A stretch of 64,000 nucleotides of DNA from Nereocystis luetkeana (taxonomy: Eukaryota; Sar; Phaeophyceae; Laminariales; Laminariaceae): contig JARUPZ010000013.1 of assembly GCA_031213475.1 (NCBI GenBank), positions 4,878,739 through 4,942,738 on the forward strand. The letters are read 5' to 3'. Of the stretch, positions 1 through 64,000 are shown one piece after another. The number at the start of each line of letters is the position of its first letter. The first letter of the stretch is position 1. Under the pieces are notes generated by a model, which did no database searches, was not told the DNA's origin, and was given only the letters and a program-made list of their open reading frames with translations. A program made the position numbers and the translations under genes.

Positions 1-378
1 GGCATGCTCTTTTCGTGCCCTCGTATGGTTGAGCCCCTCGGTGGTATAGCTACAGTATGGGTATGGCATGGTACGCGGTACGGTAAGGTGAGTCCTGCGT
101 GTGGTGTGGCACGGTGTGTGATATCGTATGCTGATATGGTATGATGGCACGCTTTGTTTGGTGGATACACTACATGGAAAAATCACGGTATGTTATATGG
201 TATGTTTGTGGGTATGGTGGTACGATGTGGTGGATGTAGTATTTGGTTAAATGTTGCCTGGTGGTATGGTATGTGTCAGTATATAAGGTCGGTAAGAGTC
301 GAATATGGCGTACGAATATCATCTGTAACGACCTCATAAATCGATTATTGGAACGTGTTCGAAAATTCAGGACATGTG
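1..378. repeat. GGTATGG-rich low-complexity DNA
   Basis: The left edge is dominated by irregular TGGTATGG and GGTACGG words, a degenerate short-period repeat. I see no exon-like or RNA-like sequence in it. Confidence 0.5.
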
Positions 379-407
379 GACAGACAGACAGACAGACAGA
401 CAGACAG
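379..407. repeat. (CAGA)n microsatellite
   Basis: About seven perfect CAGA units directly abut the left target-site copy of the Harbinger-like element that starts at 411. Confidence 0.9.
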
Positions 408-410
408 TCA

Positions 411-839
411 GGGTGTGTCTTAACCCTCCCAGAGAGCATGGGAACGAGCGGAACGGAACGAGGCTGCTCGTGGTCATTCGTTCCGTTCCTATCTAAAAAA
501 ACGTGTTTGGGTCCACGCAGAATCCTGGGCCTCGCCAGCCGAATCGGCACGAACGGTATCTTTTGCACATGCCACGACCAATTGGTATCCACATAATCTT
601 CGGTGGTGTCCATCTACATCAAATAATCTGCTATTTGTTCCCGTTCGGTCGGGCCGTTCGGTCCTCCCAAACAAGAAAAAGGGGTGCAACACTTCTTCTC
701 CCTCTTACTAGATATACTGTGTTTCTCGGGCTGCACTGAATCTATTCGTTTCCCACAACCAATCACCACCAATTCATGCGGCAAATAATATTCCATTCGG
801 CTCGTTCCAATGCTCTCTGGGGGGGGTTAAGACACACCC
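411..839. mobile_element. Harbinger-like non-autonomous element, long copy
   Basis: The ends form an inverted repeat of roughly 40 bp beginning GGGTGTGTCTTAACCC on both strands and running through AGAGAGCATGGGAACGAGC. A TCA trinucleotide flanks each end (408-410 and 840-842), consistent with a 3-bp target duplication. PIF/Harbinger elements make 3-bp duplications and often start with GGG, so that class is my inference. No transposase frame is present. A shorter relative is at 18040-18245, also between TCA trinucleotides. At the position matching 18112 this copy has the uninterrupted sequence GATATACTG and so serves as the empty-site reference for the TACCWGGTA insertion there. Confidence 0.75.
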
Positions 840-1150
840 TCAGAAACATTTACAATTTCCGAAACAGAGACTCAGTTTTACAAACTGAGAACTGAAGCAT
901 ACGACCTACTGTGGCCCGTGCTGCCGGGTGTGACCCACGTAGTAAGCACGATCCAATCCAGCACATGTCTCCTGTGTGTTGGGTGATCTGTACTGTTCAC
1001 AGATCCTGCACAACCTGTCAAAACGATAGGTGAGGTACTAGATGATCTACAGTAACTAGATAGATAAGTAGGTCACCATCTACCTGTCCAAGGTGTGACA
1101 TGGTCGGGCTCAGAAGTGCAAACAATCCCTGCTGCCGTGGCAAGGCTCTA
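840..1150. other. Unassigned spacer
   Basis: I see nothing gene-like here. The stretch has ordinary composition with a few short CTAGATAG and GTCACC repeats. Confidence 0.4.
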
Positions 1151-1560
1151 CCCGGTATGTTATTTCTAGACGCGTGCTACAGGCACGATCGGGAAACAGC
1201 CAGAAGTGCCAGTCCCTCTATCGTGGCGCTTGAGTAGTGCCGGTCGCCCGCTAAGGTGCCTGTGGAATCGTGATGTTATACCTAGACGCGGGTTTCAATA
1301 GGGGAACAGTTGTGCTCGTTGCCCTCTATAGTTCCGGTTGCCCGCGATAGTGCCTGCAAAATCGCTATGTTATTGTTAGACGCGTGCTACAAGATAAGGG
1401 AACAGCAGGTAGTCCGTCCCGCTACAGTGCCGGCTGAGCAGTAGTGCCGGCTGCCGGGTAACATAGTGCCTGTGGAATCGCTTGCCGCAGACGGGAATAA
1501 CCAGCGTGGAATCGCTTGCCGCAGATGGGAATAACCAGCGTGGCATAGTGTAGGGAGGAG
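1150..1560. repeat. Diverged tandem repeat, about 100-115 bp period
   Basis: The phrase TAGACGCG followed by a GCTAC-like segment recurs near 1167, 1280 and 1378, each followed by a GGGAACAG and GTGCCGG segment. At 1488-1530 a shorter direct duplication (GTGGAATCGCTTGCCGCAG) is appended. No coding function is apparent. Confidence 0.65.
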
Positions 1561-2601
1561 AAGTGCCGGCTGTCGCGATAGAAGTAGTGCCGGTGTTGTT
1601 GGCTGGCGCATACGTATATACCGGCACTATAGAGGGGCGCCACTGCTGAACCGTAGCACGTTTTGGCGAAAACATTTATGGCTGGCTAGGCTCCTTTACT
1701 CAAGGGCTGCTACGGCACTTGACATCGTCTGGCATGAAACAATGCAATCGCGCTGCCCCTAAATTATCATTATTTTTTTTCCCATCCGAAATGTACCAGG
1801 TATCGCATATACACGTTCGGTTCCAACTTGAATTGCATACCTCTCCTAAGACCGCAGAAGTGGTTTCTCTTTGCCCACTCTGAACCAAGCGAATCTCGTT
1901 TTAGGACCGTTTGGATTGAATAATAATGTAAATATAGTTCTTGAAATTATAGACGAGAGTGCTATTTTTTGCATGCCTAGCAAGTGTGATTACTCGTTGG
2001 GTTGTCTCCTTCGTATTTAGTCCAAGGTCAGTTCTGGGTGAGGTGAATAGCTCGTGATTGAGGAGCCTCACGAAATTCTCTCAGAAAAGTCTCGGAAAAT
2101 GGCGACGCTGCCCCTACAGCGGCGCGCATAAAAAACACCTGTGCGCCAACCACAGCGCCGGCGAGAAACAAAACACAACGTCAGCAAATCAAATCGAAAA
2201 CGCACCATCAGCGAGCCTAAACGCAGCATCAGAAACCCAAGGCAAAAACACACAGGATCAGCCAACTAATACACAAGCATCAGCCGAAAAACAAACATAG
2301 CAACAACACCCAATGAAAACACAGCACCCGCCAGAAACAAGCACAAGCACCAGCCAATGAAAACATAGCATGGGCCATCCATAAAAAAAACACAGTGTCA
2401 GTAAAACAAAACGCCGCATCAGCGACGACAAAAATCAAAAGAACAAACAAACAAGCAAACAAACAAAAAAAATAAACAACGTAAGGTCGACGAAAATGAA
2501 ACTCCTTTCGTCACCCAAGTTACCCAAAAAAACAAAACAGCGCGTCAGCGGGGATCCAAAACCCCGACAGAGAACGAAAAAAACACCAAATCCTCCCGCA
2601 C
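1561..2601. other. Spacer downstream of FabI exon B
   Basis: On the minus strand this lies 3' of the FabI exon at 2602-2667, so it should be intron. It holds one TACCAGGTA motif (1794-1802) and, at 2160-2470, an A/C-rich stretch with repeated AAACACAGC words. I could not find the next FabI exon here. It may be to the left of the window. Confidence 0.4.
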
Positions 2602-2667
2602 CTTTAGAAACCCTTGCCGCATCGCCTCCGTAGGGGCGTGGGCAACCGAGTGAAGAACGATGTCGAT
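2602..2667 (-). CDS. fabI: Enoyl-ACP reductase (FabI) internal exon B
   Basis: A 22-codon exon read on the minus strand encodes IDIVLHSVAHAP followed by TEAMRQGFLK. This matches the segment of NADH-dependent enoyl-ACP reductases just before the active-site region (consensus near LDFLVHSIAFAP, then a PFLETSR-like stretch). It ends in a clear donor, AAAG|GTGCGG. The acceptor is less certain because the upstream frame stays open through GGGGTGGGTTCACGGAAG and lacks a pyrimidine tract; I placed it at GGAAG|ATCGAC, which keeps phase 0. It follows the N-terminal exon at 16321-16466 in the right order and strand. About 40-45 residues of the family normally separate the two exons, and that piece was not located. 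The NAD-binding catalytic Tyr/Lys exon is not in view. Confidence 0.7.
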
Positions 2668-3961
2668 CTTCCGTGAACCCACCCCCTCCCCCGGCCCCAC
2701 CTCCGCTCCCCCCCTAGACCCCACCCCTACCCCTGCCCCCCCGCCCGACCCCGGTTCCCACCTCGCTCCTTCTCCTACCCCTCTTCCCGCTTGCCCGCTA
2801 CCGGTTCTCCCCGCTGGGTCCACGCCAGCAGCTGCGGCAGCGGCAGCGGCATCGACAGCGGTCGTTGCGGCAGGAGCGGCAGTTGTCGCGTTTACCGGTG
2901 ACAGGCTGCACAGCCCTCTGTCCTGGAGCATCCGCCAGAGCGCAGCGATTTCGTCCTCCTGCGCCGATTTTGATGCGGTGCAAACCGGGTGCGTGTGAAG
3001 TAGTGTTTTCGCGGCGTTTTGGCCCAGCTACGGGGAAAAAAAAACGATAATCTGGTAGTCCATACGATAAGGCTGACTTCTTCTTGTGCGGATCAGATGT
3101 GTATTCGGTTTTTATTTTTGGCCTATCTGACGATGAAAAAATATCTGTTTTAGGCCGATCGATTTACCCAGGAAATCAGCCACACAGCTTTTCTCGGAAT
3201 GGGTCCAGAGTCTTTTCGAAAGGTACCCAGCTCAAGAAACCGTTTCTCCACAGGCGTAGTTCTAGGTTTTGCCCACTACTATGCAGAATCCGTCCACAAA
3301 CAATCCCAGTTTTTTTTTCCTGATTTTCGAGCTGCTTGAGATTTTTCGGGCTAGATTTCGAATACGCACGTGGTCGGGTACAACTCGAACTGCGCCGATG
3401 GAGAAGCGGGTTCTTCAGTCCGGCATCTCTCGGAGGGTAGAAGGGCCGATGCCGAGAAGAAGCGTAAGGCCGGGCCCCGTCGCTTGGCGGGCGAAAAAAT
3501 ATCTGCGATTCTGGTGAAAGGGCCAGATCGGATCGAAAACAAAAACGCATGACAAATAGAGCTATTTCACTCCTCGTTACATACAGCAGATGTCCACGGA
3601 GTTGCCTGAGGTGGCCGGGGTCAGGGTCAGCGTTAGGGTGTTTCGTTTTTCAAGTATATTTCGCAAAAAACTTCGGATATATACGGGGCAAAGTGCATAC
3701 AGCCCTCGCGCGCTTCGAGGGGGTGCGCCCGGGCACGTGGTTATGCGGCGGAATTATGAGAACCTGCGGCTCGGCTTCGTGCCCAGGTGGTACTCGGGCG
3801 TTTCGCCGAGGTGGGTTTCAGAGGGGGTTGCAAATACGGTAGTGCCATTGATCTGGAGGCGTTTCAAGGGGCGTTTTAAGGTGCTGGGTGGACTTCCTAC
3901 CGCAAACTTGCTTGTACGTACGAGTATGTACCTTACACTGCTGTGCTGGTATTGTTGTTGT
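2668..3961. other. FabI intron, part 1
   Basis: The first 170 bp are C-rich on the plus strand (CCCCAC-type repeats), then a GCAGCGGCAGCG triplet run at 2828-2880. The rest has ordinary composition. Open frames exist on both strands (for example 3590-4072) but carry no recognisable domain and are interrupted by a dispersed repeat. Confidence 0.4.
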
Positions 3962-4312
3962 TGCTGTTCTCACATTAACTCTCTGACGAAGGAGTCCGTG
4001 GTCACACAAAGGTGCTGGAGCCCTCGGAAGATCCGAAAAATCACAAAAAAAAAACGAAATTCGGCTGCCTAAAAATACACGAGACAAAGAAAGCGCACTC
4101 AAGATAAAACCAATGTGCAAACTCAACTAACATGGCCGCGGGTATATCCTCTCAACTATAACATAACAGAGTATCCCCGTTCCCACCACTAACCAAGTAG
4201 TGGCTGCTGACTACAGCGGCTGCTGTCTGGAGTGCTGCCTGCACCGTACGAAACGCACGGTAGTCGTGAACACGAAAGAGGAACACATCTGCCTGCTATC
4301 TGGGTGGTATCC
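3962..4312 (+). repeat. Dispersed duplication D1, copy 1
   Basis: About 350 bp starting TTGCTGTTCTCACATTAAC and ending in ATCTGCCTGCTATCTGG recur in the same orientation near 54812-55165, roughly 90% alike with small indels. No protein domain is recognisable in either copy, so I regard it as a transposable-element fragment or old segmental duplication. Confidence 0.85.
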
Positions 4313-4489
4313 AATCATGGCCGGGAATAGTATCGAAAATACGTGGAATTTATTTTTACTCAGCTCCAGACGAAAGTGTTCATGTGACATGGGTTGTAAT
4401 GTTCGGTGCCCCATAATGGTGTCTAAGGCGTGGATTTTTAATATGCAGTGCCAGATAGTAGTGGTGTTTATATTGTAAAAAGCGGTATG

Positions 4490-4830
4490 GTCAACCCGGC
4501 ACCAGTGCATGTGGTACAGATACATGCGGTACAAGTGCGTGTGGTGCGTTTGAATATCGTACTATTAAAAGGCGCTGCTACACCAGCGCGTGTTGCACGA
4601 GTACATGGGGTACACATGTACACATACGTGTGGCACAAGTACCACGTCGTACAAATACATGTTATATCAGTACATGTGGTACACGCACATGTGGTACACG
4701 CAAAGGGGGTACAAGTACACGTGGTACATGTACATATAATATCATGGTACAAGTACAAGTGGCCCTAGCACTTGTGGACTAAGCGCATACCATGGGCACG
4801 AGCACATGTGGTACAGGTGCATATGGTCTA
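4490..4830. repeat. GTACATGTGGTACA degenerate minisatellite
   Basis: Irregular 12-15 bp units built from GTGGTACA, GTACATG and GTACAAGTAC fill this stretch. Open frames across it (Val/His/Gln-rich on plus, Cys/Thr-rich on minus) are products of the repeat. Confidence 0.85.
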
Positions 4831-4935
4831 ACTACCACACCAGATATATCTCTTGCGTGCCAGGAAATGTGTTAGATCCCAAGGGAGGCGGATTCCACTC
4901 CGCAGACACGCACTAAAAACATCAACGCGCCGCGC

Positions 4936-4978
4936 GGCCGGGCGGGCGGGCGGGCGGGCGGGCGCGCGGGCGGGGGGG
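4936..4978. repeat. (GGGC)n microsatellite
   Basis: About eight GGGC units grade into GCGCGGGC and a G run. Confidence 0.9.
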
Positions 4979-5312
4979 TAGATGTGTTACTGCTTGCTGC
5001 AGCGACGTGCCGCCTACGAATGAACAACACACGATGAACACACACGCACGTAACGTGCACGTAACTCAAAGGAACTTAATCGCCGACGATGTGACGCAGA
5101 GAGAGATAACCTACACAACCATCATCCCGACCAACGAAGCATCGGGCTCCAGCCTTTGCGAACAATTTACCTTTGGCTTACTCGTACTTGTGCTTGTGGT
5201 ACACACTGGTTTACTTAATATATGTATTTATATGTACTTATAATAAGTACACATACGATAGAATAGACTCCGTATAGCAAAGAAGGTGCGTAATGCTACG
5301 GCGGTGAGGGGG

Positions 5313-5610
5313 AGGGGGTGCACTCATCGTCATGCATGGCCCAAGTCGTGTGACCATAGACCCTCGCATCCCCCGTACAAGGCCAGGACGGAGCACGTCG
5401 GGTGTTCTCCGACCAGGCAGGCATTGCTTGCACCAAGGGCGAAGCGACGTGAGGCGTTCGGCGAACCGCATGAAGGGTGAGCCGCGTCCAATTAAGAACC
5501 GTTTGCGAGGCGGACTTCGGCACGGTGTGCGTCCTTTCTTGCGTATGGATGACAGCGTCGAAGGGGGTCATTTTTTTCCGGTAGAACCACTCCAAGGGAC
5601 AGACAGCAAT
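5313..5610 (-). mobile_element. Family A repeat copy
   Basis: A nearly full-length member of a dispersed family of about 270 bp. On the plus strand it begins after a G-rich run with TGCACTCATCGTCATGCATG, continues through the GACCATAGACCCTCGCATCCC block, the GACGGAGCACGTCGGG block and the GCACCAAG block, and ends near GACAGCGTCGAAGGGGGTC. The strand given is the one on which the C/G tract is a 3' poly-C tail. Other copies cluster at 32.6-47.6 kb. Confidence 0.8.
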
Positions 5611-7600
5611 GGGCATACCATGTCATTGTCTCGCAGGTGCCTCACCGTAAAACCTCGGGTACACACCACGCGATAAGACCATTCCCCTTGTGCGACCGCA
5701 AGGTTCCCCACCCCACACAATATGATCTAACTCGACCGCCAGCTACGGTAACCGCAGCAAGAGCAACAACAACAGCAACAACGCGGCACCGTGGTTGTTT
5801 AGCTCCCGCAGTGATAGGCGCGGTTTACAGCGTCGTGGGCGACACAGGAAACGAGGAAAGGGCTGGAGCCAGCGGCTCGTGAAAGACGGTGCATAAAAAA
5901 AAGGTTCGTGCAACAAAAGGGGGAGTGAAAAGTCATTTGAAAAAAAAAATAGTGTAAAACGGTGTACATACACTGGTGTACGTGGAAACACGAAACGCTT
6001 CTCGGGTGCTATGACTATCGTACCTGGTACCTGACTGGTACGATCTCCATGCTTCGACCGTATCTCTACATGGTTGAATAGTCGCACGGGTGTTTTTTTT
6101 CTCTACATAAATCGTTGCGGAAAAAGAAAATGAAAGAGACGGGCAACAACGAGAACAAAGCGAGCGTGGTTGGAAGCTCTTCGACATGCAGCACGTACAG
6201 ACCGGTTCAACCTGAAAAGTAGCATGCGACTGCAGCCATGCATGATATCGAGTACATCCCCTCCCCCTCCCTCCTCCCCCCCCGTGTCCAATGTTGACGC
6301 AGTTACATTTTTGTGTTTTGGGGTCAGACAGACCCTAAAGTTTGCAAACGTGTTTAATGAGCTCCTACCAAACTGTGTCGTGATGGCGTTTGCTTTTGTT
6401 TTCGTCGGAGATGTAGTGATTGGGTTATATTTGTAGATAGTTGGGCCTCCCCTGGAACCCCAAACGTTCGGCGAAAAACAATACACGAAGAAAAATACAC
6501 ACACGTACGCATTCAGAATATTTTCAGCAATGGCTCATAGAATATATTTCGGCAAGCGTATTCAAATTTTTTATGTTTTTTTTGTTTTCGAAAAACTGTG
6601 TGGGTGTTTGGGACTTTTTGTGCAAGGAAAGCGCGCCAGCTAGGATACAACTCACGGGCAACGCCTCGTCACTACTCAGTTTCAGAGTATATATTATATT
6701 GGCCCCCTACCCAGTCAACTTTTTTTCTAATATTTGCAAACGTGTTAAGAGAAACGTTTTTTTTTCGAGTTGTACACGACGCCGACAGCGACGCCGACTC
6801 ATTTCAGGATCCCAAACAAACAAAACGATACAACTTTGTTTGGCTGGCCAGTTAAGCCCCTGTATCATACCCGGTACCTGGTCCGTAGCAGGCGGGGTTA
6901 GGAGGGGGAAAAAAACAGAAACATAGTGAATTAGTAGCCAACACCAGTACTATGGTATACAAGTGCTGTCAGTGACGTAGGGGTGGGACATTTGGCGAGG
7001 AGTGTGTTACACGAGGGTTTGCCAAGAGACGAAGTTGTGAATAGGAGCCTTCACGAAGGAAGAGTGAGATATTTATTGGTGCCGAGCGACAGAAGAGAGA
7101 CTACTAACAGTATTGATGTCTCGTACGTACGTATTACATTCGATTCAAGTCGGAATGGAAGATGTACAATACATTGTCGAAGCCAAAAGGAAAAAAAACA
7201 CACACACACCAGGAAGAAAAGGACGTTGTGCCCGCAGTTTCCAAAATTTGGGGGCCTCTTGGTAAGTTTCAGGAGAGATAACAGGGAAACCTTCCACGAG
7301 ATTTTCTGAAAACACATGACGTATCAAAACAAATGTAGCTGCGATTGAAGCGCGTGCGGTTACGGCCAATACAACCCGACCACGCCATGTTTCCAGCATT
7401 TTTAGCCATAAAGTTTGGCCTAGTTGACGTCTTCGAAATCGGTTAAAAAGCCCATATAGGGGCCGGGTGTCGACGGGCAGAACAGAACAGTTAAACGTCA
7501 AGAATATACACGGGCGACCACGACCGCATGGACGACTACACCAGAGACCAGTGCAGCAGGAGAACTAAAGCACCGAAAGAGCCATAATAGTCAAGTGGAG
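5611..7600. other. FabI intron, part 2
   Basis: No exon was recognised. It contains an ACAACAACAGCAAC triplet run (5760-5790), a short family A tail at 6229-6290 ending in a CCCCTCCC tract, one TACCTGGTA motif (6021-6029), and several T-rich patches around 6570 and 6720-6760. Open frames here (for example 6441-6926) show no known motif. Confidence 0.4.
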
Positions 7601-8166
7601 GGACTCACAAAAGTAAAAGGCGAATAAAAACATGTACGTTGGGACTATATATATATGCGTTGGAGGAGAAGACGGTTTCTCCTCTTATTTTCCCTGCTGC
7701 TGTATCCGGTAAAGAAGTGTTGGATATCGAACGAGCATCGAGTTCGAAACCTTGCCGACGAGCAAAAAACAAAGTTATTCGATACGATTTCGATATTTGG
7801 TACCCGGCACATGAAAGCTTTCGTTCAATATCCGCAGGAAAGACACGAGGGACGCGCACTGGGGAAGGAGGGGGAAAAAACACGTTCGACATTTTCGATG
7901 TATCGATCTATCGAAACTTTCGATACGACGTCCAACACCGTTTCCCGGCTGCACCCAGCCTCTCACCTTCGATACGTCGCAGGGCGCAGCGGGCACGGGA
8001 CCGTTACCGTCTTCATCGTTGCTGTTGCTGTTGATGCTGCCATCGTACGGGCCCCACCTTGCTCGGACCAGCTTCTCTACGGGCTGGCGAAAGCGCTCAT
8101 TCTGTGCGTTCGATTGTTGGCGACCAGGCGCAAAAGATATCGGGATGTTATGGAGAGATGAATATC
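7601..8166. other. Spacer rich in TTCGATA/TATCGA words
   Basis: TATCGA, TTCGATA and CGATAC occur unusually often from 7720 to 7990. A 168-residue open frame (7655-8161) crosses this but has no domain I recognise and I do not call it a gene. Confidence 0.4.
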
Positions 8167-8760
8167 GGGTCGAAAAGTCGCATTTCTGGGCCGTTTGGGC
8201 TGCGGGTGGGAACCAGGCCTATAGAGGGCGAAGGGTTGGCCTGGGCCTACGCCCGTATACGTTCGTCCCGCCACGTAGCCATGAGCCGTGCCAGTACAGC
8301 AAGTACTAATAGTATCATAATGGTGTTTATATTGTGTGTGGACGTTCTCACCGCACGCCGTCCTTTCCACCATTCGGCGTCCGGCGAACGTAGTGTTATT
8401 GTGATGGGAGTCCATATGCTATAGATATATCATAGGAACCCATGCGTGCAAAGGGTTCTATAAAATTATGAAATACGTCAGCTGTGAGTTCGGCTGATTA
8501 AATAGTTGATACTCAGCTTTACGAGCTGCGTAATAGGTAATCAGGTCTCGTCTATACCCCATTTTTTACCGAATTTTACAATTGTATGATAGGCCATTCG
8601 CGTTTTTAGAAAAAGTGACGTCATACCCTCTCCAACAAGGTGCACAGGGTAGATTGGGGCAACCACGATGACAGCAGTGTGCTGGGGGTTTCCCTCTGTC
8701 TATCGCGGCTTCCTGCTGCCTTCTTCGGGTACCCTTAACCTTCTGGTTTATGTACCTCAC
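8167..8760 (+). repeat. Dispersed duplication D2, copy 1
   Basis: The stretch from GTCGAAAAGTCGCATTTCTGG to the TCTGGTTTATG segment aligns with 11519-11945 in the same orientation, including the shared blocks GGCCGTTTGGGCTGCGGGTG, GGGTTGGCCTGGGCCTACG and TCTATCGCGGCTTCCTGC. This copy carries about 150 bp (8455-8610) absent from the second. Confidence 0.85.
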
Positions 8761-8830
8761 TGCTCATGCATTTTCGATGTGTCGAAAGATCGAACTTCGT
8801 GCGGACCAGGCACAGAAGATATCGGAATCT

Positions 8831-8939
8831 TATTACGGGGGACCATAGTAAATAGGACCTGTGGTACACACAAAAACCCATATATTTACCTATTTATACC
8901 AACACTATTTGGTCCTATTTACTATGGCCCCCCGTAATA
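8831..8939. mobile_element. M1 foldback MITE, copy a
   Basis: A 109-bp element whose ends are inverted copies of TATTACGGGGGACCATAG, followed inside by TAAATAGGACC. It has no coding capacity. Similar copies are at 20085, 21971, 22967, 28754 and 51478, with degraded ones at 27246, 41109 and 53285. A TA (or TTA/TAA) target duplication fits the borders but is hidden by the palindrome. Confidence 0.9.
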
Positions 8940-9789
8940 GTTGAGTTGAACAACGTATCGAAAGTTTCGATAAATATTGAAATATCGAGCAAAACGTTAT
9001 TCATAAATATTGTTGTGTTGGATATGAAAGCGAAAGTTTCGATATATAAGCCGAAAGTTGGCACAGAAGGGAGGTATACTTGGACTTGGTGCATGGGTTT
9101 CCTTTTGTTTCCGAGGTTTTCTTCTTTCGGGAAAGTTATGAGTGATCAATGTTGAAGATCATGCTGCACCTTGTCGGAAGGCAAGCGAAATAATAATATA
9201 TACCAGGTATATCAAAATATCAAACACAATGCTATTAATGATAGTAGTGTTGGATATCGCATCGATTTTGTCGGTACATCGTATCGGACGTGTTTTTCCG
9301 TCCACCCCCTGGCATCCCCGTGTTTTGCTGACATTGAACGAAACTTTGCCGGTATCATCAAGTATGGAAATCGTATCGATTGTTTCATCAATGTTGTATC
9401 GTAGTCCATGTTCTCTGGGAACAGACAAATGGCTCAAACTTGAAAAAAAAAACAGTCAAAAACTTGCCCATTTTTGCACGTTGTCGCCCATTTTTTAGCC
9501 CAACAATGTACCATAACCCCTCTCACGGGATCGAAACTTCCTGTTGCGCAGGTTTATCGCACACGTCAGCTCAGTCCCTGTACTCGGTGTTCAAACGATC
9601 CACGAGGAAACCAGCAACATTTTGGTAAAGTCCGTTTTTTTTCCATGTAGTTACGCATATCGGGGATGTAGCCACAATGGTACCATGCAGCAGCAGGCGC
9701 GTGAAAGGAAATATTTATATCGACTTCGAGACTTTTTGTGTTGCTGGCTCGCAGCTCCGAGTTCACACGAAAACAGCGTTTGTGAGTCG
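8940..9789. other. FabI intron, part 3
   Basis: No gene recognised. From 8950 to 9390 TATCGA/TCGATA words and AAAGTTTCGATA recur as in 7.7-8.0 kb, and one TACCAGGTA lies at 9201-9209. Confidence 0.4.
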
Positions 9790-10150
9790 TTCCTGTCTGT
9801 TTCATCTTTCTTTTAATGTGTTTTCAACATCACTTTTACTTTCCAGCCTTACTCATGGGATGTTTTCACCCTCGGCGATCTTCTGGACAAGCCGTGGTCA
9901 CAGGTGTCCACCCTTCTCCCCCCCGGTACGTGCCTTTATTTTTTGTCGCGCATAGGGTTCAGCATTCCCATTGCTCGTCGATTTTCATCGAATGTAGCTA
10001 ACTCACGCTCTCGCGCTTTCCGCTGATCAATTTCTTCTTTTGCAAGAAAAAAACCACGAGCATGCACTCGGTGAGACTTGAACCCACGAAATTGATCTTG
10101 ATAGGCACGCGGACCACCTACCAAATCGTATAGTTGCCCGGTGCCCCCGG
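9790..10150 (-). mobile_element. tRNA-derived SINE, diverged copy
   Basis: Read on the minus strand, a tRNA-like head (about 10140 to 10065) has an A-box-like TATACGATTTGGTAGG and a B-box GGTTCAAGTCTCAC. It is followed by a body containing AAATAAAGGCACGTACCG and GGGAGAAGG, the same order as in the intact SINE at 57241-57589. The head does not fold as a functional tRNA, because I cannot form a proper anticodon arm. Confidence 0.6.
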
Positions 10151-10514
10151 CGCCCTCACACACGCCAGAAGGAGGGCTCATCAATCTCGTGGGCTGTCGC
10201 TGCCTGCGGGGAGGGTGCTACTGTAGCTGTCTGCAAGCGAAGAGCAAACGTTCAATCCGGGGGGGCTGGGTTGTGTTTGTGCCCTCCGAATTGCCGACCA
10301 GTTTCGACCACACAGCAGCACCCGAAAGTCGGGGTTTAGATAGAGACCCCAGATGAGAAACCTATGGGCAGAAAAAAAACTCGAGAGAATTACAACCTGC
10401 CATGTATCGACGAAACGCTAAGCCGACAACACCCAATCTGCGCCAAAAAGCAACGAATCAGCCGAAGGTCCAAAATGAAGCGTGTGTCAAAATCGGGCGT
10501 AACTACCTATGCCG

Positions 10515-10516
10515 AT

Positions 10517-10559
<43 letters not shown>

Positions 10560-10600
10560 GGTTTATAAATATAATATATATGTATATATATATATATATC
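10515..10600. repeat. (AT)n microsatellite
   Basis: Two TATATA runs are separated by CCTGGTTTATAAATA. The interruption resembles the dispersed TACCWGGTA motif but ends GGTT. Confidence 0.9.
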
Positions 10601-10809
10601 CAGACGTTAGAGTGACCCGAAAACCCGGGGGTATGGTGGAAACCCTAACTTCACACCGCGTGTGCAAATTGTACTCTGCACACCCTTCATTATATGCTGC
10701 TTTTAGTGTAGTATATTTATTGCTGTGGCCATTTAGGTGGAAACCCTCGACTTTGGTGGGAAGGTCAGGGTGGGACAAAGGTGCCCGGGTTTTTCGCAGC
10801 GCGCATGTG

Positions 10810-11215
10810 GGGCCGACCCACCCGACCCGAACCCTAACTCTAACCCTATCCCAGTAATCTGTGCTTTGATGAGAGTACCAAGTGGGAGCAGGAGGGAGGT
10901 GTGCACTGCATATTTTGCATACCTATCCGGCGTGCGTCGGGGATGGGGGGGTGGATAAGCTCCACCGCGGCCTTCAGTGTGTCTGCTGTGCGGTTGTGCT
11001 CGTGGTATCCGGTACGTTGGCGTGGACCACGTTTTTGCGTTGCCAAATCTCCGAACGCCAAATTTGTTTCCCGCAGGTTGCGCAAACATTATTGTAGCCC
11101 CATGGTCGAACGAGCGGAGAAGTCCGCTTTAACCCCAACCTAAGCCTGACCCAAACCCAACCCTTTACACCACCACTAACCCCATGACACCTCCTCTAAC
11201 CCCGACTCATGCCCG
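10810..11215. repeat. Degenerate CCCTAA-like patches
   Basis: Two C-rich patches (10824-10855 and 11130-11210) are built from CCCTAAC, CCCAACC and CTAACCC variants. They resemble strongly degraded TTAGGG-type telomere repeat but no perfect array is present. Confidence 0.4.
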
Positions 11216-11518
11216 CAGATAGCTGCATCAAGCATCCCTGCAGATCTCAAAATTGAGTATAAACCACTCAATCGGTCGAACTCACAGTTGCCGAACTATA
11301 TATTAAATATATCAAAACAGGATGCCCCTTTATCATACGGAGCATTATTGGGGTATTTAGATTTAGAGGTGTAGTTGTGTCTTTGCCGCCTGTCTCCCGG
11401 CCACGTATGGGTTGTAAATGATCTCGTGCAGCTACAAATAGGCGCCCCCCCGCCCCCCCCTGTACCCCCACACGCACACACACGATGCCGCTGTCGATGA
11501 TTCCACCAGGCGAACAAG

Positions 11519-11945
11519 TCGTCGAAAAGTCGCCCTTCTGGGCCGTTTGGGCTGCGGGTGGGGACCAGAACTATAGAGGGCTAAGGGTTGGCCTGGGCCT
11601 ACGCCCGTAAACGTTCGTCCCGCTACGAAGCCATGGGTCATGCCAGTGCAGTAGGTACTAGTAGTATCATAATGGTGTTGATGTGTGTGCACGGTCTTCA
11701 CCGCACGCCGTCCTCTCCACCGTTCGACGTCCAGCGAACGTAGTGGTATTGTGATGGAGCCCATAGGTTATAGATATAGGAACTTATACGTGCTTAGGGT
11801 TTGTAGAAGAAGTGACGTCGCGCCTCTCCGATGAGGTGCACACGGTAGATCAGGGGGGCCACAATAGTGTACTGGGTGGTTCCCTCCGTCTATCGCTGCT
11901 TCCTGCTGCCTGCTTCGCGCACCCTCCATCTTCTGGTTTCTGCGC
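11519..11945 (+). repeat. Dispersed duplication D2, copy 2
   Basis: Second copy of the unit at 8167-8760, shorter by the internal block noted there. The two copies are about 3.3 kb apart on the same strand within the FabI intron. Confidence 0.85.
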
Positions 11946-12954
11946 CTTATAGCTCACTCTCTTGATGGAGTTGAAAGCGGCAGCAATAGAAGAGAGAAAC
12001 GCTATGGTGGACGAGAATCTCAAACACCGACACACCTGCAGTAGGAGGCAGCTCCTTTCACATCCGTGTGCTGATTCTTGGTGCGACAGAGGGAGAGACG
12101 TTCAAGCTCTCTGTTCGCACACTATTTACGAGACATGCATGATCATAGCACGTCGCAAAAGGCAGCGCACGGAAATTTACTGTAGGCGGTGCAATGCCCA
12201 CGTACCGGATACGACAGGCAGAACATACCCAAGCTATTGCAGCAGGCTAGGTGCGTAGACAATTTGTACATCGACCGAAGGAGAAAAAAAAAAGAAAACG
12301 GAAGAAAAAAGAATAATTACAGAAGGAAGGGCGGGAAAAAGAACAATATTCCCAGCAAGAGGCAACAGAGAAGGAAGAAGGAAGGTACTACATGACAAAC
12401 ACAAAATGAGGGAGAGACGAAACAACATACACAGAGCCAAAACTGAAAAACAGAATGAGAAAGAGAGCAGAACAGACCACAAACAGGAGCCGATGCAGCA
12501 GCCAGCGTGGGTCACGAACGCAACAATTAGCAAGAGCACTGCCACATGGTCTGTCACTCCCTTGCCTTTCTTTTGTGTGATGGGGTTGTCCCTGCCATTG
12601 GTACCGCCTCTTTATCCCAAAGACAGTAATGGATGCCGTTGTCGCCGAAAACATCACGGACGGTACTTCACCAAAAAATACCATAGCTCGAAACGACTAC
12701 CGGTACTTGCTCGGTATTTTCCGAATCGGATACCGGCATTTGGCCGGTATTGTCTCAGTGTTTTCCAGCTATAACATTTCTGGTTTTTTTCGAAAGGGAA
12801 TACCGGTCTTTTTTACCGGTCTTTCGCCAGTATTGTTTCTGAGTATTTCTATTGTATTTCAGACAACGGGTTCCGGAAGGAGATCGAAGCGCAGGCGTTC
12901 TTCTCTGAAGGGGGGTACAGCAGTATGACAAATGCCGGAATATTATGCCAGGTA
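11946..12954. other. FabI intron, part 4
   Basis: No gene recognised. 12270-12480 is a purine-rich GAAGGAAG/GAAAAAAG tract, and ACCGG/TACCGG words are frequent at 12690-12840. Confidence 0.4.
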
Positions 12955-13655
12955 TCACAATATCACCTGTGTTGTACTGCCCACAAAACACGAAAAAAAG
13001 TCCGGACAGCAAAGACAATGGAAGCACGTCTGCCGCCGCTTTTTTCACGAGGACATTTCGCTTTTCTGCTCTAACCCCGAACGTTTCCATCGAGCCAAAA
13101 TTTGGCAGACCGGATATGAGCTCCTTGGTGCACTCCCGTGAGCGTGCCAACGCGACAGCACTTTTCGTGCCCTCCTTCGGGGCGGACCTTGTCGCTGAAG
13201 TTTGAAAATGTGGTTCCAGGCGCTTGATTTTTCGGTTTCTTGTACTGTAGTCTCGTATTTTTTTTTCTGCTGTAGAACGAGCAGGAGGAACCCAGAAGTC
13301 GTAACGAGTACGCTCCTCTTTCTCGTTCTACAGCAAAAATAATACTAGACTACAGTAAAAGAAACCGAAAATCAAGCGCCTGGAACCGCATTTTCAAACT
13401 TCAGCGACAAGGTTCGCCCCGGAGGAGCACCCGAAAAGTGCTGTCGCTTTGGCACGCTAACGGCAGTGCACCAAGGAGCTCATATTCGGTCTGCCAAATT
13501 TTAGCTCGTTGGAAACGTTAGGAGCTAGAGCAGAAAAACGAACTGTCATCCTAAAAAAAAACGGCGGCAGACGTGCTTCCATTGTCTATGTTGTCGGGAC
13601 TTTTGGCCAGTATCAGCTTTTTTTCGTGGGGAGTGCAACGCAGGTGATATAGACA
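12955..13655. mobile_element. Giant palindromic (foldback) element D3
   Basis: Two arms of about 310-340 bp (12955-13290 and 13330-13655) are inverted copies of each other around a spacer of about 40 bp that carries GAACGAGCAGGAGGAACCC. The outer ends are TATCACCTG-like on the left and CAGGTGATATAG on the right. A related single arm is at 15445-15816. Open frames such as 12755-13150 (minus) and 12945-13205 (plus) are the same sequence read in both arms and I do not call them genes. Confidence 0.85.
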
Positions 13656-13799
13656 CGCGCGCACACTCCTCGAATTCTGCAGCTTCAGGCTTCGTCGTCC
13701 TCGTGTACGGAAATGATCGCCATCGTTTGCCTCCGAGAGAATAACGGCACAACCAATATACGAATAAAAAATCGTTATACCAGTAGACGAAATTAATAC

Positions 13800-15190
13800 A
13801 TATATTCTTCTTAGAAAGCATGACGGGATAATCCGAAGACATACCATATCGTAGCTCGTGCGTTGGGTGCTCGGGGCTTTGGTTTTTGGGTGCTTGGTTG
13901 TCGGATGGAAGGGTGCTGAGTGCTTAGTGCTTGATTGTCGGACGGGAGGGATGATGGGGACACGGGAATAAGGCGCAACGAACCGTCGTTAGTCTTCTTA
14001 GACCTATGCAAAACTCAGAAATGTCGCGATATTTGGGGTTTACAGCCAAATTATGTGCCTATCGAGTTTTATACCAACGGCGGTACATGCAAATATATGC
14101 CGATGTTTTCGCGATACGTGGTCCGCAACACACAAATATATGCTTGGGGTGTTTTTACCCCAAGCATATATTTGTGTTCTCTTTTCGTGTTGGTAGAGCC
14201 GAATCTGGCTGACAAAATTGGAAAGAGCCTGTGCCCTCTACTCGGTCATCCGATCATCACCTTGCCAGCAAGGACAACAACAGCGGCAGTGGCCGCCACG
14301 ACTTTTGGTTGAATGAGTACGGCAGTCGGGTGCTCCCTTGGTCGGGCAGGGGCGGATGCCTGGGATGCCCGGGTTCAGCGGCACCAGCATATCATCCAGT
14401 ACTCCGGCTGGGCGTCTTTTTGCCGGCGCTGCCCCAAACCCACATGTCCCAAACACACGACACGCCCCACCCTATCCGGGGACAACAACCGGATAGCGCC
14501 AACCAGATCTTTGGTTTTTGGCGGACACGCCTCAGCACGAGCACGAGACGCGTCCGCGCTGCGGCCTCGTCTATGCCCATAGCCAAGCGGTGTACGCGGG
14601 CGCTGTAGCCTGTCGAGCTACCTAGAGAAGCAGCAGCAGCAGCTATATGTCCTCCAGCCCATCCCATGCTGTAAAGCAGTGTATCCTTCGTGTTTGTTGG
14701 ACTTGCTGACGACTACCTGGTATTCATTTCACCCATGTTTTACCTCACGTTCTACTGGCAAAGAACCAGATATCGAGTTTTATATCGAGGGATTTGCGTT
14801 TACGAAAATCGCGATATTGAATTCGGCGCAAAGAGTCGAAATATCACCCTCTCCTGAGTTTTATATATGTCTCTTGTGAGGTGCTTTCCTCCTTCTTGCC
14901 CTCGTATCTACTGCATCTCTCCTATCTACAAGTATCCCGAGACCGCTACAAAGGTATGATACGTACTATGTGTGTTCACCAGTACTGGCGCCGTTTGCCT
15001 CCTTGGGCTGTGCCTTATGCTGGTGTCCCCGTCATCCCTCCCGTCCGACAACCAAGCAACGAGCACCCACTATCCTCCTGTTCGACAACCAAGCCCCCCT
15101 CAACCAAACACCGAGCAAACAACGCACGACCTATGGCGTGATACAAGGTACCAGCATGTCTTTCCGATTATCCCGTCAAATTTTCTAATA
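13800..15190. mobile_element. Possible non-autonomous element with long inverted ends
   Basis: The block 13800-13970 (GACGGGATAATC, then CGTGCGTTGGGTGCTCGG, then TTGTCGGACGGGAGGGATGA) recurs inverted at about 14998-15190. The 1.03 kb between them has no transposase-like frame. It contains a CAGTGGCCGCC-rich stretch at 14280-14660 and a strong hairpin. It could equally be an inverted duplication not made by transposition. Confidence 0.5.
14126..14177. repeat. Strong hairpin
   Basis: CACAAATATATGCTTGGGGT and its exact reverse complement are separated by five or six bases (GTTTTT). It is part of the 13.8-15.2 kb element. A stem this good in DNA could impede replication or polymerases, but no RNA gene is implied. 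Confidence 0.85.
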
Positions 15191-15444
15191 AGCACAGACC
15201 TCTGTATTTCGCCTATCAAGACGTTGTAATATATTTTCTCGTGCCGTGAAGTTTTCGGAGGCGAGGGATTGCGACTGCTCGCAACTTCTGGATGTTCCGC
15301 CTGTCGTCTATACGGGCTGTTGGGCAGTGGAGTGGATTCGTATACTTGTATTCGCGTTTGAGGCTGTCAGAAGTGGTCATAATGGGGTATGTTTCCGGTC
15401 AAGTGGGGGGAACTCGTGGTCAATTGGGGGCAGAACACTTCTGG
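15191..15444. other. Unassigned spacer
   Basis: I see no gene or named repeat here. Confidence 0.3.
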
Positions 15445-15816
15445 GAACGTACTCGTTACGACTTCTGGGTTCCTCCAGCCCTCGTTCTACAGCAGAAAAA
15501 AAATACTTGGCTACAGCACAAGAAACCGAAAATTCAAGCGCCTGGAACCACATTTACAACCTTCAGCGACAAGGTTCGGTATGAAGGAGGACACGAAAAG
15601 TGTTGTCGCTTTGGCACACTCACGGGAGTGCACCAAGGAGCTCATATCCGGTCTGCCAAAATTTTGCTCGCAAGGAACGGTCGAGCTAGAGCAGAAAAAC
15701 GAATTGTCCTCAGAAAAAAAAACGGCGGCAGACGTGGTTCCATTGGCTTTGTTGTCGGGACTTTTGTTTGTGTTTTGTGGGCAGTGCAACACAGGTGGTA
15801 AACATGTACCAGGTAC
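15445..15816 (+). repeat. Single-arm copy of palindromic element D3
   Basis: From CGTACTCGTTACGACTTCTG to CACAGGTGGTAAACATG this matches the reverse complement of 12955-13315 with about 85-90% identity by eye. It has no second arm. A TACCAGGTA motif sits at its right edge (15807-15815). Confidence 0.85.
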
Positions 15817-16020
15817 AGGGTATGGAACTTGTGGTGAGGTCTATATCTCGTACCACACACACCACACACAATGACAGAGCTTTTGTCTTTGCAGGCTGGA
15901 AGAACCGACACGAACACTGGGCGTGCTGGATGTCGACGGGTAGAAAGGACACACACCATCCGGGGCAGAAAAAACAAATACCAGGTAACGAAATAGTCTC
16001 AGGAGAGCAACAATCATAAA

Positions 16021-16165
16021 TAGCAGCAACAGCAACGACAGCAGTACATAACGACGGCGGCGACGGCAGCTACTAAAAACAACAAGCCAACGAGCACGGC
16101 AGCCACAACAGCAGCAGCAACAACAACGACAACTACAATAACGGCAACAACGACAGCAGGCATTT
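16021..16165. repeat. Mixed AGC/AAC/ACG triplet repeat
   Basis: Imperfect CAGCAA, CAACGA and GGCGAC triplets run for about 145 bp. Cys-rich frames on the minus strand are read-through of this repeat. Confidence 0.8.
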
Positions 16166-16320
16166 AGTTTAGACTTTGTTATTCCATGATGGATAAGCAT
16201 GTACATGGACAAATAATACTGGCAGTACCTGGTACGCTGCAAACATGAAGCCAATCCCAGGTACTAATAGTTTATAGCCCTCCCTGCCCCCCCCCTTGGT
16301 GTGGTGACAAAACAACCCAC

Positions 16321-16466
16321 CTGATACGTGACGAATACCTCCGCCCCTTCCCGGTGCCATCGGTCCGCGACCTCCCACGCTATTGAACGCGCATTGGCCA
16401 CGCCAACAACCAAAGCTCGCTTTCCTCTGAGCATGCCGTCGCCGTGCGGCAATGGAGGTAGCACAA
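16321..16466 (-). CDS. fabI: Enoyl-ACP reductase (FabI) N-terminal exon A
   Basis: The minus-strand exon encodes [17 protein letters not shown] followed by [18 protein letters not shown] and [11 protein letters not shown]. This is the start of the Rossmann fold of FabI, the NADH-dependent enoyl-[acyl-carrier-protein] reductase that completes each elongation cycle of type II (plastid) fatty acid synthesis. The VGVAN-x-RSIAW nucleotide-binding signature is complete. The exon ends exactly at TYQ with donor CAG|GTGGGT and starts after acceptor CTGCTGTAG, giving 146 nt ending in phase 0. Mature bacterial FabI begins close to LRGKR, so preceding residues and further exons to the right should encode a plastid-targeting presequence, which I could not identify. 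The next recognised exon is at 2602-2667. Confidence 0.85.
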
Positions 16467-18036
16467 CTACAGCAGAACGTCTTTAGTATATACGCACCGT
16501 TTTATTTGAATATTATTGATAAAACAGTCCTTACTTTACCGGACAGAGTGGCAACGTGCAGGGGCGGGGGAACGCAAAAATGTTGCGACAGCTCTGACTT
16601 GTCTGAGCATGCCCTTCTGCGATGGCTGTAGTGTAGCAGATGTAGAAAAAAGCACGCGAGAAGGCAGAGACGTTCACGGCCGAGAGTCTCGGGGGCTGCT
16701 GGGTACGAGGTACGAGGCACGAGGCGCGGAGGAGGAGGTGGCCGCCGATCGAAGAGCGGAGAGCGGAGGTTTTATTTCACCGCAGCTGTCGATGTAACCG
16801 TTCGGGGTTGTACCGACCAATCTGTGCTAGACACAAAAATTCTGGCGTATAAATTCCGCCGCGCTTGCGTGGTTGACTTGATCAGCGAGCAGCTTTTTTA
16901 GCCCCATGAGTTCATCCTCGCTGTGACAGAAGAGTCAAAAGCATCGTAGGTAGCCACCGACGGGAGCCGTCGTCTAGGAGAGGAGAAGGCAGAGTTACCG
17001 GCAGCAGCACCAAGCCGCCGTGTCGCCCCGGTTCCTGCACTCGTTTTGCTTTTGCTTGCCTGACGCAGCAATCAACTTTCTCCTTCATCAGAGCAAGGCG
17101 AGGAATTAGGAGCCTTGAGACTACCACTCCTAGTCACTGAGACCCTGCGCGCTTGGCTTTGGACACTCGTGCACAGGAGCTTGGACCGTCGGCGCGATAC
17201 GGACTCCAGTCGTAGCCTCTTCTGGCTGTTGAGCTGGGGCTTGTTGCGCCAGCGACCGCTTCGGACCGAAGGAGCCTGGGGTGAGCGGATCACCCTGAAA
17301 AGCTTCGATGTGTGAAATATTTGGCAAGTTTGCGTGGAGACAGAGGCACATCCATCTCCTGCAAGGTGTCGGTCGAGAGTCCAGAGCCGCCTGATAGCTG
17401 CAGCAGCAGCAGCAGTAATACCTGGTATCAACCAAAGACCGAGATGTTGTGTGAAGAGGGCAGTCGGTCCCTGCACGAGCAGTTGCACACTCCAGACAAG
17501 TACATCTCTATGGCACGACGTTGCGAGTAGCAAGCTTTCCATACATAACATGCTTGTTTTCAGGCGTTGCAGATTGATGTGCCTCGACTCGGCACGTGTC
17601 TTGCTTGCATGACACACACGACCGGTACCAGATGAGAATTAAATGAATACCACCACCACCATAACCGATAATATAATCTATGTTCGGATTTTAACGTTGA
17701 TATAAGTCGGGATTATATTACTGGCCAGTTTGGTACAACATGAATGCGGCGTCGTCTCGTAGGTGGTCGGTATTGTTTTTTTCCGCCCTTTTTTTTCTTT
17801 TTTCTTCCGTTTTTCTCGTATTTCAAAGCATCCTGCGTCTGGCTGGGGCTGCTGGCCTGTAGTTGGTAGGCGAGACCACTGCTGATGTGCTTGCCCCCTG
17901 CCCATGTACAGCTGGTATATCTAGCGTGTGAGATGGAATGTGGGGAAATCTGTGTGGTTGTGGAGCGAGATTCATGGAAGCAGGCATGGCATGGCAACTA
18001 CTGAAACTGCTCTGCTGCCAAACGTCCTTACTCGCA
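16467..18036. other. Region 5' of FabI exon A
   Basis: On the minus strand this should contain the FabI promoter and presequence exon(s). Open frames are plentiful (for example 17072-17617 minus) but none shows a signal peptide followed by a convincing transit peptide, so I assign nothing. GCAGCAGCAGCAG at 17400-17416 runs into a TACCTGGTA motif (17419-17427). 17770-17830 is T-rich. Confidence 0.35.
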
Positions 18037-18039
18037 TCA

Positions 18040-18245
18040 GGGTGTGTCTTAACCCTCCAAGAGAGCATGGGAACGAGCGGAACGGAACGAGGCTGCTTAA
18101 CCCTCCCTAGATACCTGGTATACTGTTTTTCTCGGGCTGCACTGAATCTATTCGTTTCCCACAACCAATCAACACCAATTCATCCGGCAAATGATATTCC
18201 ATTCGGCTCGTTCCAATGCTCTCTGGGGGGGGTCAAGACACACCC
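18040..18245. mobile_element. Harbinger-like element, short copy with 7-bp insertion
   Basis: A 206-bp internally deleted relative of 411-839 with the same GGGTGTGTCTT inverted ends and flanking TCA (18037-18039, 18246-18248). Where the long copy reads CTAGATATACTG this copy reads CTAGATACCTGGTATACTG, so 7 bp (CCTGGTA) are inserted exactly at a TA dinucleotide. Confidence 0.8.
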
Positions 18246-19058
18246 TCACACGTCCTGCGCACGTACTGCATGCACCTTTGTACCTGGGGGGGGGGGGGGT
18301 GTTGCTTTCTACCCGTCGACATCCAGCACAACCTGTGTCCGTGCCGATTCTTCAAACATGGAGAGATACACGTCTGTGGTAACAAAACTACGCCACAGCA
18401 GGGATACTATTAAAACATTGTTACGCATGCAGTAAGCACAGCAGTAGACAGCATTGCATCGCCATGTCATCGTACTGGATATGACAGGCACGACATACGC
18501 ATTCTATGAAAGAGAAAAAACGAAAGAATTCAAAGAACAAAGGAAACCAATCGAAAGAGAAAAAGAAAAAAACAAAACAAAAAGAAAAGAAAACACGTCG
18601 TATTACTGCTGTCGTGCCTTCCCGCAGGGGATGCGGCAGACACTTGAAAATAAAAAGCTACAGAAAAAAAACACTATTAATACTACTGTTTTTGTACGTA
18701 CTTCGGCTCATAATCGAAACAGTCTTCCTATCTACGCGGAAAAATCAGATTTATTGTTTGTGTAGAGATTCGAGCAAGCGCCGAGACCAACTGCCGTTTT
18801 TTTTTGTTTGGCGCTGCGAAGAGACGCACTGGGTGCGCTGCACTGCGCGTAGGACCCAAGCGTCCGAGCCAAGGCTGACTGCCTCTGATCTGGCGGCGAA
18901 GAGACGTGCAAGAAGCGCGAGGGGTCCAGAAGTATAGATGTTTACCGTTCTAGGACATCGCAAGACGGGTCGAATCATATTGCGCCTACGTAAGCCGTAC
19001 GACTCAATGCATTCGTTGTAACTCGGACACCAATTTCTATCGTCTCTCCATCACGATG
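18246..19058. other. Unassigned spacer
   Basis: A G run (about 14) at 18286-18299 precedes TGTTGCTTTC. 18505-18600 is A-rich (GAAAGAGAAAAAG). No gene recognised; the 143-residue Lys/Arg-rich frame over the A-rich part is compositional. Confidence 0.4.
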
Positions 19059-19241
19059 TTTACCGTTCTAGGACCGCAGACCCGTCTTGGGGACAGACCC
19101 CTCAAATTCTAAGTAGTTTGTCCCTAAAAAACGGGACTGCATTTCTAAACGGGTAGGACATCCGCAGTCCCGTTTTGGGGGGACAAACTACTCAGAATTT
19201 GATATGGTTTGACCTAAAAAACGGGACTGCGGTTCTAAAAG
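19059..19241. mobile_element. Two adjacent M2 foldback MITEs
   Basis: Two head-to-tail copies (about 19059-19153 and 19156-19241) of an 85-95 bp element. Its ends are inverted copies of TTAGGACCGCAGTCCCG and its arms carry TTTGGGGACAAA. A fragment of the same TTTACCGTTCTAGGAC start lies near 18940. No coding capacity. Confidence 0.85.
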
Positions 19242-19624
19242 GCTTAAGTGGTCGTTGCTGCAACCGTCAATTTTGTATCGTCAATTTTCCCCTCTCTCTG
19301 AAGCCCCAAGAGAGGTCATGTGAAAAAAACGAAAAAACACAAAACACTAACACACGGTGCATTTTCTGCTGTCTGTGTCGAAATTTTGTTACCGCAGAGG
19401 TTTGTACCAGCCAGGTACCAGGCATGGCATATATACCCGTGTACCGCCCAAGATGAAACAACTCCGAACACACGGGATGAACATTCCCCATCTGAGTTTT
19501 TCGACTACAGGAGAGAGTGCAAAGGCCGAGCGATGAATCCAGACATGCACATCCTGCATGAGGCCGTAGAAATACAGCAGTACGCGCGATCGAAACGTTT
19601 TTCGCACAGCGTGCAAAGATTAGT

Positions 19625-19690
19625 TTCGACAAAAACAGCTGTTGTTGTCTACCAGGTATGAAAACAGCTGTTGTTGTTGTCTACCAGGTA
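19625..19690. repeat. Local tandem duplication containing TACCAGGTA twice
   Basis: AAAACAGCTGTTGTTGTCTACCAGGTA-type units of about 32 bp occur twice, so the two motif copies at 19650 and 19682 are one insertion later duplicated. Confidence 0.85.
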
Positions 19691-20084
19691 TTTTATTAAT
19701 GTGTATGCATGGAAAGGTCTCGGGAAGGGTCTCGACCAGATGTTTACAACTTATGATGGCCACCTTTTTCGTCGCTCTGTGTACCCCCCCCCCCCCCCCC
19801 TCTTGTTTTGGGAAAATCACCTCGGAAATGCATTGGGGGGGGTGGTATCTTAACACCCGTGTGATACGGCATCCCTCCACCGGTAGGATGGAGAATCAGC
19901 ACGGATACTGCTGTGTGTTGAAAATCGACGGGTATCATACATCGAAATAACGAAACAACGGTATTCTGTGAAGATCTACGAATCTTGCGAGCCCTATCTG
20001 TTCATTTTCCGTCAACAAGTTATGATACGATATTGATTCTGCACAAGTAGTAAGTGTGGTCTCCCCGGCCGTTTATTTCGCAAA
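19691..20084. other. Unassigned spacer
   Basis: Contains a run of about 18 C at 19784-19800. No gene recognised. Confidence 0.35.
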
Positions 20085-20198
20085 CTACGGGGGACCATAG
20101 TAAACAGGACCTACGGTAAACACAAGAACCTACATGTTTCCCCATGTTTACTAACAATATTTTGTCCTATTTACTACCAGGTATGGCCCCCCGTGATA
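20085..20198. mobile_element. M1 foldback MITE, copy b, with 7-bp insertion
   Basis: Same structure as 8831-8939. In the right arm TATTTACTATGGCCCC of other copies is replaced by TATTTACTACCAGGTATGGC, so CCAGGTA has been inserted at the TA of ACTATGG. Confidence 0.9.
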
Positions 20199-20365
20199 GC
20201 AGTGCGGACGCGCAGTAGCAGCAGCAGCTACAGAGTGCGATGGGCATAATAGTATCACATCTGATGCGCGCGTTATATGCTTTGATTCGTACGTACGTGC
20301 AGCACACAGCAGTTTATACACGTACCTACAGCAGTACGTAGCAATAGTACTAGTATATTGCTGTA
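20199..20365. other. Spacer with GTACGTACGTGCAGCA words
   Basis: Short GTACGT and CAGCAG repeats, including TACAGCAGTA at 20327-20336. No gene recognised. Confidence 0.35.
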
Positions 20366-20483
20366 ATCAACATCGTTCGGTTTCGTCGTTACATCATATA
20401 TATTTCGTTTTTCTTTTTTTCTTATCAACATCGTTCGGTTTCGTCGTTACATCATATATATTTCGTTTTCCTTTTTTTCCCAT
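20366..20483. repeat. Tandem duplication, 59-bp unit
   Basis: ATCAACATCGTTCGGTTTCG through TATATTTCGTTTT occurs twice in immediate succession, nearly identical. Confidence 0.9.
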
Positions 20484-20499
20484 CCCATTCGAACCACGT

Positions 20500-20895
20500 C
20501 TACACTATTATGTTTGCCCTGCTTCTCGCGCTCCATCCCTGTTGTATCTCAGACCCGGGGCCACATAGCGGGCACTCCCCCCCCCCTCCCCGTTGCGGTG
20601 CGTGCGTGCGCGTATCTCGCATCGAACTGCTGTGCGTACACAGCATTAACCCTTTTAGGGCCGCAGTCTCGTTTTGGGGACAAATCACTTAAAATTTGAC
20701 TGGTTTGTTCCCAAAACGGGACTGCAGTCCTAAGAGAATTGAATCAGTATATAGGCGCTTTCTGCAAGCCAATCATGTCCGCTGCGAAGAAAAAGCCCGC
20801 TCGGTGGGTCTCGAACTCGCGAAGCCGGCCTTGCTTACAGCAGTATCTGGGAAAGTTACGAAGTTAAACCGCTACGTAGGCAACCGGGGGCTTTG
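20500..20895 (-). mobile_element. tRNA-derived SINE interrupted by an M2 MITE
   Basis: Read on the minus strand: a tRNA-like head (about 20885 to 20805) with A-box-like GTAGCGGTTTAAC and B-box GAGTTCGAGACCC. Then a leader, then the M2 element at 20648-20738. Then the SINE body resumes with CAGTTCGATGCGAG, GCTATGTGGCCCCGGG and GGAGCGCGAGAAG, ending in an A-rich AAAAAAAGG segment. The head contains TACTGCTGTA between its two boxes, lengthening that spacing by about 8 bp. Confidence 0.7.
20648..20738. mobile_element. M2 foldback MITE nested in SINE
   Basis: AACCCTTTTAGGGCCGCAG and its near-inverse flank a short centre with AAATCACTTAAAATTTG. The SINE flanks join on either side, so this insertion is younger than the SINE copy. 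Confidence 0.85.
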
Positions 20896-21479
20896 GAAGT
20901 TACATGAACCCTACACTATGCAGACAACCAGGGGCTTCGTAGAAGAAAAGTGAAAGGGATTACTCCTGGCATGATTTATCCCACTACCTTGCCGCCGTAA
21001 GGAGAAAGGAGGGAAGATAAGAATTTGAGAATTTTCGGATGCGCGCAGTCACGAGACAAAAATAAGCATTGTTGTGGTCTCACCAATCACCAACAACCTC
21101 GCAGGCTGGCAGGTAGATAATATATGTCGAGTATCCGAGTACGGTACTGCTGTCTGTATGGACGATACTTGTACAATACGTGAACGGTATCACGTAGCTG
21201 TGAGGGGGTGCATGCAATACGTACCGGTAGGAGAAGGTAGTCGAATACGTACCACGCGCATGAGATCACTCGACCTGCCATCAATAGTAACGGAAACGTC
21301 TCGGTAGATCGTACATGTACGAAGATACACGGTTCGGGGGGACAGTCTGGTCAGCAGAGTCTGTTAATAGTACTCAACCATTGTCCCCTCTCGATCTCCC
21401 TCTGCTCCTGTAGCCTGATTGAGCCCTCCATGAGATAAGCAACAAGAAGGACTCTACCTAGAAGAAGCATGCCCTGGCC
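20896..21479. other. Unassigned spacer
   Basis: No gene or repeat family identified. Confidence 0.3.
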
Positions 21480-21830
21480 GGCATCGACATCCCTGTGTCC
21501 TCCTCTATGAAGCACCGTGGCAATACGTAAATGGCATGCACCGAGCGCGCTGCACATCATTGCAATGTGTCTCCGGCGGCAGAATCTGGCTCCCGTCATC
21601 CTAGGTCTGCGTGCAGAGAACGCAACCCAGCCGTATGCGCCGAGTTGCCCCGCATGGCCGATACCTCCGTTCCTTATTTTTCTTCCCATCGCATTCCTTG
21701 TCTTTGCCCTTATCTTCTCGCTCCATGCTGCTACTGATTGTAATATCATGGCACTGGTTGTAGCTCAGATCTGGGGCCACATACGTAGTAGGATCTTACC
21801 GCCCCCCCCCCCCCCCCCGAACAACACTAC
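21480..21830 (-). mobile_element. SINE-related repeat
   Basis: On the minus strand GTATGTGGCCCCAGATCTGAG, then a segment ending GGAGCGAGAAGATAAGGGC and GCGATGGGAAGAAAAATAAGG, parallel the SINE body at 20500-20650. The adjacent part (21530-21660) aligns with 22440-22640. A run of about 18 C lies at 21801-21818. Confidence 0.55.
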
Positions 21831-21970
21831 ACTACACCACCACTAGAGCACTGCGATTCGTTGCTTTGCCATTTTTATCGCGCGAAGACTGCAGCCCTCC
21901 CTTCCCTCGCCTAGACTACTCGATTTGTGCCTGTGCACCCACGCTACGTGGAAGGCGCTCCCAACAACCA

Positions 21971-22083
21971 TTTACGGGGGGACCCTATTAAATTGGACCT
22001 ACGCTACCGACGAAAGCCCTAGATGTTTCGCTATTTTTTACTGGCAATATTTTGGTTCTATTTGCTATGGCCCCCCGTAAATA
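21971..22083. mobile_element. M1 foldback MITE, copy c
   Basis: Inverted ends TTTACGGGGGG / CCCCCCGTAAA with the family interior. About 113 bp. Confidence 0.85.
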
Positions 22084-22119
22084 GTTCCTTTTTATTTTCG
22101 CCTATGAGGTCAAAATGTC

Positions 22120-22212
22120 ACAACGGTGGGATTCGAGCTCGGGTACCAATGCCGCAGTAGGTAGCAGGTGAAGCTAACCACTACCAGGTATGATTTACTA
22201 CCGGGGCGACCG
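22120..22212 (-). mobile_element. SINE tRNA-like head with inserted TACCTGGTA
   Basis: Minus-strand GCCGGTCGCCCCGGTAGT, an A-box region GTGGTTAGC and a B-box GAGCTCGAATCCC match the head of the SINE at 57241. ATACCTGGTA splits the A-box region at a TA. An M1 MITE lies directly 3' of the head. Confidence 0.6.
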
Positions 22213-22399
22213 GCGTTAGGAAGGTATATGATCATAACAAACAGACGTAGATCGTCCGAACAAAAAAAGCGTTCCTTTCGGTCTCAGAGAAAAGGTAATA
22301 CCCGAGGTAGCGTTTTATTTATGACTTTTGGGACACGTGCGAGCAACGACACGAAAAGTAGGAATTGCGGTCTCGTCGATCAATCTGCGACGGCAGCCC

Positions 22400-22660
22400 C
22401 GCGATACGAGCGAGTGCCTCCGAGTACGGTGTGATGCCCGAAGGGCCATGCAGCGAGCGTGCTGTACATCGTTGCGGTGTGGCTCCGGTACATGCCTGCA
22501 GTAGATGTGTTATCCCCTCGTCCCCAGCCAAGCAGGTTTACGTACAACGCGCGCAACCCGGAAATACAGCAGCAGCAGTATCTTATGCGCCGGGTTGGTT
22601 CGCGTGGGGGATGCTGGGAGTGGGAATCAGACGTCAAATCGTGAAGCAAACTGTCTCCGT
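22400..22660 (+). repeat. Copy of the 21530-21660 repeat
   Basis: GGGCCATGCAGCGAGCGTGC, CGCGCAACCC and ATGCGCCGGGTTGG match 21530-21660. This copy has TACAGCAGCAGCAGTA at 22565-22580 between CGCAACCC and TATGCGCC, where the other copy has only a few bases. Confidence 0.65.
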
Positions 22661-22966
22661 GTTCCCGTCGCAGAAAAGGGGGCCGCCCCCCCCCGAAAGT
22701 GTTCGAAGTTATTCTTGTTTCAATTCCACCGGGTGTTGTGTATGTTCTTCTATATACCCGTCCGATGTGTGTACGGGTTGTTATGAGGCTTAGATTGGGT
22801 AGGCGATTGATTACCCTTTGACCTTTGGCCCAACAGACTAAGACCCTCATAGGGTGGACAGCAAACACGACAACCATACATATTAATAGTACGTATCAGG
22901 TATATTCTTACATACCCAATCAGGTGCCGTGGGAGGCTACGGTTTAAGCATTATAGCCACTTGCAC
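22661..22966. other. Unassigned spacer
   Basis: No gene recognised. Confidence 0.3.
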
Positions 22967-23076
22967 TATTACGGGGGACCATAGCTAATGGGACCTATGG
23001 CACACATAAAAATCCTATATATTTGACCATTTTTACTAGCAATATTTGGTTCTATTAACTATGGCCCCCCGTAATA
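22967..23076. mobile_element. M1 foldback MITE, copy d
   Basis: Intact 110-bp copy with TATTACGGGGGACCATAG ends. Confidence 0.9.
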
Positions 23077-23106
23077 CTGTCTGTACACACAACGCATATG
23101 TATCAT

Positions 23107-23172
23107 CTGGGACAAACCACTTGAAATTTGAATACTTTGTCCCCAAAATGGGACTGCGGTTCTAAAAGGGTT
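23107..23172. mobile_element. M2 MITE, truncated copy
   Basis: Begins inside the element at GGGACAAACCACTTG and runs to TTCTAAAAGGGTT. The other end is missing. A second small fragment (CGGGAGTGTGGTCC) follows at 23190-23215. Confidence 0.75.
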
Positions 23173-23794
23173 AATAGTACGTTGCCCCCCAAACGGGAGT
23201 GTGGTCCTACGTAAAAGGACTCGGTCCAAGATACAGAGAAAGGCTGGATTGCTTGGCACACCTGTCGGGCCAAACCCAGAAACCAAAAACTCTCTCTGCA
23301 TTGTTGTGCTTCCTTCGGCAACTGCTGCCAGTATTGCAGTCGTACTGCTGTACATCAAAGATAGCCCTAGCCTATCCACACCAACAGCAAGACAGCAGCT
23401 GCGGTGTCGTGCCGTTCGCTCGTGGCGCAGGGGGCAGATAAGAGGAGAAAGAGCACTGCTGCGCTTGTCTCGCATGCTTGCGCATGCATGTTGTTGTGCC
23501 TCCACCTACGTACCGTTATAGACATATACCTGGTATAAATAATGTACGACCAAGGAGAAGACAGGGATTGGCGAGAAGTTTTTCGTCACGCCGGACTCAG
23601 CATCGGAAACTTGAACGTCAAATTCGCGAGGGTTTTTCAATACTTCGAGCGCTCTCCTCGAGGATAGACTTCAACTCCCCCCCTCTTCGCTTTTGGTTGC
23701 ATTCCTAACCGTGAACGCGTACGTGGGCCGAGAGAGACAAGCGAGAAGTAGGCGCGATCTTGGCTTCTGGGCGGCAGTCTCCGGGATTTTCTTT
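23173..23794. other. Unassigned spacer
   Basis: No gene recognised. One TACCTGGTA at 23527-23535. Confidence 0.3.
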
Positions 23795-24460
23795 GAATCT
23801 TGATATGGAGAGGTCGTGCAAATAATCGTGCTACGTATTACTGCCAGAAAAAATGACATTATTTAGCTTCAAAGGGAGTGTATTGAGGAAACAAGCTGCA
23901 CAAGCGGTTGCAGCAATAACCGCAGCCCGGGCTCAAAGCGCTGTTGTACGAGCAAGAAGAGCGCATACGAGCATGTATACGAGCAGAAGCACATACGAGC
24001 ACGAGCACGAGTACGTACTATCGAGCTTCTCTTCAATCTTATTGTATGGAGAGGCCGTGCAAATGAACGTGGAATGACTCCAAAAAAATGCCATTTTTTC
24101 TTGAAAAAAAAATACCTGGTACCTTGGTATGCTCTTTTCGAGCACATAGGTTGAGTACACGAGGGAACAAGCTGCACACAGCCGTTACAGTAGCTGCATC
24201 CCGGGCTCGAGCGCTGTTGTGCAAGTACGAGCACATCCGAGTATGTGTGCGAGTACAAGCACATACGAGTTCGTACGAGTACGTGTACGCGCCCTCTGTT
24301 TGTCAGTATTTGGCACATTTTGAGCACAAAAATGAGTTTGAGACGAAACAAGCTGCACACAGCAGTTACAGCAGTTGCTGCAGCCCCGCCTCGATCTCTG
24401 TTGTACGAGCAAGAGCACATACCAGTATCTGTACGAGTAAAAGCACATACCAGGTACAAA
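23795..24460. repeat. Tandem array, units of about 180-270 bp
   Basis: Three units each carry AACAAGCTGCACA, then a GCAGCC(CG)GGCTC block, then CGCTGTTGTACGAGCAAG-like sequence and a GAGTACGAGCACATACGAG minisatellite (starts near 23884, 24161 and 24340). Further degraded pieces appear at 25055-25140 and 25395-25460. The first two units are also preceded by matching TATGGAGAGG(C/T)CGTGCAAAT segments. Confidence 0.8.
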
Positions 24461-24479
24461 GTTGTACGAGTACGAGTAC

Positions 24480-24711
24480 GAGTACGAGTACTCGCGCTCT
24501 GTGTGTCAGCCTGATATGCTGTGTAAAATTACACATTTAGACAACACGTGAGTGCATTGATGAGCACGTGTGAAACAAGTACAAGTACTGCTGCTGAGTA
24601 CGAGTACTCGCGCTCTGTGTGTCAGCCTGATATGCTGTGTAAAATTACACATTTAGACAACACGTGAGTGCATTGATGAGCACGTGTGAAACAAGTACAA
24701 GTACTGCTGCT
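24480..24711. repeat. Perfect tandem duplication, 116-bp period
   Basis: GAGTACGAGTACTCGCGCTC to ACAAGTACTGCTGCTG occurs twice with no mismatch that I can see. It is recent, or an assembly duplication. Confidence 0.9.
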
Positions 24712-26195
24712 GTACAGAGCAACGGCCCAACTACAGCAAGCAACCCCTCTTCACAGCTAACTCATGGAGTGGAGTGCGTGAACACGCTCGCTCCTGGAGG
24801 ATTGATCTGCTGTGTATTAATAGTACTGCTGTTGTGTGTAGTCCCGGTGCGAGTATTACAGCAGCGCTTTCGGCGATATTTATTTTGTTGTTTTTCGGAC
24901 CTTGAGGCTGAATCTAGGATTTTTATTGTGGGAAATATCCCTTTCATTATTGTGAAGAAAAATATGTTTCGGTTTTTAGAACACGTGAGAGTGTATGAAT
25001 GAACGAGCATATATGAATACTTCGTGTGAGTACGAATACAGCTTGAAAGAAAGGCACGTACTGCGGTGCGTAGTAGCTCAACTCCGAGCTCGAGCGTTGT
25101 ACGAATACGAGCACATACTGCGAGTACGTACGAGCACTCTCTGCTGTGCGGGGCTGCTGTCGTGTGCCTTCACCTATGATATTATGCGAGTATCATCTTG
25201 ATTTTGTTGGGTTTTTGTTTCAAGATTATCTTGGTTTGATATCTGTTTTCGAATCTTGCACACGGATCTTGGATTTTCAATGCAAAAACGTACTGACTCG
25301 TACTGCTGTACTGGTATCCCTTTTTGATATATATTTTACATTGAAGTTGGGTGCACTATTAATAAGCATGAATAAAATATACCACAAGAATACGCGGCAG
25401 CTTCAGAGACAAGCTGCACGCGACTATTGTAATGCAATTGCAGCCCGAGCACGAGCACGAGTTGCCGTGGGCCGCTGCTATGCCTGCTGCCCGACGACAA
25501 CCTACTTTTTGTTGTTGTGTCGGACGCCCTCTATCCACAAGAAGAAGTGAGCGGTGAGAAAAAAAAAAGCAGCAGCAGCAGCAGCAAGCAGCAGTATTAA
25601 TATGTTTCAACAACCGAAAGGTTGAACGAGGAAGGCAATCTCTCTGTGCTCTAACTACATGCCATCGGTCTGCGAGGGTCGGATCTAGCAAGATAAGCTG
25701 GCTACTCTCGATGGCTACTACGTGGAAAACATGCAGCAATCAGTCAGCATTCAGCTAGTGTGCCAGCCCCGGATGGTTGATTGAGTCGTAATATCAAATA
25801 TCAGTCGACGCGTCGCTTTTTGGCGGGACTATCGAGTCAGTCGGCGTGGGCTCGGAATTCGCGAAAACAAAATGTCTTTCCCGAGTCACACGTATACATC
25901 AACCGGTACCACGTGCAAGTTTTTTTTTTTTTTTGTGCAAGGTATACGTACAGCCTGTCTTATTTGTTTAGTTAGGTTGATTATCCGATCGAGGTCCGAA
26001 GCTCAAAGTCGGATTCGCACAAGAAATTGCATAGATAGCCATTCCATTACTTGCGTAGTCGATTTTGACCGTATTGAACTCTTGGCATTATTTTACATGC
26101 TATTAATACAAGGATTATTTTTTCATGTGCGTAGTGTAGTTGTTTTGCTACGAATCTGTCGAAGAAATCGAACTGCTACCCTGCCCTTACACGAA
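24712..26195. other. Unassigned spacer
   Basis: No gene recognised. Contains three TATTAATA words (24815, 25357, 25595), a GCAGCAGCAGCAGCAG run at 25568-25590 and one also at 26101. Confidence 0.35.
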
Positions 26196-26310
26196 GCATG
26201 GGTGCCGGCACCCATGCGAAGCCCTTGCATAGCATATTTTTCCGTCGCCCATGCGGAGCGCGGAGCCCTTGCATGGCATATTTTTCCGTCGGTGTGCCCT
26301 TCCGTCGACT
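26196..26310. repeat. Perfect 22-bp palindrome and tandem duplication
   Basis: 26196-26217 is a perfect palindrome of GCATGGGTGCC with its complement. It is followed by two copies of a GCCCTTGCATGGCATATTTT-like unit of about 62 bp. Confidence 0.85.
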
Positions 26311-26602
26311 TGAGAACAACCATGGATTCTCCGACGTTACGATGAAACTTCCGTATTCGCTGCGGTGACTAAATTGCACTTACAGCAGTATATACCGTGT
26401 CACACTATCACACTAGGGCGATAAGATAACACACCCCCTCGGGCGAACCTCCAAGCCGAAATTCCTGACCAGCGGGGAAACCGCACGTACGTGCAAGATT
26501 CTCAGATTTGCACGTACCACAATACTTGGTATATTTTATACCACCTTGCACCCTGTTCCTATGTATGTAGTACTTTGACCCCGCAGTGAATCTATCCCAG
26601 TA

Positions 26603-26815
26603 GGATTCAATTGTTGAGAGCGCCTTGCAGCGTGGGTAGGCACAATTCGATGCGAGTCGACGAGGGAAGAAAAGGCTGAAATCTTCTCGCGATAAAAATG
26701 AAGGCACGTACCGTAGCGGGAAGGGGGGAGAAGAGCCTGCTATGTGACCCCGGATCTGAGTTACGAGTTGGAAGGAGAGAGAGAAGAAGATGTGCGAAGA
26801 TAATGAATGGGATGG

Positions 26816-26855
<40 letters not shown>
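26603..26855 (+). mobile_element. SINE, 5'-truncated copy with poly(A) of about 38
   Basis: From GGATTCAATTGTTGAGAGCG to GAATGGGATGG this is almost identical (one single-base indel over about 215 bp) to the body of the SINE at 57241-57589, and it ends in a long pure A tract. The tRNA-like head is missing. The 5' truncation and A tail are typical of LINE-mediated retroposition. The near-identity points to recent activity. Confidence 0.85.
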
Positions 26856-26858
<3 letters not shown>

Positions 26859-27245
26859 GGCACCCTTCTCGCACTTGGCGGTGCAGCAATATCACCGGCT
26901 CACCGCAGGAGCCGCCGGAGGCCCACCTGGCTGGCACCCTGATCTGATTTGGTACCATCTAGGCCAACCCTGCTAAACATACAACCCAACCATATTGGCT
27001 TCACGGGCAAACCTGAAGAGCACGTACCAGGTGCGTGCAATTTCTCCGCCTCTCAAATCCAACGTTGTCGTATCGATTTTATATATGTGCAAAGCCTTGC
27101 ACGTATCGTTGTACGTACATACATACGTACGTACGTACGTACGAGCAGAGTATCCGCCTCCCGTAAAACTCGACAAGGGGGGGGAGAGCGAACACAGACT
27201 GATGTATTAATAGTACTCTGTCCCAAAATATGACGATCGTTTGTA
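26856..27245. other. Spacer between opposed SINE copies
   Basis: Holds an ACGTACGTACGTACG run at 27117-27140. No gene recognised. Confidence 0.35.
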
Positions 27246-27386
27246 TGCTATTAATATTACTGGGGACTATAGTACTATAGTCCCCCGTAGCATACAAACG
27301 ACCATAGTAAATAGGACCAAGTATTGTTATTAATAGTAAAATAAATATGTACAGTAGTTTTTTCGTGTAGCGTAGGTCCCTCATTT
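27246..27386. mobile_element. Rearranged M1 MITE copies
   Basis: 27246-27295 is a mini-hairpin in which the two M1 termini are joined with no interior. 27299-27386 is a second M1 copy lacking one terminus. Both carry TATTAATA (27249, 27328) where intact M1 copies have TA, and the second also has TACAGTA near 27353 where other copies have a plain TA. Confidence 0.65.
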
Positions 27387-27387
27387 A

Positions 27388-27487
27388 CTTTTTTTTTTTC
27401 TTTCTTTCTCACCCCGTTCATTATCTTCGCACATCTTCTTCTCTCTCTCCTTCCAACTCGCAACTCAGATCCGGGGTCACATAGCAT
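27388..27487 (-). mobile_element. SINE, heavily 5'-truncated, minus strand
   Basis: The reverse complement GCTATGTGACCCCGGATCTG to GAAGATAATGAACGGGG followed by an A/G-rich tail is the last 100 bp of the SINE. With the copy at 26603-26855 it forms an inverted pair about 530 bp apart. Confidence 0.85.
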
Positions 27488-28753
27488 TTACTATCCCCCA
27501 CCAGAACAATATTCAGTAAAAAATTCCTTGTATTTAAAGTGGTGTAGCGAGCCCACGGAAACATCTCGGCGAGACCTGTCAAAATTCAACGATTTCGTGG
27601 TTTTTGTGCTCCCCCCTTTGGTGTGGAGAAACCCGGCTCCGAAATTCTGAGGACATTCAACAATATGGGAGTAAGGGATCTTTAGGTTGGTAGGCTGTTC
27701 GGGTGTTTTGGTTCCTGTTGGGATCAAGGTACGGGTGAAGACCCAACCCAACCCCGCAGCCGAAACGGGCCAAAACTCGCCATGAACGCGGCTGCGCCGC
27801 GTGTGCATCGAAACAGGAAATTTCTCAGTTGCGGTCGACGATTCCGAAGTGCAGACCACGCTACACATCTTTCGAGTCGAAATCATCCGTAAATATCCCT
27901 TCTCCCAGATTGCTGAACCTACTCGAGGGAAACTCTTCCGAAAGGGTATGTTCCCTTTTTCACCCGTATTGGTTATACGGGTACATACGGATGCCTTGTG
28001 TCGGGCTAATCCAGACTAAAACAAAATCGCCTCTGCTCGAGACGTCGAACCCTTGTCAAGGCCATCATTGTAGAGGTGCACACGTGGGAAGACTGAGCAA
28101 ACTACAGGTAGCATAAACAGCTTATTGTTAGTATTATTAGTACAGCGGACCACACAGAGTATACTTAGCGGGTATCAGGTACCGGGGATGCGACAACAGC
28201 AGTAGTTGGCGATGCGTTTGGGGGGTTCAGGTTCTTCAACTCACTCGCAAATAAATACATTGGAGCTCACAAAACCTGTGTAATGAACATAATTCCTGTA
28301 GCTTTCTTTTTTTTGCGGGTCCTTCGTGTGACGTCATGCGTCTCCTGAACAAATATTATTAGTGGCGCTTGTGAAAGTTTGGTGTTTTTTCGAACATACC
28401 AGGTATCTCTCTTACAAGCTCTTGTGGGCGGAACGCTATTTTGAGTAGTCGACACAGGAAGCCCGGCCGAACACATTCACCTTGGTTGGGGTCCGGGCGC
28501 GATCCGTACCTTCTGGAGCGCGTGGCAAGCCCCGTGAACTTTTTATTTCGGCTGGGGTGGGTGAGACGATTTCCCTGGTTTCAGTACGAGAGGCCTCTTA
28601 TTTTGTACGTGCATACCGGTAATACCACAGGGATGTTTTAGAAAAGTTCGTATTGAAGGCCGCGCAGGGTATTATCCACCCCCCCCATGGAGAGCAGAAC
28701 TCACGTATTAATAGTAGGAGAATGTGAAATGTGCAAGGAGGAACGAGATGTGC
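27488..28753. other. Unassigned spacer
   Basis: No gene recognised. Frames at 27491-27886 (minus) and 27801-28116 (plus) lack any known motif. One TACCAGGTA at 28397. Confidence 0.35.
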
Positions 28754-28868
28754 TATTACGGGGGACCATAGTTAATAGGACCTATGGTATACATAAAAAC
28801 CTATATATTTGACCATTTTTACTAACAACATTTGGTCCTATTAACTATGGTCCCCCGTAATATTAATA
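28754..28868. mobile_element. M1 foldback MITE, copy f
   Basis: Intact 110-bp element. Its right end CCCCCGTAA runs into TATTAATAGG, where other copies read CGTAATAG, so six extra bases (TTAATA) are present at the terminal TA. Confidence 0.85.
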
Positions 28869-29039
28869 GGAGAGGAGATGAGGGAAATAGACGAAAGTGA
28901 CATGGAGGGGTTTGATACACTAGATATCAGCGAGAAAACGGTCGCTATCCTAGGGGAGATAGATGGCGGCCACAGGCGGCGAAACAGGAAGGGGATAATA
29001 TCAGCTAAACGTTTCTGTGTAATATATGGAAACAACGTA
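28869..29039. other. Unassigned spacer
   Basis: No gene recognised. Confidence 0.3.
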
Positions 29040-29172
29040 CTGAGCGCCTAATTGTTGGAGGTGTCTCTATCAGGAGTAGGAACGGTGCTCCGTCTCGAAA
29101 GGCATGCCTGGTCAATGATCAAATGACTAAGGCAAGCAACAAATCACAACGCCTCCCCCCCCCCCCCCCCCT
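29040..29172 (+). mobile_element. Family B repeat with poly-C tail
   Basis: TAATTGTTGGAGGTGTCTC through GGTGCTCCGTCTCGAAAGG and AAATGACTAAGGCAAGC to a run of about 18 C. The same sequence is at 38620-38745. Inverted or partial copies are at 34770-34855, 34965-35140, 36870-36945, 46885-46970 and 61915-61980. Confidence 0.8.
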
Positions 29173-31059
29173 CCGGGTTTCCGGGTGACTCCAATTTCTA
29201 GGTACTTTTTCGGGGCAGTCGGTTATGCCGTTATTTTGACACGCTGCATTTGGGCCTTAGGCAGGTTCGTGCCTTTTGACGGCGAGTGTTTCAACTTACT
29301 GTTTTGGCTTCGTACAACAGCCTGCGATTTGCCCTTTCGTGCTTTCTCGACGGAGGTTCGTTGCTGCAGTCATTAAAAAAGTGGCCGAAATTCGGAAGGC
29401 GCCAGCTCGTTAGTCGACCAAAAACACCCCCCAGGCTGTTGTTTTGCACTTCATCTGCAGACACCCATTACAAGTACTGCTCCCCACACGCAATCACAGC
29501 CCACGAAATCGAATCTCGATCCTTGTGAGGTGTTTGAGGGCGCTGGGTGCGCCAGAAAGCAGTCATGGGACAGCCGAAAACAAGACGCTAGGAAAAATCC
29601 TGAACTCGAAAACGCTCGCTAGCAGGACGTTTAAAAAAATCGCTCAATCGCTAAATATTTTTTTACGTCACGCGCCGGCAGCTACTAATAGTGGCTGTAG
29701 CACGAATGAACACCCGGATTTCACCAAACGGTTGCTGATTGGTCCACGGATCGTTCCAATTACCGGTAGAAAGATAAGAACGTACCCACAACCACACGTG
29801 GTCAGGATGGTTGACGATCCCATCAGATACGGCAAGGTTATGGTCCCGAAAAAAATGGCTGAAAAAAAAAAGAAGTGGATTCTTGTTTGTGTCTTTTGCG
29901 GCACCGAGAAAAAAAGGTGTTTTTTTTTTGTTCTTCAAATTCCTTCGTACGCGCACGTACCATGCGTATAGTATTGATCTCAAGTCAATTTCCGAGCCGT
30001 TTGTATTCATGTATTGTGGCGAGACGCCCATTCGCGCCTACTCGACAACAGATCCCTGTGAGCGACGTAGCCTTGAGAGGGGTGGAATCCGCCTGGCACA
30101 CCCCTCCGCTTGAAACATAGCCCCCAATGGCTGTACTGGATCTCCCTTGCCTACACCGTTGTTATCTACGACACTGGCGGAAGTATCCTCGTACGGCCGC
30201 TGAGGGCAACAGGGGAAAGAGGTGTTTGTTTTTTTCTTCCTTTTATTTCTATCGGCTGCAGGCGGCGCAAGTTGTTTTTTTCTCGTTCCTAAGTTGTCAA
30301 CACGCTGATAAAAATCAGCTCGTGCGAGGATAAACGCTCGATCTCGATATAGACTCCGCTCACGGGCAACCCGCTTGGTGTCCGGTAGGGCCAACGGGTA
30401 TCTTCGAAGATATCAGGTGGATCCATGGTCTAGGAGGCGAGAGTTTGCGGCGGCGTCCTACGGTATATTCCCAAACCTGAAAACAAACCTATTTTTTGCC
30501 ATTCGGAACGGATGGAGATTTTTTGTCATCTGTTTTGTGCACACCAGCGGCCATTTTTTTTTTCTTGTTGTACGCCTGGTCAGCTCCCGCCACATGACAC
30601 CGGCCATTGTGTGAAGACGGTGACCCTAGGGTGGGTCGGAGCCCCCAACGAGCGCACTCCGTTCAAAAAATCTTGACGCAGTCGTTGACATTTCGATCGA
30701 TGTCTGTCGAGGACTCGGAATCTCGCCGCTTCGAGCTAATTATCCGCCTGAGTTTTTCTCAAGCCGATCTGGGCCCAACATTGGCCCCATAAATAATTTT
30801 TTCGGGGTTTTCGAAAGGTTTGGAACTTTCCGTTTCAATAATCGTGCTCATAGCAAGCTGTACCAGAACAAATCTGACGGGTATCTTTGGGATTCAAACT
30901 TTTTATGGAAACTTTGCGTTTCCATTGGCATAGGTCTAAAAGGGTTCATTTATGAATCTTGTATAATATAGTACATGACAGCAGGTTAAGAAGAGTAATT
31001 CGGATATTCTACTCTTCTCAGCCCCCGCCAAGATTTTTATGAATTTATGTATAACACAT
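29173..31059. other. Unassigned spacer
   Basis: No gene recognised. Open frames such as 29444-29971 have no domain that I know. T-runs at 30230-30290 and 30555-30570. Confidence 0.35.
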
Positions 31060-32250
31060 GCCAACAGGTATACGAGTATTCATATATTCTTTTTTTCTCG
31101 TGTCTTACCTGGTGGAACGTTTTTTGCCGCGGCTGGCGGGACCTTTTTCGGTCTGTTATACGCATAGTGTATACAAGTACAGACACACGGGTTATTTATA
31201 TGCCCTCCCAAAAAATGTCGATATACCCTCGATCGTTTAGGACCGCAGTCCCGTTTTGGAGATAAACCACTCTAATTCCAAGCAGTTTGTCCTCAAAACG
31301 GGACTGCGGCTCTAAAAGGGTTGACCTCCGGTAACCCTTTTAGGACCGCAGTCCCGTTTCGGGGGCAAAACACTTGGAATTAGAGTTCAGCGGCACGAGG
31401 GTTATAACTCGAGTCAGTTTACTGCACGACGAACGCGACCGGTGCCGCCACTCTTTTTGTTTCGTGCGCTGCTGCTGTACAGAAAAACCCGAAGGATACC
31501 GGCCAGACACTCCGGCATTGCATGTTCCGTCGCGATCGGCCCCAGCGCGCGCCGAAACTTTGCGCGAAAGTGTCAGTCGTCGTACAGGGCGTACCTTGTA
31601 CGAGTGCACCACGTGTTCGTGCTCGAAAGGAGGTATTGTGTAGTCTTTGGATTGGTTCTGATAACCCTCTCTTGAACCGTCAAATGTCAGGAGACGGCAC
31701 TTTGACCCCTTGATGGACGGCATTTTCCCGTTTATTTACCTTGACGGAGGCCAAACTACTAGGTTTTAGTGTGGAACACTCGGATTTACACCCTAGACCG
31801 GTGCACGTTTTCCCTTGACTGACCGTCTCCTGGCATGTTTGGTCTGTACTGAATGCCTTTGCCTGTTGTCTGCGACACTAGTGGAGTCTGGATTGTGATG
31901 TCCCGGGGGGTTCCTTGCATACTATGCATGTACCCGGCCAGGTCTACTCGGATATTTTGTTTGTCTTGCGTACGTCTTAGCTGGTGGTACTTTTGTTTCC
32001 GCGGCCGGGACTTTTCCCGGCCCGGCGAACCCCTGTAAAACCCGTACCATTTCTTAATAAATGCCGATGGGCTGATGACTGTCGACGCGGTCAGTTGTAT
32101 GGACGATCGCGACTGGAGTTTTTCTTGTTTCCATGCACTGCTGCAAGAGCACCCGAAGGGATCCCCGATACACCCGCGCTAGGTATGTTCGTTGTGATTA
32201 GCCGCAGCGCGCCGAACCTCTGTTGCTACGTAGCGCTCAGGCGTAATCCT
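31060..32250 (+). repeat. Old tandem duplication of a unit of about 600 bp
   Basis: The order CTTACCTGGTGGAACG/GCCGCGGCTGGCGGGAC, then GTGCGCTGCTGCTGTACAG, then CCCGAAGGATACCGG and GCGCGCCGAA at 31100-31560 recurs diverged at 31960-32220 (CTTAGCTGGTGGTAC, CCGCGGCCGGGAC, GCACTGCTGCAAGAGC, CCCGAAGGGATCC, GCGCGCCGAA). The first unit is longer because two M2 MITEs lie inside it. Confidence 0.6.
31236..31386. mobile_element. M2 MITE plus a half copy
   Basis: 31236-31322 is a complete M2 element. 31333-31386 is the left half of another in the same orientation, ending after CACTTGGAATTAG. Confidence 0.85.
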
Positions 32251-32296
32251 CCTGGGAGAGCAAATCAACATTTACAACAACAAAAAATCGACCAGG

Positions 32297-32347
32297 GCAT
32301 GCATGCGACTATGCCCATGCATGATCAAGAGTACCCCCCCCCCCCCC
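32297..32347 (+). mobile_element. Family A 3' end with poly-C tail
   Basis: GCATGCATGCGACTATGCCC, CATGCATGATCAAGAGTAC and a run of about 14 C match the tail of family A. Confidence 0.7.
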
Positions 32348-32654
32348 TATTTTATATAAATTGGGTTGGCCTTGGTTGGCAATGACACTGTAAAACATGC
32401 CACTCACTACGTGAGCTAGACAAACCCGGGCACCGCTTTTTTCTTGTTGTTTAGTTTTGGCGGCCAGTGACACCTGGCGATTTTGTTCTATTGTAGATCG
32501 TTTGTGCGGGGTGGACAATGTTTACGCTGCGCTACGGTGTGTAGGGGATTGATCGCATCATTTCCCTGATAGTATTTATGGCAAGGCACCCACGAGGCAC
32601 TCACGTAGTAACCCCGATGCTGTCTCTGGAAGTGGCCACACCGGAAAATGAATC
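32348..32654. other. Unassigned spacer
   Basis: No gene recognised. Confidence 0.3.
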
Positions 32655-32902
32655 AACTCATTGAACCTGCCATCTATGTGCAAGTCCGCCTCACAATCGT
32701 TTCTTAGTAGGATGCACCTCGCCCTTCACGCGACTCGCCGGACACGTCGCGGCGCTTCGCGCTTGGTGCAAGCAATGTCTGCCTGGTCGGTGAAAACCCG
32801 ACGTGTTCGGTCCCAGCATTGTAGAGATGCGAGGGTCAATTGCCATACGACTACGGCCATACCAGGTACATAATACCGTGTACCCCCCCCCCCCCCCCCC
32901 CC
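32655..32902 (+). mobile_element. Family A repeat with 7-bp insertion and poly-C tail
   Basis: Full-length copy from CTCATTGAACCTGCCATC to a run of about 20 C. Other copies read CGGCCATGCATGATATCGAG; this one reads CGGCCATACCAGGTACATAA, so CCAGGTA is inserted at a TA (32870-32878). It lies just upstream of the desaturase gene. Confidence 0.8.
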
Positions 32903-32904
32903 TC

Positions 32905-33390
32905 CCCGTACAATCACGCCTCCCTCACCCTACACCGACGGCAAAATGGGTCACACTTGTGCAAGGCAATGATGTGCGAGACTGTCCATTCTCGAAGCTG
33001 GCCTAAATTCCTTCTAGGAAAACACGTCCATATTTCTGAGTTGCCCATCTCCACCACCCTAAGCTTTACCCCCCTCTCGAACAAACACGCCTCCTTCATA
33101 CTACAGCGGCGGCAAAAGGCCCTCTCACGTGGACACGACAATCATGTGCGAGACCATCGATTGTCAGACCTTCCGCAGGGCCTATGCTATTATGGTAAAT
33201 CCTCCTTATAGAAAAATGTATTGTTTTTTTCACGTTGACCCACCTCCACCACCCTAAACGGACCCCCCCCTACCCCCCCCCCCCCCCCCCCCCCGAACAA
33301 TCACGCCTCCCCCACACGTACAGCGGCGGCAAAAGGGCCTCTCACATGTGCAAGACGAGCATGTGCGAGACTGTCGACTCTCGGTCCTTG
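32905..33390 (+). repeat. Triplicated unit at the desaturase 5' end
   Basis: CAATCACGCCTCC, then a TACA(G/C)CGGCGGCAAAA block, then a CTCACATGTGCAAG-like block and ATGTGCGAGACTGTC occur three times (from about 32918, 33078 and 33298), each preceded by CCCTC- or C-rich sequence. The third unit supplies both candidate start codons of the desaturase. Confidence 0.8.
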
Positions 33391-33570
33391 GGTAGGGACG
33401 GCAGCAGCGGCAGCAGCGGCGGCAGCAGCGGTGGTGGTGGTGGCAGCGGCGGTAGGGTGTTAGAATCTGAGCCTCTGGTGTCGAGGGAGGACGGCGTGAA
33501 GAAGTCTTCGGAGTTGTGGCACATACATGGGAGGCACTTTGACCTCTCGGGGTTCTTGAGGCACCACCCG
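33346..33570 (+). CDS. Desaturase exon 1 (N-terminus and start of cyt b5)
   Basis: 75 codons from ATG 33346. A Gly/Ser-rich linker (33390-33460, imperfect GGCAGC/GGTGGT repeats) precedes LWHIHGRHFDLSGFLRHHP, the first part of the b5 domain. The exon stops right after the HP of HPGG at donor CCG|GTGAGA, phase 0. A TTG-initiated extension is open upstream to 33235 but runs through a poly-C tract, so it is unlikely to be coding. Confidence 0.8.
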
Positions 33571-34368
33571 GTGAGAAAACGGTCGGGGTGTGGGGGGGGA
33601 GGGGTGTACTCGGTGTGGGGGGGTAGTGTGACGTCTGTAGTAATGTCGTGAACTCTTGCATCCTCCCGATTCATTTATGTACGATCTCAGCTCTATTTTT
33701 TTTTTCCGCTTTCCAAGCACACCGTAGCCTATTGATCGGAAAATCAACCACGGTTTGTCGTGCTCATCCATGGGCATCATTATTTTTTTTGTGTGTCATT
33801 TGCCATCTTTGCAGGGTGGTTGTCAAATGACAAAAAAAAAAATGACGGAAGAACATCCGCACATACCGAGTCGTATATTACACCCGAATAACACGCAAGA
33901 CAGCACACCCATCCCCCTGTGTGTGTGTGTGTTTTTTTTTGCAGAGTTGATTTTCTCCAAATCATGGCTTAACCATTGTGTGTGCCGCTGTCAGGCGAGT
34001 ACGGCTGCAGGGCAACTCCAAGCCCTTGCGACCAGATCGCCTTATTACGGGATATATATCCACTCTTGTTTTATACGTGGGGTGTGGGTGGTTGAATTGA
34101 ATTCGTAGATGGCTTGAGTTTGCGAAGGCCAAATAATGACGGATTTTTAGAATATATTATCCTTCGCCGCTTGAAGTGTTTTCGTCCGAGATGTTTCCAC
34201 AACAGACGCATCGCTCAGCATCAACTCTTCCCCCGTCGCAAGAAAGAACAAGAAAAACCAGCTTTGAAATTCGTCCGTGGGCACGTGTTCACTCAATTCT
34301 TCTACATATGTATGTATCCACGGGAGGTATTTTGTTTTGGGGAGGGGTACTGGTTCGTTCGTTCATTT

Positions 34369-34404
<36 letters not shown>

Positions 34405-34936
34405 GCTTTTCCGGCGGGACAGGGGGGCTCCAGCATCCTGGAGGCGATGAGGGGGGCGGAGGACATCACCCCGCTCTTCGAGAGCTACCACGCCCTGGCG
34501 CACACGGCCGCCATCCGCCAGACGCTGGAAAAGTTCGAGTGGACGGGCAAGGCGAGTGAGACCAGACTGGACTTGTCCCGAGGGGCCGTCGTGTATTCGT
34601 TTTGGTGCATGCAGAGTGTGTCCGAGTATGCTCTTACGGTCCCGGTGGGGAGGGGGGGGGGGGGTGGGATTGCAGGTTACCACACCCCACCCCACCCCAC
34701 ACCACACCACACCACTCCACCCCACCCTACCCCACCCCTCGCACGTCATTTTGCTTCAGGGGGGTGGGGGGCGTACTCATTTGTTGTTTTCCTTGGTCAA
34801 CTAATTTTACCATTGACCACGCATCCCTTCCGAGACGAGCTCCAGGGGGTATGATATATTTTACCCATGACCCCCCCCCCCCCCCCCCCTCCCCCTCTTT
34901 AGAAAACCCCTTTGCCGACCAGGTCGGCACCAGGGA

Positions 34937-34967
<31 letters not shown>

Positions 34968-37900
34968 GTAGTACCCATGTATTGTTTTCCTTAGTCAAAT
35001 AATTCGACCAGTGTTGACCGCGCTCGTCGACGTAACGTATATGTACGGCGTTTATACCCGTCGGGGCTGTCGTCGGTGGGATTGATCGATGATCCCTTTC
35101 GAGACGGGGCACCGTTCCTACTCGCAATAGAGACACCGCCAACGTTCGGGCGTCTCGTTACGTTTTTGTGTTGTAGTTAATTGTTGTTGTTTTCTTCGTC
35201 TTTGCTTCTAGTTGTTCATAGTATTAGTAGTATTAACCTTGCGTTTTTTTTTTGCCCGTTTTTTCGTTTGGTTTTCCTTCCCCGTTTTTTTTCGCTCCTG
35301 ACTTTTGTACCAAACGTTTTTGTGCGGCAGCTGGTGGACGACGTGGCGGAGCGAGAGACGGCGCTCGTCGGGGGGGGCGAGGGCAAGGAGCCAGTGAGGT
35401 ACCGCTGGGACGAGGGGGGCTTCTACGCGGTGCTGACGGGCAGAGTGAAGAGGCACTTCTTGGAGAAGCACGGACAGGGGGGATTGGACCCCAGAAAAAC
35501 CTCGGTCAACCGCTTCGTCAAGGTATTTTTTTTTCGTCACATCATACTGATAGGGGTTGTGTGTAGGTGGGGTTTGGTATAGATATGATATGCCTGCCAC
35601 ATTTGTCCGTTGTATTGTTGTGGAGGAGGGGCCAGGGGGCAGGGGGTGGGCGTGGTGAGGCGTTTCTCGGGGAAGCACGGACATGGGGGACTGGGCCCCA
35701 GAAAAACCTCGATCAACCGCTTCGTCGAGGCAGTTCATCATATCATGCTACAGTAGTAGGGGTTGTATGAGGGTGGGGTTTGGTATAGATATTATACGCC
35801 TGCTATATAGATATGTTGTATTGAAGGACATTATGGAGGAGGTGCCAGGGGGAAGGGGGTGGGCGTGGCGAGGCACTCGTTGGAGAAGCACGGGCAGGGG
35901 GGAAGTGGACCCCCGAAAAAACCTCCGTCAATCGCTTCGTCGAGGCACGGGTGGGGATTATAGGAGGGTTGGGAATAGATAAACCTACACCGGTACGGTA
36001 CGTATCTATTTATACGTAGAGAGTGGCGTGATGAAGGAGGGGGCCAGGGATGGGGGGGGATCGAGAGACACGTTTTGGAGAAGCATGGGCAATGGGAGCG
36101 AACCCCGGAAACAAACCTCCGTCAAGTGGTTTGTCCATGTACGAGTGGGGGGCTTGGTATGTAGATAGGATACATATACCAGTGTGCATTTCTATATAGG
36201 AAACGCGGCGTTATGAAGGAGGGGTCAAGGGAGGTAGATGGAGATGAGGCGGTTCCTTGGAGAAGCGCGGGTAGGGAGGAGTGGACACCATAAATGTCTC
36301 GGGCATCCGGTTTTGTCAAGGTTTCGGGGGGTTCCGATACACGTGCAGGCGGTGGCCGGGATGGGGGCGAGGGAAGGGGTGCGGGTCAACCGGTTTTGTT
36401 TTCATGGTGGGGTCTGAAATTTTCACAGGGGGCTGTTTTTGGAGGAGGTGTCGGCAGGGGCGGGGAGGGGGTAATTTAGCTGTTGGGGCGAAAATAACAC
36501 CGGGCGACAGACTACTGTAGGAAATCGCGATCAATAGGTGTGGCCAGGGTAGGGTGGTAGAACACACGCCCAGTAAATGTTAGTCGGGTGATGCTTGATG
36601 GGGTAGGCCGATCAATTTACCGCGTGAGAGAATGTAACCATGTACGGGGGCGGGGGGGGGGGGGGGCGTGATAGGGGTCCTACTTCGTGTACGAGTAGAC
36701 CGCCGTGCGCCAGAAAGGTTTATCGGGTATAAGCCCTGGGCGTTTCGCTGGTGCCAGGTAGGTCTACGGTAGCAATTGTTGTGTCGTGTTTTGTTTTGGC
36801 GCAGGGCGGCCAGGGCGAAGCAACCAAGCCGGTGATCAACTCCGTGCCGCCCCCGCTCCTGCCCCTCCCCACCCAAAAGGCATGCGTGCTCAATGGTCAA
36901 ATGACAACGGTGAACAACAAATGAGTACGCCCCCCCCACCCCTCACGCCCCGCCGCCCGCCCCCGCCTCGCTCTCCCCTCGAGGCATCGCGGCACCGTTA
37001 AACAAAACGCATGCCTCCCTCCCCCCCTCCCTCCCTCTCCCCCACCCTCCCTCCATTCATCCTCCGTCCGTCCCTACCCCCCCCCCCCCTCCCCGCGCCA
37101 GGCTCCAATGACGTGGTACCTCAAGGAGTTGGTAATAGTTGCGGCGTACGTGCCTCTTTTCTTTTACATGCTAGGCTACGACGTTGTTTTTCGTGGAGGC
37201 GTTTCGCTTCCGGCGTGGGCGAGGGCCGCAGCGGCCTTCCTGGCCGGCGCGGTGCTCCAGTCCTTCTCCTTCTGCACCCTGCACGACGCCTCGCACTACG
37301 GCCTCCTCTTCAAGGTATATACATACATATACATACATGGTACAGCATATAACACACCTATTACTAAGAAACGGGAAGGCTGGTCCGGGCTGAATTTCTT
37401 TTTTTGAAAATGGGACAATGGGAGCGTTCTACACTAAGCGACTATTAATAGTAGGTGTAACGACTGTCGATTTTCTTGTGTTCCTGTTGATCCCAGCATG
37501 CCTTTCTTAGTTGCTCGTTTCCTCGTTCGGTGTCCTGCACCGTGCCGTACAAGCGTCTCGAGAATGTTATACGACGTATTCGAATGTGAAATGGGGGTAG
37601 GGGGGGGGAGAGGGGAGAGGCGGGGAGTGGGGTGTGTGTGCTCGATATCATGCATGGGCGTAGTCGTATGACCATAGACCATTGCATCCCTACAATGCCG
37701 GGACGGAGAACGTCGGGTTTTCACCGATCAGGAAGACATTGCTTGCACCAAGCGCGAAGCGCCGCAAGGTGTTCGGCGAGTCGTATGACTGGGGAGCTGC
37801 ACCGTACTAAGAACGGCTTTTGTAAGGCGAACTTCCACGTGGACGACAGCTTCCATGAGTTAATTCATTTTCCGGTGTGGACGCTTCCAGAGACAGCAAT

Positions 37901-40900
37901 GGGGATACCATGTAACTGACTTGTGGGTTCCTTGCCATAAACGCTACGTCAAACGATAATTCCTCTTGTGCGGAGTAAAGGCTCTCCACCCCGCACGAAT
38001 TATCCAACTCGATGGCCAGCTGTGAGTGGCATGTTTGACGGTGTCGTTGCCAACCGACGTCAAGCCAACCTAGATATTACATATAGGGGGAGGGGGAGGG
38101 AAGAGGGGGGGTGGAGAAAAAACATGCCCAAACCCTGATATCCGCAACAACGTCTGCTTGGTTTTGGATGCTTGATATTCGAGTGATGTGGCAGTTGGCA
38201 TGAGGTGGTGCGAGGTGTGGTGTGTAGCGCCCTGCCTTGCGTCTTGCCTCGTCTGGTCATGCCCCTTGCCTTGTGCGTTGCCTTGTTCTGCCTTGAATTC
38301 ACCCTCCCTCTATGGTCATACGACTACGCGCATGCACGATAATTACTACCCCCCCTCTCCCCTCACCCGTACCTCATGTTTGTATATAGTGCGTCAATTG
38401 TCATCTCCACGGGCTATGGATTCCGCGCCCGAGATGATACTATATTGCTCTGTTTCACCCCCCCCCCACCCTCAACTCTCACCCCTACCTCCATGCCGCC
38501 CTCATATTTGTAGTGCATACAATATCATCTTCACCCCCTGTCAATTCCGCGCCCAGAATGCTGCTTTTCTTTCCCCCCCAACTTTCCCTTCCACCCCCCC
38601 CCCCCCTCCCAACCCCGCGCCCAATTGTTGGAGGTGTCTCTATTAGGAGTAGGAACGGTGCTCCGTCTCGAAAGGGATGCGTGGTCAATGGTCAAATGAC
38701 TAAGGCAAGCAACAAATGAGTACGCCTCCCCCCCCCTCCCCCAACCCCCACCCCCCCCACCCGGCACCGGCTACCCTCACCCTCACCCCAACCCACGCGC
38801 CCATCCCACCCCGTCATCCCCATCCTACCCGCCACCGTCACCGCCATCCCAGCCCCCAACTTCAACACCAACCCCCAGGCCCATTCCGACCCCTTTTCCC
38901 CCAACTCGCGGTCCCACCCCCACCGTCACCCTCAACCGCCAACCTCCACCCTCAACTCGCCTCCCCCGGACCCGATGGGCTCCTTTCCGGCATTGTAGGG
39001 GTGCGAGGGTCTATGGTCATACGGCTACGGCCATGCAAGAACATCGAGTACACCCCCCCCCGTACACACGCCGGAAAATTAACCGACTCATTGACGCTTT
39101 CATCCACATGCGAGTCCGCCTCACAAAAGCTGTCCGTGGTAGGATACGGCTCGCTCTTCATGCGACTCGCCGAACATCTCACGGCGCGTCGCGCTTGGTG
39201 CGAGCAATGTGTGCCTGGCCCGTGAAAACCCGACGTGCTCCGTCCCGGCGTTGTAGGTATGGGAGGGTCTATATGGTCATACGACTACGGCTATGCACGA
39301 TATTGAGTACACCCCCCCCACACACCCCCAGTAAAAAGAAATACACATGGCGCGGTTCGACGCGGTCATCCGCATGCAAGAACGTCCGCTTCACAAGCAG
39401 TCCTTAGTAAAGAGGATGCGACTCACTTTTCATGCCGCTCGTCGAAGAAACACCTCACGGCGGCGGTACTTCCCGTTTTCGGTGCCAACAAACAGGCAAT
39501 GTCTGTCCGGCCCGTGAAGAAAAAAAACACGTGCTCTCGTCCCGGGATGGAAGGGTCTATGGTCATGCGACTACACCCACGCATGGTATTGGATACGCCC
39601 TCATCCTGTCCTCCACCGGCACCCCAGCCCCTTCCTCAACTGAAGCCCCCCCCCCATCCCAAGCGCTTGGTGCAAGAAATGTCCGCCTGGGCGGTGAAAA
39701 CCAGGCGTGCTCTGTCCCGGTATTGTAGGGATGCGAGGGTCTATGGTCATACGACTACGGCCATGCATGATATCGAATACATCCCTCCTATCGAGTACAC
39801 CCCATCCCACCCCCCTGTGAGGCTGGTGCCTTATTTTTTTCGAATTTTTCACAACATCAGGAGCTCGCGGTGTTTTACCCCGAAACAAGAACACTCCGAA
39901 GAAGTTTCGTTAGCCCACCTACCCGCCCCAAGATTTGTCACACGCGCTTGCGCAATCCTAAACAAAAATACCACTCTGATCGGGAATGTAAACTCTGTTT
40001 GGTATTCATGTCGAAGTCCAAATGGTGCTTATAATGCGGGTCAGGGTGGTATACCATTCATAGTTACAAATATGATTGCTTTGCTCACTTGATATGCTCA
40101 GCCCGGGCAGAAAGTATGGAGCAAAAAATTGCACCCGCTCCCCCCCCCCCGCCCACGTCACCCTTGGCCCTCAAAACTCCCCCCATCCCGCGCCTACATC
40201 TACCCTCACCCCGCATCCTCGCACCCACTCCCCACCCGCACCCCTCCCCTCACCTCCCCCCCCCCCCCCCCCCCCCCGCCGCCCTACTGCCGCGCCCACG
40301 TGATCCTCTGTTTCCGTACAACAGAAACCTCGCGCTCAGGAAGCAATTTCTCGCGTGTGCAACGCGTGGACCCTCTGGCATCACGGGCTCTGGGTGATGC
40401 ATCACGTCTACGGCCACCACTCCTTCACCGGTACGATAGTGTCTAGTGCCGGCCTCTCTGTAGTGCCGGCATGCGCCAGTCAACAGCGCGGGGGCACTGT
40501 ATCAGACAGAAATGTTTCAGCCGACGTTGGAGGTGTACTGTTGTGGTCTATGTGCCACTCTTGTCACACGTGAATATAAGGAGGCGTTTGTGTCTTCCTA
40601 TATACCGCGCCCTCCCCCCCCACCCCCTCTTCACTGAAATGCATTTCCATTTTCATGCAGGAGACCTTCCTACCCCCCCTAAATCATCCCCCCTCAATTC
40701 AGCCTCCTTACCCCCCCACACACACCCCTTTACTGGAACGCCTTTCCTTTTCTGCAGGAGACCCGGAGCGAGATCCGGACCTGGTCCACGCACGGCCTTA
40801 CTTTCGAAAGAGTCTGCTCGCACCCAAGGAGCAGTACGACCCCTTCTTGGTCCGGTGAGGATCAAAATATAAGCAACACTTGGACTCTTGTCATCCACAT

Positions 40901-43900
40901 CAAGCGTTTATTATAATTCCGGCCATGTTTGTAGTGTATAAACAAGGTTCCCCCTCCGGGACGTGCCCAGGGGAGTGGCGCTAGAATGTTTTTTCGAAAC
41001 CATACAGCATGCGATATTGCATCATACGCGCATGATATGGTACTTACGACGTCATGACATATCTGCATATTACTGCTGTACATGTGTGCAGACATACACG
41101 TACATGTTTATTACGGGGGACCATAGTAAAAAGGGCCCACGGTAACACAAGAAGCTATATATATATTCCTGTTTTTACTATCAAATAAGGCCTCTCGTAC
41201 TGAAACCAGGGAATTATTCTTGAACCACTGCCTCCAAAAAAAGAAAGAAAAAACAGCGCCCGCCACGTGCTCCAGAGTGCACGGACCGCGCGCGTGGGCC
41301 TCGACCGATGTGTCCGGCCGGGTTCCCGTGTCGACTACTTATGACAGAGTTTCGCAAAAAAAAAAAGTACCTCGATCGAAGATATTTATTCGAAAAAGTA
41401 CGATTTTTTCACAAAAACACCTATACAGTATACATACATGCACGATGTTCCCCCTCCGGATTGTAGTGGACTTGAAAATCCCGGGGTGTGTCGCAAGCTC
41501 TCAAAAGGGAGAAAGAGCACAGCAGGCGTTCGTTCCTCCCTCCCGCTGTTGATACTACTACCTTACGTAGCCACCGGGGGAGACCAAAATAACACGAGAA
41601 AAAAAAAACGCTTGAAAGCTAAAAAAAGACAAAAACAACAAGTAAGCCACCGCGCGAGTACCACGGGCCAGCCCAGACGATTTTTACAGGTGGAAATTTT
41701 GGAACTGCTGTGGTCAACGGCTGTGGGCGCTGTTGGCAGTAGGCAATATATGTATTCGAGAAAAATTTAGGTCGGGGATCTTGCTAGTCTGTTTCTTATC
41801 ACACTCTGTCCCAGAAAATAGTGAACGTTTATATATTAATATTCAGTGCGAACTGTCCTTGCATTTGGGGGCAGAGTCGTCCAAAATAGCAGTCTCGACC
41901 AAAACGAAAAAAATGGGATCGTCATCCTACTCGGAAAAAAGAGAGAAAAAAAAGGCTCTGGGAAAAAGTAACCAAACTGGCGCTTTTTCACCCAGATGTT
42001 TTTCGGGTGGAGTTGCTCTGCGGGCTGCGTTGTATATCACTCTGTGGCCCTCTTGGGATTCACCCCTTTCACCAATCAGCTTCACGTTTGTTGGTTTCAA
42101 TTATTTTGATACACACCCAACAAAAGTGGATGATCTCAAAATACCCTACGGTAGTGCATGCTTCGAAGTATATACATATATATATATTATATATACCATG
42201 GTATATAATATGTTTTTTTGAACGGGAGTACGGCCATGCATGAGATCGAGTACATCTCTCCTATCGAGTACCCCCCCCCCCGCGCGCTTTATCCGTCCGT
42301 TTTCTTGTTGTGAGTCTGCCTTTGCTGTTCATTTCTTTGTTTCTTTACGTATTGATTCGATGTTTTACTTATTTTTGTTACTTTCTTCTGTTTAAATATA
42401 TTTCATCTCGCTTCTCAAGCTATTTTCGTTTATTTTTTGTTTCGTTTTATTTATCCACTTCTCTCGTTTTCTATTATATTTTTCTTTTTAATTTTGTCAC
42501 ACTGTTCTCTCATTCACGTGGTTATGCAAACGAACCCCCCCCCCTCCTCCCCAAAAAGATGGCAGCGCTTCCTGGCGCCGCTGTTCCTCATGGTGCTACC
42601 CGGTGCGAGCCTGGGTCAGAGCCAGGGCTACCTGCGAGCGCTGAGAGACGGACACCTGTGGCACGTTTCCATAACGTGAGAATCGCCGCCTTCGCATCGT
42701 CCTACGAGCTGCTTCCAGTCAGAAATTTAGCGTTCCACCTTCGGGCCTTTGAGCAACGACACTGAGCATACCCGTGTGGCCTCCTCAACGAGGGGAACTC
42801 GTCGGTGAAGCTTGTGTTTTTTTGGCGTCCGAGACGTAGTCCGCTCGCGAGATATGGTAGTAGTTCGTATTGCTTGGCAAGGCGTTGCGTTGGTGCATTG
42901 GGAGTTCGAACTGTCTGTAGTTGAATCAGTATACGTTGGCATATTGGCCATAACTTGATCGATACTTCGAGTCGTTCGACGTTCAACACGTTGATATGAT
43001 CGCGTCAACATCAACATCAACAGGAGGAAGCAGGAGGAAGACATCAGTGATACTTGGCTTTGTTGTGCAAAAGCGGTGAAGGGCCGCTGAGAAAAGCGCC
43101 TGCCAAAGTGCCACTTGTGGAACAATGTACGGGTATTGACCCATTGGGAAACATACTCTCCGACGCCCCCCTCCCCTCCTCCTCCTCACCGCACCAAATA
43201 TATTATCATGTCTTTTTTGGTTGCTGCTCTATTTTTCACGATGAATGCTTGTTACAGGGAGGCGTCGGAGAGAACCCTGTGGTACGAGTACCTCACGTAC
43301 ATCTTGGCGGTGGGGTCTCACGTGCTGGGGGGCAACGTCTGGGTGTCTTTCTGGTGAGGGATGGGGGAGGGAGGGAGGGGTGAGAGAGGGAGCCGGGGGG
43401 GGGGGGGGGGGGGGGGGGGGGCGGAGGGGACCGAGGGACGGCAGGGAGGGAGGGGCGGACGAAGGGAGGGGCGAGAGAGGGAGCCGGGGGAGGGAGGTGG
43501 GAGAGGAAGGGAGGGAGGGAGGGAGGGAGGGAGGGAGGGGGGACGGGGGCGGTGTACTCATTGTCATGCATGGCCGTAGTCGTATGAGTATAGCCCCGGG
43601 AGGGAGGTGGGGGGCGGCGTGGCGGTGGTAGGCTGGCCATGGTACGTGGGTTACACTGAGGGAATCTCGTTACGTCTTAATACTAACGGTACGGTTACGA
43701 TTACTATGGCATGATGTGAAACGGTCGTGGTCACGCCCAGACCGCGATGCCGAATAATAAGCGATCCCATTCCCCCCCCTTCCACGTTCCTGCTTTCCTG
43801 CGCCTTCCCCTCGCTGAATNNNNNNNNNNNNNNNNNNNNNNNNNNNNNNNNNNNNNNNNNNNNNNNNNNNNNNNNNNNNNNNNNNNNNNNNNNNNNNNNN

Positions 43901-44767
43901 NNNNNNNNNNNNNNNNNNNAAAAGCAGTTCTTAGTAGGATGCAGCTCACTCTTCATGCGACTCGCCTGACACCTCACGGCGCTTCGCGCTTGGCGCCAGC
44001 AATATCTGCCTGGTCTGTGAAATCCCGACGTGCTCCGTCTCGGCATTGTAGGGATGCGAGGGTCTATGGTCATACGACTACGGCCATGCATGAGATCGAA
44101 CACATATCTCCTACCGAGTACACCCCCCCCCCCCCCCCCCCCCCCCCCGTCATCTCTCTGTTTTATTTTGTTTTTTCCACCTTGCTTCCGTCCGATCTCT
44201 ACGTGGTTCTTTTCGTTTGTGTGAAGGTTGTATGGTGCCGAGCCCGTCAATTTATCCACCCATCATGCCCCCGACTCACCCCACCCTCTCACCCACTGAC
44301 CCACCCGTCGACAGATTTATCTATCTGTCCATCGATCCACCCACTCACGCATCAACCTACCCATCGAACGGCCTGCCTATCCACCCACCTACTCACCCAT
44401 CAGTGCATGCATCCATCAACCAATCCATCAACCAATCCATCCATCCATCCGTCCATCAATCAATCCATCCATCCACCATCATCCACCCACGCACAAGTCT
44501 GCGCATTCACTCACCCCACCCACCCACCCACGCACCCATCTATATATCCACTTACGCCCCCACCGGCCCACCTTACCTACGCACCGCCCCTCAGGTGCGC
44601 CATAGCGGCAACTTCAGCAACGGCAACTCACTGGTAACGCACGCGATGGGCGGCATAAATTTCCAGATAGAGCACCACCTCTTCCCCTCCGTGTCCCACA
44701 TGCTCTACGGCGAGATAGCCCCGATTGTGAGGACGCCTGCCGGGAGTTCCACGTGCCCTACAAGTGA
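33346..44767 (+). CDS. Cytochrome b5-fusion front-end fatty acid desaturase (multi-exon locus)
   Basis: Nine exons join in consistent phase, apart from one lost exon, to give about 445 residues. A haem-binding cytochrome b5 domain (HPGG split over exons 1 and 2, second haem His in FESYH) is followed by a membrane desaturase domain with HDASH, HVYGHH and QIEHH. An N-terminal b5 domain and Gln as first residue of the third box define front-end (delta-4/5/6/8 type) desaturases, which act on acyl chains in ER or plastid membranes to make polyunsaturated fatty acids; regiospecificity cannot be read from sequence. Family length is about 450-500, so about 30-40 residues are missing between exons 8 and 9, where the assembly has 100 N. 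One base appears to be lost near the C-terminus. The introns (0.3-3 kb) are filled with family A/B repeats and homopolymers. Start chosen at the first in-frame ATG (33346); ATG 33361 is also possible. Confidence 0.88.
34360..34402. repeat. (TGC)n microsatellite at a 3' splice site
   Basis: About ten TGC/TGCTGC units sit 20-60 bp upstream of the exon 2 acceptor and may serve as its pyrimidine-containing tract. Confidence 0.85.
34423..34551 (+). CDS. Desaturase exon 2 (rest of cyt b5)
   Basis: 43 codons beginning GGSSILEAMRGAEDITPLFE and then SYHALAH, completing HPGG and supplying the second haem-ligand His. Acceptor GGGACAG| follows a CTGCTGCTG run. Phase continuity demands an end at AAG|GCGAGT, a GC donor; the nearby GTGAGA at 34555 would break the frame of exon 3. 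Confidence 0.85.
34650..35140. repeat. Intron 2 homopolymers and family B copies
   Basis: Contains CACCCCACACC repeats (34680-34740), a C run of about 18 (34870-34888), a G run of about 29 (34938-34966), and two family B copies on the minus strand (34770-34855 and 34965-35140) each starting at a G tract. Confidence 0.75.
35331..35522 (+). CDS. Desaturase exon 3
   Basis: 64 codons from LVDDVAERETALV to KTSVNRFVK, the linker between b5 and desaturase domains. It includes FYAVLTGRVKRHFLEKH, which matches the FY..L..RV..YF motif that follows b5 in this family. Acceptor GCGGCAG|, donor AAG|GTATTT, phase 0 at both ends. Confidence 0.88.
35622..36380 (+). pseudogene. Four degenerate tandem copies of exon 3 3' end and its intron start
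   Basis: The segment TTGGAGAAGCACGG to CAACCGCTTCGTCAAG plus about 100 bp of following intron (GGTGGGGTTTGGTATAGATA) is repeated at about 35664, 35879, 36075 and 36253, with period 180-210 bp and increasing divergence. The copies carry frameshifts or lack a donor GT, so I treat them as non-functional exon duplications. Confidence 0.8.
36381..37101. other. Desaturase intron 3, 3' part
   Basis: G run of about 15 (36650-36666), a family B fragment (36870-36945) and C-rich CCCTCCCTCC before the exon 4 acceptor. An exon-like frame after GCGCAG at 36805 runs into the family B repeat and is not needed for phase. Confidence 0.5.
37102..37314 (+). CDS. Desaturase exon 4 (first membrane segments, His box 1)
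   Basis: 71 codons beginning APMTWYLKELVIV. Hydrophobic stretches at residues 10-25 and 42-60 fit the first membrane pair, followed by HDASHYGLLFK with His box 1 (HDASH). Acceptor GCGCCAG|, donor CAAG|GTATAT, phase 0. Confidence 0.92.
37590..37910 (-). mobile_element. Family A copy in desaturase intron 4
   Basis: Full-length, with G-rich tract then GTGTGTGCTCGATATCATGC at the left. Antisense to the gene. Confidence 0.8.
38312..38356 (+). mobile_element. Family A 3' fragment
   Basis: TATGGTCATACGACTACGCG followed by a C tract. Only the last 45 bp of the family remain. Confidence 0.65.
38620..38770 (+). mobile_element. Family B copy with C-rich tail
   Basis: Nearly identical to 29045-29160 over 95 bp, ending in CGCCTCCCCCCCC. 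CCCCACCC repeats continue to 38980. Confidence 0.8.
38985..39810 (+). mobile_element. Cluster of four family A copies
   Basis: Successive copies end in C tracts at about 39060, 39320, 39600 (tail with CCCACCGG-type sequence, not pure C) and 39805. The second (39080-39320) and third (39355-39600) are near full length, the first and fourth 5'-truncated. All lie in the sense orientation of the gene in intron 4. Confidence 0.7.
39811..40339. other. Desaturase intron 4, 3' part
   Basis: Ordinary sequence, then C tracts at 40140-40152 and 40255-40278. No exon seen. Confidence 0.4.
40340..40430 (+). CDS. Desaturase exon 5 (His box 2)
   Basis: 91 nt encoding EAISRVCNAWTLWHHG then LWVMHHVYGHHSFT; HVYGHH is His box 2 (HxxxHH). 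Acceptor GCTCAG|, donor CACCG|GTACGA, ending in phase 1 within a Gly codon. Confidence 0.92.
40758..40854 (+). CDS. Desaturase exon 6
   Basis: 97 nt completing the Gly codon, then DPERDPDLVHARPYFRKS and LLAPKEQYDPFLV. The GDPxxDPD..H segment after box 2 is characteristic of this group. Acceptor TCTGCAG|, donor CCG|GTGAGG, ends in phase 2. Confidence 0.92.
40855..42558. other. Desaturase intron 6
   Basis: About 1.7 kb with an M1 fragment (41109-41190), a family A 3' fragment with C tail (42225-42285), an AT run near 42170-42205 and a T-rich tract 42320-42510. No other exon recognised. Confidence 0.5.
41109..41190. mobile_element. M1 MITE, truncated copy
   Basis: Left half is intact (TATTACGGGGGACCATAG, then the interior); the right terminus is missing after TTTTTACTATCAAATAAGG. 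Confidence 0.75.
42559..42675 (+). CDS. Desaturase exon 7
   Basis: 117 nt encoding RWQRFLAPLFLMVLPGASLG and QSQGYLRALRDGHLWHVSI, a membrane segment plus loop between boxes 2 and 3. Acceptor CAAAAAG|ATGG follows a C tract; donor AAC|GTGAGA. Phase 2 at both borders fits exons 6 and 8. Confidence 0.9.
42676..43257. other. Desaturase intron 7
   Basis: No repeat family identified. CATCAACATCAACAGGAGGAAG words at 43005-43040. Confidence 0.4.
43258..43353 (+). CDS. Desaturase exon 8
   Basis: 96 nt encoding EASERTLWYEYLTYILAVGS and HVLGGNVWVSF, a membrane segment. Acceptor TTACAG|, donor TTCTG|GTGAGG; without splicing the frame would meet TGA at once. It ends in phase 2, which does not match the phase-0 start of exon 9, so at least one exon lies between. 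Confidence 0.9.
43354..43819. repeat. Intron 8, G-rich tracts and family A fragment
   Basis: G run of about 24 at 43397-43421, GGGAGGGAGG repeats at 43495-43540, then a minus-strand family A end (43548-43600). No exon found before the gap. Confidence 0.6.
43820..43919. other. Assembly gap (100 N)
   Basis: Exactly 100 N, the customary placeholder for a gap of unknown size. The missing desaturase exon, which should start with one base of a split codon and end in phase 0, probably lies here. Confidence 0.95.
43920..44145 (+). mobile_element. Family A copy with poly-C tail, 5' end in gap
   Basis: Starts in the gap, runs through CTCTTCATGCGACTCGCC and CTATGGTCATACGACTACGG to a run of about 24 C. 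Confidence 0.85.
44240..44585. repeat. CCATCCACC minisatellite
   Basis: Imperfect CCATCCAT, CACCCACC and CAACCAATC units for about 330 bp up to the exon 9 acceptor. The long Pro/His/Ser-rich frames here are repeat translation. Confidence 0.85.
44595..44767 (+). CDS. Desaturase exon 9 (His box 3, C-terminus; frameshifted)
   Basis: Encodes VRHSGNFSNGNSLVTHAMGG then INFQIEHHLFPSVSHMLYGE and IAPIV; QIEHH is His box 3. After IVR the expected ending (DACREFHVPYK and stop TGA at 44765) is one frame away: one G is lacking near 44729-44732. Read straight through, the frame continues with unrelated residues to 44894. Acceptor CCTCAG|, phase 0. Confidence 0.88.
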
Positions 44768-45949
44768 GGCTCGTGACAGAAAACACAGGGAGGGGGTTCT
44801 GGTGGGGGTTAGCGGGGGAGGGGGTTGGGGGGGGGAGGGGGGGGGGGTGTGCTCATGTACTCACGTCGTACGTGGCCGTAGTCGTATGCCATAGACCCCC
44901 GCACCCCTATTATGCCGGGGCCAAGCACGTCAGGTTTTCACCAACCAGGTAGGCATTGTTAGCACCAAGCGTGGGAGGGGGGGGGGGGGGGGGTTCGGAA
45001 TGGGTTGGATGGACGGGGGTATGTATGATGGGGTTTTGCTTTTCTCGTTGGAATGAGCAAGTGGGAGGAGCATTTGGCTGAGTCCGCAAAAAAAAAACGC
45101 ACCCCGCCGCTTGGGCCACGGACCATCGTGAGCGGGTCGATGGGGATGAAGTCGGGAGGAAGGCGGGGGATGTTTGAAACCTCTCCTCTCATGTCGCCGA
45201 TGTTTCAAAACACCGCACATACTACATAATATGCTAAGCACATGTTTTCTCCTTCCCCTCCCCTCCCCCCCCCCCCCCCCCCCCACCCCCCCCCTTCAAA
45301 CGACCGCTTGTGTCCCTCTTGTCTCCCGATGTCATGCTTTTGCAAGAGACCCACGTTTCGACCCCTTGACTGGCCGCCCCCTACACTAACACTGGTATAG
45401 GAGGGGGCGCAATAGGCCTTGACGGTTTCCTAACATACCATTTTTGCCCCTCGACACTTTATTTTTGTCTCTCTCTCTCTCGCTCCATTGTGCTGCCACC
45501 CCCTCCACCCCGTTGCCGCCGCCGCCTCTGAATTTTACCCCGTGCCACGACCGGAAAACAAACCATGAGCACGAAACAATGACTAAGATCAATGTTTTTG
45601 CCCCCCCCCCCCCCCCTCCCTCCCTCCCCTTTGCTTGGACCCCCCCCCCCCCCCCCCCCCCTCCTCCTTGCTGCTGCTTCTGCTGCTGTTATCGCTGCTG
45701 TTGCTTCTAATGCTGTTGTGTGTTGCTCTTTTACCGTTGCTGATGTTTTTGCCTCTGCTGTTGCGTGCTGGATAACTTTTTTTCAATTCCCTCCCTCAAA
45801 TATGTTTTCCCGTTTTTTGTTTGTTCTGTTTTATTACGTCTCTAGCTCTCATTCCTCGTTGTGGTCGGCGTACAAGTCGTACCTTAAGCACCTCATGCTC
45901 TGCAGTGATATGGGAGCTGATCCATAACAGGAAATGCCGTTGAAGAGTG
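44768..45949. other. 3' flank of desaturase
   Basis: G tracts at 44828-44848 and 44977-44992 with a minus-strand family A fragment (44848-44975), C runs at 45266-45283, 45601-45616 and 45640-45660, and a CTGCTGTTGCT run at 45668-45760. No gene recognised. Confidence 0.45.
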
Positions 45950-46220
45950 TGTGTGTGGGAGGGGTGTACTCTATATCATGAATAGCCGTAGTCGTATGAC
46001 CATAGACCCTCGCATCCCTACAATGCCGGGACGGACCATGTCGGGTTTCCACCGACCAGGCAGACATTGCTCGCACCAAGCGTGAATCGTCGTGAGGCGT
46101 TCGGCGAGTCGCGTGAAGGGTGAGCTGCATCCTACTGAGAACCGCTCATGAGGCGGACTTGCATGTGGAGGACAGCGTCAATGGGTTGGTTTATTCTCCG
46201 ATGTGGCCACTTCCAGAGAT
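45950..46220 (-). mobile_element. Family A full-length copy
   Basis: From GGTGTACTCTATATCATG to TGGCCACTTCCAGAG. On the minus strand it keeps an open frame of 90 residues shared with other copies. Confidence 0.8.
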
Positions 46221-46289
46221 CGATATTGTTTTAGAAATTCCCAAGGCCTATCTGGGCCTATATAGGGGGGAGGGAGAGACCAAGAATGC

Positions 46290-47265
46290 TAGGGCCGCGC
46301 CGTTTTGAGCGCGTGGGTCAAGGCCTGTTTTGGCCTCAACATGGTAGTTTTAGCCTAGGGGGCGGACAGCTAAGGGGTCATACCGGGATCCCCTACTGTA
46401 ACGTCGAAAGACAGGTGGAGGGGAGGGGGGGGGGGGGGGGGGGGGGTACTCATTGTTATGCACGGCCGTAGTCGTATGTACGGCCATAGATACCCTCGCA
46501 CCCCCCTGTATTACCAGGACGAAGCAATGTCGGGTTTTGACTGACGAGGCAAGAAATAAGTCCTACATACGTGGGGACTGGACCGGTCTTTTTCGGTCGC
46601 GTCTAGGCCTCTTTTGACCTTATTATGCCAGTTTTAGTACAGGGGGCGGTTAGTCGAGGGGTCAAACCGGAGTTTCCTGGCACCGAAAGGCGGGGGGAAG
46701 GAGGGGAGGTGAGAGAAAATACGCCGTATGCGGCGGGTGACCTGGTATTTTTCCTTGCATGCCTTTTCAAGGCCTCTTTTGGCGTAAACAAGCCAGGTTG
46801 AGTATAGGGTAGGCTGTCATTCAAGCGGGTCGAACCGTGGTTCTATGTCAATGAAAGACGGAGGGAGGGGAGCGAGCGTACTGATTCGTTGCTTGCCTTA
46901 AATCCTTGGACCATTAACGGCGCATCCCTTTCGAGACGGAGCAGGCCCAGCCGGGGCAGGGCGAGAGAGCAAATACGCTTGGTAGGAGATCGGTATTTTT
47001 GGGCGCGTCACGAACGCCTGCTTTGGCCTAAAAAGGGCGCGGTCACTCAAGGGGTTAAACCGCGGTGTATACCCTGTGGCATCGAAGGACGGAGGGGGAG
47101 GGGGCGGGGGCGGGGCTAGAGGGAGATAGATACGCCATAAATAGTAGGAAACCGTTTGAGGGTGCCTCACTCAAGGCCTGTTTTTGGCCTCAACATACTA
47201 TATTTAGTATAGGGGGCGGTCATTCTAGGGGTGAGGCCGTGTTCTCCTCTTGCGTCTTCAAGGGA
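46290..47265. repeat. Family C: five diverged units
   Basis: CAAGGCCTGTTTTGGCCT, then an ACATGGTAGTTTTAG-like block, GGGGGCGGTCA and GTCAAACCG recur at about 46319, 46605, 46768, 47010 and 47170, followed each time by a GAAAGACGGAGGGGAGGG tail. Fragments of family A (46425-46560, minus) and B (46885-46970) separate some units. Confidence 0.75.
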
Positions 47266-47285
47266 GAGACATGTAGGACGGCGAG

Positions 47286-47337
47286 GGCGATGGTGGTGGT
47301 GGTGGTGGTGGTGGTGGTGGTGGTGGTGGTGGTGGTG
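47286..47337. repeat. (GGT)n microsatellite
   Basis: About sixteen uninterrupted GGT units. Confidence 0.95.
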
Positions 47338-47369
47338 ATCGTAACGGAGGCATTCTGCTGAGGAGGGAA

Positions 47370-47625
47370 GGGGGTGTACTCGTTATCACGCATGGCCGTA
47401 GTCGACCCTGGCATCCTACCCTAGCATGCTACAATGCCGGGACGGAGCACGTCGGGTTTTGCACCGACCAGGGAGGCATCGCTAGCACCAAGCGCGAAGC
47501 GCGATGAGGTATTCGGCGGATCGCATGAAGGGTCGCCTGCACCCTACTAAAAACCGCTTTTGAGGCGGGCTTTCTTGCGTATGGTTGACAGCGTCGTATT
47601 AATTGGGGGGTACTTTTGCGGCCCA
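47370..47625 (-). mobile_element. Family A copy
   Basis: GGTGTACTCGTTATCACGC to the GACAGCGTCG segment; a small deletion removes the GTATGACCATA block. Confidence 0.75.
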
Positions 47626-48299
47626 ACACTTTCTGACTGGCGGGGCGGGGGGGCGGGGGGGGGGGGCGGGGGATCCTCAGCTGGAGAACTGCCCAATTAT
47701 CTTTACAGAATCCCGATTGAATTCTTGGGAAGCTGTTTGGTGAAATTGCTAGCCAAATGTGCTCATATCACCTTTCGGACGGATCAACAGACACCCACCT
47801 CATTATCTAGATCTTGCACGGCAGATATATTTATGATCTGCATACCCTACGGATGTATCAAAACAGATATATTTATGATCTGCTTTATATCTACATCTTT
47901 CAGAACAGATTTGTGTGTGTGTTTTGTATCTTCATAATGTAAGCTCTCGTGTTGCCGCGTGGAGCCGCTCAACCCGCCACGATCGAGGGCGTGTTCCCTG
48001 CGGGCTGGATATGTGTATTTACAGATCCCGCACAACATCTCGTATCGGCAGATCAGGATCTGATCTATCTGATCTGTCTGATCTATCTGATATACCTGAT
48101 TTGTGTTTTGTTATGTCCGACGTGTGAACATGTCCGTCGCGAGTTGCGCGTATCTTGACCGGTCTATCTTTTCTCGATTCGTTTTTTTTCGAGTGTGGAA
48201 TATAGTTTTTTCGCGTGAGGGGTGTGTAGCTATTGGCTCCTCTTGGGGGGGGGGGGTGAGGGGAGGGGGGAAGAAACCGACACCCTCGCTACCGTGAGG
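47626..48299. repeat. Spacer with GATCTG repeats
   Basis: CAGATATATTTATGATCTGC occurs twice (47821-47884), and 48045-48105 is built of GATCTGTCTGATC units. G tracts at 47640-47672 and 48246-48270. No gene recognised. Confidence 0.6.
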
Positions 48300-49330
48300 T
48301 GGTTGGTGATGGGGGTGTTGCTCGTGGTAGGTAAGGTCAATATCGACTGAGGATCATAGTTGGTGGGGATGGTGGTGGCGATAGGCATGGTGATAGGGCA
48401 TGGTCAAGACTGAAAGGAGGAGGGTACGGTGGTGGCGATGGTCATGCGTGGTCGTTGTGTGCAGTGTTGGTGATAAGCCTGGTCAGTACTGAATGAGGAT
48501 GATATGGTGGCCCACGATGGTCATGCGTGGTCGTTGTGCTGCTGGGGTTCATGACGGCTTTCATGACTTTTGTCCGGATTGTGGTCCTCGTAATTCGGAG
48601 TTAGTCGTGGTGGTGGTGGCGATGATTGTGAGGACGAGGATCCTGATGATGCTGATACTGATGATTATGAGGACGAGGATCCTGATGTTGCTGATCCTGA
48701 TGATGACGATGGTTGTCATGATCGGTCATGAGTTGTCAGGGCTGTGTTCGTGGGTGCTGGTGGTGGCGATGGCGATGGTGGTGGCGATGGTCGTTATGAC
48801 CGTTTAGTTTTGACGGTCGTCCTGAGTTGTCAGGACTATATCCATGACCACTATGAAAGTGTCATGCTGCTGACGATGATGGTTTTGTTGTTGATGGTGG
48901 TGATGACGGTGATGACGGTGAGGATGATGATGATGGTCACCGTTGGGAATAGTGACGATGGTGGTGGTGATGGTCACCATGATCGTTGTAGTTTCGACGA
49001 TCGTCATGAGTTATCAGGACTATCGTCATGGTAATTTATTAAGCATACCGGCGGTGGTGATGATGACCATGATGGCGCTAGCGATGATATCGGTGACACT
49101 GATGAGAGCGGTAGTGGCGGTGGCCATCGTCGTGTGATGATCACGATGTTGGTGGGGGTCGTCGTTGTGGACGGTGTTGACTTCGATGGTGAGACTGAAC
49201 ATTGGATGTAGGGGTGGTGGTAAGGCATGATGGCGATTAGCGTAGAGATAGGAGAGAGGGTCCCGCAATTGCCATGGTAGCGGTGATGGCGGTTTGTGGC
49301 AACGATACTGTAGTGTGTGACGACTACGAC
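48300..49330. repeat. GATGGTGGTGGCGATGG minisatellite
   Basis: Triplet-like GGTGGTGAT/GATGAC sequence with larger embedded repeats: a unit of about 95 bp near 48420 and 48520, and a GATCGTCATGAGTT(A/G)TCAGGAC unit near 48715, 48820 and 49000. Met/Val-rich plus and His-rich minus frames are products of the repeat. Confidence 0.8.
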
Positions 49331-50625
49331 CACCTTCGAATAAGACATTGCCCAAAGCTGCGCTGTTGCTGCTGCTGCTACTGCTGCTGATTCTGCGTCG
49401 ACGTCACTTGTGTTGATAATGGTGCCGATGTTGCTGATGCTTCTGTCGCTGCCTGATGTTGCTGGTGTTGGTGCTACGGGTGCCGCTAATCCCCACCGGA
49501 TGTCGACATCGAAAAAGCTAAAGCTGATTTCATGCTGGAGCTAACGATGATGCTAACTAATGCTGTTTGGTGACAATGGTGGTGGTGGTTGTGCCAAATA
49601 AAGCTGATGGTGGTGAAGACAATGCTGGTTGATGTTTATCCAGATGCAGGCCCTGACGTTGGCAGATACTCTGACGCTGATGACACCGATACGGCCTATC
49701 TTGCAGATGCTAATCACTTCAATCTCGGTGGCAATCAGACTCAAGCCACCGTCTAGTCAAGCCGAAGCAGTCTAAACTACCTACACGGACACGGAAAAAA
49801 AACACGGCGGGGTTTCCAATATAGCCCCCCCCCCCCCAACCCCGCCCCTCCCCGTTATCACCTTGGCCGATGTTTTTCAGTTGATTTGTTTCGGATGAGC
49901 GAGTCTTAACATCAGATACGAAGTACACGCACATACCTTGAATGGGCGAGTGGACTCCACCGTCGATTGCGGATCCCGCGTACGCTGCTCGTAATGTTTG
50001 TAAGAATATTCTTCAGCTACGTCGACGTTTGGTGAATAGATTGCTTGGTATTAGACTGAAATACAGCAGTATGCCCCTCCCTAGAGCAAGGCGCTCCCCA
50101 GTAGCAACGTTCTGGAGTACGAAAATGAGGATCTCAGTTCGTGCGACAAAAACGTGAGGCTCGGTTTTTAGTCTTGAAAAAAATGCTCAGTATCCTTAGC
50201 AAGGAATTGGGGAGATCGATTCCTTCGAGGCTCACTTTCTTCGATGATAATTCAACTCTTTTACATAAAAAGTTGACTCTGAGTAAATCTGCCGAGAGAT
50301 TGATGCTCAATTCATTCGGTACGAAGTTGAGACTCAGCTTCTTCGGTGAGAAGTCGAATTGTACAGAACAAACTGACGCCCAGGTGAGTCGGTATTAAAT
50401 CAAGGCTCGTTTTTGCTTCGGTTAGAAACCCGGCTCAGCTTCTTCTAGACGCCACCGTTAGAAAGTTTGATTCAGAAATCGTGCTTAGCCGCGAACGCTA
50501 CACTCGATACTATGGATAGGTTAATATGCTCAAAGTTGGTATCCCCAAAGGGTTCCAGCCGCGCGCTTGGCGACGTTTTTGGGTTTGGGGCGTTTTTTGT
50601 TGGATCCATACTGTATGTTCGGCTG
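49331..50625. other. Unassigned spacer
   Basis: 49370-49700 continues as looser GCTGATGCTG repeats. 50140-50450 has several diverged GAGGCTC...CTTCTTCG units of about 60 bp. No gene recognised. Confidence 0.4.
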
Positions 50626-50860
50626 GTTCATCGTCGGCGTAGTGACTCCGGTGCCAGTCGACGAGGAAAGAAGATGCGGAACGTTTTATCGCGATAGAAA
50701 CGAAGGTATACCGTTGTAACTCCAAGGGAAGGGGGAAAGGGGGGGGGGGGGGGGGGCGTCTGCGATGTATACATGTGGATCCCGGATCTCGCTTACTAAA
50801 GGTGGACGGAGCTGGAAGAAAGCAGCGCAGATATAGCAACTGGGATGCTCAATGGAGTTC
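50626..50860 (+). mobile_element. Diverged SINE body
   Basis: GTCGACGAGGAAAGAAG, CGCGATAGAAACGAAGG, a G-rich tract and GTGGATCCCGGATCTCGC match, in order, the body of the SINE at 57241-57589. Confidence 0.55.
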
Positions 50861-51477
50861 GGGCAGCACTTTTGTCAGAGAGGAAATAACGTGAGAAGTT
50901 TTACACGAAGCATATCATACGTAGATGGGAGGGTAAAACCGCTTTAGAATGGCACCCTACACCAGTTTTTGAAAGGGGCAAACCACTTGATGTCACCAAT
51001 AGCATGATACCTGGTATCATTTTGGCAGCAGTGCAAGGCGATAAGCCGGGAAGTAAAACGGCAATGAAAATAACACGGGGAAGTTGAAACTTGAACTTGA
51101 GGAGACCGCACTTTCTGGGGTGTTTTTTCACTTGATGGTCGCAGCGAAATACCCCCGAGCTCCAACGGGGAGTTCAATCTCGCCTTTTTCCTCTTTGTGG
51201 TAGCGGCCGATATTTCCTGCCGCTGTTCTCACGTAGAGTACATACCAGGTATGTGATGGCTATTGGTTTGCTGTTTCTGCTTTGCGAACTGGGGTTATCT
51301 TGCTGGCTAAAGCTTTACCTGTGTAGCAGCACGCCCTTTTTTTTGTCGAGTTTTGATTGGTTCGCCGACGATGCAAGGTTTTCGTCGTTCGCTGGTTCTA
51401 TGTATATTATGCATGACGGCTAGTCTTCGGAGTGTTTGTCGGGGCGAGGGCGAGACAGTTTGTACACATACATATAC
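50861..51477. other. Unassigned spacer
   Basis: No gene recognised. Two CCWGG-type motifs (51008-51016, 51243-51251). Confidence 0.3.
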
Positions 51478-51586
51478 TATTACGGGGGGCCATAGTTAAC
51501 AGGGCCAAATATTGTTAGTAAAAATGGTTGAATATATAGGTGTTTATGTATACCATAGGTCCTGTTAACTACGGTCCCCCGTAATA
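51478..51586. mobile_element. M1 foldback MITE, copy h
   Basis: Intact 109-bp copy between ACATACA and AGTACC. Confidence 0.9.
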
Positions 51587-51609
51587 AGTACCCTGGTATC
51601 CATTATGAA

Positions 51610-53060
51610 GTTTGCCTCCTCTCCCAGTTACCCTTTACGTTTTATGGCACAAATACGCCTCCTGTGCTATTGCAAAACCTATATTTTCTGTGGGGTATTT
51701 TGATTGGGCGGCCGAGACAAGGCGGCGAAAATCGTCGTTGCAGGAACCCCCCCCACTCCCCCCGGTGAGTTTTTTTTTATGGCGCGAGAAATACGCCCTT
51801 TTTGACGTTGAAACCCCATCATTTATGCGGGGTAGTTTGATTGGACAGCCGAGACAAGGCAGCGAAACATAGCATCTCGCCTCCCTCTCAGCGTGTGTTT
51901 TATGGCGCTAATCGATGCCCCCCTGTCTATATTGGAACCCTGGTTTTGCGAGGGCATTTTTTACTCTTTGGTGGGCTGTGGACCCAGGATGGCGAAATCC
52001 TTTCTGCAGGAATCTCGCTTTTCTCCCCCCCCTACCTGCCTTGTGTGTTTTTTCCTACGCAGCAAGAAATACGCCTCTATATCTGGTGAAATCCCATCAT
52101 TTTCTGTTGGGGCATAGTGATCGAGCCGCCGAGACAAAAGGCGGCGGAATATGTTCTTGGAGTAATTTAGATATTCTCCGGCCGTGTGCCTTTTGATTTC
52201 TTAGTTGCACGAAATACGTAGACGCCTGCTTTGCTGTTGCAAACCCATGTTTTCCGTGGGTGCTCTGACTGGGCTGTCGAACTAGAAGGGGGCCAAAATC
52301 GTTGTTGCAGGCGTGTCTCCCCCGTGCTCTCCCCTTTGTGCCTTCTAGTTCATATTTTTATGGTATTCAAAGTTTGCCTCCTTTGCTGTCGCAAACCCCC
52401 TTTTATTATGCCGGCATTTTTCTTGGTCGATCGGTGGCAACAAGGCGGCGAACTTCGGTGCTTCATGAATCCCCCCCCCACCCCTGTACAGTTTTAATAG
52501 GACCAAAAATGCGCCTCGTGTTTAGCTGTTGAAAATCCTGATCTCTGTGGAATTTTTGAAAGGCCCGCCGAGACCATGAAGGCGGCGAAACAAATTTATT
52601 TGTTGCAAGAAGTTCGATTATCGCCCCAATGTGCCCTTTGTTTTTTAAATGTTTTGCCTTTGCCAACCCTTACTTCGTGTTAGGTATATAGTTTGATTGA
52701 GCCACCGACAAGCTGGCGAGAGTATTCGTTGCTGAATTTCGCCCCCCCCCCCCCCCCCCGCATCCTTTACAGCGGGCATGCATATGGCATGAGTACCCCT
52801 TCCCCCACCCCGTTGTTGTGGGCAACGTTTTCTGGCGCAAGAAAGGGCCTCGTTTGGTTGCTAACGCACGCCCATGTTTTCTGTGGGCGTTTCGATTGGG
52901 CCGCCGAGACAGGCGGCGAGAACCGTTGAGGATGCAGGAATCCCCCCCCCCCCCCCCGGTGCAAGTTTTAGGGGAAGAAAAAAACGCCTCCCACGTGTTG
53001 TTTTTGCAAACCCTCAATATGCTAGGTAGGTACTGTGGATCCCCCCTGTTGACCCTCCGT
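51610..53060. repeat. Ten-unit tandem array of about 145 bp
   Basis: Each unit has a C-rich tract, then GTTTTATGGCGC, AAATACGCCTCC, a TTGCTGTTGCAAACCC block, a TTTTCTGTGGGGC block, GATTGGGCCGCCGAGACAAG, GCGGCGAAAATCG and TTGCAGGAAT. Ten copies are visible with 60-85% mutual identity. It is non-coding as far as I can see. Confidence 0.85.
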
Positions 53061-53132
53061 CGCGCTGTTGGTTGAGGGGGTGCGATGCGGAACCTGTGCG
53101 GGCACACATGTGTATACCAAGCGACTCTTGCA

Positions 53133-53178
53133 AAGTTCATTGTTGAAGTTGAAGTTGAAGTTGAAGTTGAAGTTGAAG
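53133..53178. repeat. (GAAGTT)n microsatellite
   Basis: Seven hexamers of TTGAAG, within a looser set of GTTCAAG/TTGAAG repeats that continues to 53560. Confidence 0.9.
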
Positions 53179-53284
53179 ATTGGCTCTAGAACAGTTAGAG
53201 ACGGGTTTGGAACACGAAGACGGGGATCGTTTCTAGCTACTATATACATATACCTGGTACCTGATACGTGATACAAATATTGCA

Positions 53285-53378
53285 TGGGACCTTAGGAAAT
53301 AGGGCCTACGGTAAACACAAAAACCTATATATTTCCCTATTTTTACTTCCAAATTTGGTTCTATGGTCCCCCGATATA
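53285..53378. mobile_element. M1 MITE, degraded copy
   Basis: TGGGACCTTAGGAAATAGGG ... TTCTATGGTCCCCCGATA keeps the interior and parts of both ends. It interrupts the TTGAAG-type repeat. Confidence 0.65.
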
Positions 53379-54152
53379 GTCAAATGTGATGATCGGCTCG
53401 TCCCGGCATGTTTTAAGTTGGAGATGATTTTTAAGTGAAATTGAGGGTCGGCTTTTGCTTTGTAATTGGCTCTTGGTATTAATAATACCATGTTCAAGTT
53501 CAAGATGGGGATCGGCGCTTGCTTGCAAAGTTCAAGCTTGAAGTGTAGGATCGGATCTAGAGATGGAGCTGAGCAATCAGACCCGAAGCCGTATGCTGCA
53601 CAAGTGCTTGACGAAAACAGACCTCAACAATAGTGCAGCCCCCCCCAATGAATTAATAACTCTCTATCTAGTGACCTAAACTAATACTACAGTGGGAACA
53701 TGAAATACCAGGTAGAACAGTAGACAATGAAAAAAACAGCCGCCAAGCCTGTTACATGAATGTCAGGATGAAAATTAGTATTATAGCTGTTTTTGTTGTT
53801 GTACGCTCGTACCCAAAGAGAACCATATATTCATATATCTACTCCTAAACGGCGCTTTCGCCGTCCAGCGCGAGCGCGCATCAGCGGCCCGAGCACGTAC
53901 TTACGTTGTTGTACCTGGTATGGAGCAGACCTACGGGTTACACTTGATAATAAAATTGTCATTTTTTGTGTGTTTGCCATCCAACAATGAGCATCACATC
54001 ACACGCATGTACACGAGCTTCAACGTTGGTCACATATAAACGTTCCCAGAAATGAGAAGACCCAAAAAAAGGAGAAACAAAAATACAAATGCCAAGCTTA
54101 TTAGAGGATGCTCGGCTGATGTTGGACAATTTATACCTTTACTATTAATAGT
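53379..54152. other. Unassigned spacer
   Basis: No gene recognised. TACCWGGTA at 53706 and 53912, TATTAATA at 53477 and 54143. Confidence 0.3.
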
Positions 54153-54681
54153 AGTATGTGATGGAGTAGCATATATATCGTATAGGAACGTACATTTACC
54201 GTTTGCGAATCTTATACGGATCAAGCGTAGCGTTTTTGGAACATACCCGCTTCGAGTCCCCACGTTGTAGACCTCCATTGCATTTTATGTTTTCTCTTTG
54301 AAGCTTTGCGGTGTACTTCCCGCTAATGTATTTCGCCTTCGCTTTTCTTCACGCCCGTGCGCCTTGTCTGGTTTCCTGCGTTTTGTGTTTATTCTCTCCT
54401 TCCGCTTTCCGGTTTTTCTTGAGTGAGGCTTCGAAGCCTCACTACGAGGTGTGGGGTAGATCTATCACCTCATTTCTGTGTTGAATAGCCGCATCTTCGA
54501 TCTTTCTTCCCGATTTTTTGGGATGATATGGTCATCATATTTTATCGTCGTGTGATCTGTGCATCTACGACTATTCAGGGTTGGCTAATGTGATGGAGTA
54601 GCATATATATCGTATAGGAACGTACATTCACCGTTTGCGAATCTTATACGGATCAAGCGTAGCGTTTTCGGAACATACCCG
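54153..54681. repeat. Direct duplication, 95-bp unit 435 bp apart
   Basis: TGTGATGGAGTAGCATATAT through GGATCAAGCGTAGCGTTTT and ATACCCG at 54158-54250 recurs at 54589-54681. GTTTGCGAATCTTA units continue to 54780. Confidence 0.85.
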
Positions 54682-54811
54682 TTTGCGAATCTTACACGGT
54701 TTCGCGTAGCGTTTTGGGAACATACCCGTATGCGATTGCGATTCGTGTATGACTACACGTACGTAGCGCTTTGGGAATCTTCTGTATGGGAATACTCGTT
54801 TTGTTTGTTTT

Positions 54812-55170
54812 TTGTTGTTGTTCTCACATTAACTCTCTGACGAAGGAGTCCGTGGTCACACAAAGGTGCTGGAGCCCTAGGAAGATCCGAAAAACAAAAA
54901 AATCGAAAATTCGGCTGCCTCAAAATACACGAGACGGAAAAAGCGCACACAAGATAAAACCAATGTGCAAAACTGAACTAACATGGCCGCGGGTATATCC
55001 TCTCAACTATAATATAGAAGAGTACCCCCGTTCCCACCACTAACCAACTCGTGGCTGCTGACTACAGCGGATGCTGTCTGAAGTGCTGCCTGCACCGTAC
55101 GAAACGCACGGTAGTCGTGAAAACGAAAGAGGAACACACCTGCCTGCTATCTGGAGTGCTGTCAGAGTGA
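54812..55170 (+). repeat. Dispersed duplication D1, copy 2
   Basis: Matches 3962-4312 (shared GACGAAGGAGTCCGTGGTC, ACATGGCCGCGGGTATATCC and CCGTACGAAACGCACGGTAG). Confidence 0.85.
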
Positions 55171-57240
55171 AGACTCGCGGATATGCAGTGAAAAAAGGAG
55201 CAATCGAACCTTACTGCCACACGAATATCAACGATCGCCATCTCTTCTTCCTGGACGGTCTGACACAAAAAGGTGCAGCACAGTTATGATACCACGTCCC
55301 TGATAATTGCGTAGGTTATTCCCCATGAAGGGTATACAACTCGTTAAACTACAAAAACCAGTGACGAGTACCGGTAGATACTATTCTGCCTCGTGAAAAA
55401 CAAAACCAGGAAAAAACAAACTATGACTGCTTCTCTCGTGATGATAGTGTGCGCGCAAATCATGGGTCTCCATGCACCGTCTTCCTGCCGCTCTTCATGG
55501 CCGCATCATCGCCTTGGCCCAATCCACCCGCTCCTTTGCGCGTGCACTCGTTGCCATTCCCTTCCAGTCGTTTCCCTTTCTCCGTCATCCTGAAAAACAA
55601 AATGCTCCTCGCACTTGCGGTTCTGATCTGGGAAATAAAAATTCTCGCACAGGGGGAGGTCAATCCGTCTCTTCCCCGCACGTCGACGCTCAGTCTCCCT
55701 CCTCCCTCGTCGTCGAATCCAGCCTCCTACCGGCGCAATAGACTGTGCCGTAGTGTGGCCTGTGGTGGCGCCTGCCTCCGCGCATGGACACCCCGATTGA
55801 GCATTGCTGCTCTGCCGCAGCTGCCTAAAAAGACGCGCGAATCGTAGGTCTCCGTGCCTGACGCACCACGTACGACCCAACTCTACTGCCGCCTGAGCCT
55901 CGCGGCCACAGGCAGCAGCAAGAAGGTATCACTCCTTGAGCGTGAGTCTGGCCTTACACCCGCCAGAAAGACCTACCCCACTCGCTATTAGCCTGATAGG
56001 GCATGCCTCGCAGCATTCCTTGCCGAGGCAGCGAGGGGAACGGAATGTATCTGCATACCAGCCAGGCTAGTTTTGGTTGACATCTGGGCTGAGCCGTGTT
56101 CCTGGCGAAGCCCCCCCTACTGCTCACTCGAGTTTTCCCCCTGCCCGTCAACTCACTTGAGGAGCTATAATAAGAAGTTCGTGAACTACAAGCAGCGTGC
56201 TCTACCCAGCACCGACATCCCTGTGCCCCTTACCGGCTTATTATATATCCGGCACCATCTTCACAAGTAGCTGCAAAATGTAGAATACGATACCCCAACA
56301 AACTTATCCCTCGCAATTTTTTCCAAACAAACCACACTTCGAATAGAAATGATAAGCTGGCACGCGTACTTCACATATATCTGAGGGCAGTTGTTTAAAT
56401 ACCCCGGGGAGTCACACCAGTCAGCCCCTTATAAAAAACGCCACGCCATGCCGTACAGCACCGTCGGGCGGTGACTTGCGGGTTCCACACTACTTTCCGG
56501 GAGCGTCATTGTTACAACGTCTTCTTGCTATCGGTCTGTGTCTACGTATGTATGCCATACAGTTCCCTCTTTTCCTCAAACCATCCACTGCTACTACTAT
56601 TAATATCAATAGTCTTCTAGGATTATGCCCCAGTAGTAGCAGCAGGCTGCGGTCAGAGCTTGTTGTTGCTGTCTAGAAGGAACAATGCATCGTGCACGCT
56701 CCTACAAGTACTGCATGCAGTAGTAATAGTACCTTGTGCATGGCTGGTGTGTGTATGTGTCGTGTCCTTGGGTACAAACTCTCCTAGAATACGCACGTTC
56801 GTATGTGGCAGATAGATGTTTTTACCGGTGCGTTGTGCTTCGATTCGTCGTTGCTGCTGTATGTTGCTCACACCTTTCTTGCACCACTACTGTCTCGGTC
56901 ATGCGTCAAGCGCAACCTCTCTCTCTCCCCCCCTCTCTTTCTCAATGTGTTTCTCCCGGTATCTCGTATCTCTCTCTGCCGCGCTGTTGGTTGCTCCACC
57001 TGTACTCACTCTGTACGTACAATAAACACTGACGACACAGCAAGCAGCAGCATTTTATCAGGGAAACCGTTTGTCAATTGCAAGATACGAGTGGGTGCGT
57101 ACATACATACGACGTATAAAATAATACCAGGCATGTATCCTGGTTCGGCGGGTGGTGGCGTAACGTCTGCTCTGTCGTGCGAAAGTGAGGCATCACAACA
57201 AGAAGAAGACGCTTTTCTACTGCGCCAGCCAATCAAAAGC
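55171..57240. other. Unassigned spacer
   Basis: About 2 kb of balanced composition with few repeats. Frames at 55449-55847 (plus) and 55506-55880 (minus) overlap each other and show no known motif. This is the most likely place in the right half for a gene that I failed to recognise. Confidence 0.3.
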
Positions 57241-57589
57241 CGGTCGCCCCGGTGGTTCAAGTGGTTAACCTCGAATTCTACTTGTTTGAGTCCTGGGTTC
57301 GAGCCCCAGGAGGGTCGGACTTTGACTTTATTTGCAAAAATAAAAAAAAAGGGATTCAATTGTTGAGAGCGCCTTGCAGCGTGGGTAGGCACAATTCGAT
57401 GCGAGTCGACGAGGGAAGAAAAGGCTGAAATCTTCTCGCGATAAAAAATGAAGGCACGTACCGTAGCGGGAAGGGGGGAGAAGAGCCTGCTATGTGACCC
57501 CGGATCTGAGTTACGAGTTGGAAGGAGAGAGAGAAGAAGATGTGCGAAGATAATGAATGGGATGAAAAACAAAAAAAAAAAAAAAAAAA
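57241..57589 (+). mobile_element. tRNA-derived SINE, full-length reference copy
   Basis: The head GTCGCCCCGGTGGTTCAAG has an A-box (TGGTTCAAGTGG) and, 44 bp on, a canonical pol III B-box (GGTTCGAGCCC). After an A-rich link (57336-57350) comes a body of about 215 bp shared almost identically with 26603-26818, and the element ends in about 20 A. The anticodon arm does not fold properly, so it is a tRNA relic, not a tRNA gene. Length about 349 bp. Confidence 0.85.
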
Positions 57590-57889
57590 TTTATTCGGGG
57601 GGGAAAAAACGGTTTGAATTTAGAGTGTTGATGCATGTGGCAAGCATGTTGTGGTTGTCTATATATATTGATCCATCATGTATCCAACGAGATGTTTTTT
57701 GTTTACTTCGTGCGCCCGGCGCTACGGGCCTGTGAGCCCCCTCCCCTCCCACTCCACGATCTGTGTTCGCCTCAGCCCGAGGTTACGTGCAGGGATGGAC
57801 ACGAGGGGGCCGCCTGGTAGTCCTTCTGCCCCTGGCATCTATTAAAAACCAGGTATGTACGCACAACTGAACTGCTGTAATAGTATACC
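57590..57889. other. Unassigned spacer
   Basis: No gene recognised. Confidence 0.3.
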
Positions 57890-57932
57890 TCTCCTCCTCC
57901 TCCTCCTCCTCCTCCTCCTCCTCCTCCTCCTC
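57890..57932. repeat. (CTC)n microsatellite
   Basis: Fourteen CTC units. Confidence 0.95.
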
Positions 57933-58261
57933 TGCACCAGCAGGCAGAAGGACCGAAAATTCTGCCGGACTGCCCTTTTCTCTCTTTTCGCGCGTACGGA
58001 ACGCACGTAGGAATACGAGTGCAGTAGAACAGCTTCACAACAAGAGAGGAGGGGATGCTCTTTTTTTTTGTCGAGAGAGAACGGGGCGGAACGGAGAGGG
58101 CGTAAGATAATATGTACTTCTACCACACCAATCAGCAGTAGTACCAGGTACCAGTATACTGTAGTACTGGTTTACTCTCGTACGAAAGAGGATATGTGTG
58201 TGTATGTTTTCCTTGGGTAGTACAACCCTCGCTCATTCGTACTGGTACCAGGTTTACAACA

Positions 58262-58345
58262 AGTAAGCGTACACCTGTGGTAGATGAGATGCCAGGCAGA
58301 GCAAAAATTGCATGTGGTAGATGAGATGCCAGACAGAGCAAAAAG
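58262..58345. repeat. Tandem duplication, 40-bp unit
   Basis: TGTGGTAGATGAGATGCCAG followed by (A/G)CAGAGCAAAAA occurs twice in succession. Confidence 0.85.
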
Positions 58346-60000
58346 CAGGCGTTCCCTGTGTCCCTGTGCGCAAGCCGGGGCGAAAAGGGGGATCAATCAA
58401 ACACGTAACCGTAGTATCACTCGCTCCGGACGGAAACGTAAGCACCGTTCGTTATACCTGGTATTTTCGTACAACAGCAGAAGGAACAACGCTTTTAATT
58501 TTACCTGTCCCTGATTCTACAGTACGTGCAAGAAGAGTGCAGTCGTTTGTTCGCTTCTGTATCTCCATCTGCCCGTCCGCCCGTCCGTCCTACGCACTTA
58601 CGCGCATCAGATATCCATCTAGAAAAACGCTCACCAACATTGATGCTGCGCCACGCGCAAAACAAAGTAAAAATCGCGGACGACCGAGAGAGGAGAGTAA
58701 AGTTGTTGTGTCATACCTCACGAAGGCGTACTTTAAATTAGCTGATGGGACCCGTTCCCGGGTCCCCGCGGAGTGGCAACGTGCTTGAGTCCTACTGTTG
58801 TAGGAGGTGCGACGGTTTATACGCTCCGCCTATAATATTGAAATGTCATCGGCCGCATACATGCATGCATGTAACACTCTGGGTGTGCATATAGAGATCG
58901 CTTATACATGAAATATGAACGCCGATCGGCCCTTATATTTACGCCCAAGTGGCATACATACATGTATTATGTGAAGTCTCCAGCTTCAGAGTTTGTCTTC
59001 CTCGTGCAGACTGCTGTATGCGGACTGTACTTTCTGCGTGGGACATCCATAACCCGTACGTACGTAGGTCGTACGCGCGATCGAAATATCACAAAGAGCT
59101 TGCAAAAGATGGGTTTCGACCGAATAAATCCTCAACAAGCCATCACAGCTGTTATTTTTCAAGGTTATAAATATGCACCAGGTATGTATGTACAAGGGCT
59201 GCGCTTCGCGAGCGACAGATCGCCGCCCGCTAGGCTCGCTGAAGGAAGAACAAAACACGTGAAACTAAGGTACATGATTTAGATTTGGCGCAAAGCGCGA
59301 CTTGACTGCGCCAAGAGCTCCATCGTACAGAGAAAAAATCTCTAACTCTACACGCGTATACCGTGTTGTATACATACTGTACGTGCGTGATGTTGAATGT
59401 AATATCTACCTGTAGTACCTACCTGGTGGTATGTTTTATTATTGAGAACGGAAATCAAGGGAAATTACTCGTAGATTGTTGATGGCACACTTTTATTTGT
59501 GGGTTGATATGGTCGCATTCCCAAAGGAGTGAAACCCCTTCAGCCCTTCTGGAGCATGAAGAGAAAAACAAAAAGGCCACACTGAGTCTCGTCGTAACTT
59601 GGATCGCTTTGCCGGGGATGGACCGATATATCGAGGGCACATGCTACTCGTTGCTCCGAGAGCTTTATCGTGGGCTGAGTGTTTTACGGGTGGCAAGCCG
59701 CACCAACGTGAATGAACCGGTGAAAAAAAGCGAGAGAGAGCCTGCCAAACCGCTGTAAAACAAATAAATCGACTTTTTTTCCCCCCCCGATGTTTTTCTT
59801 GTTTTTCCGAGAAAAAAAAGTGTGGCAGGATGAGCAAGCACGCAAAGAAACCACAGAAGGCGAAGAAAGCAAAGACCGCACCCACTCGTAGAAGCGACGA
59901 TTGTTTATTTCAGGCTCTCCCGAGAGCGAAGCGGGCCCTTGTAAATTATTAAGTGAAAGAAAGACAAGAACCTAGGTAGATAAGTCTATGTATTAACAGC
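58346..60000. other. Unassigned spacer
   Basis: No gene recognised. Frames at 58321-58788, 58908-59282 and 59493-59885 (minus) have no motif that I can place. Confidence 0.35.
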
Positions 60001-60085
60001 ATGTATGTATGTATGCATGTATGTATGTATGTATGTATGTATGTATGTATGCATGTATGTATGTATGTATGTATGTATGTATGCG
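60001..60085. repeat. (ATGT)n microsatellite
   Basis: About twenty ATGT units with three ATGC interruptions. Confidence 0.95.
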
Positions 60086-60169
60086 ATGCCCCGTGTCCGT
60101 GATAAGAGGCATGCAGTTGAATCCGCCCAAATCCATGAGATCACGGGCTAGCTTTCAGGAAAACGAGCT

Positions 60170-60356
60170 ACTACTTCTTATCGGAGAGCGTTTTTTCCAT
60201 AATTTCCAAAGTTTGGAAATAATTGGAGACATGTATCAATATACGGAGGCGCTCTGACACACTATCATTCTTATCGCAGAGCGTTTTCTCCATAATTTCC
60301 AAAGTTTGATATAATTGGAGATATGTATCAATATACGGAGGCGTTCTGTCACTATT
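60170..60356. repeat. Tandem duplication, about 97-bp unit
   Basis: CTTATCG(G/C)AGAGCGTTTT through CAATATACGGAGGCG(C/T)TCTG occurs twice with about 92% identity. Confidence 0.85.
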
Positions 60357-60498
60357 AGTGATTCTCCAGAACCAAAAATATCAACTTCATCAACATTCCA
60401 ATATTTGGGGGGAAAAAAACAGGAACATATGGTAGATTGAAAAACTGCGCGAAAAAAATGTCGAAAAATTGGGGGAAAAAAGGTCTTCGATAAGAATG

Positions 60499-60590
60499 AC
60501 CCTCAGGACCGCAATAATCCCGTTTGGGGACAAATTACTCGGAACTTGGCCGGTTTGTCCCCAAAACGGGACTGCCGTTCTAAAAGGGTT
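60499..60590. mobile_element. M2 MITE
   Basis: CCTCAGGACCGCAATAATCC on the left and ACTGCCGTTCTAAAAGGGTT on the right. The left arm reads GCAATAATCCC where other copies read GCAGTCCC. Confidence 0.8.
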
Positions 60591-60892
60591 GAGGGTAGTA
60601 TGGACCTAGGGGCCGACGACCGCTATGCAGGTACGTAGTGTTTCTGACTTTGCTCTGGTCACTCACACACGGTGCTTGGATAAGTTATCACTCTTTCATT
60701 AAGTGCTGGCTTGCTCGCCGGATACCGACTGAAGGAAGGGGCGAGACATTCATCAGCCAGGCAGGCGAGAACGCCCGCCAGATATGATGGGGGGACACTT
60801 GCTACAAATCACGACGCCGTAACAGGGGAGAGGGGCTACCATAACACATACCAGGTATTATGAGTACCTGTATCATTAATGTGAGAACACCA

Positions 60893-60921
60893 TCATCATC
60901 GTCATCATCATCATCATCACC
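60893..60921. repeat. (CAT)n microsatellite
   Basis: Nine CAT units with one CGT variant. Confidence 0.9.
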
Positions 60922-61109
60922 GCCACCATCCATTCGTGCAGACCCACGTACAAGCAGGAGTATACGTACGAGTATTCCTTCTTGTTCCATCACTATAGTA
61001 ATACTCCTTCCAGGTTGTTAGTAACAAACGCTCCACGACATATTCTACGAAGGTTTTCGTTGTGTTTCGGAACGCCGCTTTCGTTTTGCGAATTATGGAA
61101 CGGATCTCG

Positions 61110-61165
61110 ACGAGATATTCCCGAAGATATCTCCGGAGATATCCCCGAAGATATATCCGGAGGCA
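61110..61165. repeat. GAAGATATCTCCGGAGATAT palindromic repeats
   Basis: GATATTCCCGAAGATATC and CGGAGATATCCCCGAAG units form overlapping imperfect palindromes. Confidence 0.8.
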
Positions 61166-61432
61166 CTTACTGCTGTTCATAGCTAAGAGTAGGGTCAATG
61201 GTATGCGTTGCTCTGCTGTTCCCTAGGTGTCCCCGAGTGCCTAGTTCCGTTCAAGGTAGACGGAAAAGCTTATCAACATTCCACCCGGGAATCGAATACC
61301 TACTTCGCATGCCTGCATCGGCCTTCTACACTCAAGGATCAACCCAGTACTTCGAATGCCTCATCCAAAATCCACAATGCCGCCCCGAGAATCGCTTTCC
61401 TTCTTAACTTTAGAATTACTATTAACCCTTTT

Positions 61433-61527
61433 AGAACTCCAGTCCAATTTTGGGGACAAGCCACTCAAATTCCAAGTAATTTGTCTCCAATTGTCCCCAA
61501 AACGAGACTGCAGTTCTAAAAGGGTTA
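61433..61527. mobile_element. M2 MITE
   Basis: AACCCTTTTAGAACTCCAG and CTGCAGTTCTAAAAGGGTT ends. The interior has a short duplication of TTGTC(T/C)CCAA. Confidence 0.85.
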
Positions 61528-62530
61528 ACAGTCAATAACATTACCTTCGGCGAGAGATCGTTTTTCTTTCTTTTTTTTTTTACTTTCGTTGCAGGACAGT
61601 CACGGTGTGCCTCCCAACAACCAAATCACTCTTATTTTTTCATTAATCTTTGTTTTTTAGTCAACGCAACTATTAATAACACCTCCAGAGAGAGCCCACT
61701 CACCATCTGCACTGCAGCCACAGCCTCTACCGTCGCTGTCCGCACTAACCACCCCCACAGCCTCCCCACGCGCGGTATATGGCCAAGGCACTCTGAGGCT
61801 CCATGGGAAGACACCAAATAACAAAAACCAACCCGACTCTGCCTATTTCACGGGGGCAGCGCGCGGGGGGGGGGGGGGGGGGGATTGATAAAAATGTGCC
61901 GCCTTCGTACAGGCGGCGGGTGCGTACTCATTCGCTTGCCTCAGTCATTAGACCCTTGACCCCGCATCCCTTTTGAGACAGGGGGGGGGGGGGAACGCAT
62001 CCCTTTCGAGGCGCGGGGGGGGGGTATTTCGAGTCATTATCGCCACCCATACGCTAAATATTACATTGCCCCAGTTCAGTGATAAGGGGGGGGGGGGGGG
62101 GGGGGGGTATCTCGGGTACCTTCTTGCCACCCCCAAGGGAACCAATACGTTACATACCCCCCGCCCCCCCCAGTTCCGCGGCGCACCGTTTCCTCGTGGA
62201 CTTTTGACGAGGCGCAAATTGCGCCGGGCCCATCAGAATCGCCCCACCTGATCCCCCGCCCCCGCTCCTTCGAGGCACAAAAAAGCGATTCACTTATATT
62301 TCTGTCCTCCACTCCTCCCCCCGAGGCACAAAACTAGCATTATACCACGGACTTTTAATTCCCCCGTTCTACCCCGTCTAAAAAAACTGCAGGGGCCGTC
62401 TTGGGGGTGGGGGTTGGGGGGGGGGCAGCGTCGTAACACCGCCGTGGCGCGCCATTGTCAGGAAGAAGGAGCACCGAATACTATGATAGACCTACCTACC
62501 CAGGGGAAGAAAATAATTCGGTTTGGTAAA
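61528..62530. repeat. G-tract region with family B fragment
   Basis: G runs at 61866-61883, 61981-61994 and 62086-62107, and a family B start (GCGTACTCATTCGCTTGCC ... CGCATCCCTTTTGAGAC) at 61921-61980 with a second partial CGCATCCCTTTCGAGGC unit at 61997. No gene recognised. Confidence 0.6.
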
Positions 62531-62534
62531 AAAT

Positions 62535-62650
62535 AATAATCATGTCTGCCTCAAAATAAAATTTCCCAAAAAATCAAAACTCCCAAAAAATCAGAATTCC
62601 CAAAAAAACAAAATTCCCAAAGAAAACAAAATTCCCAAATACTCAAAATT
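62535..62650. repeat. 17-bp tandem repeat
   Basis: Six or seven units of CAAAATTCCCAAAAAAT with small changes. Confidence 0.9.
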
Positions 62651-63339
62651 CGTGACGGCGAAAACAAAAGCAAACAACGCGATTTCGTGAAGGAAGAAAA
62701 CAAAACACGATTCGTGACCTGACGAAAAACGAAACACGACCCGTGGCTCAAGACAAGATTACGATTTCGCAAAAAACGAATCGAATTGGTGAGACTTGTT
62801 TGCTCGTTAGGAGCGACCCTAAACAACAACAGCAACAAAAGTTTTATCACGGCAAACGTCGGAGGGGTAGGCGGCGGCGGCGACTGATGTAGCGGTAGCA
62901 AGAGAGGCCAACGGAAAGCGTGCCCCCAATCGTTCATAGGACACCCGTCTCGTTCCAGAAAAAGGTAGTGTTCACAGCTATCGTGCCAACAGCAGGAAAG
63001 ACGGTCGGTGTACATTACTGCCATATATCATAGCGTCAACGCCACACCGCCCACAATGACCTGCGTAGGCGAAACGTTGTACCTGCAGCAGGCAAGGAAC
63101 AATGCTGCCTCGAATCGTCAACGTGTATATGCACCCAGAACGCGGCCATTCCTACACAACTATAGGCGTGACAAAGTCCGCCAAAGGCACCCCCCCCCCC
63201 GCCCCTCCCACCTACCCCCGCAGCAAATAAACATAGCGCGAATACTACCGCTTTAACTGCAACGCTCAGGACATAAACGTGGACCTAATGTTCTTTTCCC
63301 TGAGGGGAGAATCCTTCCCTTCCCCCCCTCCCCTCTAGC
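62651..63339. other. Unassigned spacer
   Basis: Looser ACGAATCG/CGAAAAACGAAAC words to 62780, then no structure. No gene recognised. Confidence 0.35.
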
Positions 63340-63690
63340 CTCCGCACATACTGCGCATACCGCACATACCGGATATACCGCGCATATGCCGCGCACACCG
63401 AAAACACTGCGCATACCGCACATACAACCCAGATACGCCGCGCATGTCGCACTTACAATACCGGATATATACCGTGCTTGGATCACATGCCCGACACACC
63501 TCGCATATTGCACATACCACGCATACAACTCATACCGGATGCGTATATACCACACATGCAGGACATACCGCACATACGGGATATATAGACCGCACAAACA
63601 GTACCCACGGCATACGACACCGCTCATACAGCACATACCACGCAAACAACCGCGCGCACATGCCGCAAACACCGCGCATACAGTACACAC
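63340..63690. repeat. CGCATACCGCACATAC minisatellite
   Basis: Irregular 9-18 bp units of CGCATA(C/T), CGCACATAC and GGATATA(C/T). Cys/Tyr-rich minus and His/Thr-rich plus frames are repeat translation. Confidence 0.9.
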
Positions 63691-64000
63691 CAAAGGAAAA
63701 ACAACAGCAATGATAACAAAATCGCGTCGAAGGGGAGGGAGGGGGGGGGCTAAGAGAAGACGGGGGGGGGCGGAGACGTGAAGCCGAGGACCCGAGGGAC
63801 CCAGGGGCCCCAGGGGGCCCGAAGGGACCCGAGGAAGAGCAGCGATAAGTACTAGAAGAGGAGAGGGGAGCGAAAAATGCGCGTCAGGATGATTAGTCCT
63901 GTCCCTATATACTGCTAAATATGCCCTCTCTTACTCTAGTGCCATACTACTGCATCTGCATACGTAGCTCGGCATCAAAGTCGCGGGGTACAGCTTGGAA
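63691..64000. other. Right edge, unassigned
   Basis: A G-rich stretch with GGGGCCCCAGGGGGCCC palindromes at 63790-63825, then ordinary sequence. Confidence 0.35.

Follow-up and report, generated by a model that had tools for sequence, protein, structure and literature searches.

Analysis of a 64,000-nt stretch of the Nereocystis luetkeana genome (the window) and of the genome as a whole indicates that the palindrome TACCWGGTA is probably the end-joined excision scar of a TA-targeting cut-and-paste DNA transposon. Exact word counting found 26 copies in the whole window, the number given in a preliminary description of this DNA, and 100 dinucleotide shuffles gave a mean of 0.47 and a maximum of 3, close to the chance value of about 0.5 proposed there. 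Genome-wide (465 Mb), 182,395 copies were counted (0.39 per kb) versus 1,744 for the reversed word used as a control. Thus, TACCWGGTA is 105-fold commoner than its control and does not occur at a chance frequency. We also analyzed a 315,559-base sample of the genome, which contains 134 copies. In the unbiased part of this sample (264 kb), CCWGG was by far the strongest TA-N5-TA word (103 occurrences versus 2.4 expected; runner-up, 23 versus 2.1), and comparison of the 103 scars with 14,402 TA dinucleotides indicates that ~0.7% of the TA sites carry a scar.

Exact word counts, which assign no strand, located TACCAGGTA at positions 1794 to 1802, 9201 to 9209, 15807 to 15815, 15979 to 15987, 22182 to 22190, 24448 to 24456, 28397 to 28405, 51243 to 51251, 53706 to 53714, 58142 to 58150, and 60849 to 60857 of the window, and TACCTGGTA at positions 6021 to 6029, 14714 to 14722, 16226 to 16234, 17419 to 17427, 23527 to 23535, 24113 to 24121, 51008 to 51016, 53251 to 53259, 53912 to 53920, and 58455 to 58463. 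Copies located in repeats, likewise unstranded, were TACCTGGTA at a repeat edge (18112 to 18120) and TACCAGGTA in an M1 MITE (20175 to 20183), in a family A repeat (32860 to 32868), and in both copies of a tandemly repeated 32-bp unit (19650 to 19658 and 19682 to 19690), the last two scars having probably been copied together as part of that unit. Twenty-five of the 26 starts listed previously were correct, the one reported as 32870 being 32860. The palindrome is dispersed and very abundant.

Comparison of paralogs revealed that the motif is gained at TA rather than lost, and that the insert is a fixed CCWGG plus TA, both as proposed initially. In the 315,559-base sample, a paralog spanning the site was available for 20 of the 134 scars and for none of the other 114. 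Undisturbed TA was present in paralogs of 11 of these 20 scars, indicating that the scar copies have gained exactly CCWGG plus TA, i.e., 7 bp. The 120 paralog alignments comprised 58 with TA, 39 with another dinucleotide, 10 occupied, and 13 otherwise gapped. Among the three comparisons on which the proposal was originally based, two held: one repeat carries GATATACTG at 711, with a plain TA (711 to 719), versus GATACCTGGTATACTG at 18110, and TA was found in 13 paralog alignments of the M1 copy containing the scar at 20175, versus 1 without TA. The third comparison was weaker, since TA was found in none of the 23 paralog alignments of the family A scar at 32860 (19 ungapped with another dinucleotide and 4 gapped). 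Six of the seven other listed copies of family A have TG at the site, indicating that TA must first have arisen in the 32860 copy. In one repeat family, TACCAGGTA was present in four close copies, one of which has a further CCGG plus TA at the second TA. An all-against-all indel catalogue contained 4 ACCAGGT events among 590 and was too coarse to serve as evidence.

Around the scars, the flanking bases define a target logo that is palindromic, leans toward AT, and extends over 7 bases on each side of TA, with R at position -1 in 81% (T in 5%), R at -6 in 68%, and W at -7 in 81% of 231 flanks, 37 of the 268 flanks having been dropped because they resembled a neighboring scar. Inserts of other lengths (CCGG, CCAG, and CCAGGG) were also detected. 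The variants TACCGGTA (18 sites versus 5.2 expected), TACCAGTA/TACTGGTA (30 versus 11.3), and TACCAGGGTA (10 versus 0.94) were enriched, and their fit to the logo was reached by 28, 0, and 27 of 10,000 random TA-N-TA sets, respectively. Variants of other lengths sharing the same logo are expected from imprecise repair. The main insert is CCWGG plus TA, as initially proposed, and 4-base forms are minor. The logo is not unique to scars, since TATATATA scores as high as some of the variants. TACCSGGTA was enriched (13 sites versus 3.1) but did not display the logo (3,987 of 10,000 random sets reached its fit), indicating that some look-alikes are not decayed scars. The Sleeping Beauty footprint is TA-CWG-TA. 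TACWGTA was rejected as a product of the process that generates TACCWGGTA: it is 2.3-fold enriched, but its flanks lack the logo (9,953 of 10,000 random sets reached its fit, versus 2,097 for TACGTA, which also lacks it) and its paralogs are mostly without a clean TA (paralogs for 19 of 119 sites, with any empty-TA alignment in 4 of those 19). The identity of W is independent of the flanks, since, with scars oriented by W, no difference was found between left and right flanks (134 scars, 8 positions, P = 0.29 to 0.95).

The M1 MITE family, which has the structure TA-TTACGGGGG...CCCCCGTAA-TA, served as an internal control. The repeat family analysis and a scan for TA-bounded inverted repeats located M1 at positions 28754 to 28862, including the TA flanks (TA-TTACGGGGGACC...GGTCCCCCGTAA-TA), 8831 to 8939, 22967 to 23076, and 51478 to 51586; the extent of the copy carrying the scar at 20175 (20083 to 20191) was deduced from the repeat family. 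None of these features was assigned a strand. The word TATTAATA occurs 93,112 times genome-wide. The flanks of intact M1 insertions (30 ends) scored 1.20 on the TATTAATA logo, versus -0.80 for TA sites at large, and this common logo suggests that M1 leaves scars too. Apparently, TATTAATA is the M1 excision scar. An empty TA was found in paralogs at 8 of the 11 TATTAATA sites that have paralogs (79 sites in all). In the window, putative M1-type scars are present, without assigned strand, at positions 27328 to 27335 (plain TA in 6 of 11 paralog alignments) and 28706 to 28713 (plain TA in its single paralog alignment). M1 and TATTAATA resemble TACCWGGTA in being TA-flanked, in the presence of the scar at the type of site occupied by the intact element, and in the empty TA of paralogs. 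They differ by the scar (TTAA), by the flank logo (TAC-TA-GTA), and by the persistence of the elements (33 ends listed in the sample).

In the mechanism that we propose, the parent element would duplicate TA at insertion, generating TA-CCAG(G)...(C)CTGG-TA, and the transposase would cut 4 or 5 nt within the element ends. The two overhangs would pair via CC/GG, leaving a central A.A or T.T mismatch, and repair toward one or the other strand would generate CCAGG or CCTGG. The target TA would be retained together with five bases and a second TA, for a gain of 7 bp. Dropping of the mismatch would yield CCGG, other trimming would yield CCAG or CCAGGG, and both TAs of the scar would remain targets, thereby allowing stacking in 7-bp steps. 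The 5-nt overhang initially suggested is one option, but overhangs of 4 nt overlapping by 3 bases would give an identical scar.

The footprint character attributed to the motif from the outset is supported by the logo shared by length variants, by the independence of W from the flanks, and by the existence of another TA element that apparently leaves a scar of its own; the anticipated parent element and transposase were, however, not found. In the 315-kb sample of the 465-Mb genome, no CCAG(G)-ended family was detected among TA-bounded inverted repeats, and none of the repeat families bounded sharply by TA was CCAG-ended. Target-logo scoring of 130 TACCWGG sites without a following TA and pairwise comparison of 354 nonscar TACCWG sites did not reveal any CCAG-ended family either. 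Scars are far more numerous than any parent element that might have escaped notice in the sample. Genome searches with Pfam DDE_3 gave no match, as did those with Transposase_1 and HTH_Tnp_Tc5, which are weak tests since the control genomes gave no match either. Pogo-type DDE_1, the only matching family of the four sought, gave 28 matches, and the three loci inspected resembled host genes without terminal inverted repeats, none of them being a clear transposon. One DDE_1 locus (L051), in which the frame is flanked by scars at positions 553 and 2209, was rejected as the parent, since the sequences extending inward from the two scars show no match past the scar itself. The triple array was not found in the viral contigs of IMG/VR, a collection that is unlikely to cover this host and may omit near relatives. 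The parent element may now be rare, very divergent, or extinct.

The failure to find a parent element or a fitting transposase in the sample and profile searches, together with the high uniformity of the insert, would also fit a one-step micro-insertion, in which an enzyme adds CCWGG and a duplicated TA at TA without any large element ever being involved. We consider this unlikely, since length variants sharing the logo and a free W are the outcome expected of overhang repair and since the same genome harbors M1 with a matching scar. We know of no enzyme that inserts CCWGG plus TA directly at TA. Programmed excision, with germline-limited TA-bounded elements removed in development and an assembly representing processed chromosomes only, would account for abundant scars and for the absence of the parent from the sample. 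This appears quite improbable, since ciliate-type elements excised at TA normally leave only one TA behind, since scars were acquired by individual members of repeat families, and since one-mismatch forms of TACCWGGTA are in excess (290 versus 134 expected, both strands), as if scars were inherited and decaying.

The palindromic, dispersed, and very abundant motif is also reminiscent of the iterated palindromes of cyanobacteria, and a motif under selection, for binding or for methylation (CCWGG, for example), might have been spread by mutation or gene conversion. We regard this as highly improbable, and it is already disfavored by the insertion alignments, since paralogs display an exact 7-bp gain rather than a substitution, both TAs belong to the unit, and mutated forms accumulate. 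Scars also stack, with 15,917 tandem pairs genome-wide (AA, 4,800; TT, 4,739; AT, 4,522; TA, 1,856), of which 60% have the same W and 40% have unlike W. Replication slippage of the 7-bp unit, which may add a minority of the pairs, is a very improbable main source of scars and is already refuted in that role by the gain of solitary scars at TA. The pairs account for no more than 31,834 of the 182,395 scars (at least 82% are in no exact pair), and copying does not give unlike W, so that slippage alone cannot explain the pairs. Under the excision-scar reading, the pairs are best interpreted as second hits beside existing scars; the 60% concordance and the order bias (AT 2.4 times TA) are not given by simple independence and count against that reading.

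In published work, Sleeping Beauty footprints are equal to the 3-nt overhangs (PMC7827188), ZB and Passer insert in palindromes centered on TA (PMC7913693 and PMC9976928), and footprints are 2 to 4 bp for Tc1/mariner elements (PMC7913693) and 0 to 4 bp for the pogo-like Passer (PMC9976928). The scars described here resemble Tc1/mariner footprints by the TA target and its duplication (11 of 20 scars with paralogs), by a scar formed from terminal bases, by a palindromic target centered on TA (logo extending to -7), and, as we infer, by a central mismatch resolved either way. They differ from published Tc1/mariner footprints by a main scar of five bases plus TA, 4-base forms being minor, by their number (about 180,000), and by a parent and transposase that were not found. 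Passer likewise inserts at a TA within a palindrome and leaves footprints, and pogo-type DDE_1 matches are present in this genome, but Passer footprints are only 0 to 4 bp, and the three DDE_1 genes inspected here lack terminal repeats. Titles and partial texts of the literature on scars and footprints contained no report of such scars, and searches for TACCAGGTA, TACCTGGTA, TACCWGGTA, or CCWGGTA gave only unrelated papers among those listed.

If our interpretation is correct, scars alone have added >1 Mb to this genome (7 bp × 182,395) and touched ~0.7% of its TA sites. To our knowledge, such a scar load is far beyond the amount usually ascribed to footprints. It is conceivable, although rather doubtful, that the scars reveal a class of TA-targeting transposons with 4- to 5-nt staggered excision so rarely resident that their history consists almost only of scars (about 180,000 intact and more with the decayed ones) or, more boldly, a transposase-like system writing cargo-free 7-bp inserts. 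Each scar would document the target chosen, the geometry of the cut, and the outcome of repair, so that sequence data would suffice to deduce the cutting chemistry and the targeting rule of a transposase that has not itself been seen. A 7-bp scar would cause a frameshift, and scars might provide lineage markers where TA sites have not been repeatedly hit.

Exact counting in the window returned 26 copies of TACCWGGTA against a shuffle mean of 0.47, the number claimed in the preliminary description, and all but one of its listed starts were correct, the copy placed at 32870 beginning at 32860. Across the assembly (465,085,209 bases), in which the window spans positions 4878739-4942738 of contig C13, this motif occurred 182,395 times versus 1,744 for the reversed control word. 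Our working sample of 315,559 bases combined the window with twenty 10-kb stretches (contigs C1 to C20) and with merged scar-bearing loci. Since the merged loci (51,559 bases) were picked for holding scars, which biases density upward, unbiased density was obtained from the other 264,000 bases. A second-order Markov model predicted 2.4 scars in them, and 103 were present; the runner-up TA-N5-TA word reached 23 versus 2.1 expected in the same bases and under the same model. The scars are thus a genuine phenomenon of very large extent.

The flanks of each of 134 scars were joined with a single TA and searched against the sample (315,559 bases), which provided a site-spanning paralog for 20 scars and none for 114. 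These 20 scars, which are partly non-independent because seven come from repeats of one stretch (c1_12), comprised 10 whose paralogs included empty TA sites but none that was occupied, 1 with both kinds, 3 with occupied or other paralogs only, 1 with non-TA paralogs only, and 5 others, including the two halves of one tandem double scar that is missing from its paralogs. The alignments displayed TA in 58 cases, another dinucleotide in 39, an occupied site in 10, and other gaps in 13. For a scar located within the TA-flanked MITE family M1 (L048_7056), 1 occupied alignment stood against 14 with TA; for another (c1_2_1501), 7 alignments had TA and none was occupied. Because lone occupied copies stand among many TA copies, gain at TA, as initially proposed, is a simpler reading of these sequence comparisons than loss. 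In the family shared by c1_9 and c1_12, TACCAGGTA was present in four close copies, one of them with an additional CCGG plus TA, and a more distant relative (L031) had no scar.

On each side of the scars, in mirror image, the flanks favored R at positions -1 and -6 and W at -7. This preference persisted when the flanks resembling a neighboring scar (37 of 268) were left out. The variants TACCGGTA, TACCAGTA/TACTGGTA, and TACCAGGGTA were enriched in the sample, their fit to the logo being equaled by 28, 0, and 27 of 10,000 random sets, respectively; the fit of TACCATGGTA, with only 4 sites, was reached by 8 of 10,000. The flanks of TACWGTA, TACGTA, and TACCSGGTA did not match the logo. TACCSGGTA (TACCCGGTA/TACCGGGTA) was nevertheless enriched across the sample, with 13 sites versus 3.1 expected. 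TA-CWGCWG-TA (TACAGCAGTA/TACTGCTGTA) was about 40-fold above the Markov expectation (28 versus 0.7 in 264 kb), and its flanks lacked the -7/-6 preference. Since the logo is AT-leaning and TATATATA also scores high, it is a preference rather than a signature.

M1 served as an internal control. Its copies (window 28754-28862, 8831-8939, 22967-23076, 51478-51586, and elsewhere) have the termini TTACGGGGG...CCCCCGTAA and measure 105 bp between the TAs in 4 of 8 copies (range, 105 to 148). Pattern matching, which overlooks copies with different ends, found 33 ends, 30 preceded by TA, including 16 by C-TA. TATTAATA occurred 93,112 times genome-wide versus 10,689 for the reversed word, and 8 of the 11 sites with paralogs (79 sites in total) had empty TA in them. 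It shares its flank logo with intact M1 insertions (30 ends), although TAC repeats score higher still on that logo. If the duplicated TA of M1 were placed further in, precise excision from a preferred target would itself yield TATTAATA. Both its large excess and its empty-TA paralogs favor TATTAATA as an apparent excision scar of M1, in which 3-nt overhangs (TTA/TAA) would be joined via a 2-base overlap.

According to PMC7827188, the overhangs left by Sleeping Beauty turn into the footprint. By this rule, an element TA-CCAGG...CCTGG-TA would yield CCAGG or CCTGG; a 4-nt cut at ends CCAG/CTGG with a 3-base overlap would produce the same scar. The ends of Mos1-type mariners start with CCAGGT, which may offer a lead. 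The identity of W was independent of the flanks, as expected if an A.A or T.T mismatch is resolved at random. The parent element with a DDE transposase suggested by the preliminary description did not emerge: the sample contained no CCAG-ended family, a search in which families below about 1,000 copies could go undetected. Profile searches of the genome, which scored best candidates only, exon by exon, so that zero does not prove absence, gave no match for DDE_3 (control positive in 3 of 14 genomes) or for Transposase_1 and HTH_Tnp_Tc5 (no control genome positive), and 28 for DDE_1. Three of these 28 loci, selected for open frames, resemble domesticated or degenerate genes. In these loci (L051, L052, and L053), DDE_1 (pogo-type) proteins lie within host-like genes, and L051 and L052 have a related downstream frame in common.

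Tandem pairs of scars numbered 15,917 genome-wide (AA, 4,800; TT, 4,739; AT, 4,522; TA, 1,856), or 8.7 per 100 scars. Since about 1.4 per 100 were expected (hand calculation from mean hits per TA, with 103 scars and 14,402 TA in 264 kb), repeat hits on scars are about six times commoner than chance. CCAGG-TA-CCTGG was 2.4 times as frequent as CCTGG-TA-CCAGG. A preference for A over T at -3 (A, 0.37 versus 0.27; T, 0.31 versus 0.30) accounts for this order at best in part, because the pair bias is stronger and, given GG at -2 and -1, the sample had A at 15 and T at 14 sites (background, 695 and 854). The 60% concordance of pairs in W leaves room for some slippage.

A second MITE family, CCCTTTTAG...CTAAAAGGG (window 61423-61527, 20645-20742, and 31227-31324), often has TTAA at its ends and is, judging by this site, presumably piggyBac-like. 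A fatty-acid desaturase is encoded in part by the window. Its gene (window 36925-44891) is split across several kb, and only the last frame gave a Pfam match; the apparent exons are separated by repeats and by long runs of C or G. TAACCC repeats near the start of contig C1 and a short GGGTTA run in locus L038 make a TTAGGG telomere likely.

The identification of the scars as excision footprints is well supported, if indirectly. On both strands of the sample, one-mismatch forms numbered 290 versus 134 expected, next to 268 exact ones. If all of this excess were decay, hand calculation would give a per-base divergence averaging about 6% and about 290,000 scars in the genome, one-mismatch forms included; because the excess includes TACCSGGTA, which lacks the logo, these are upper estimates.
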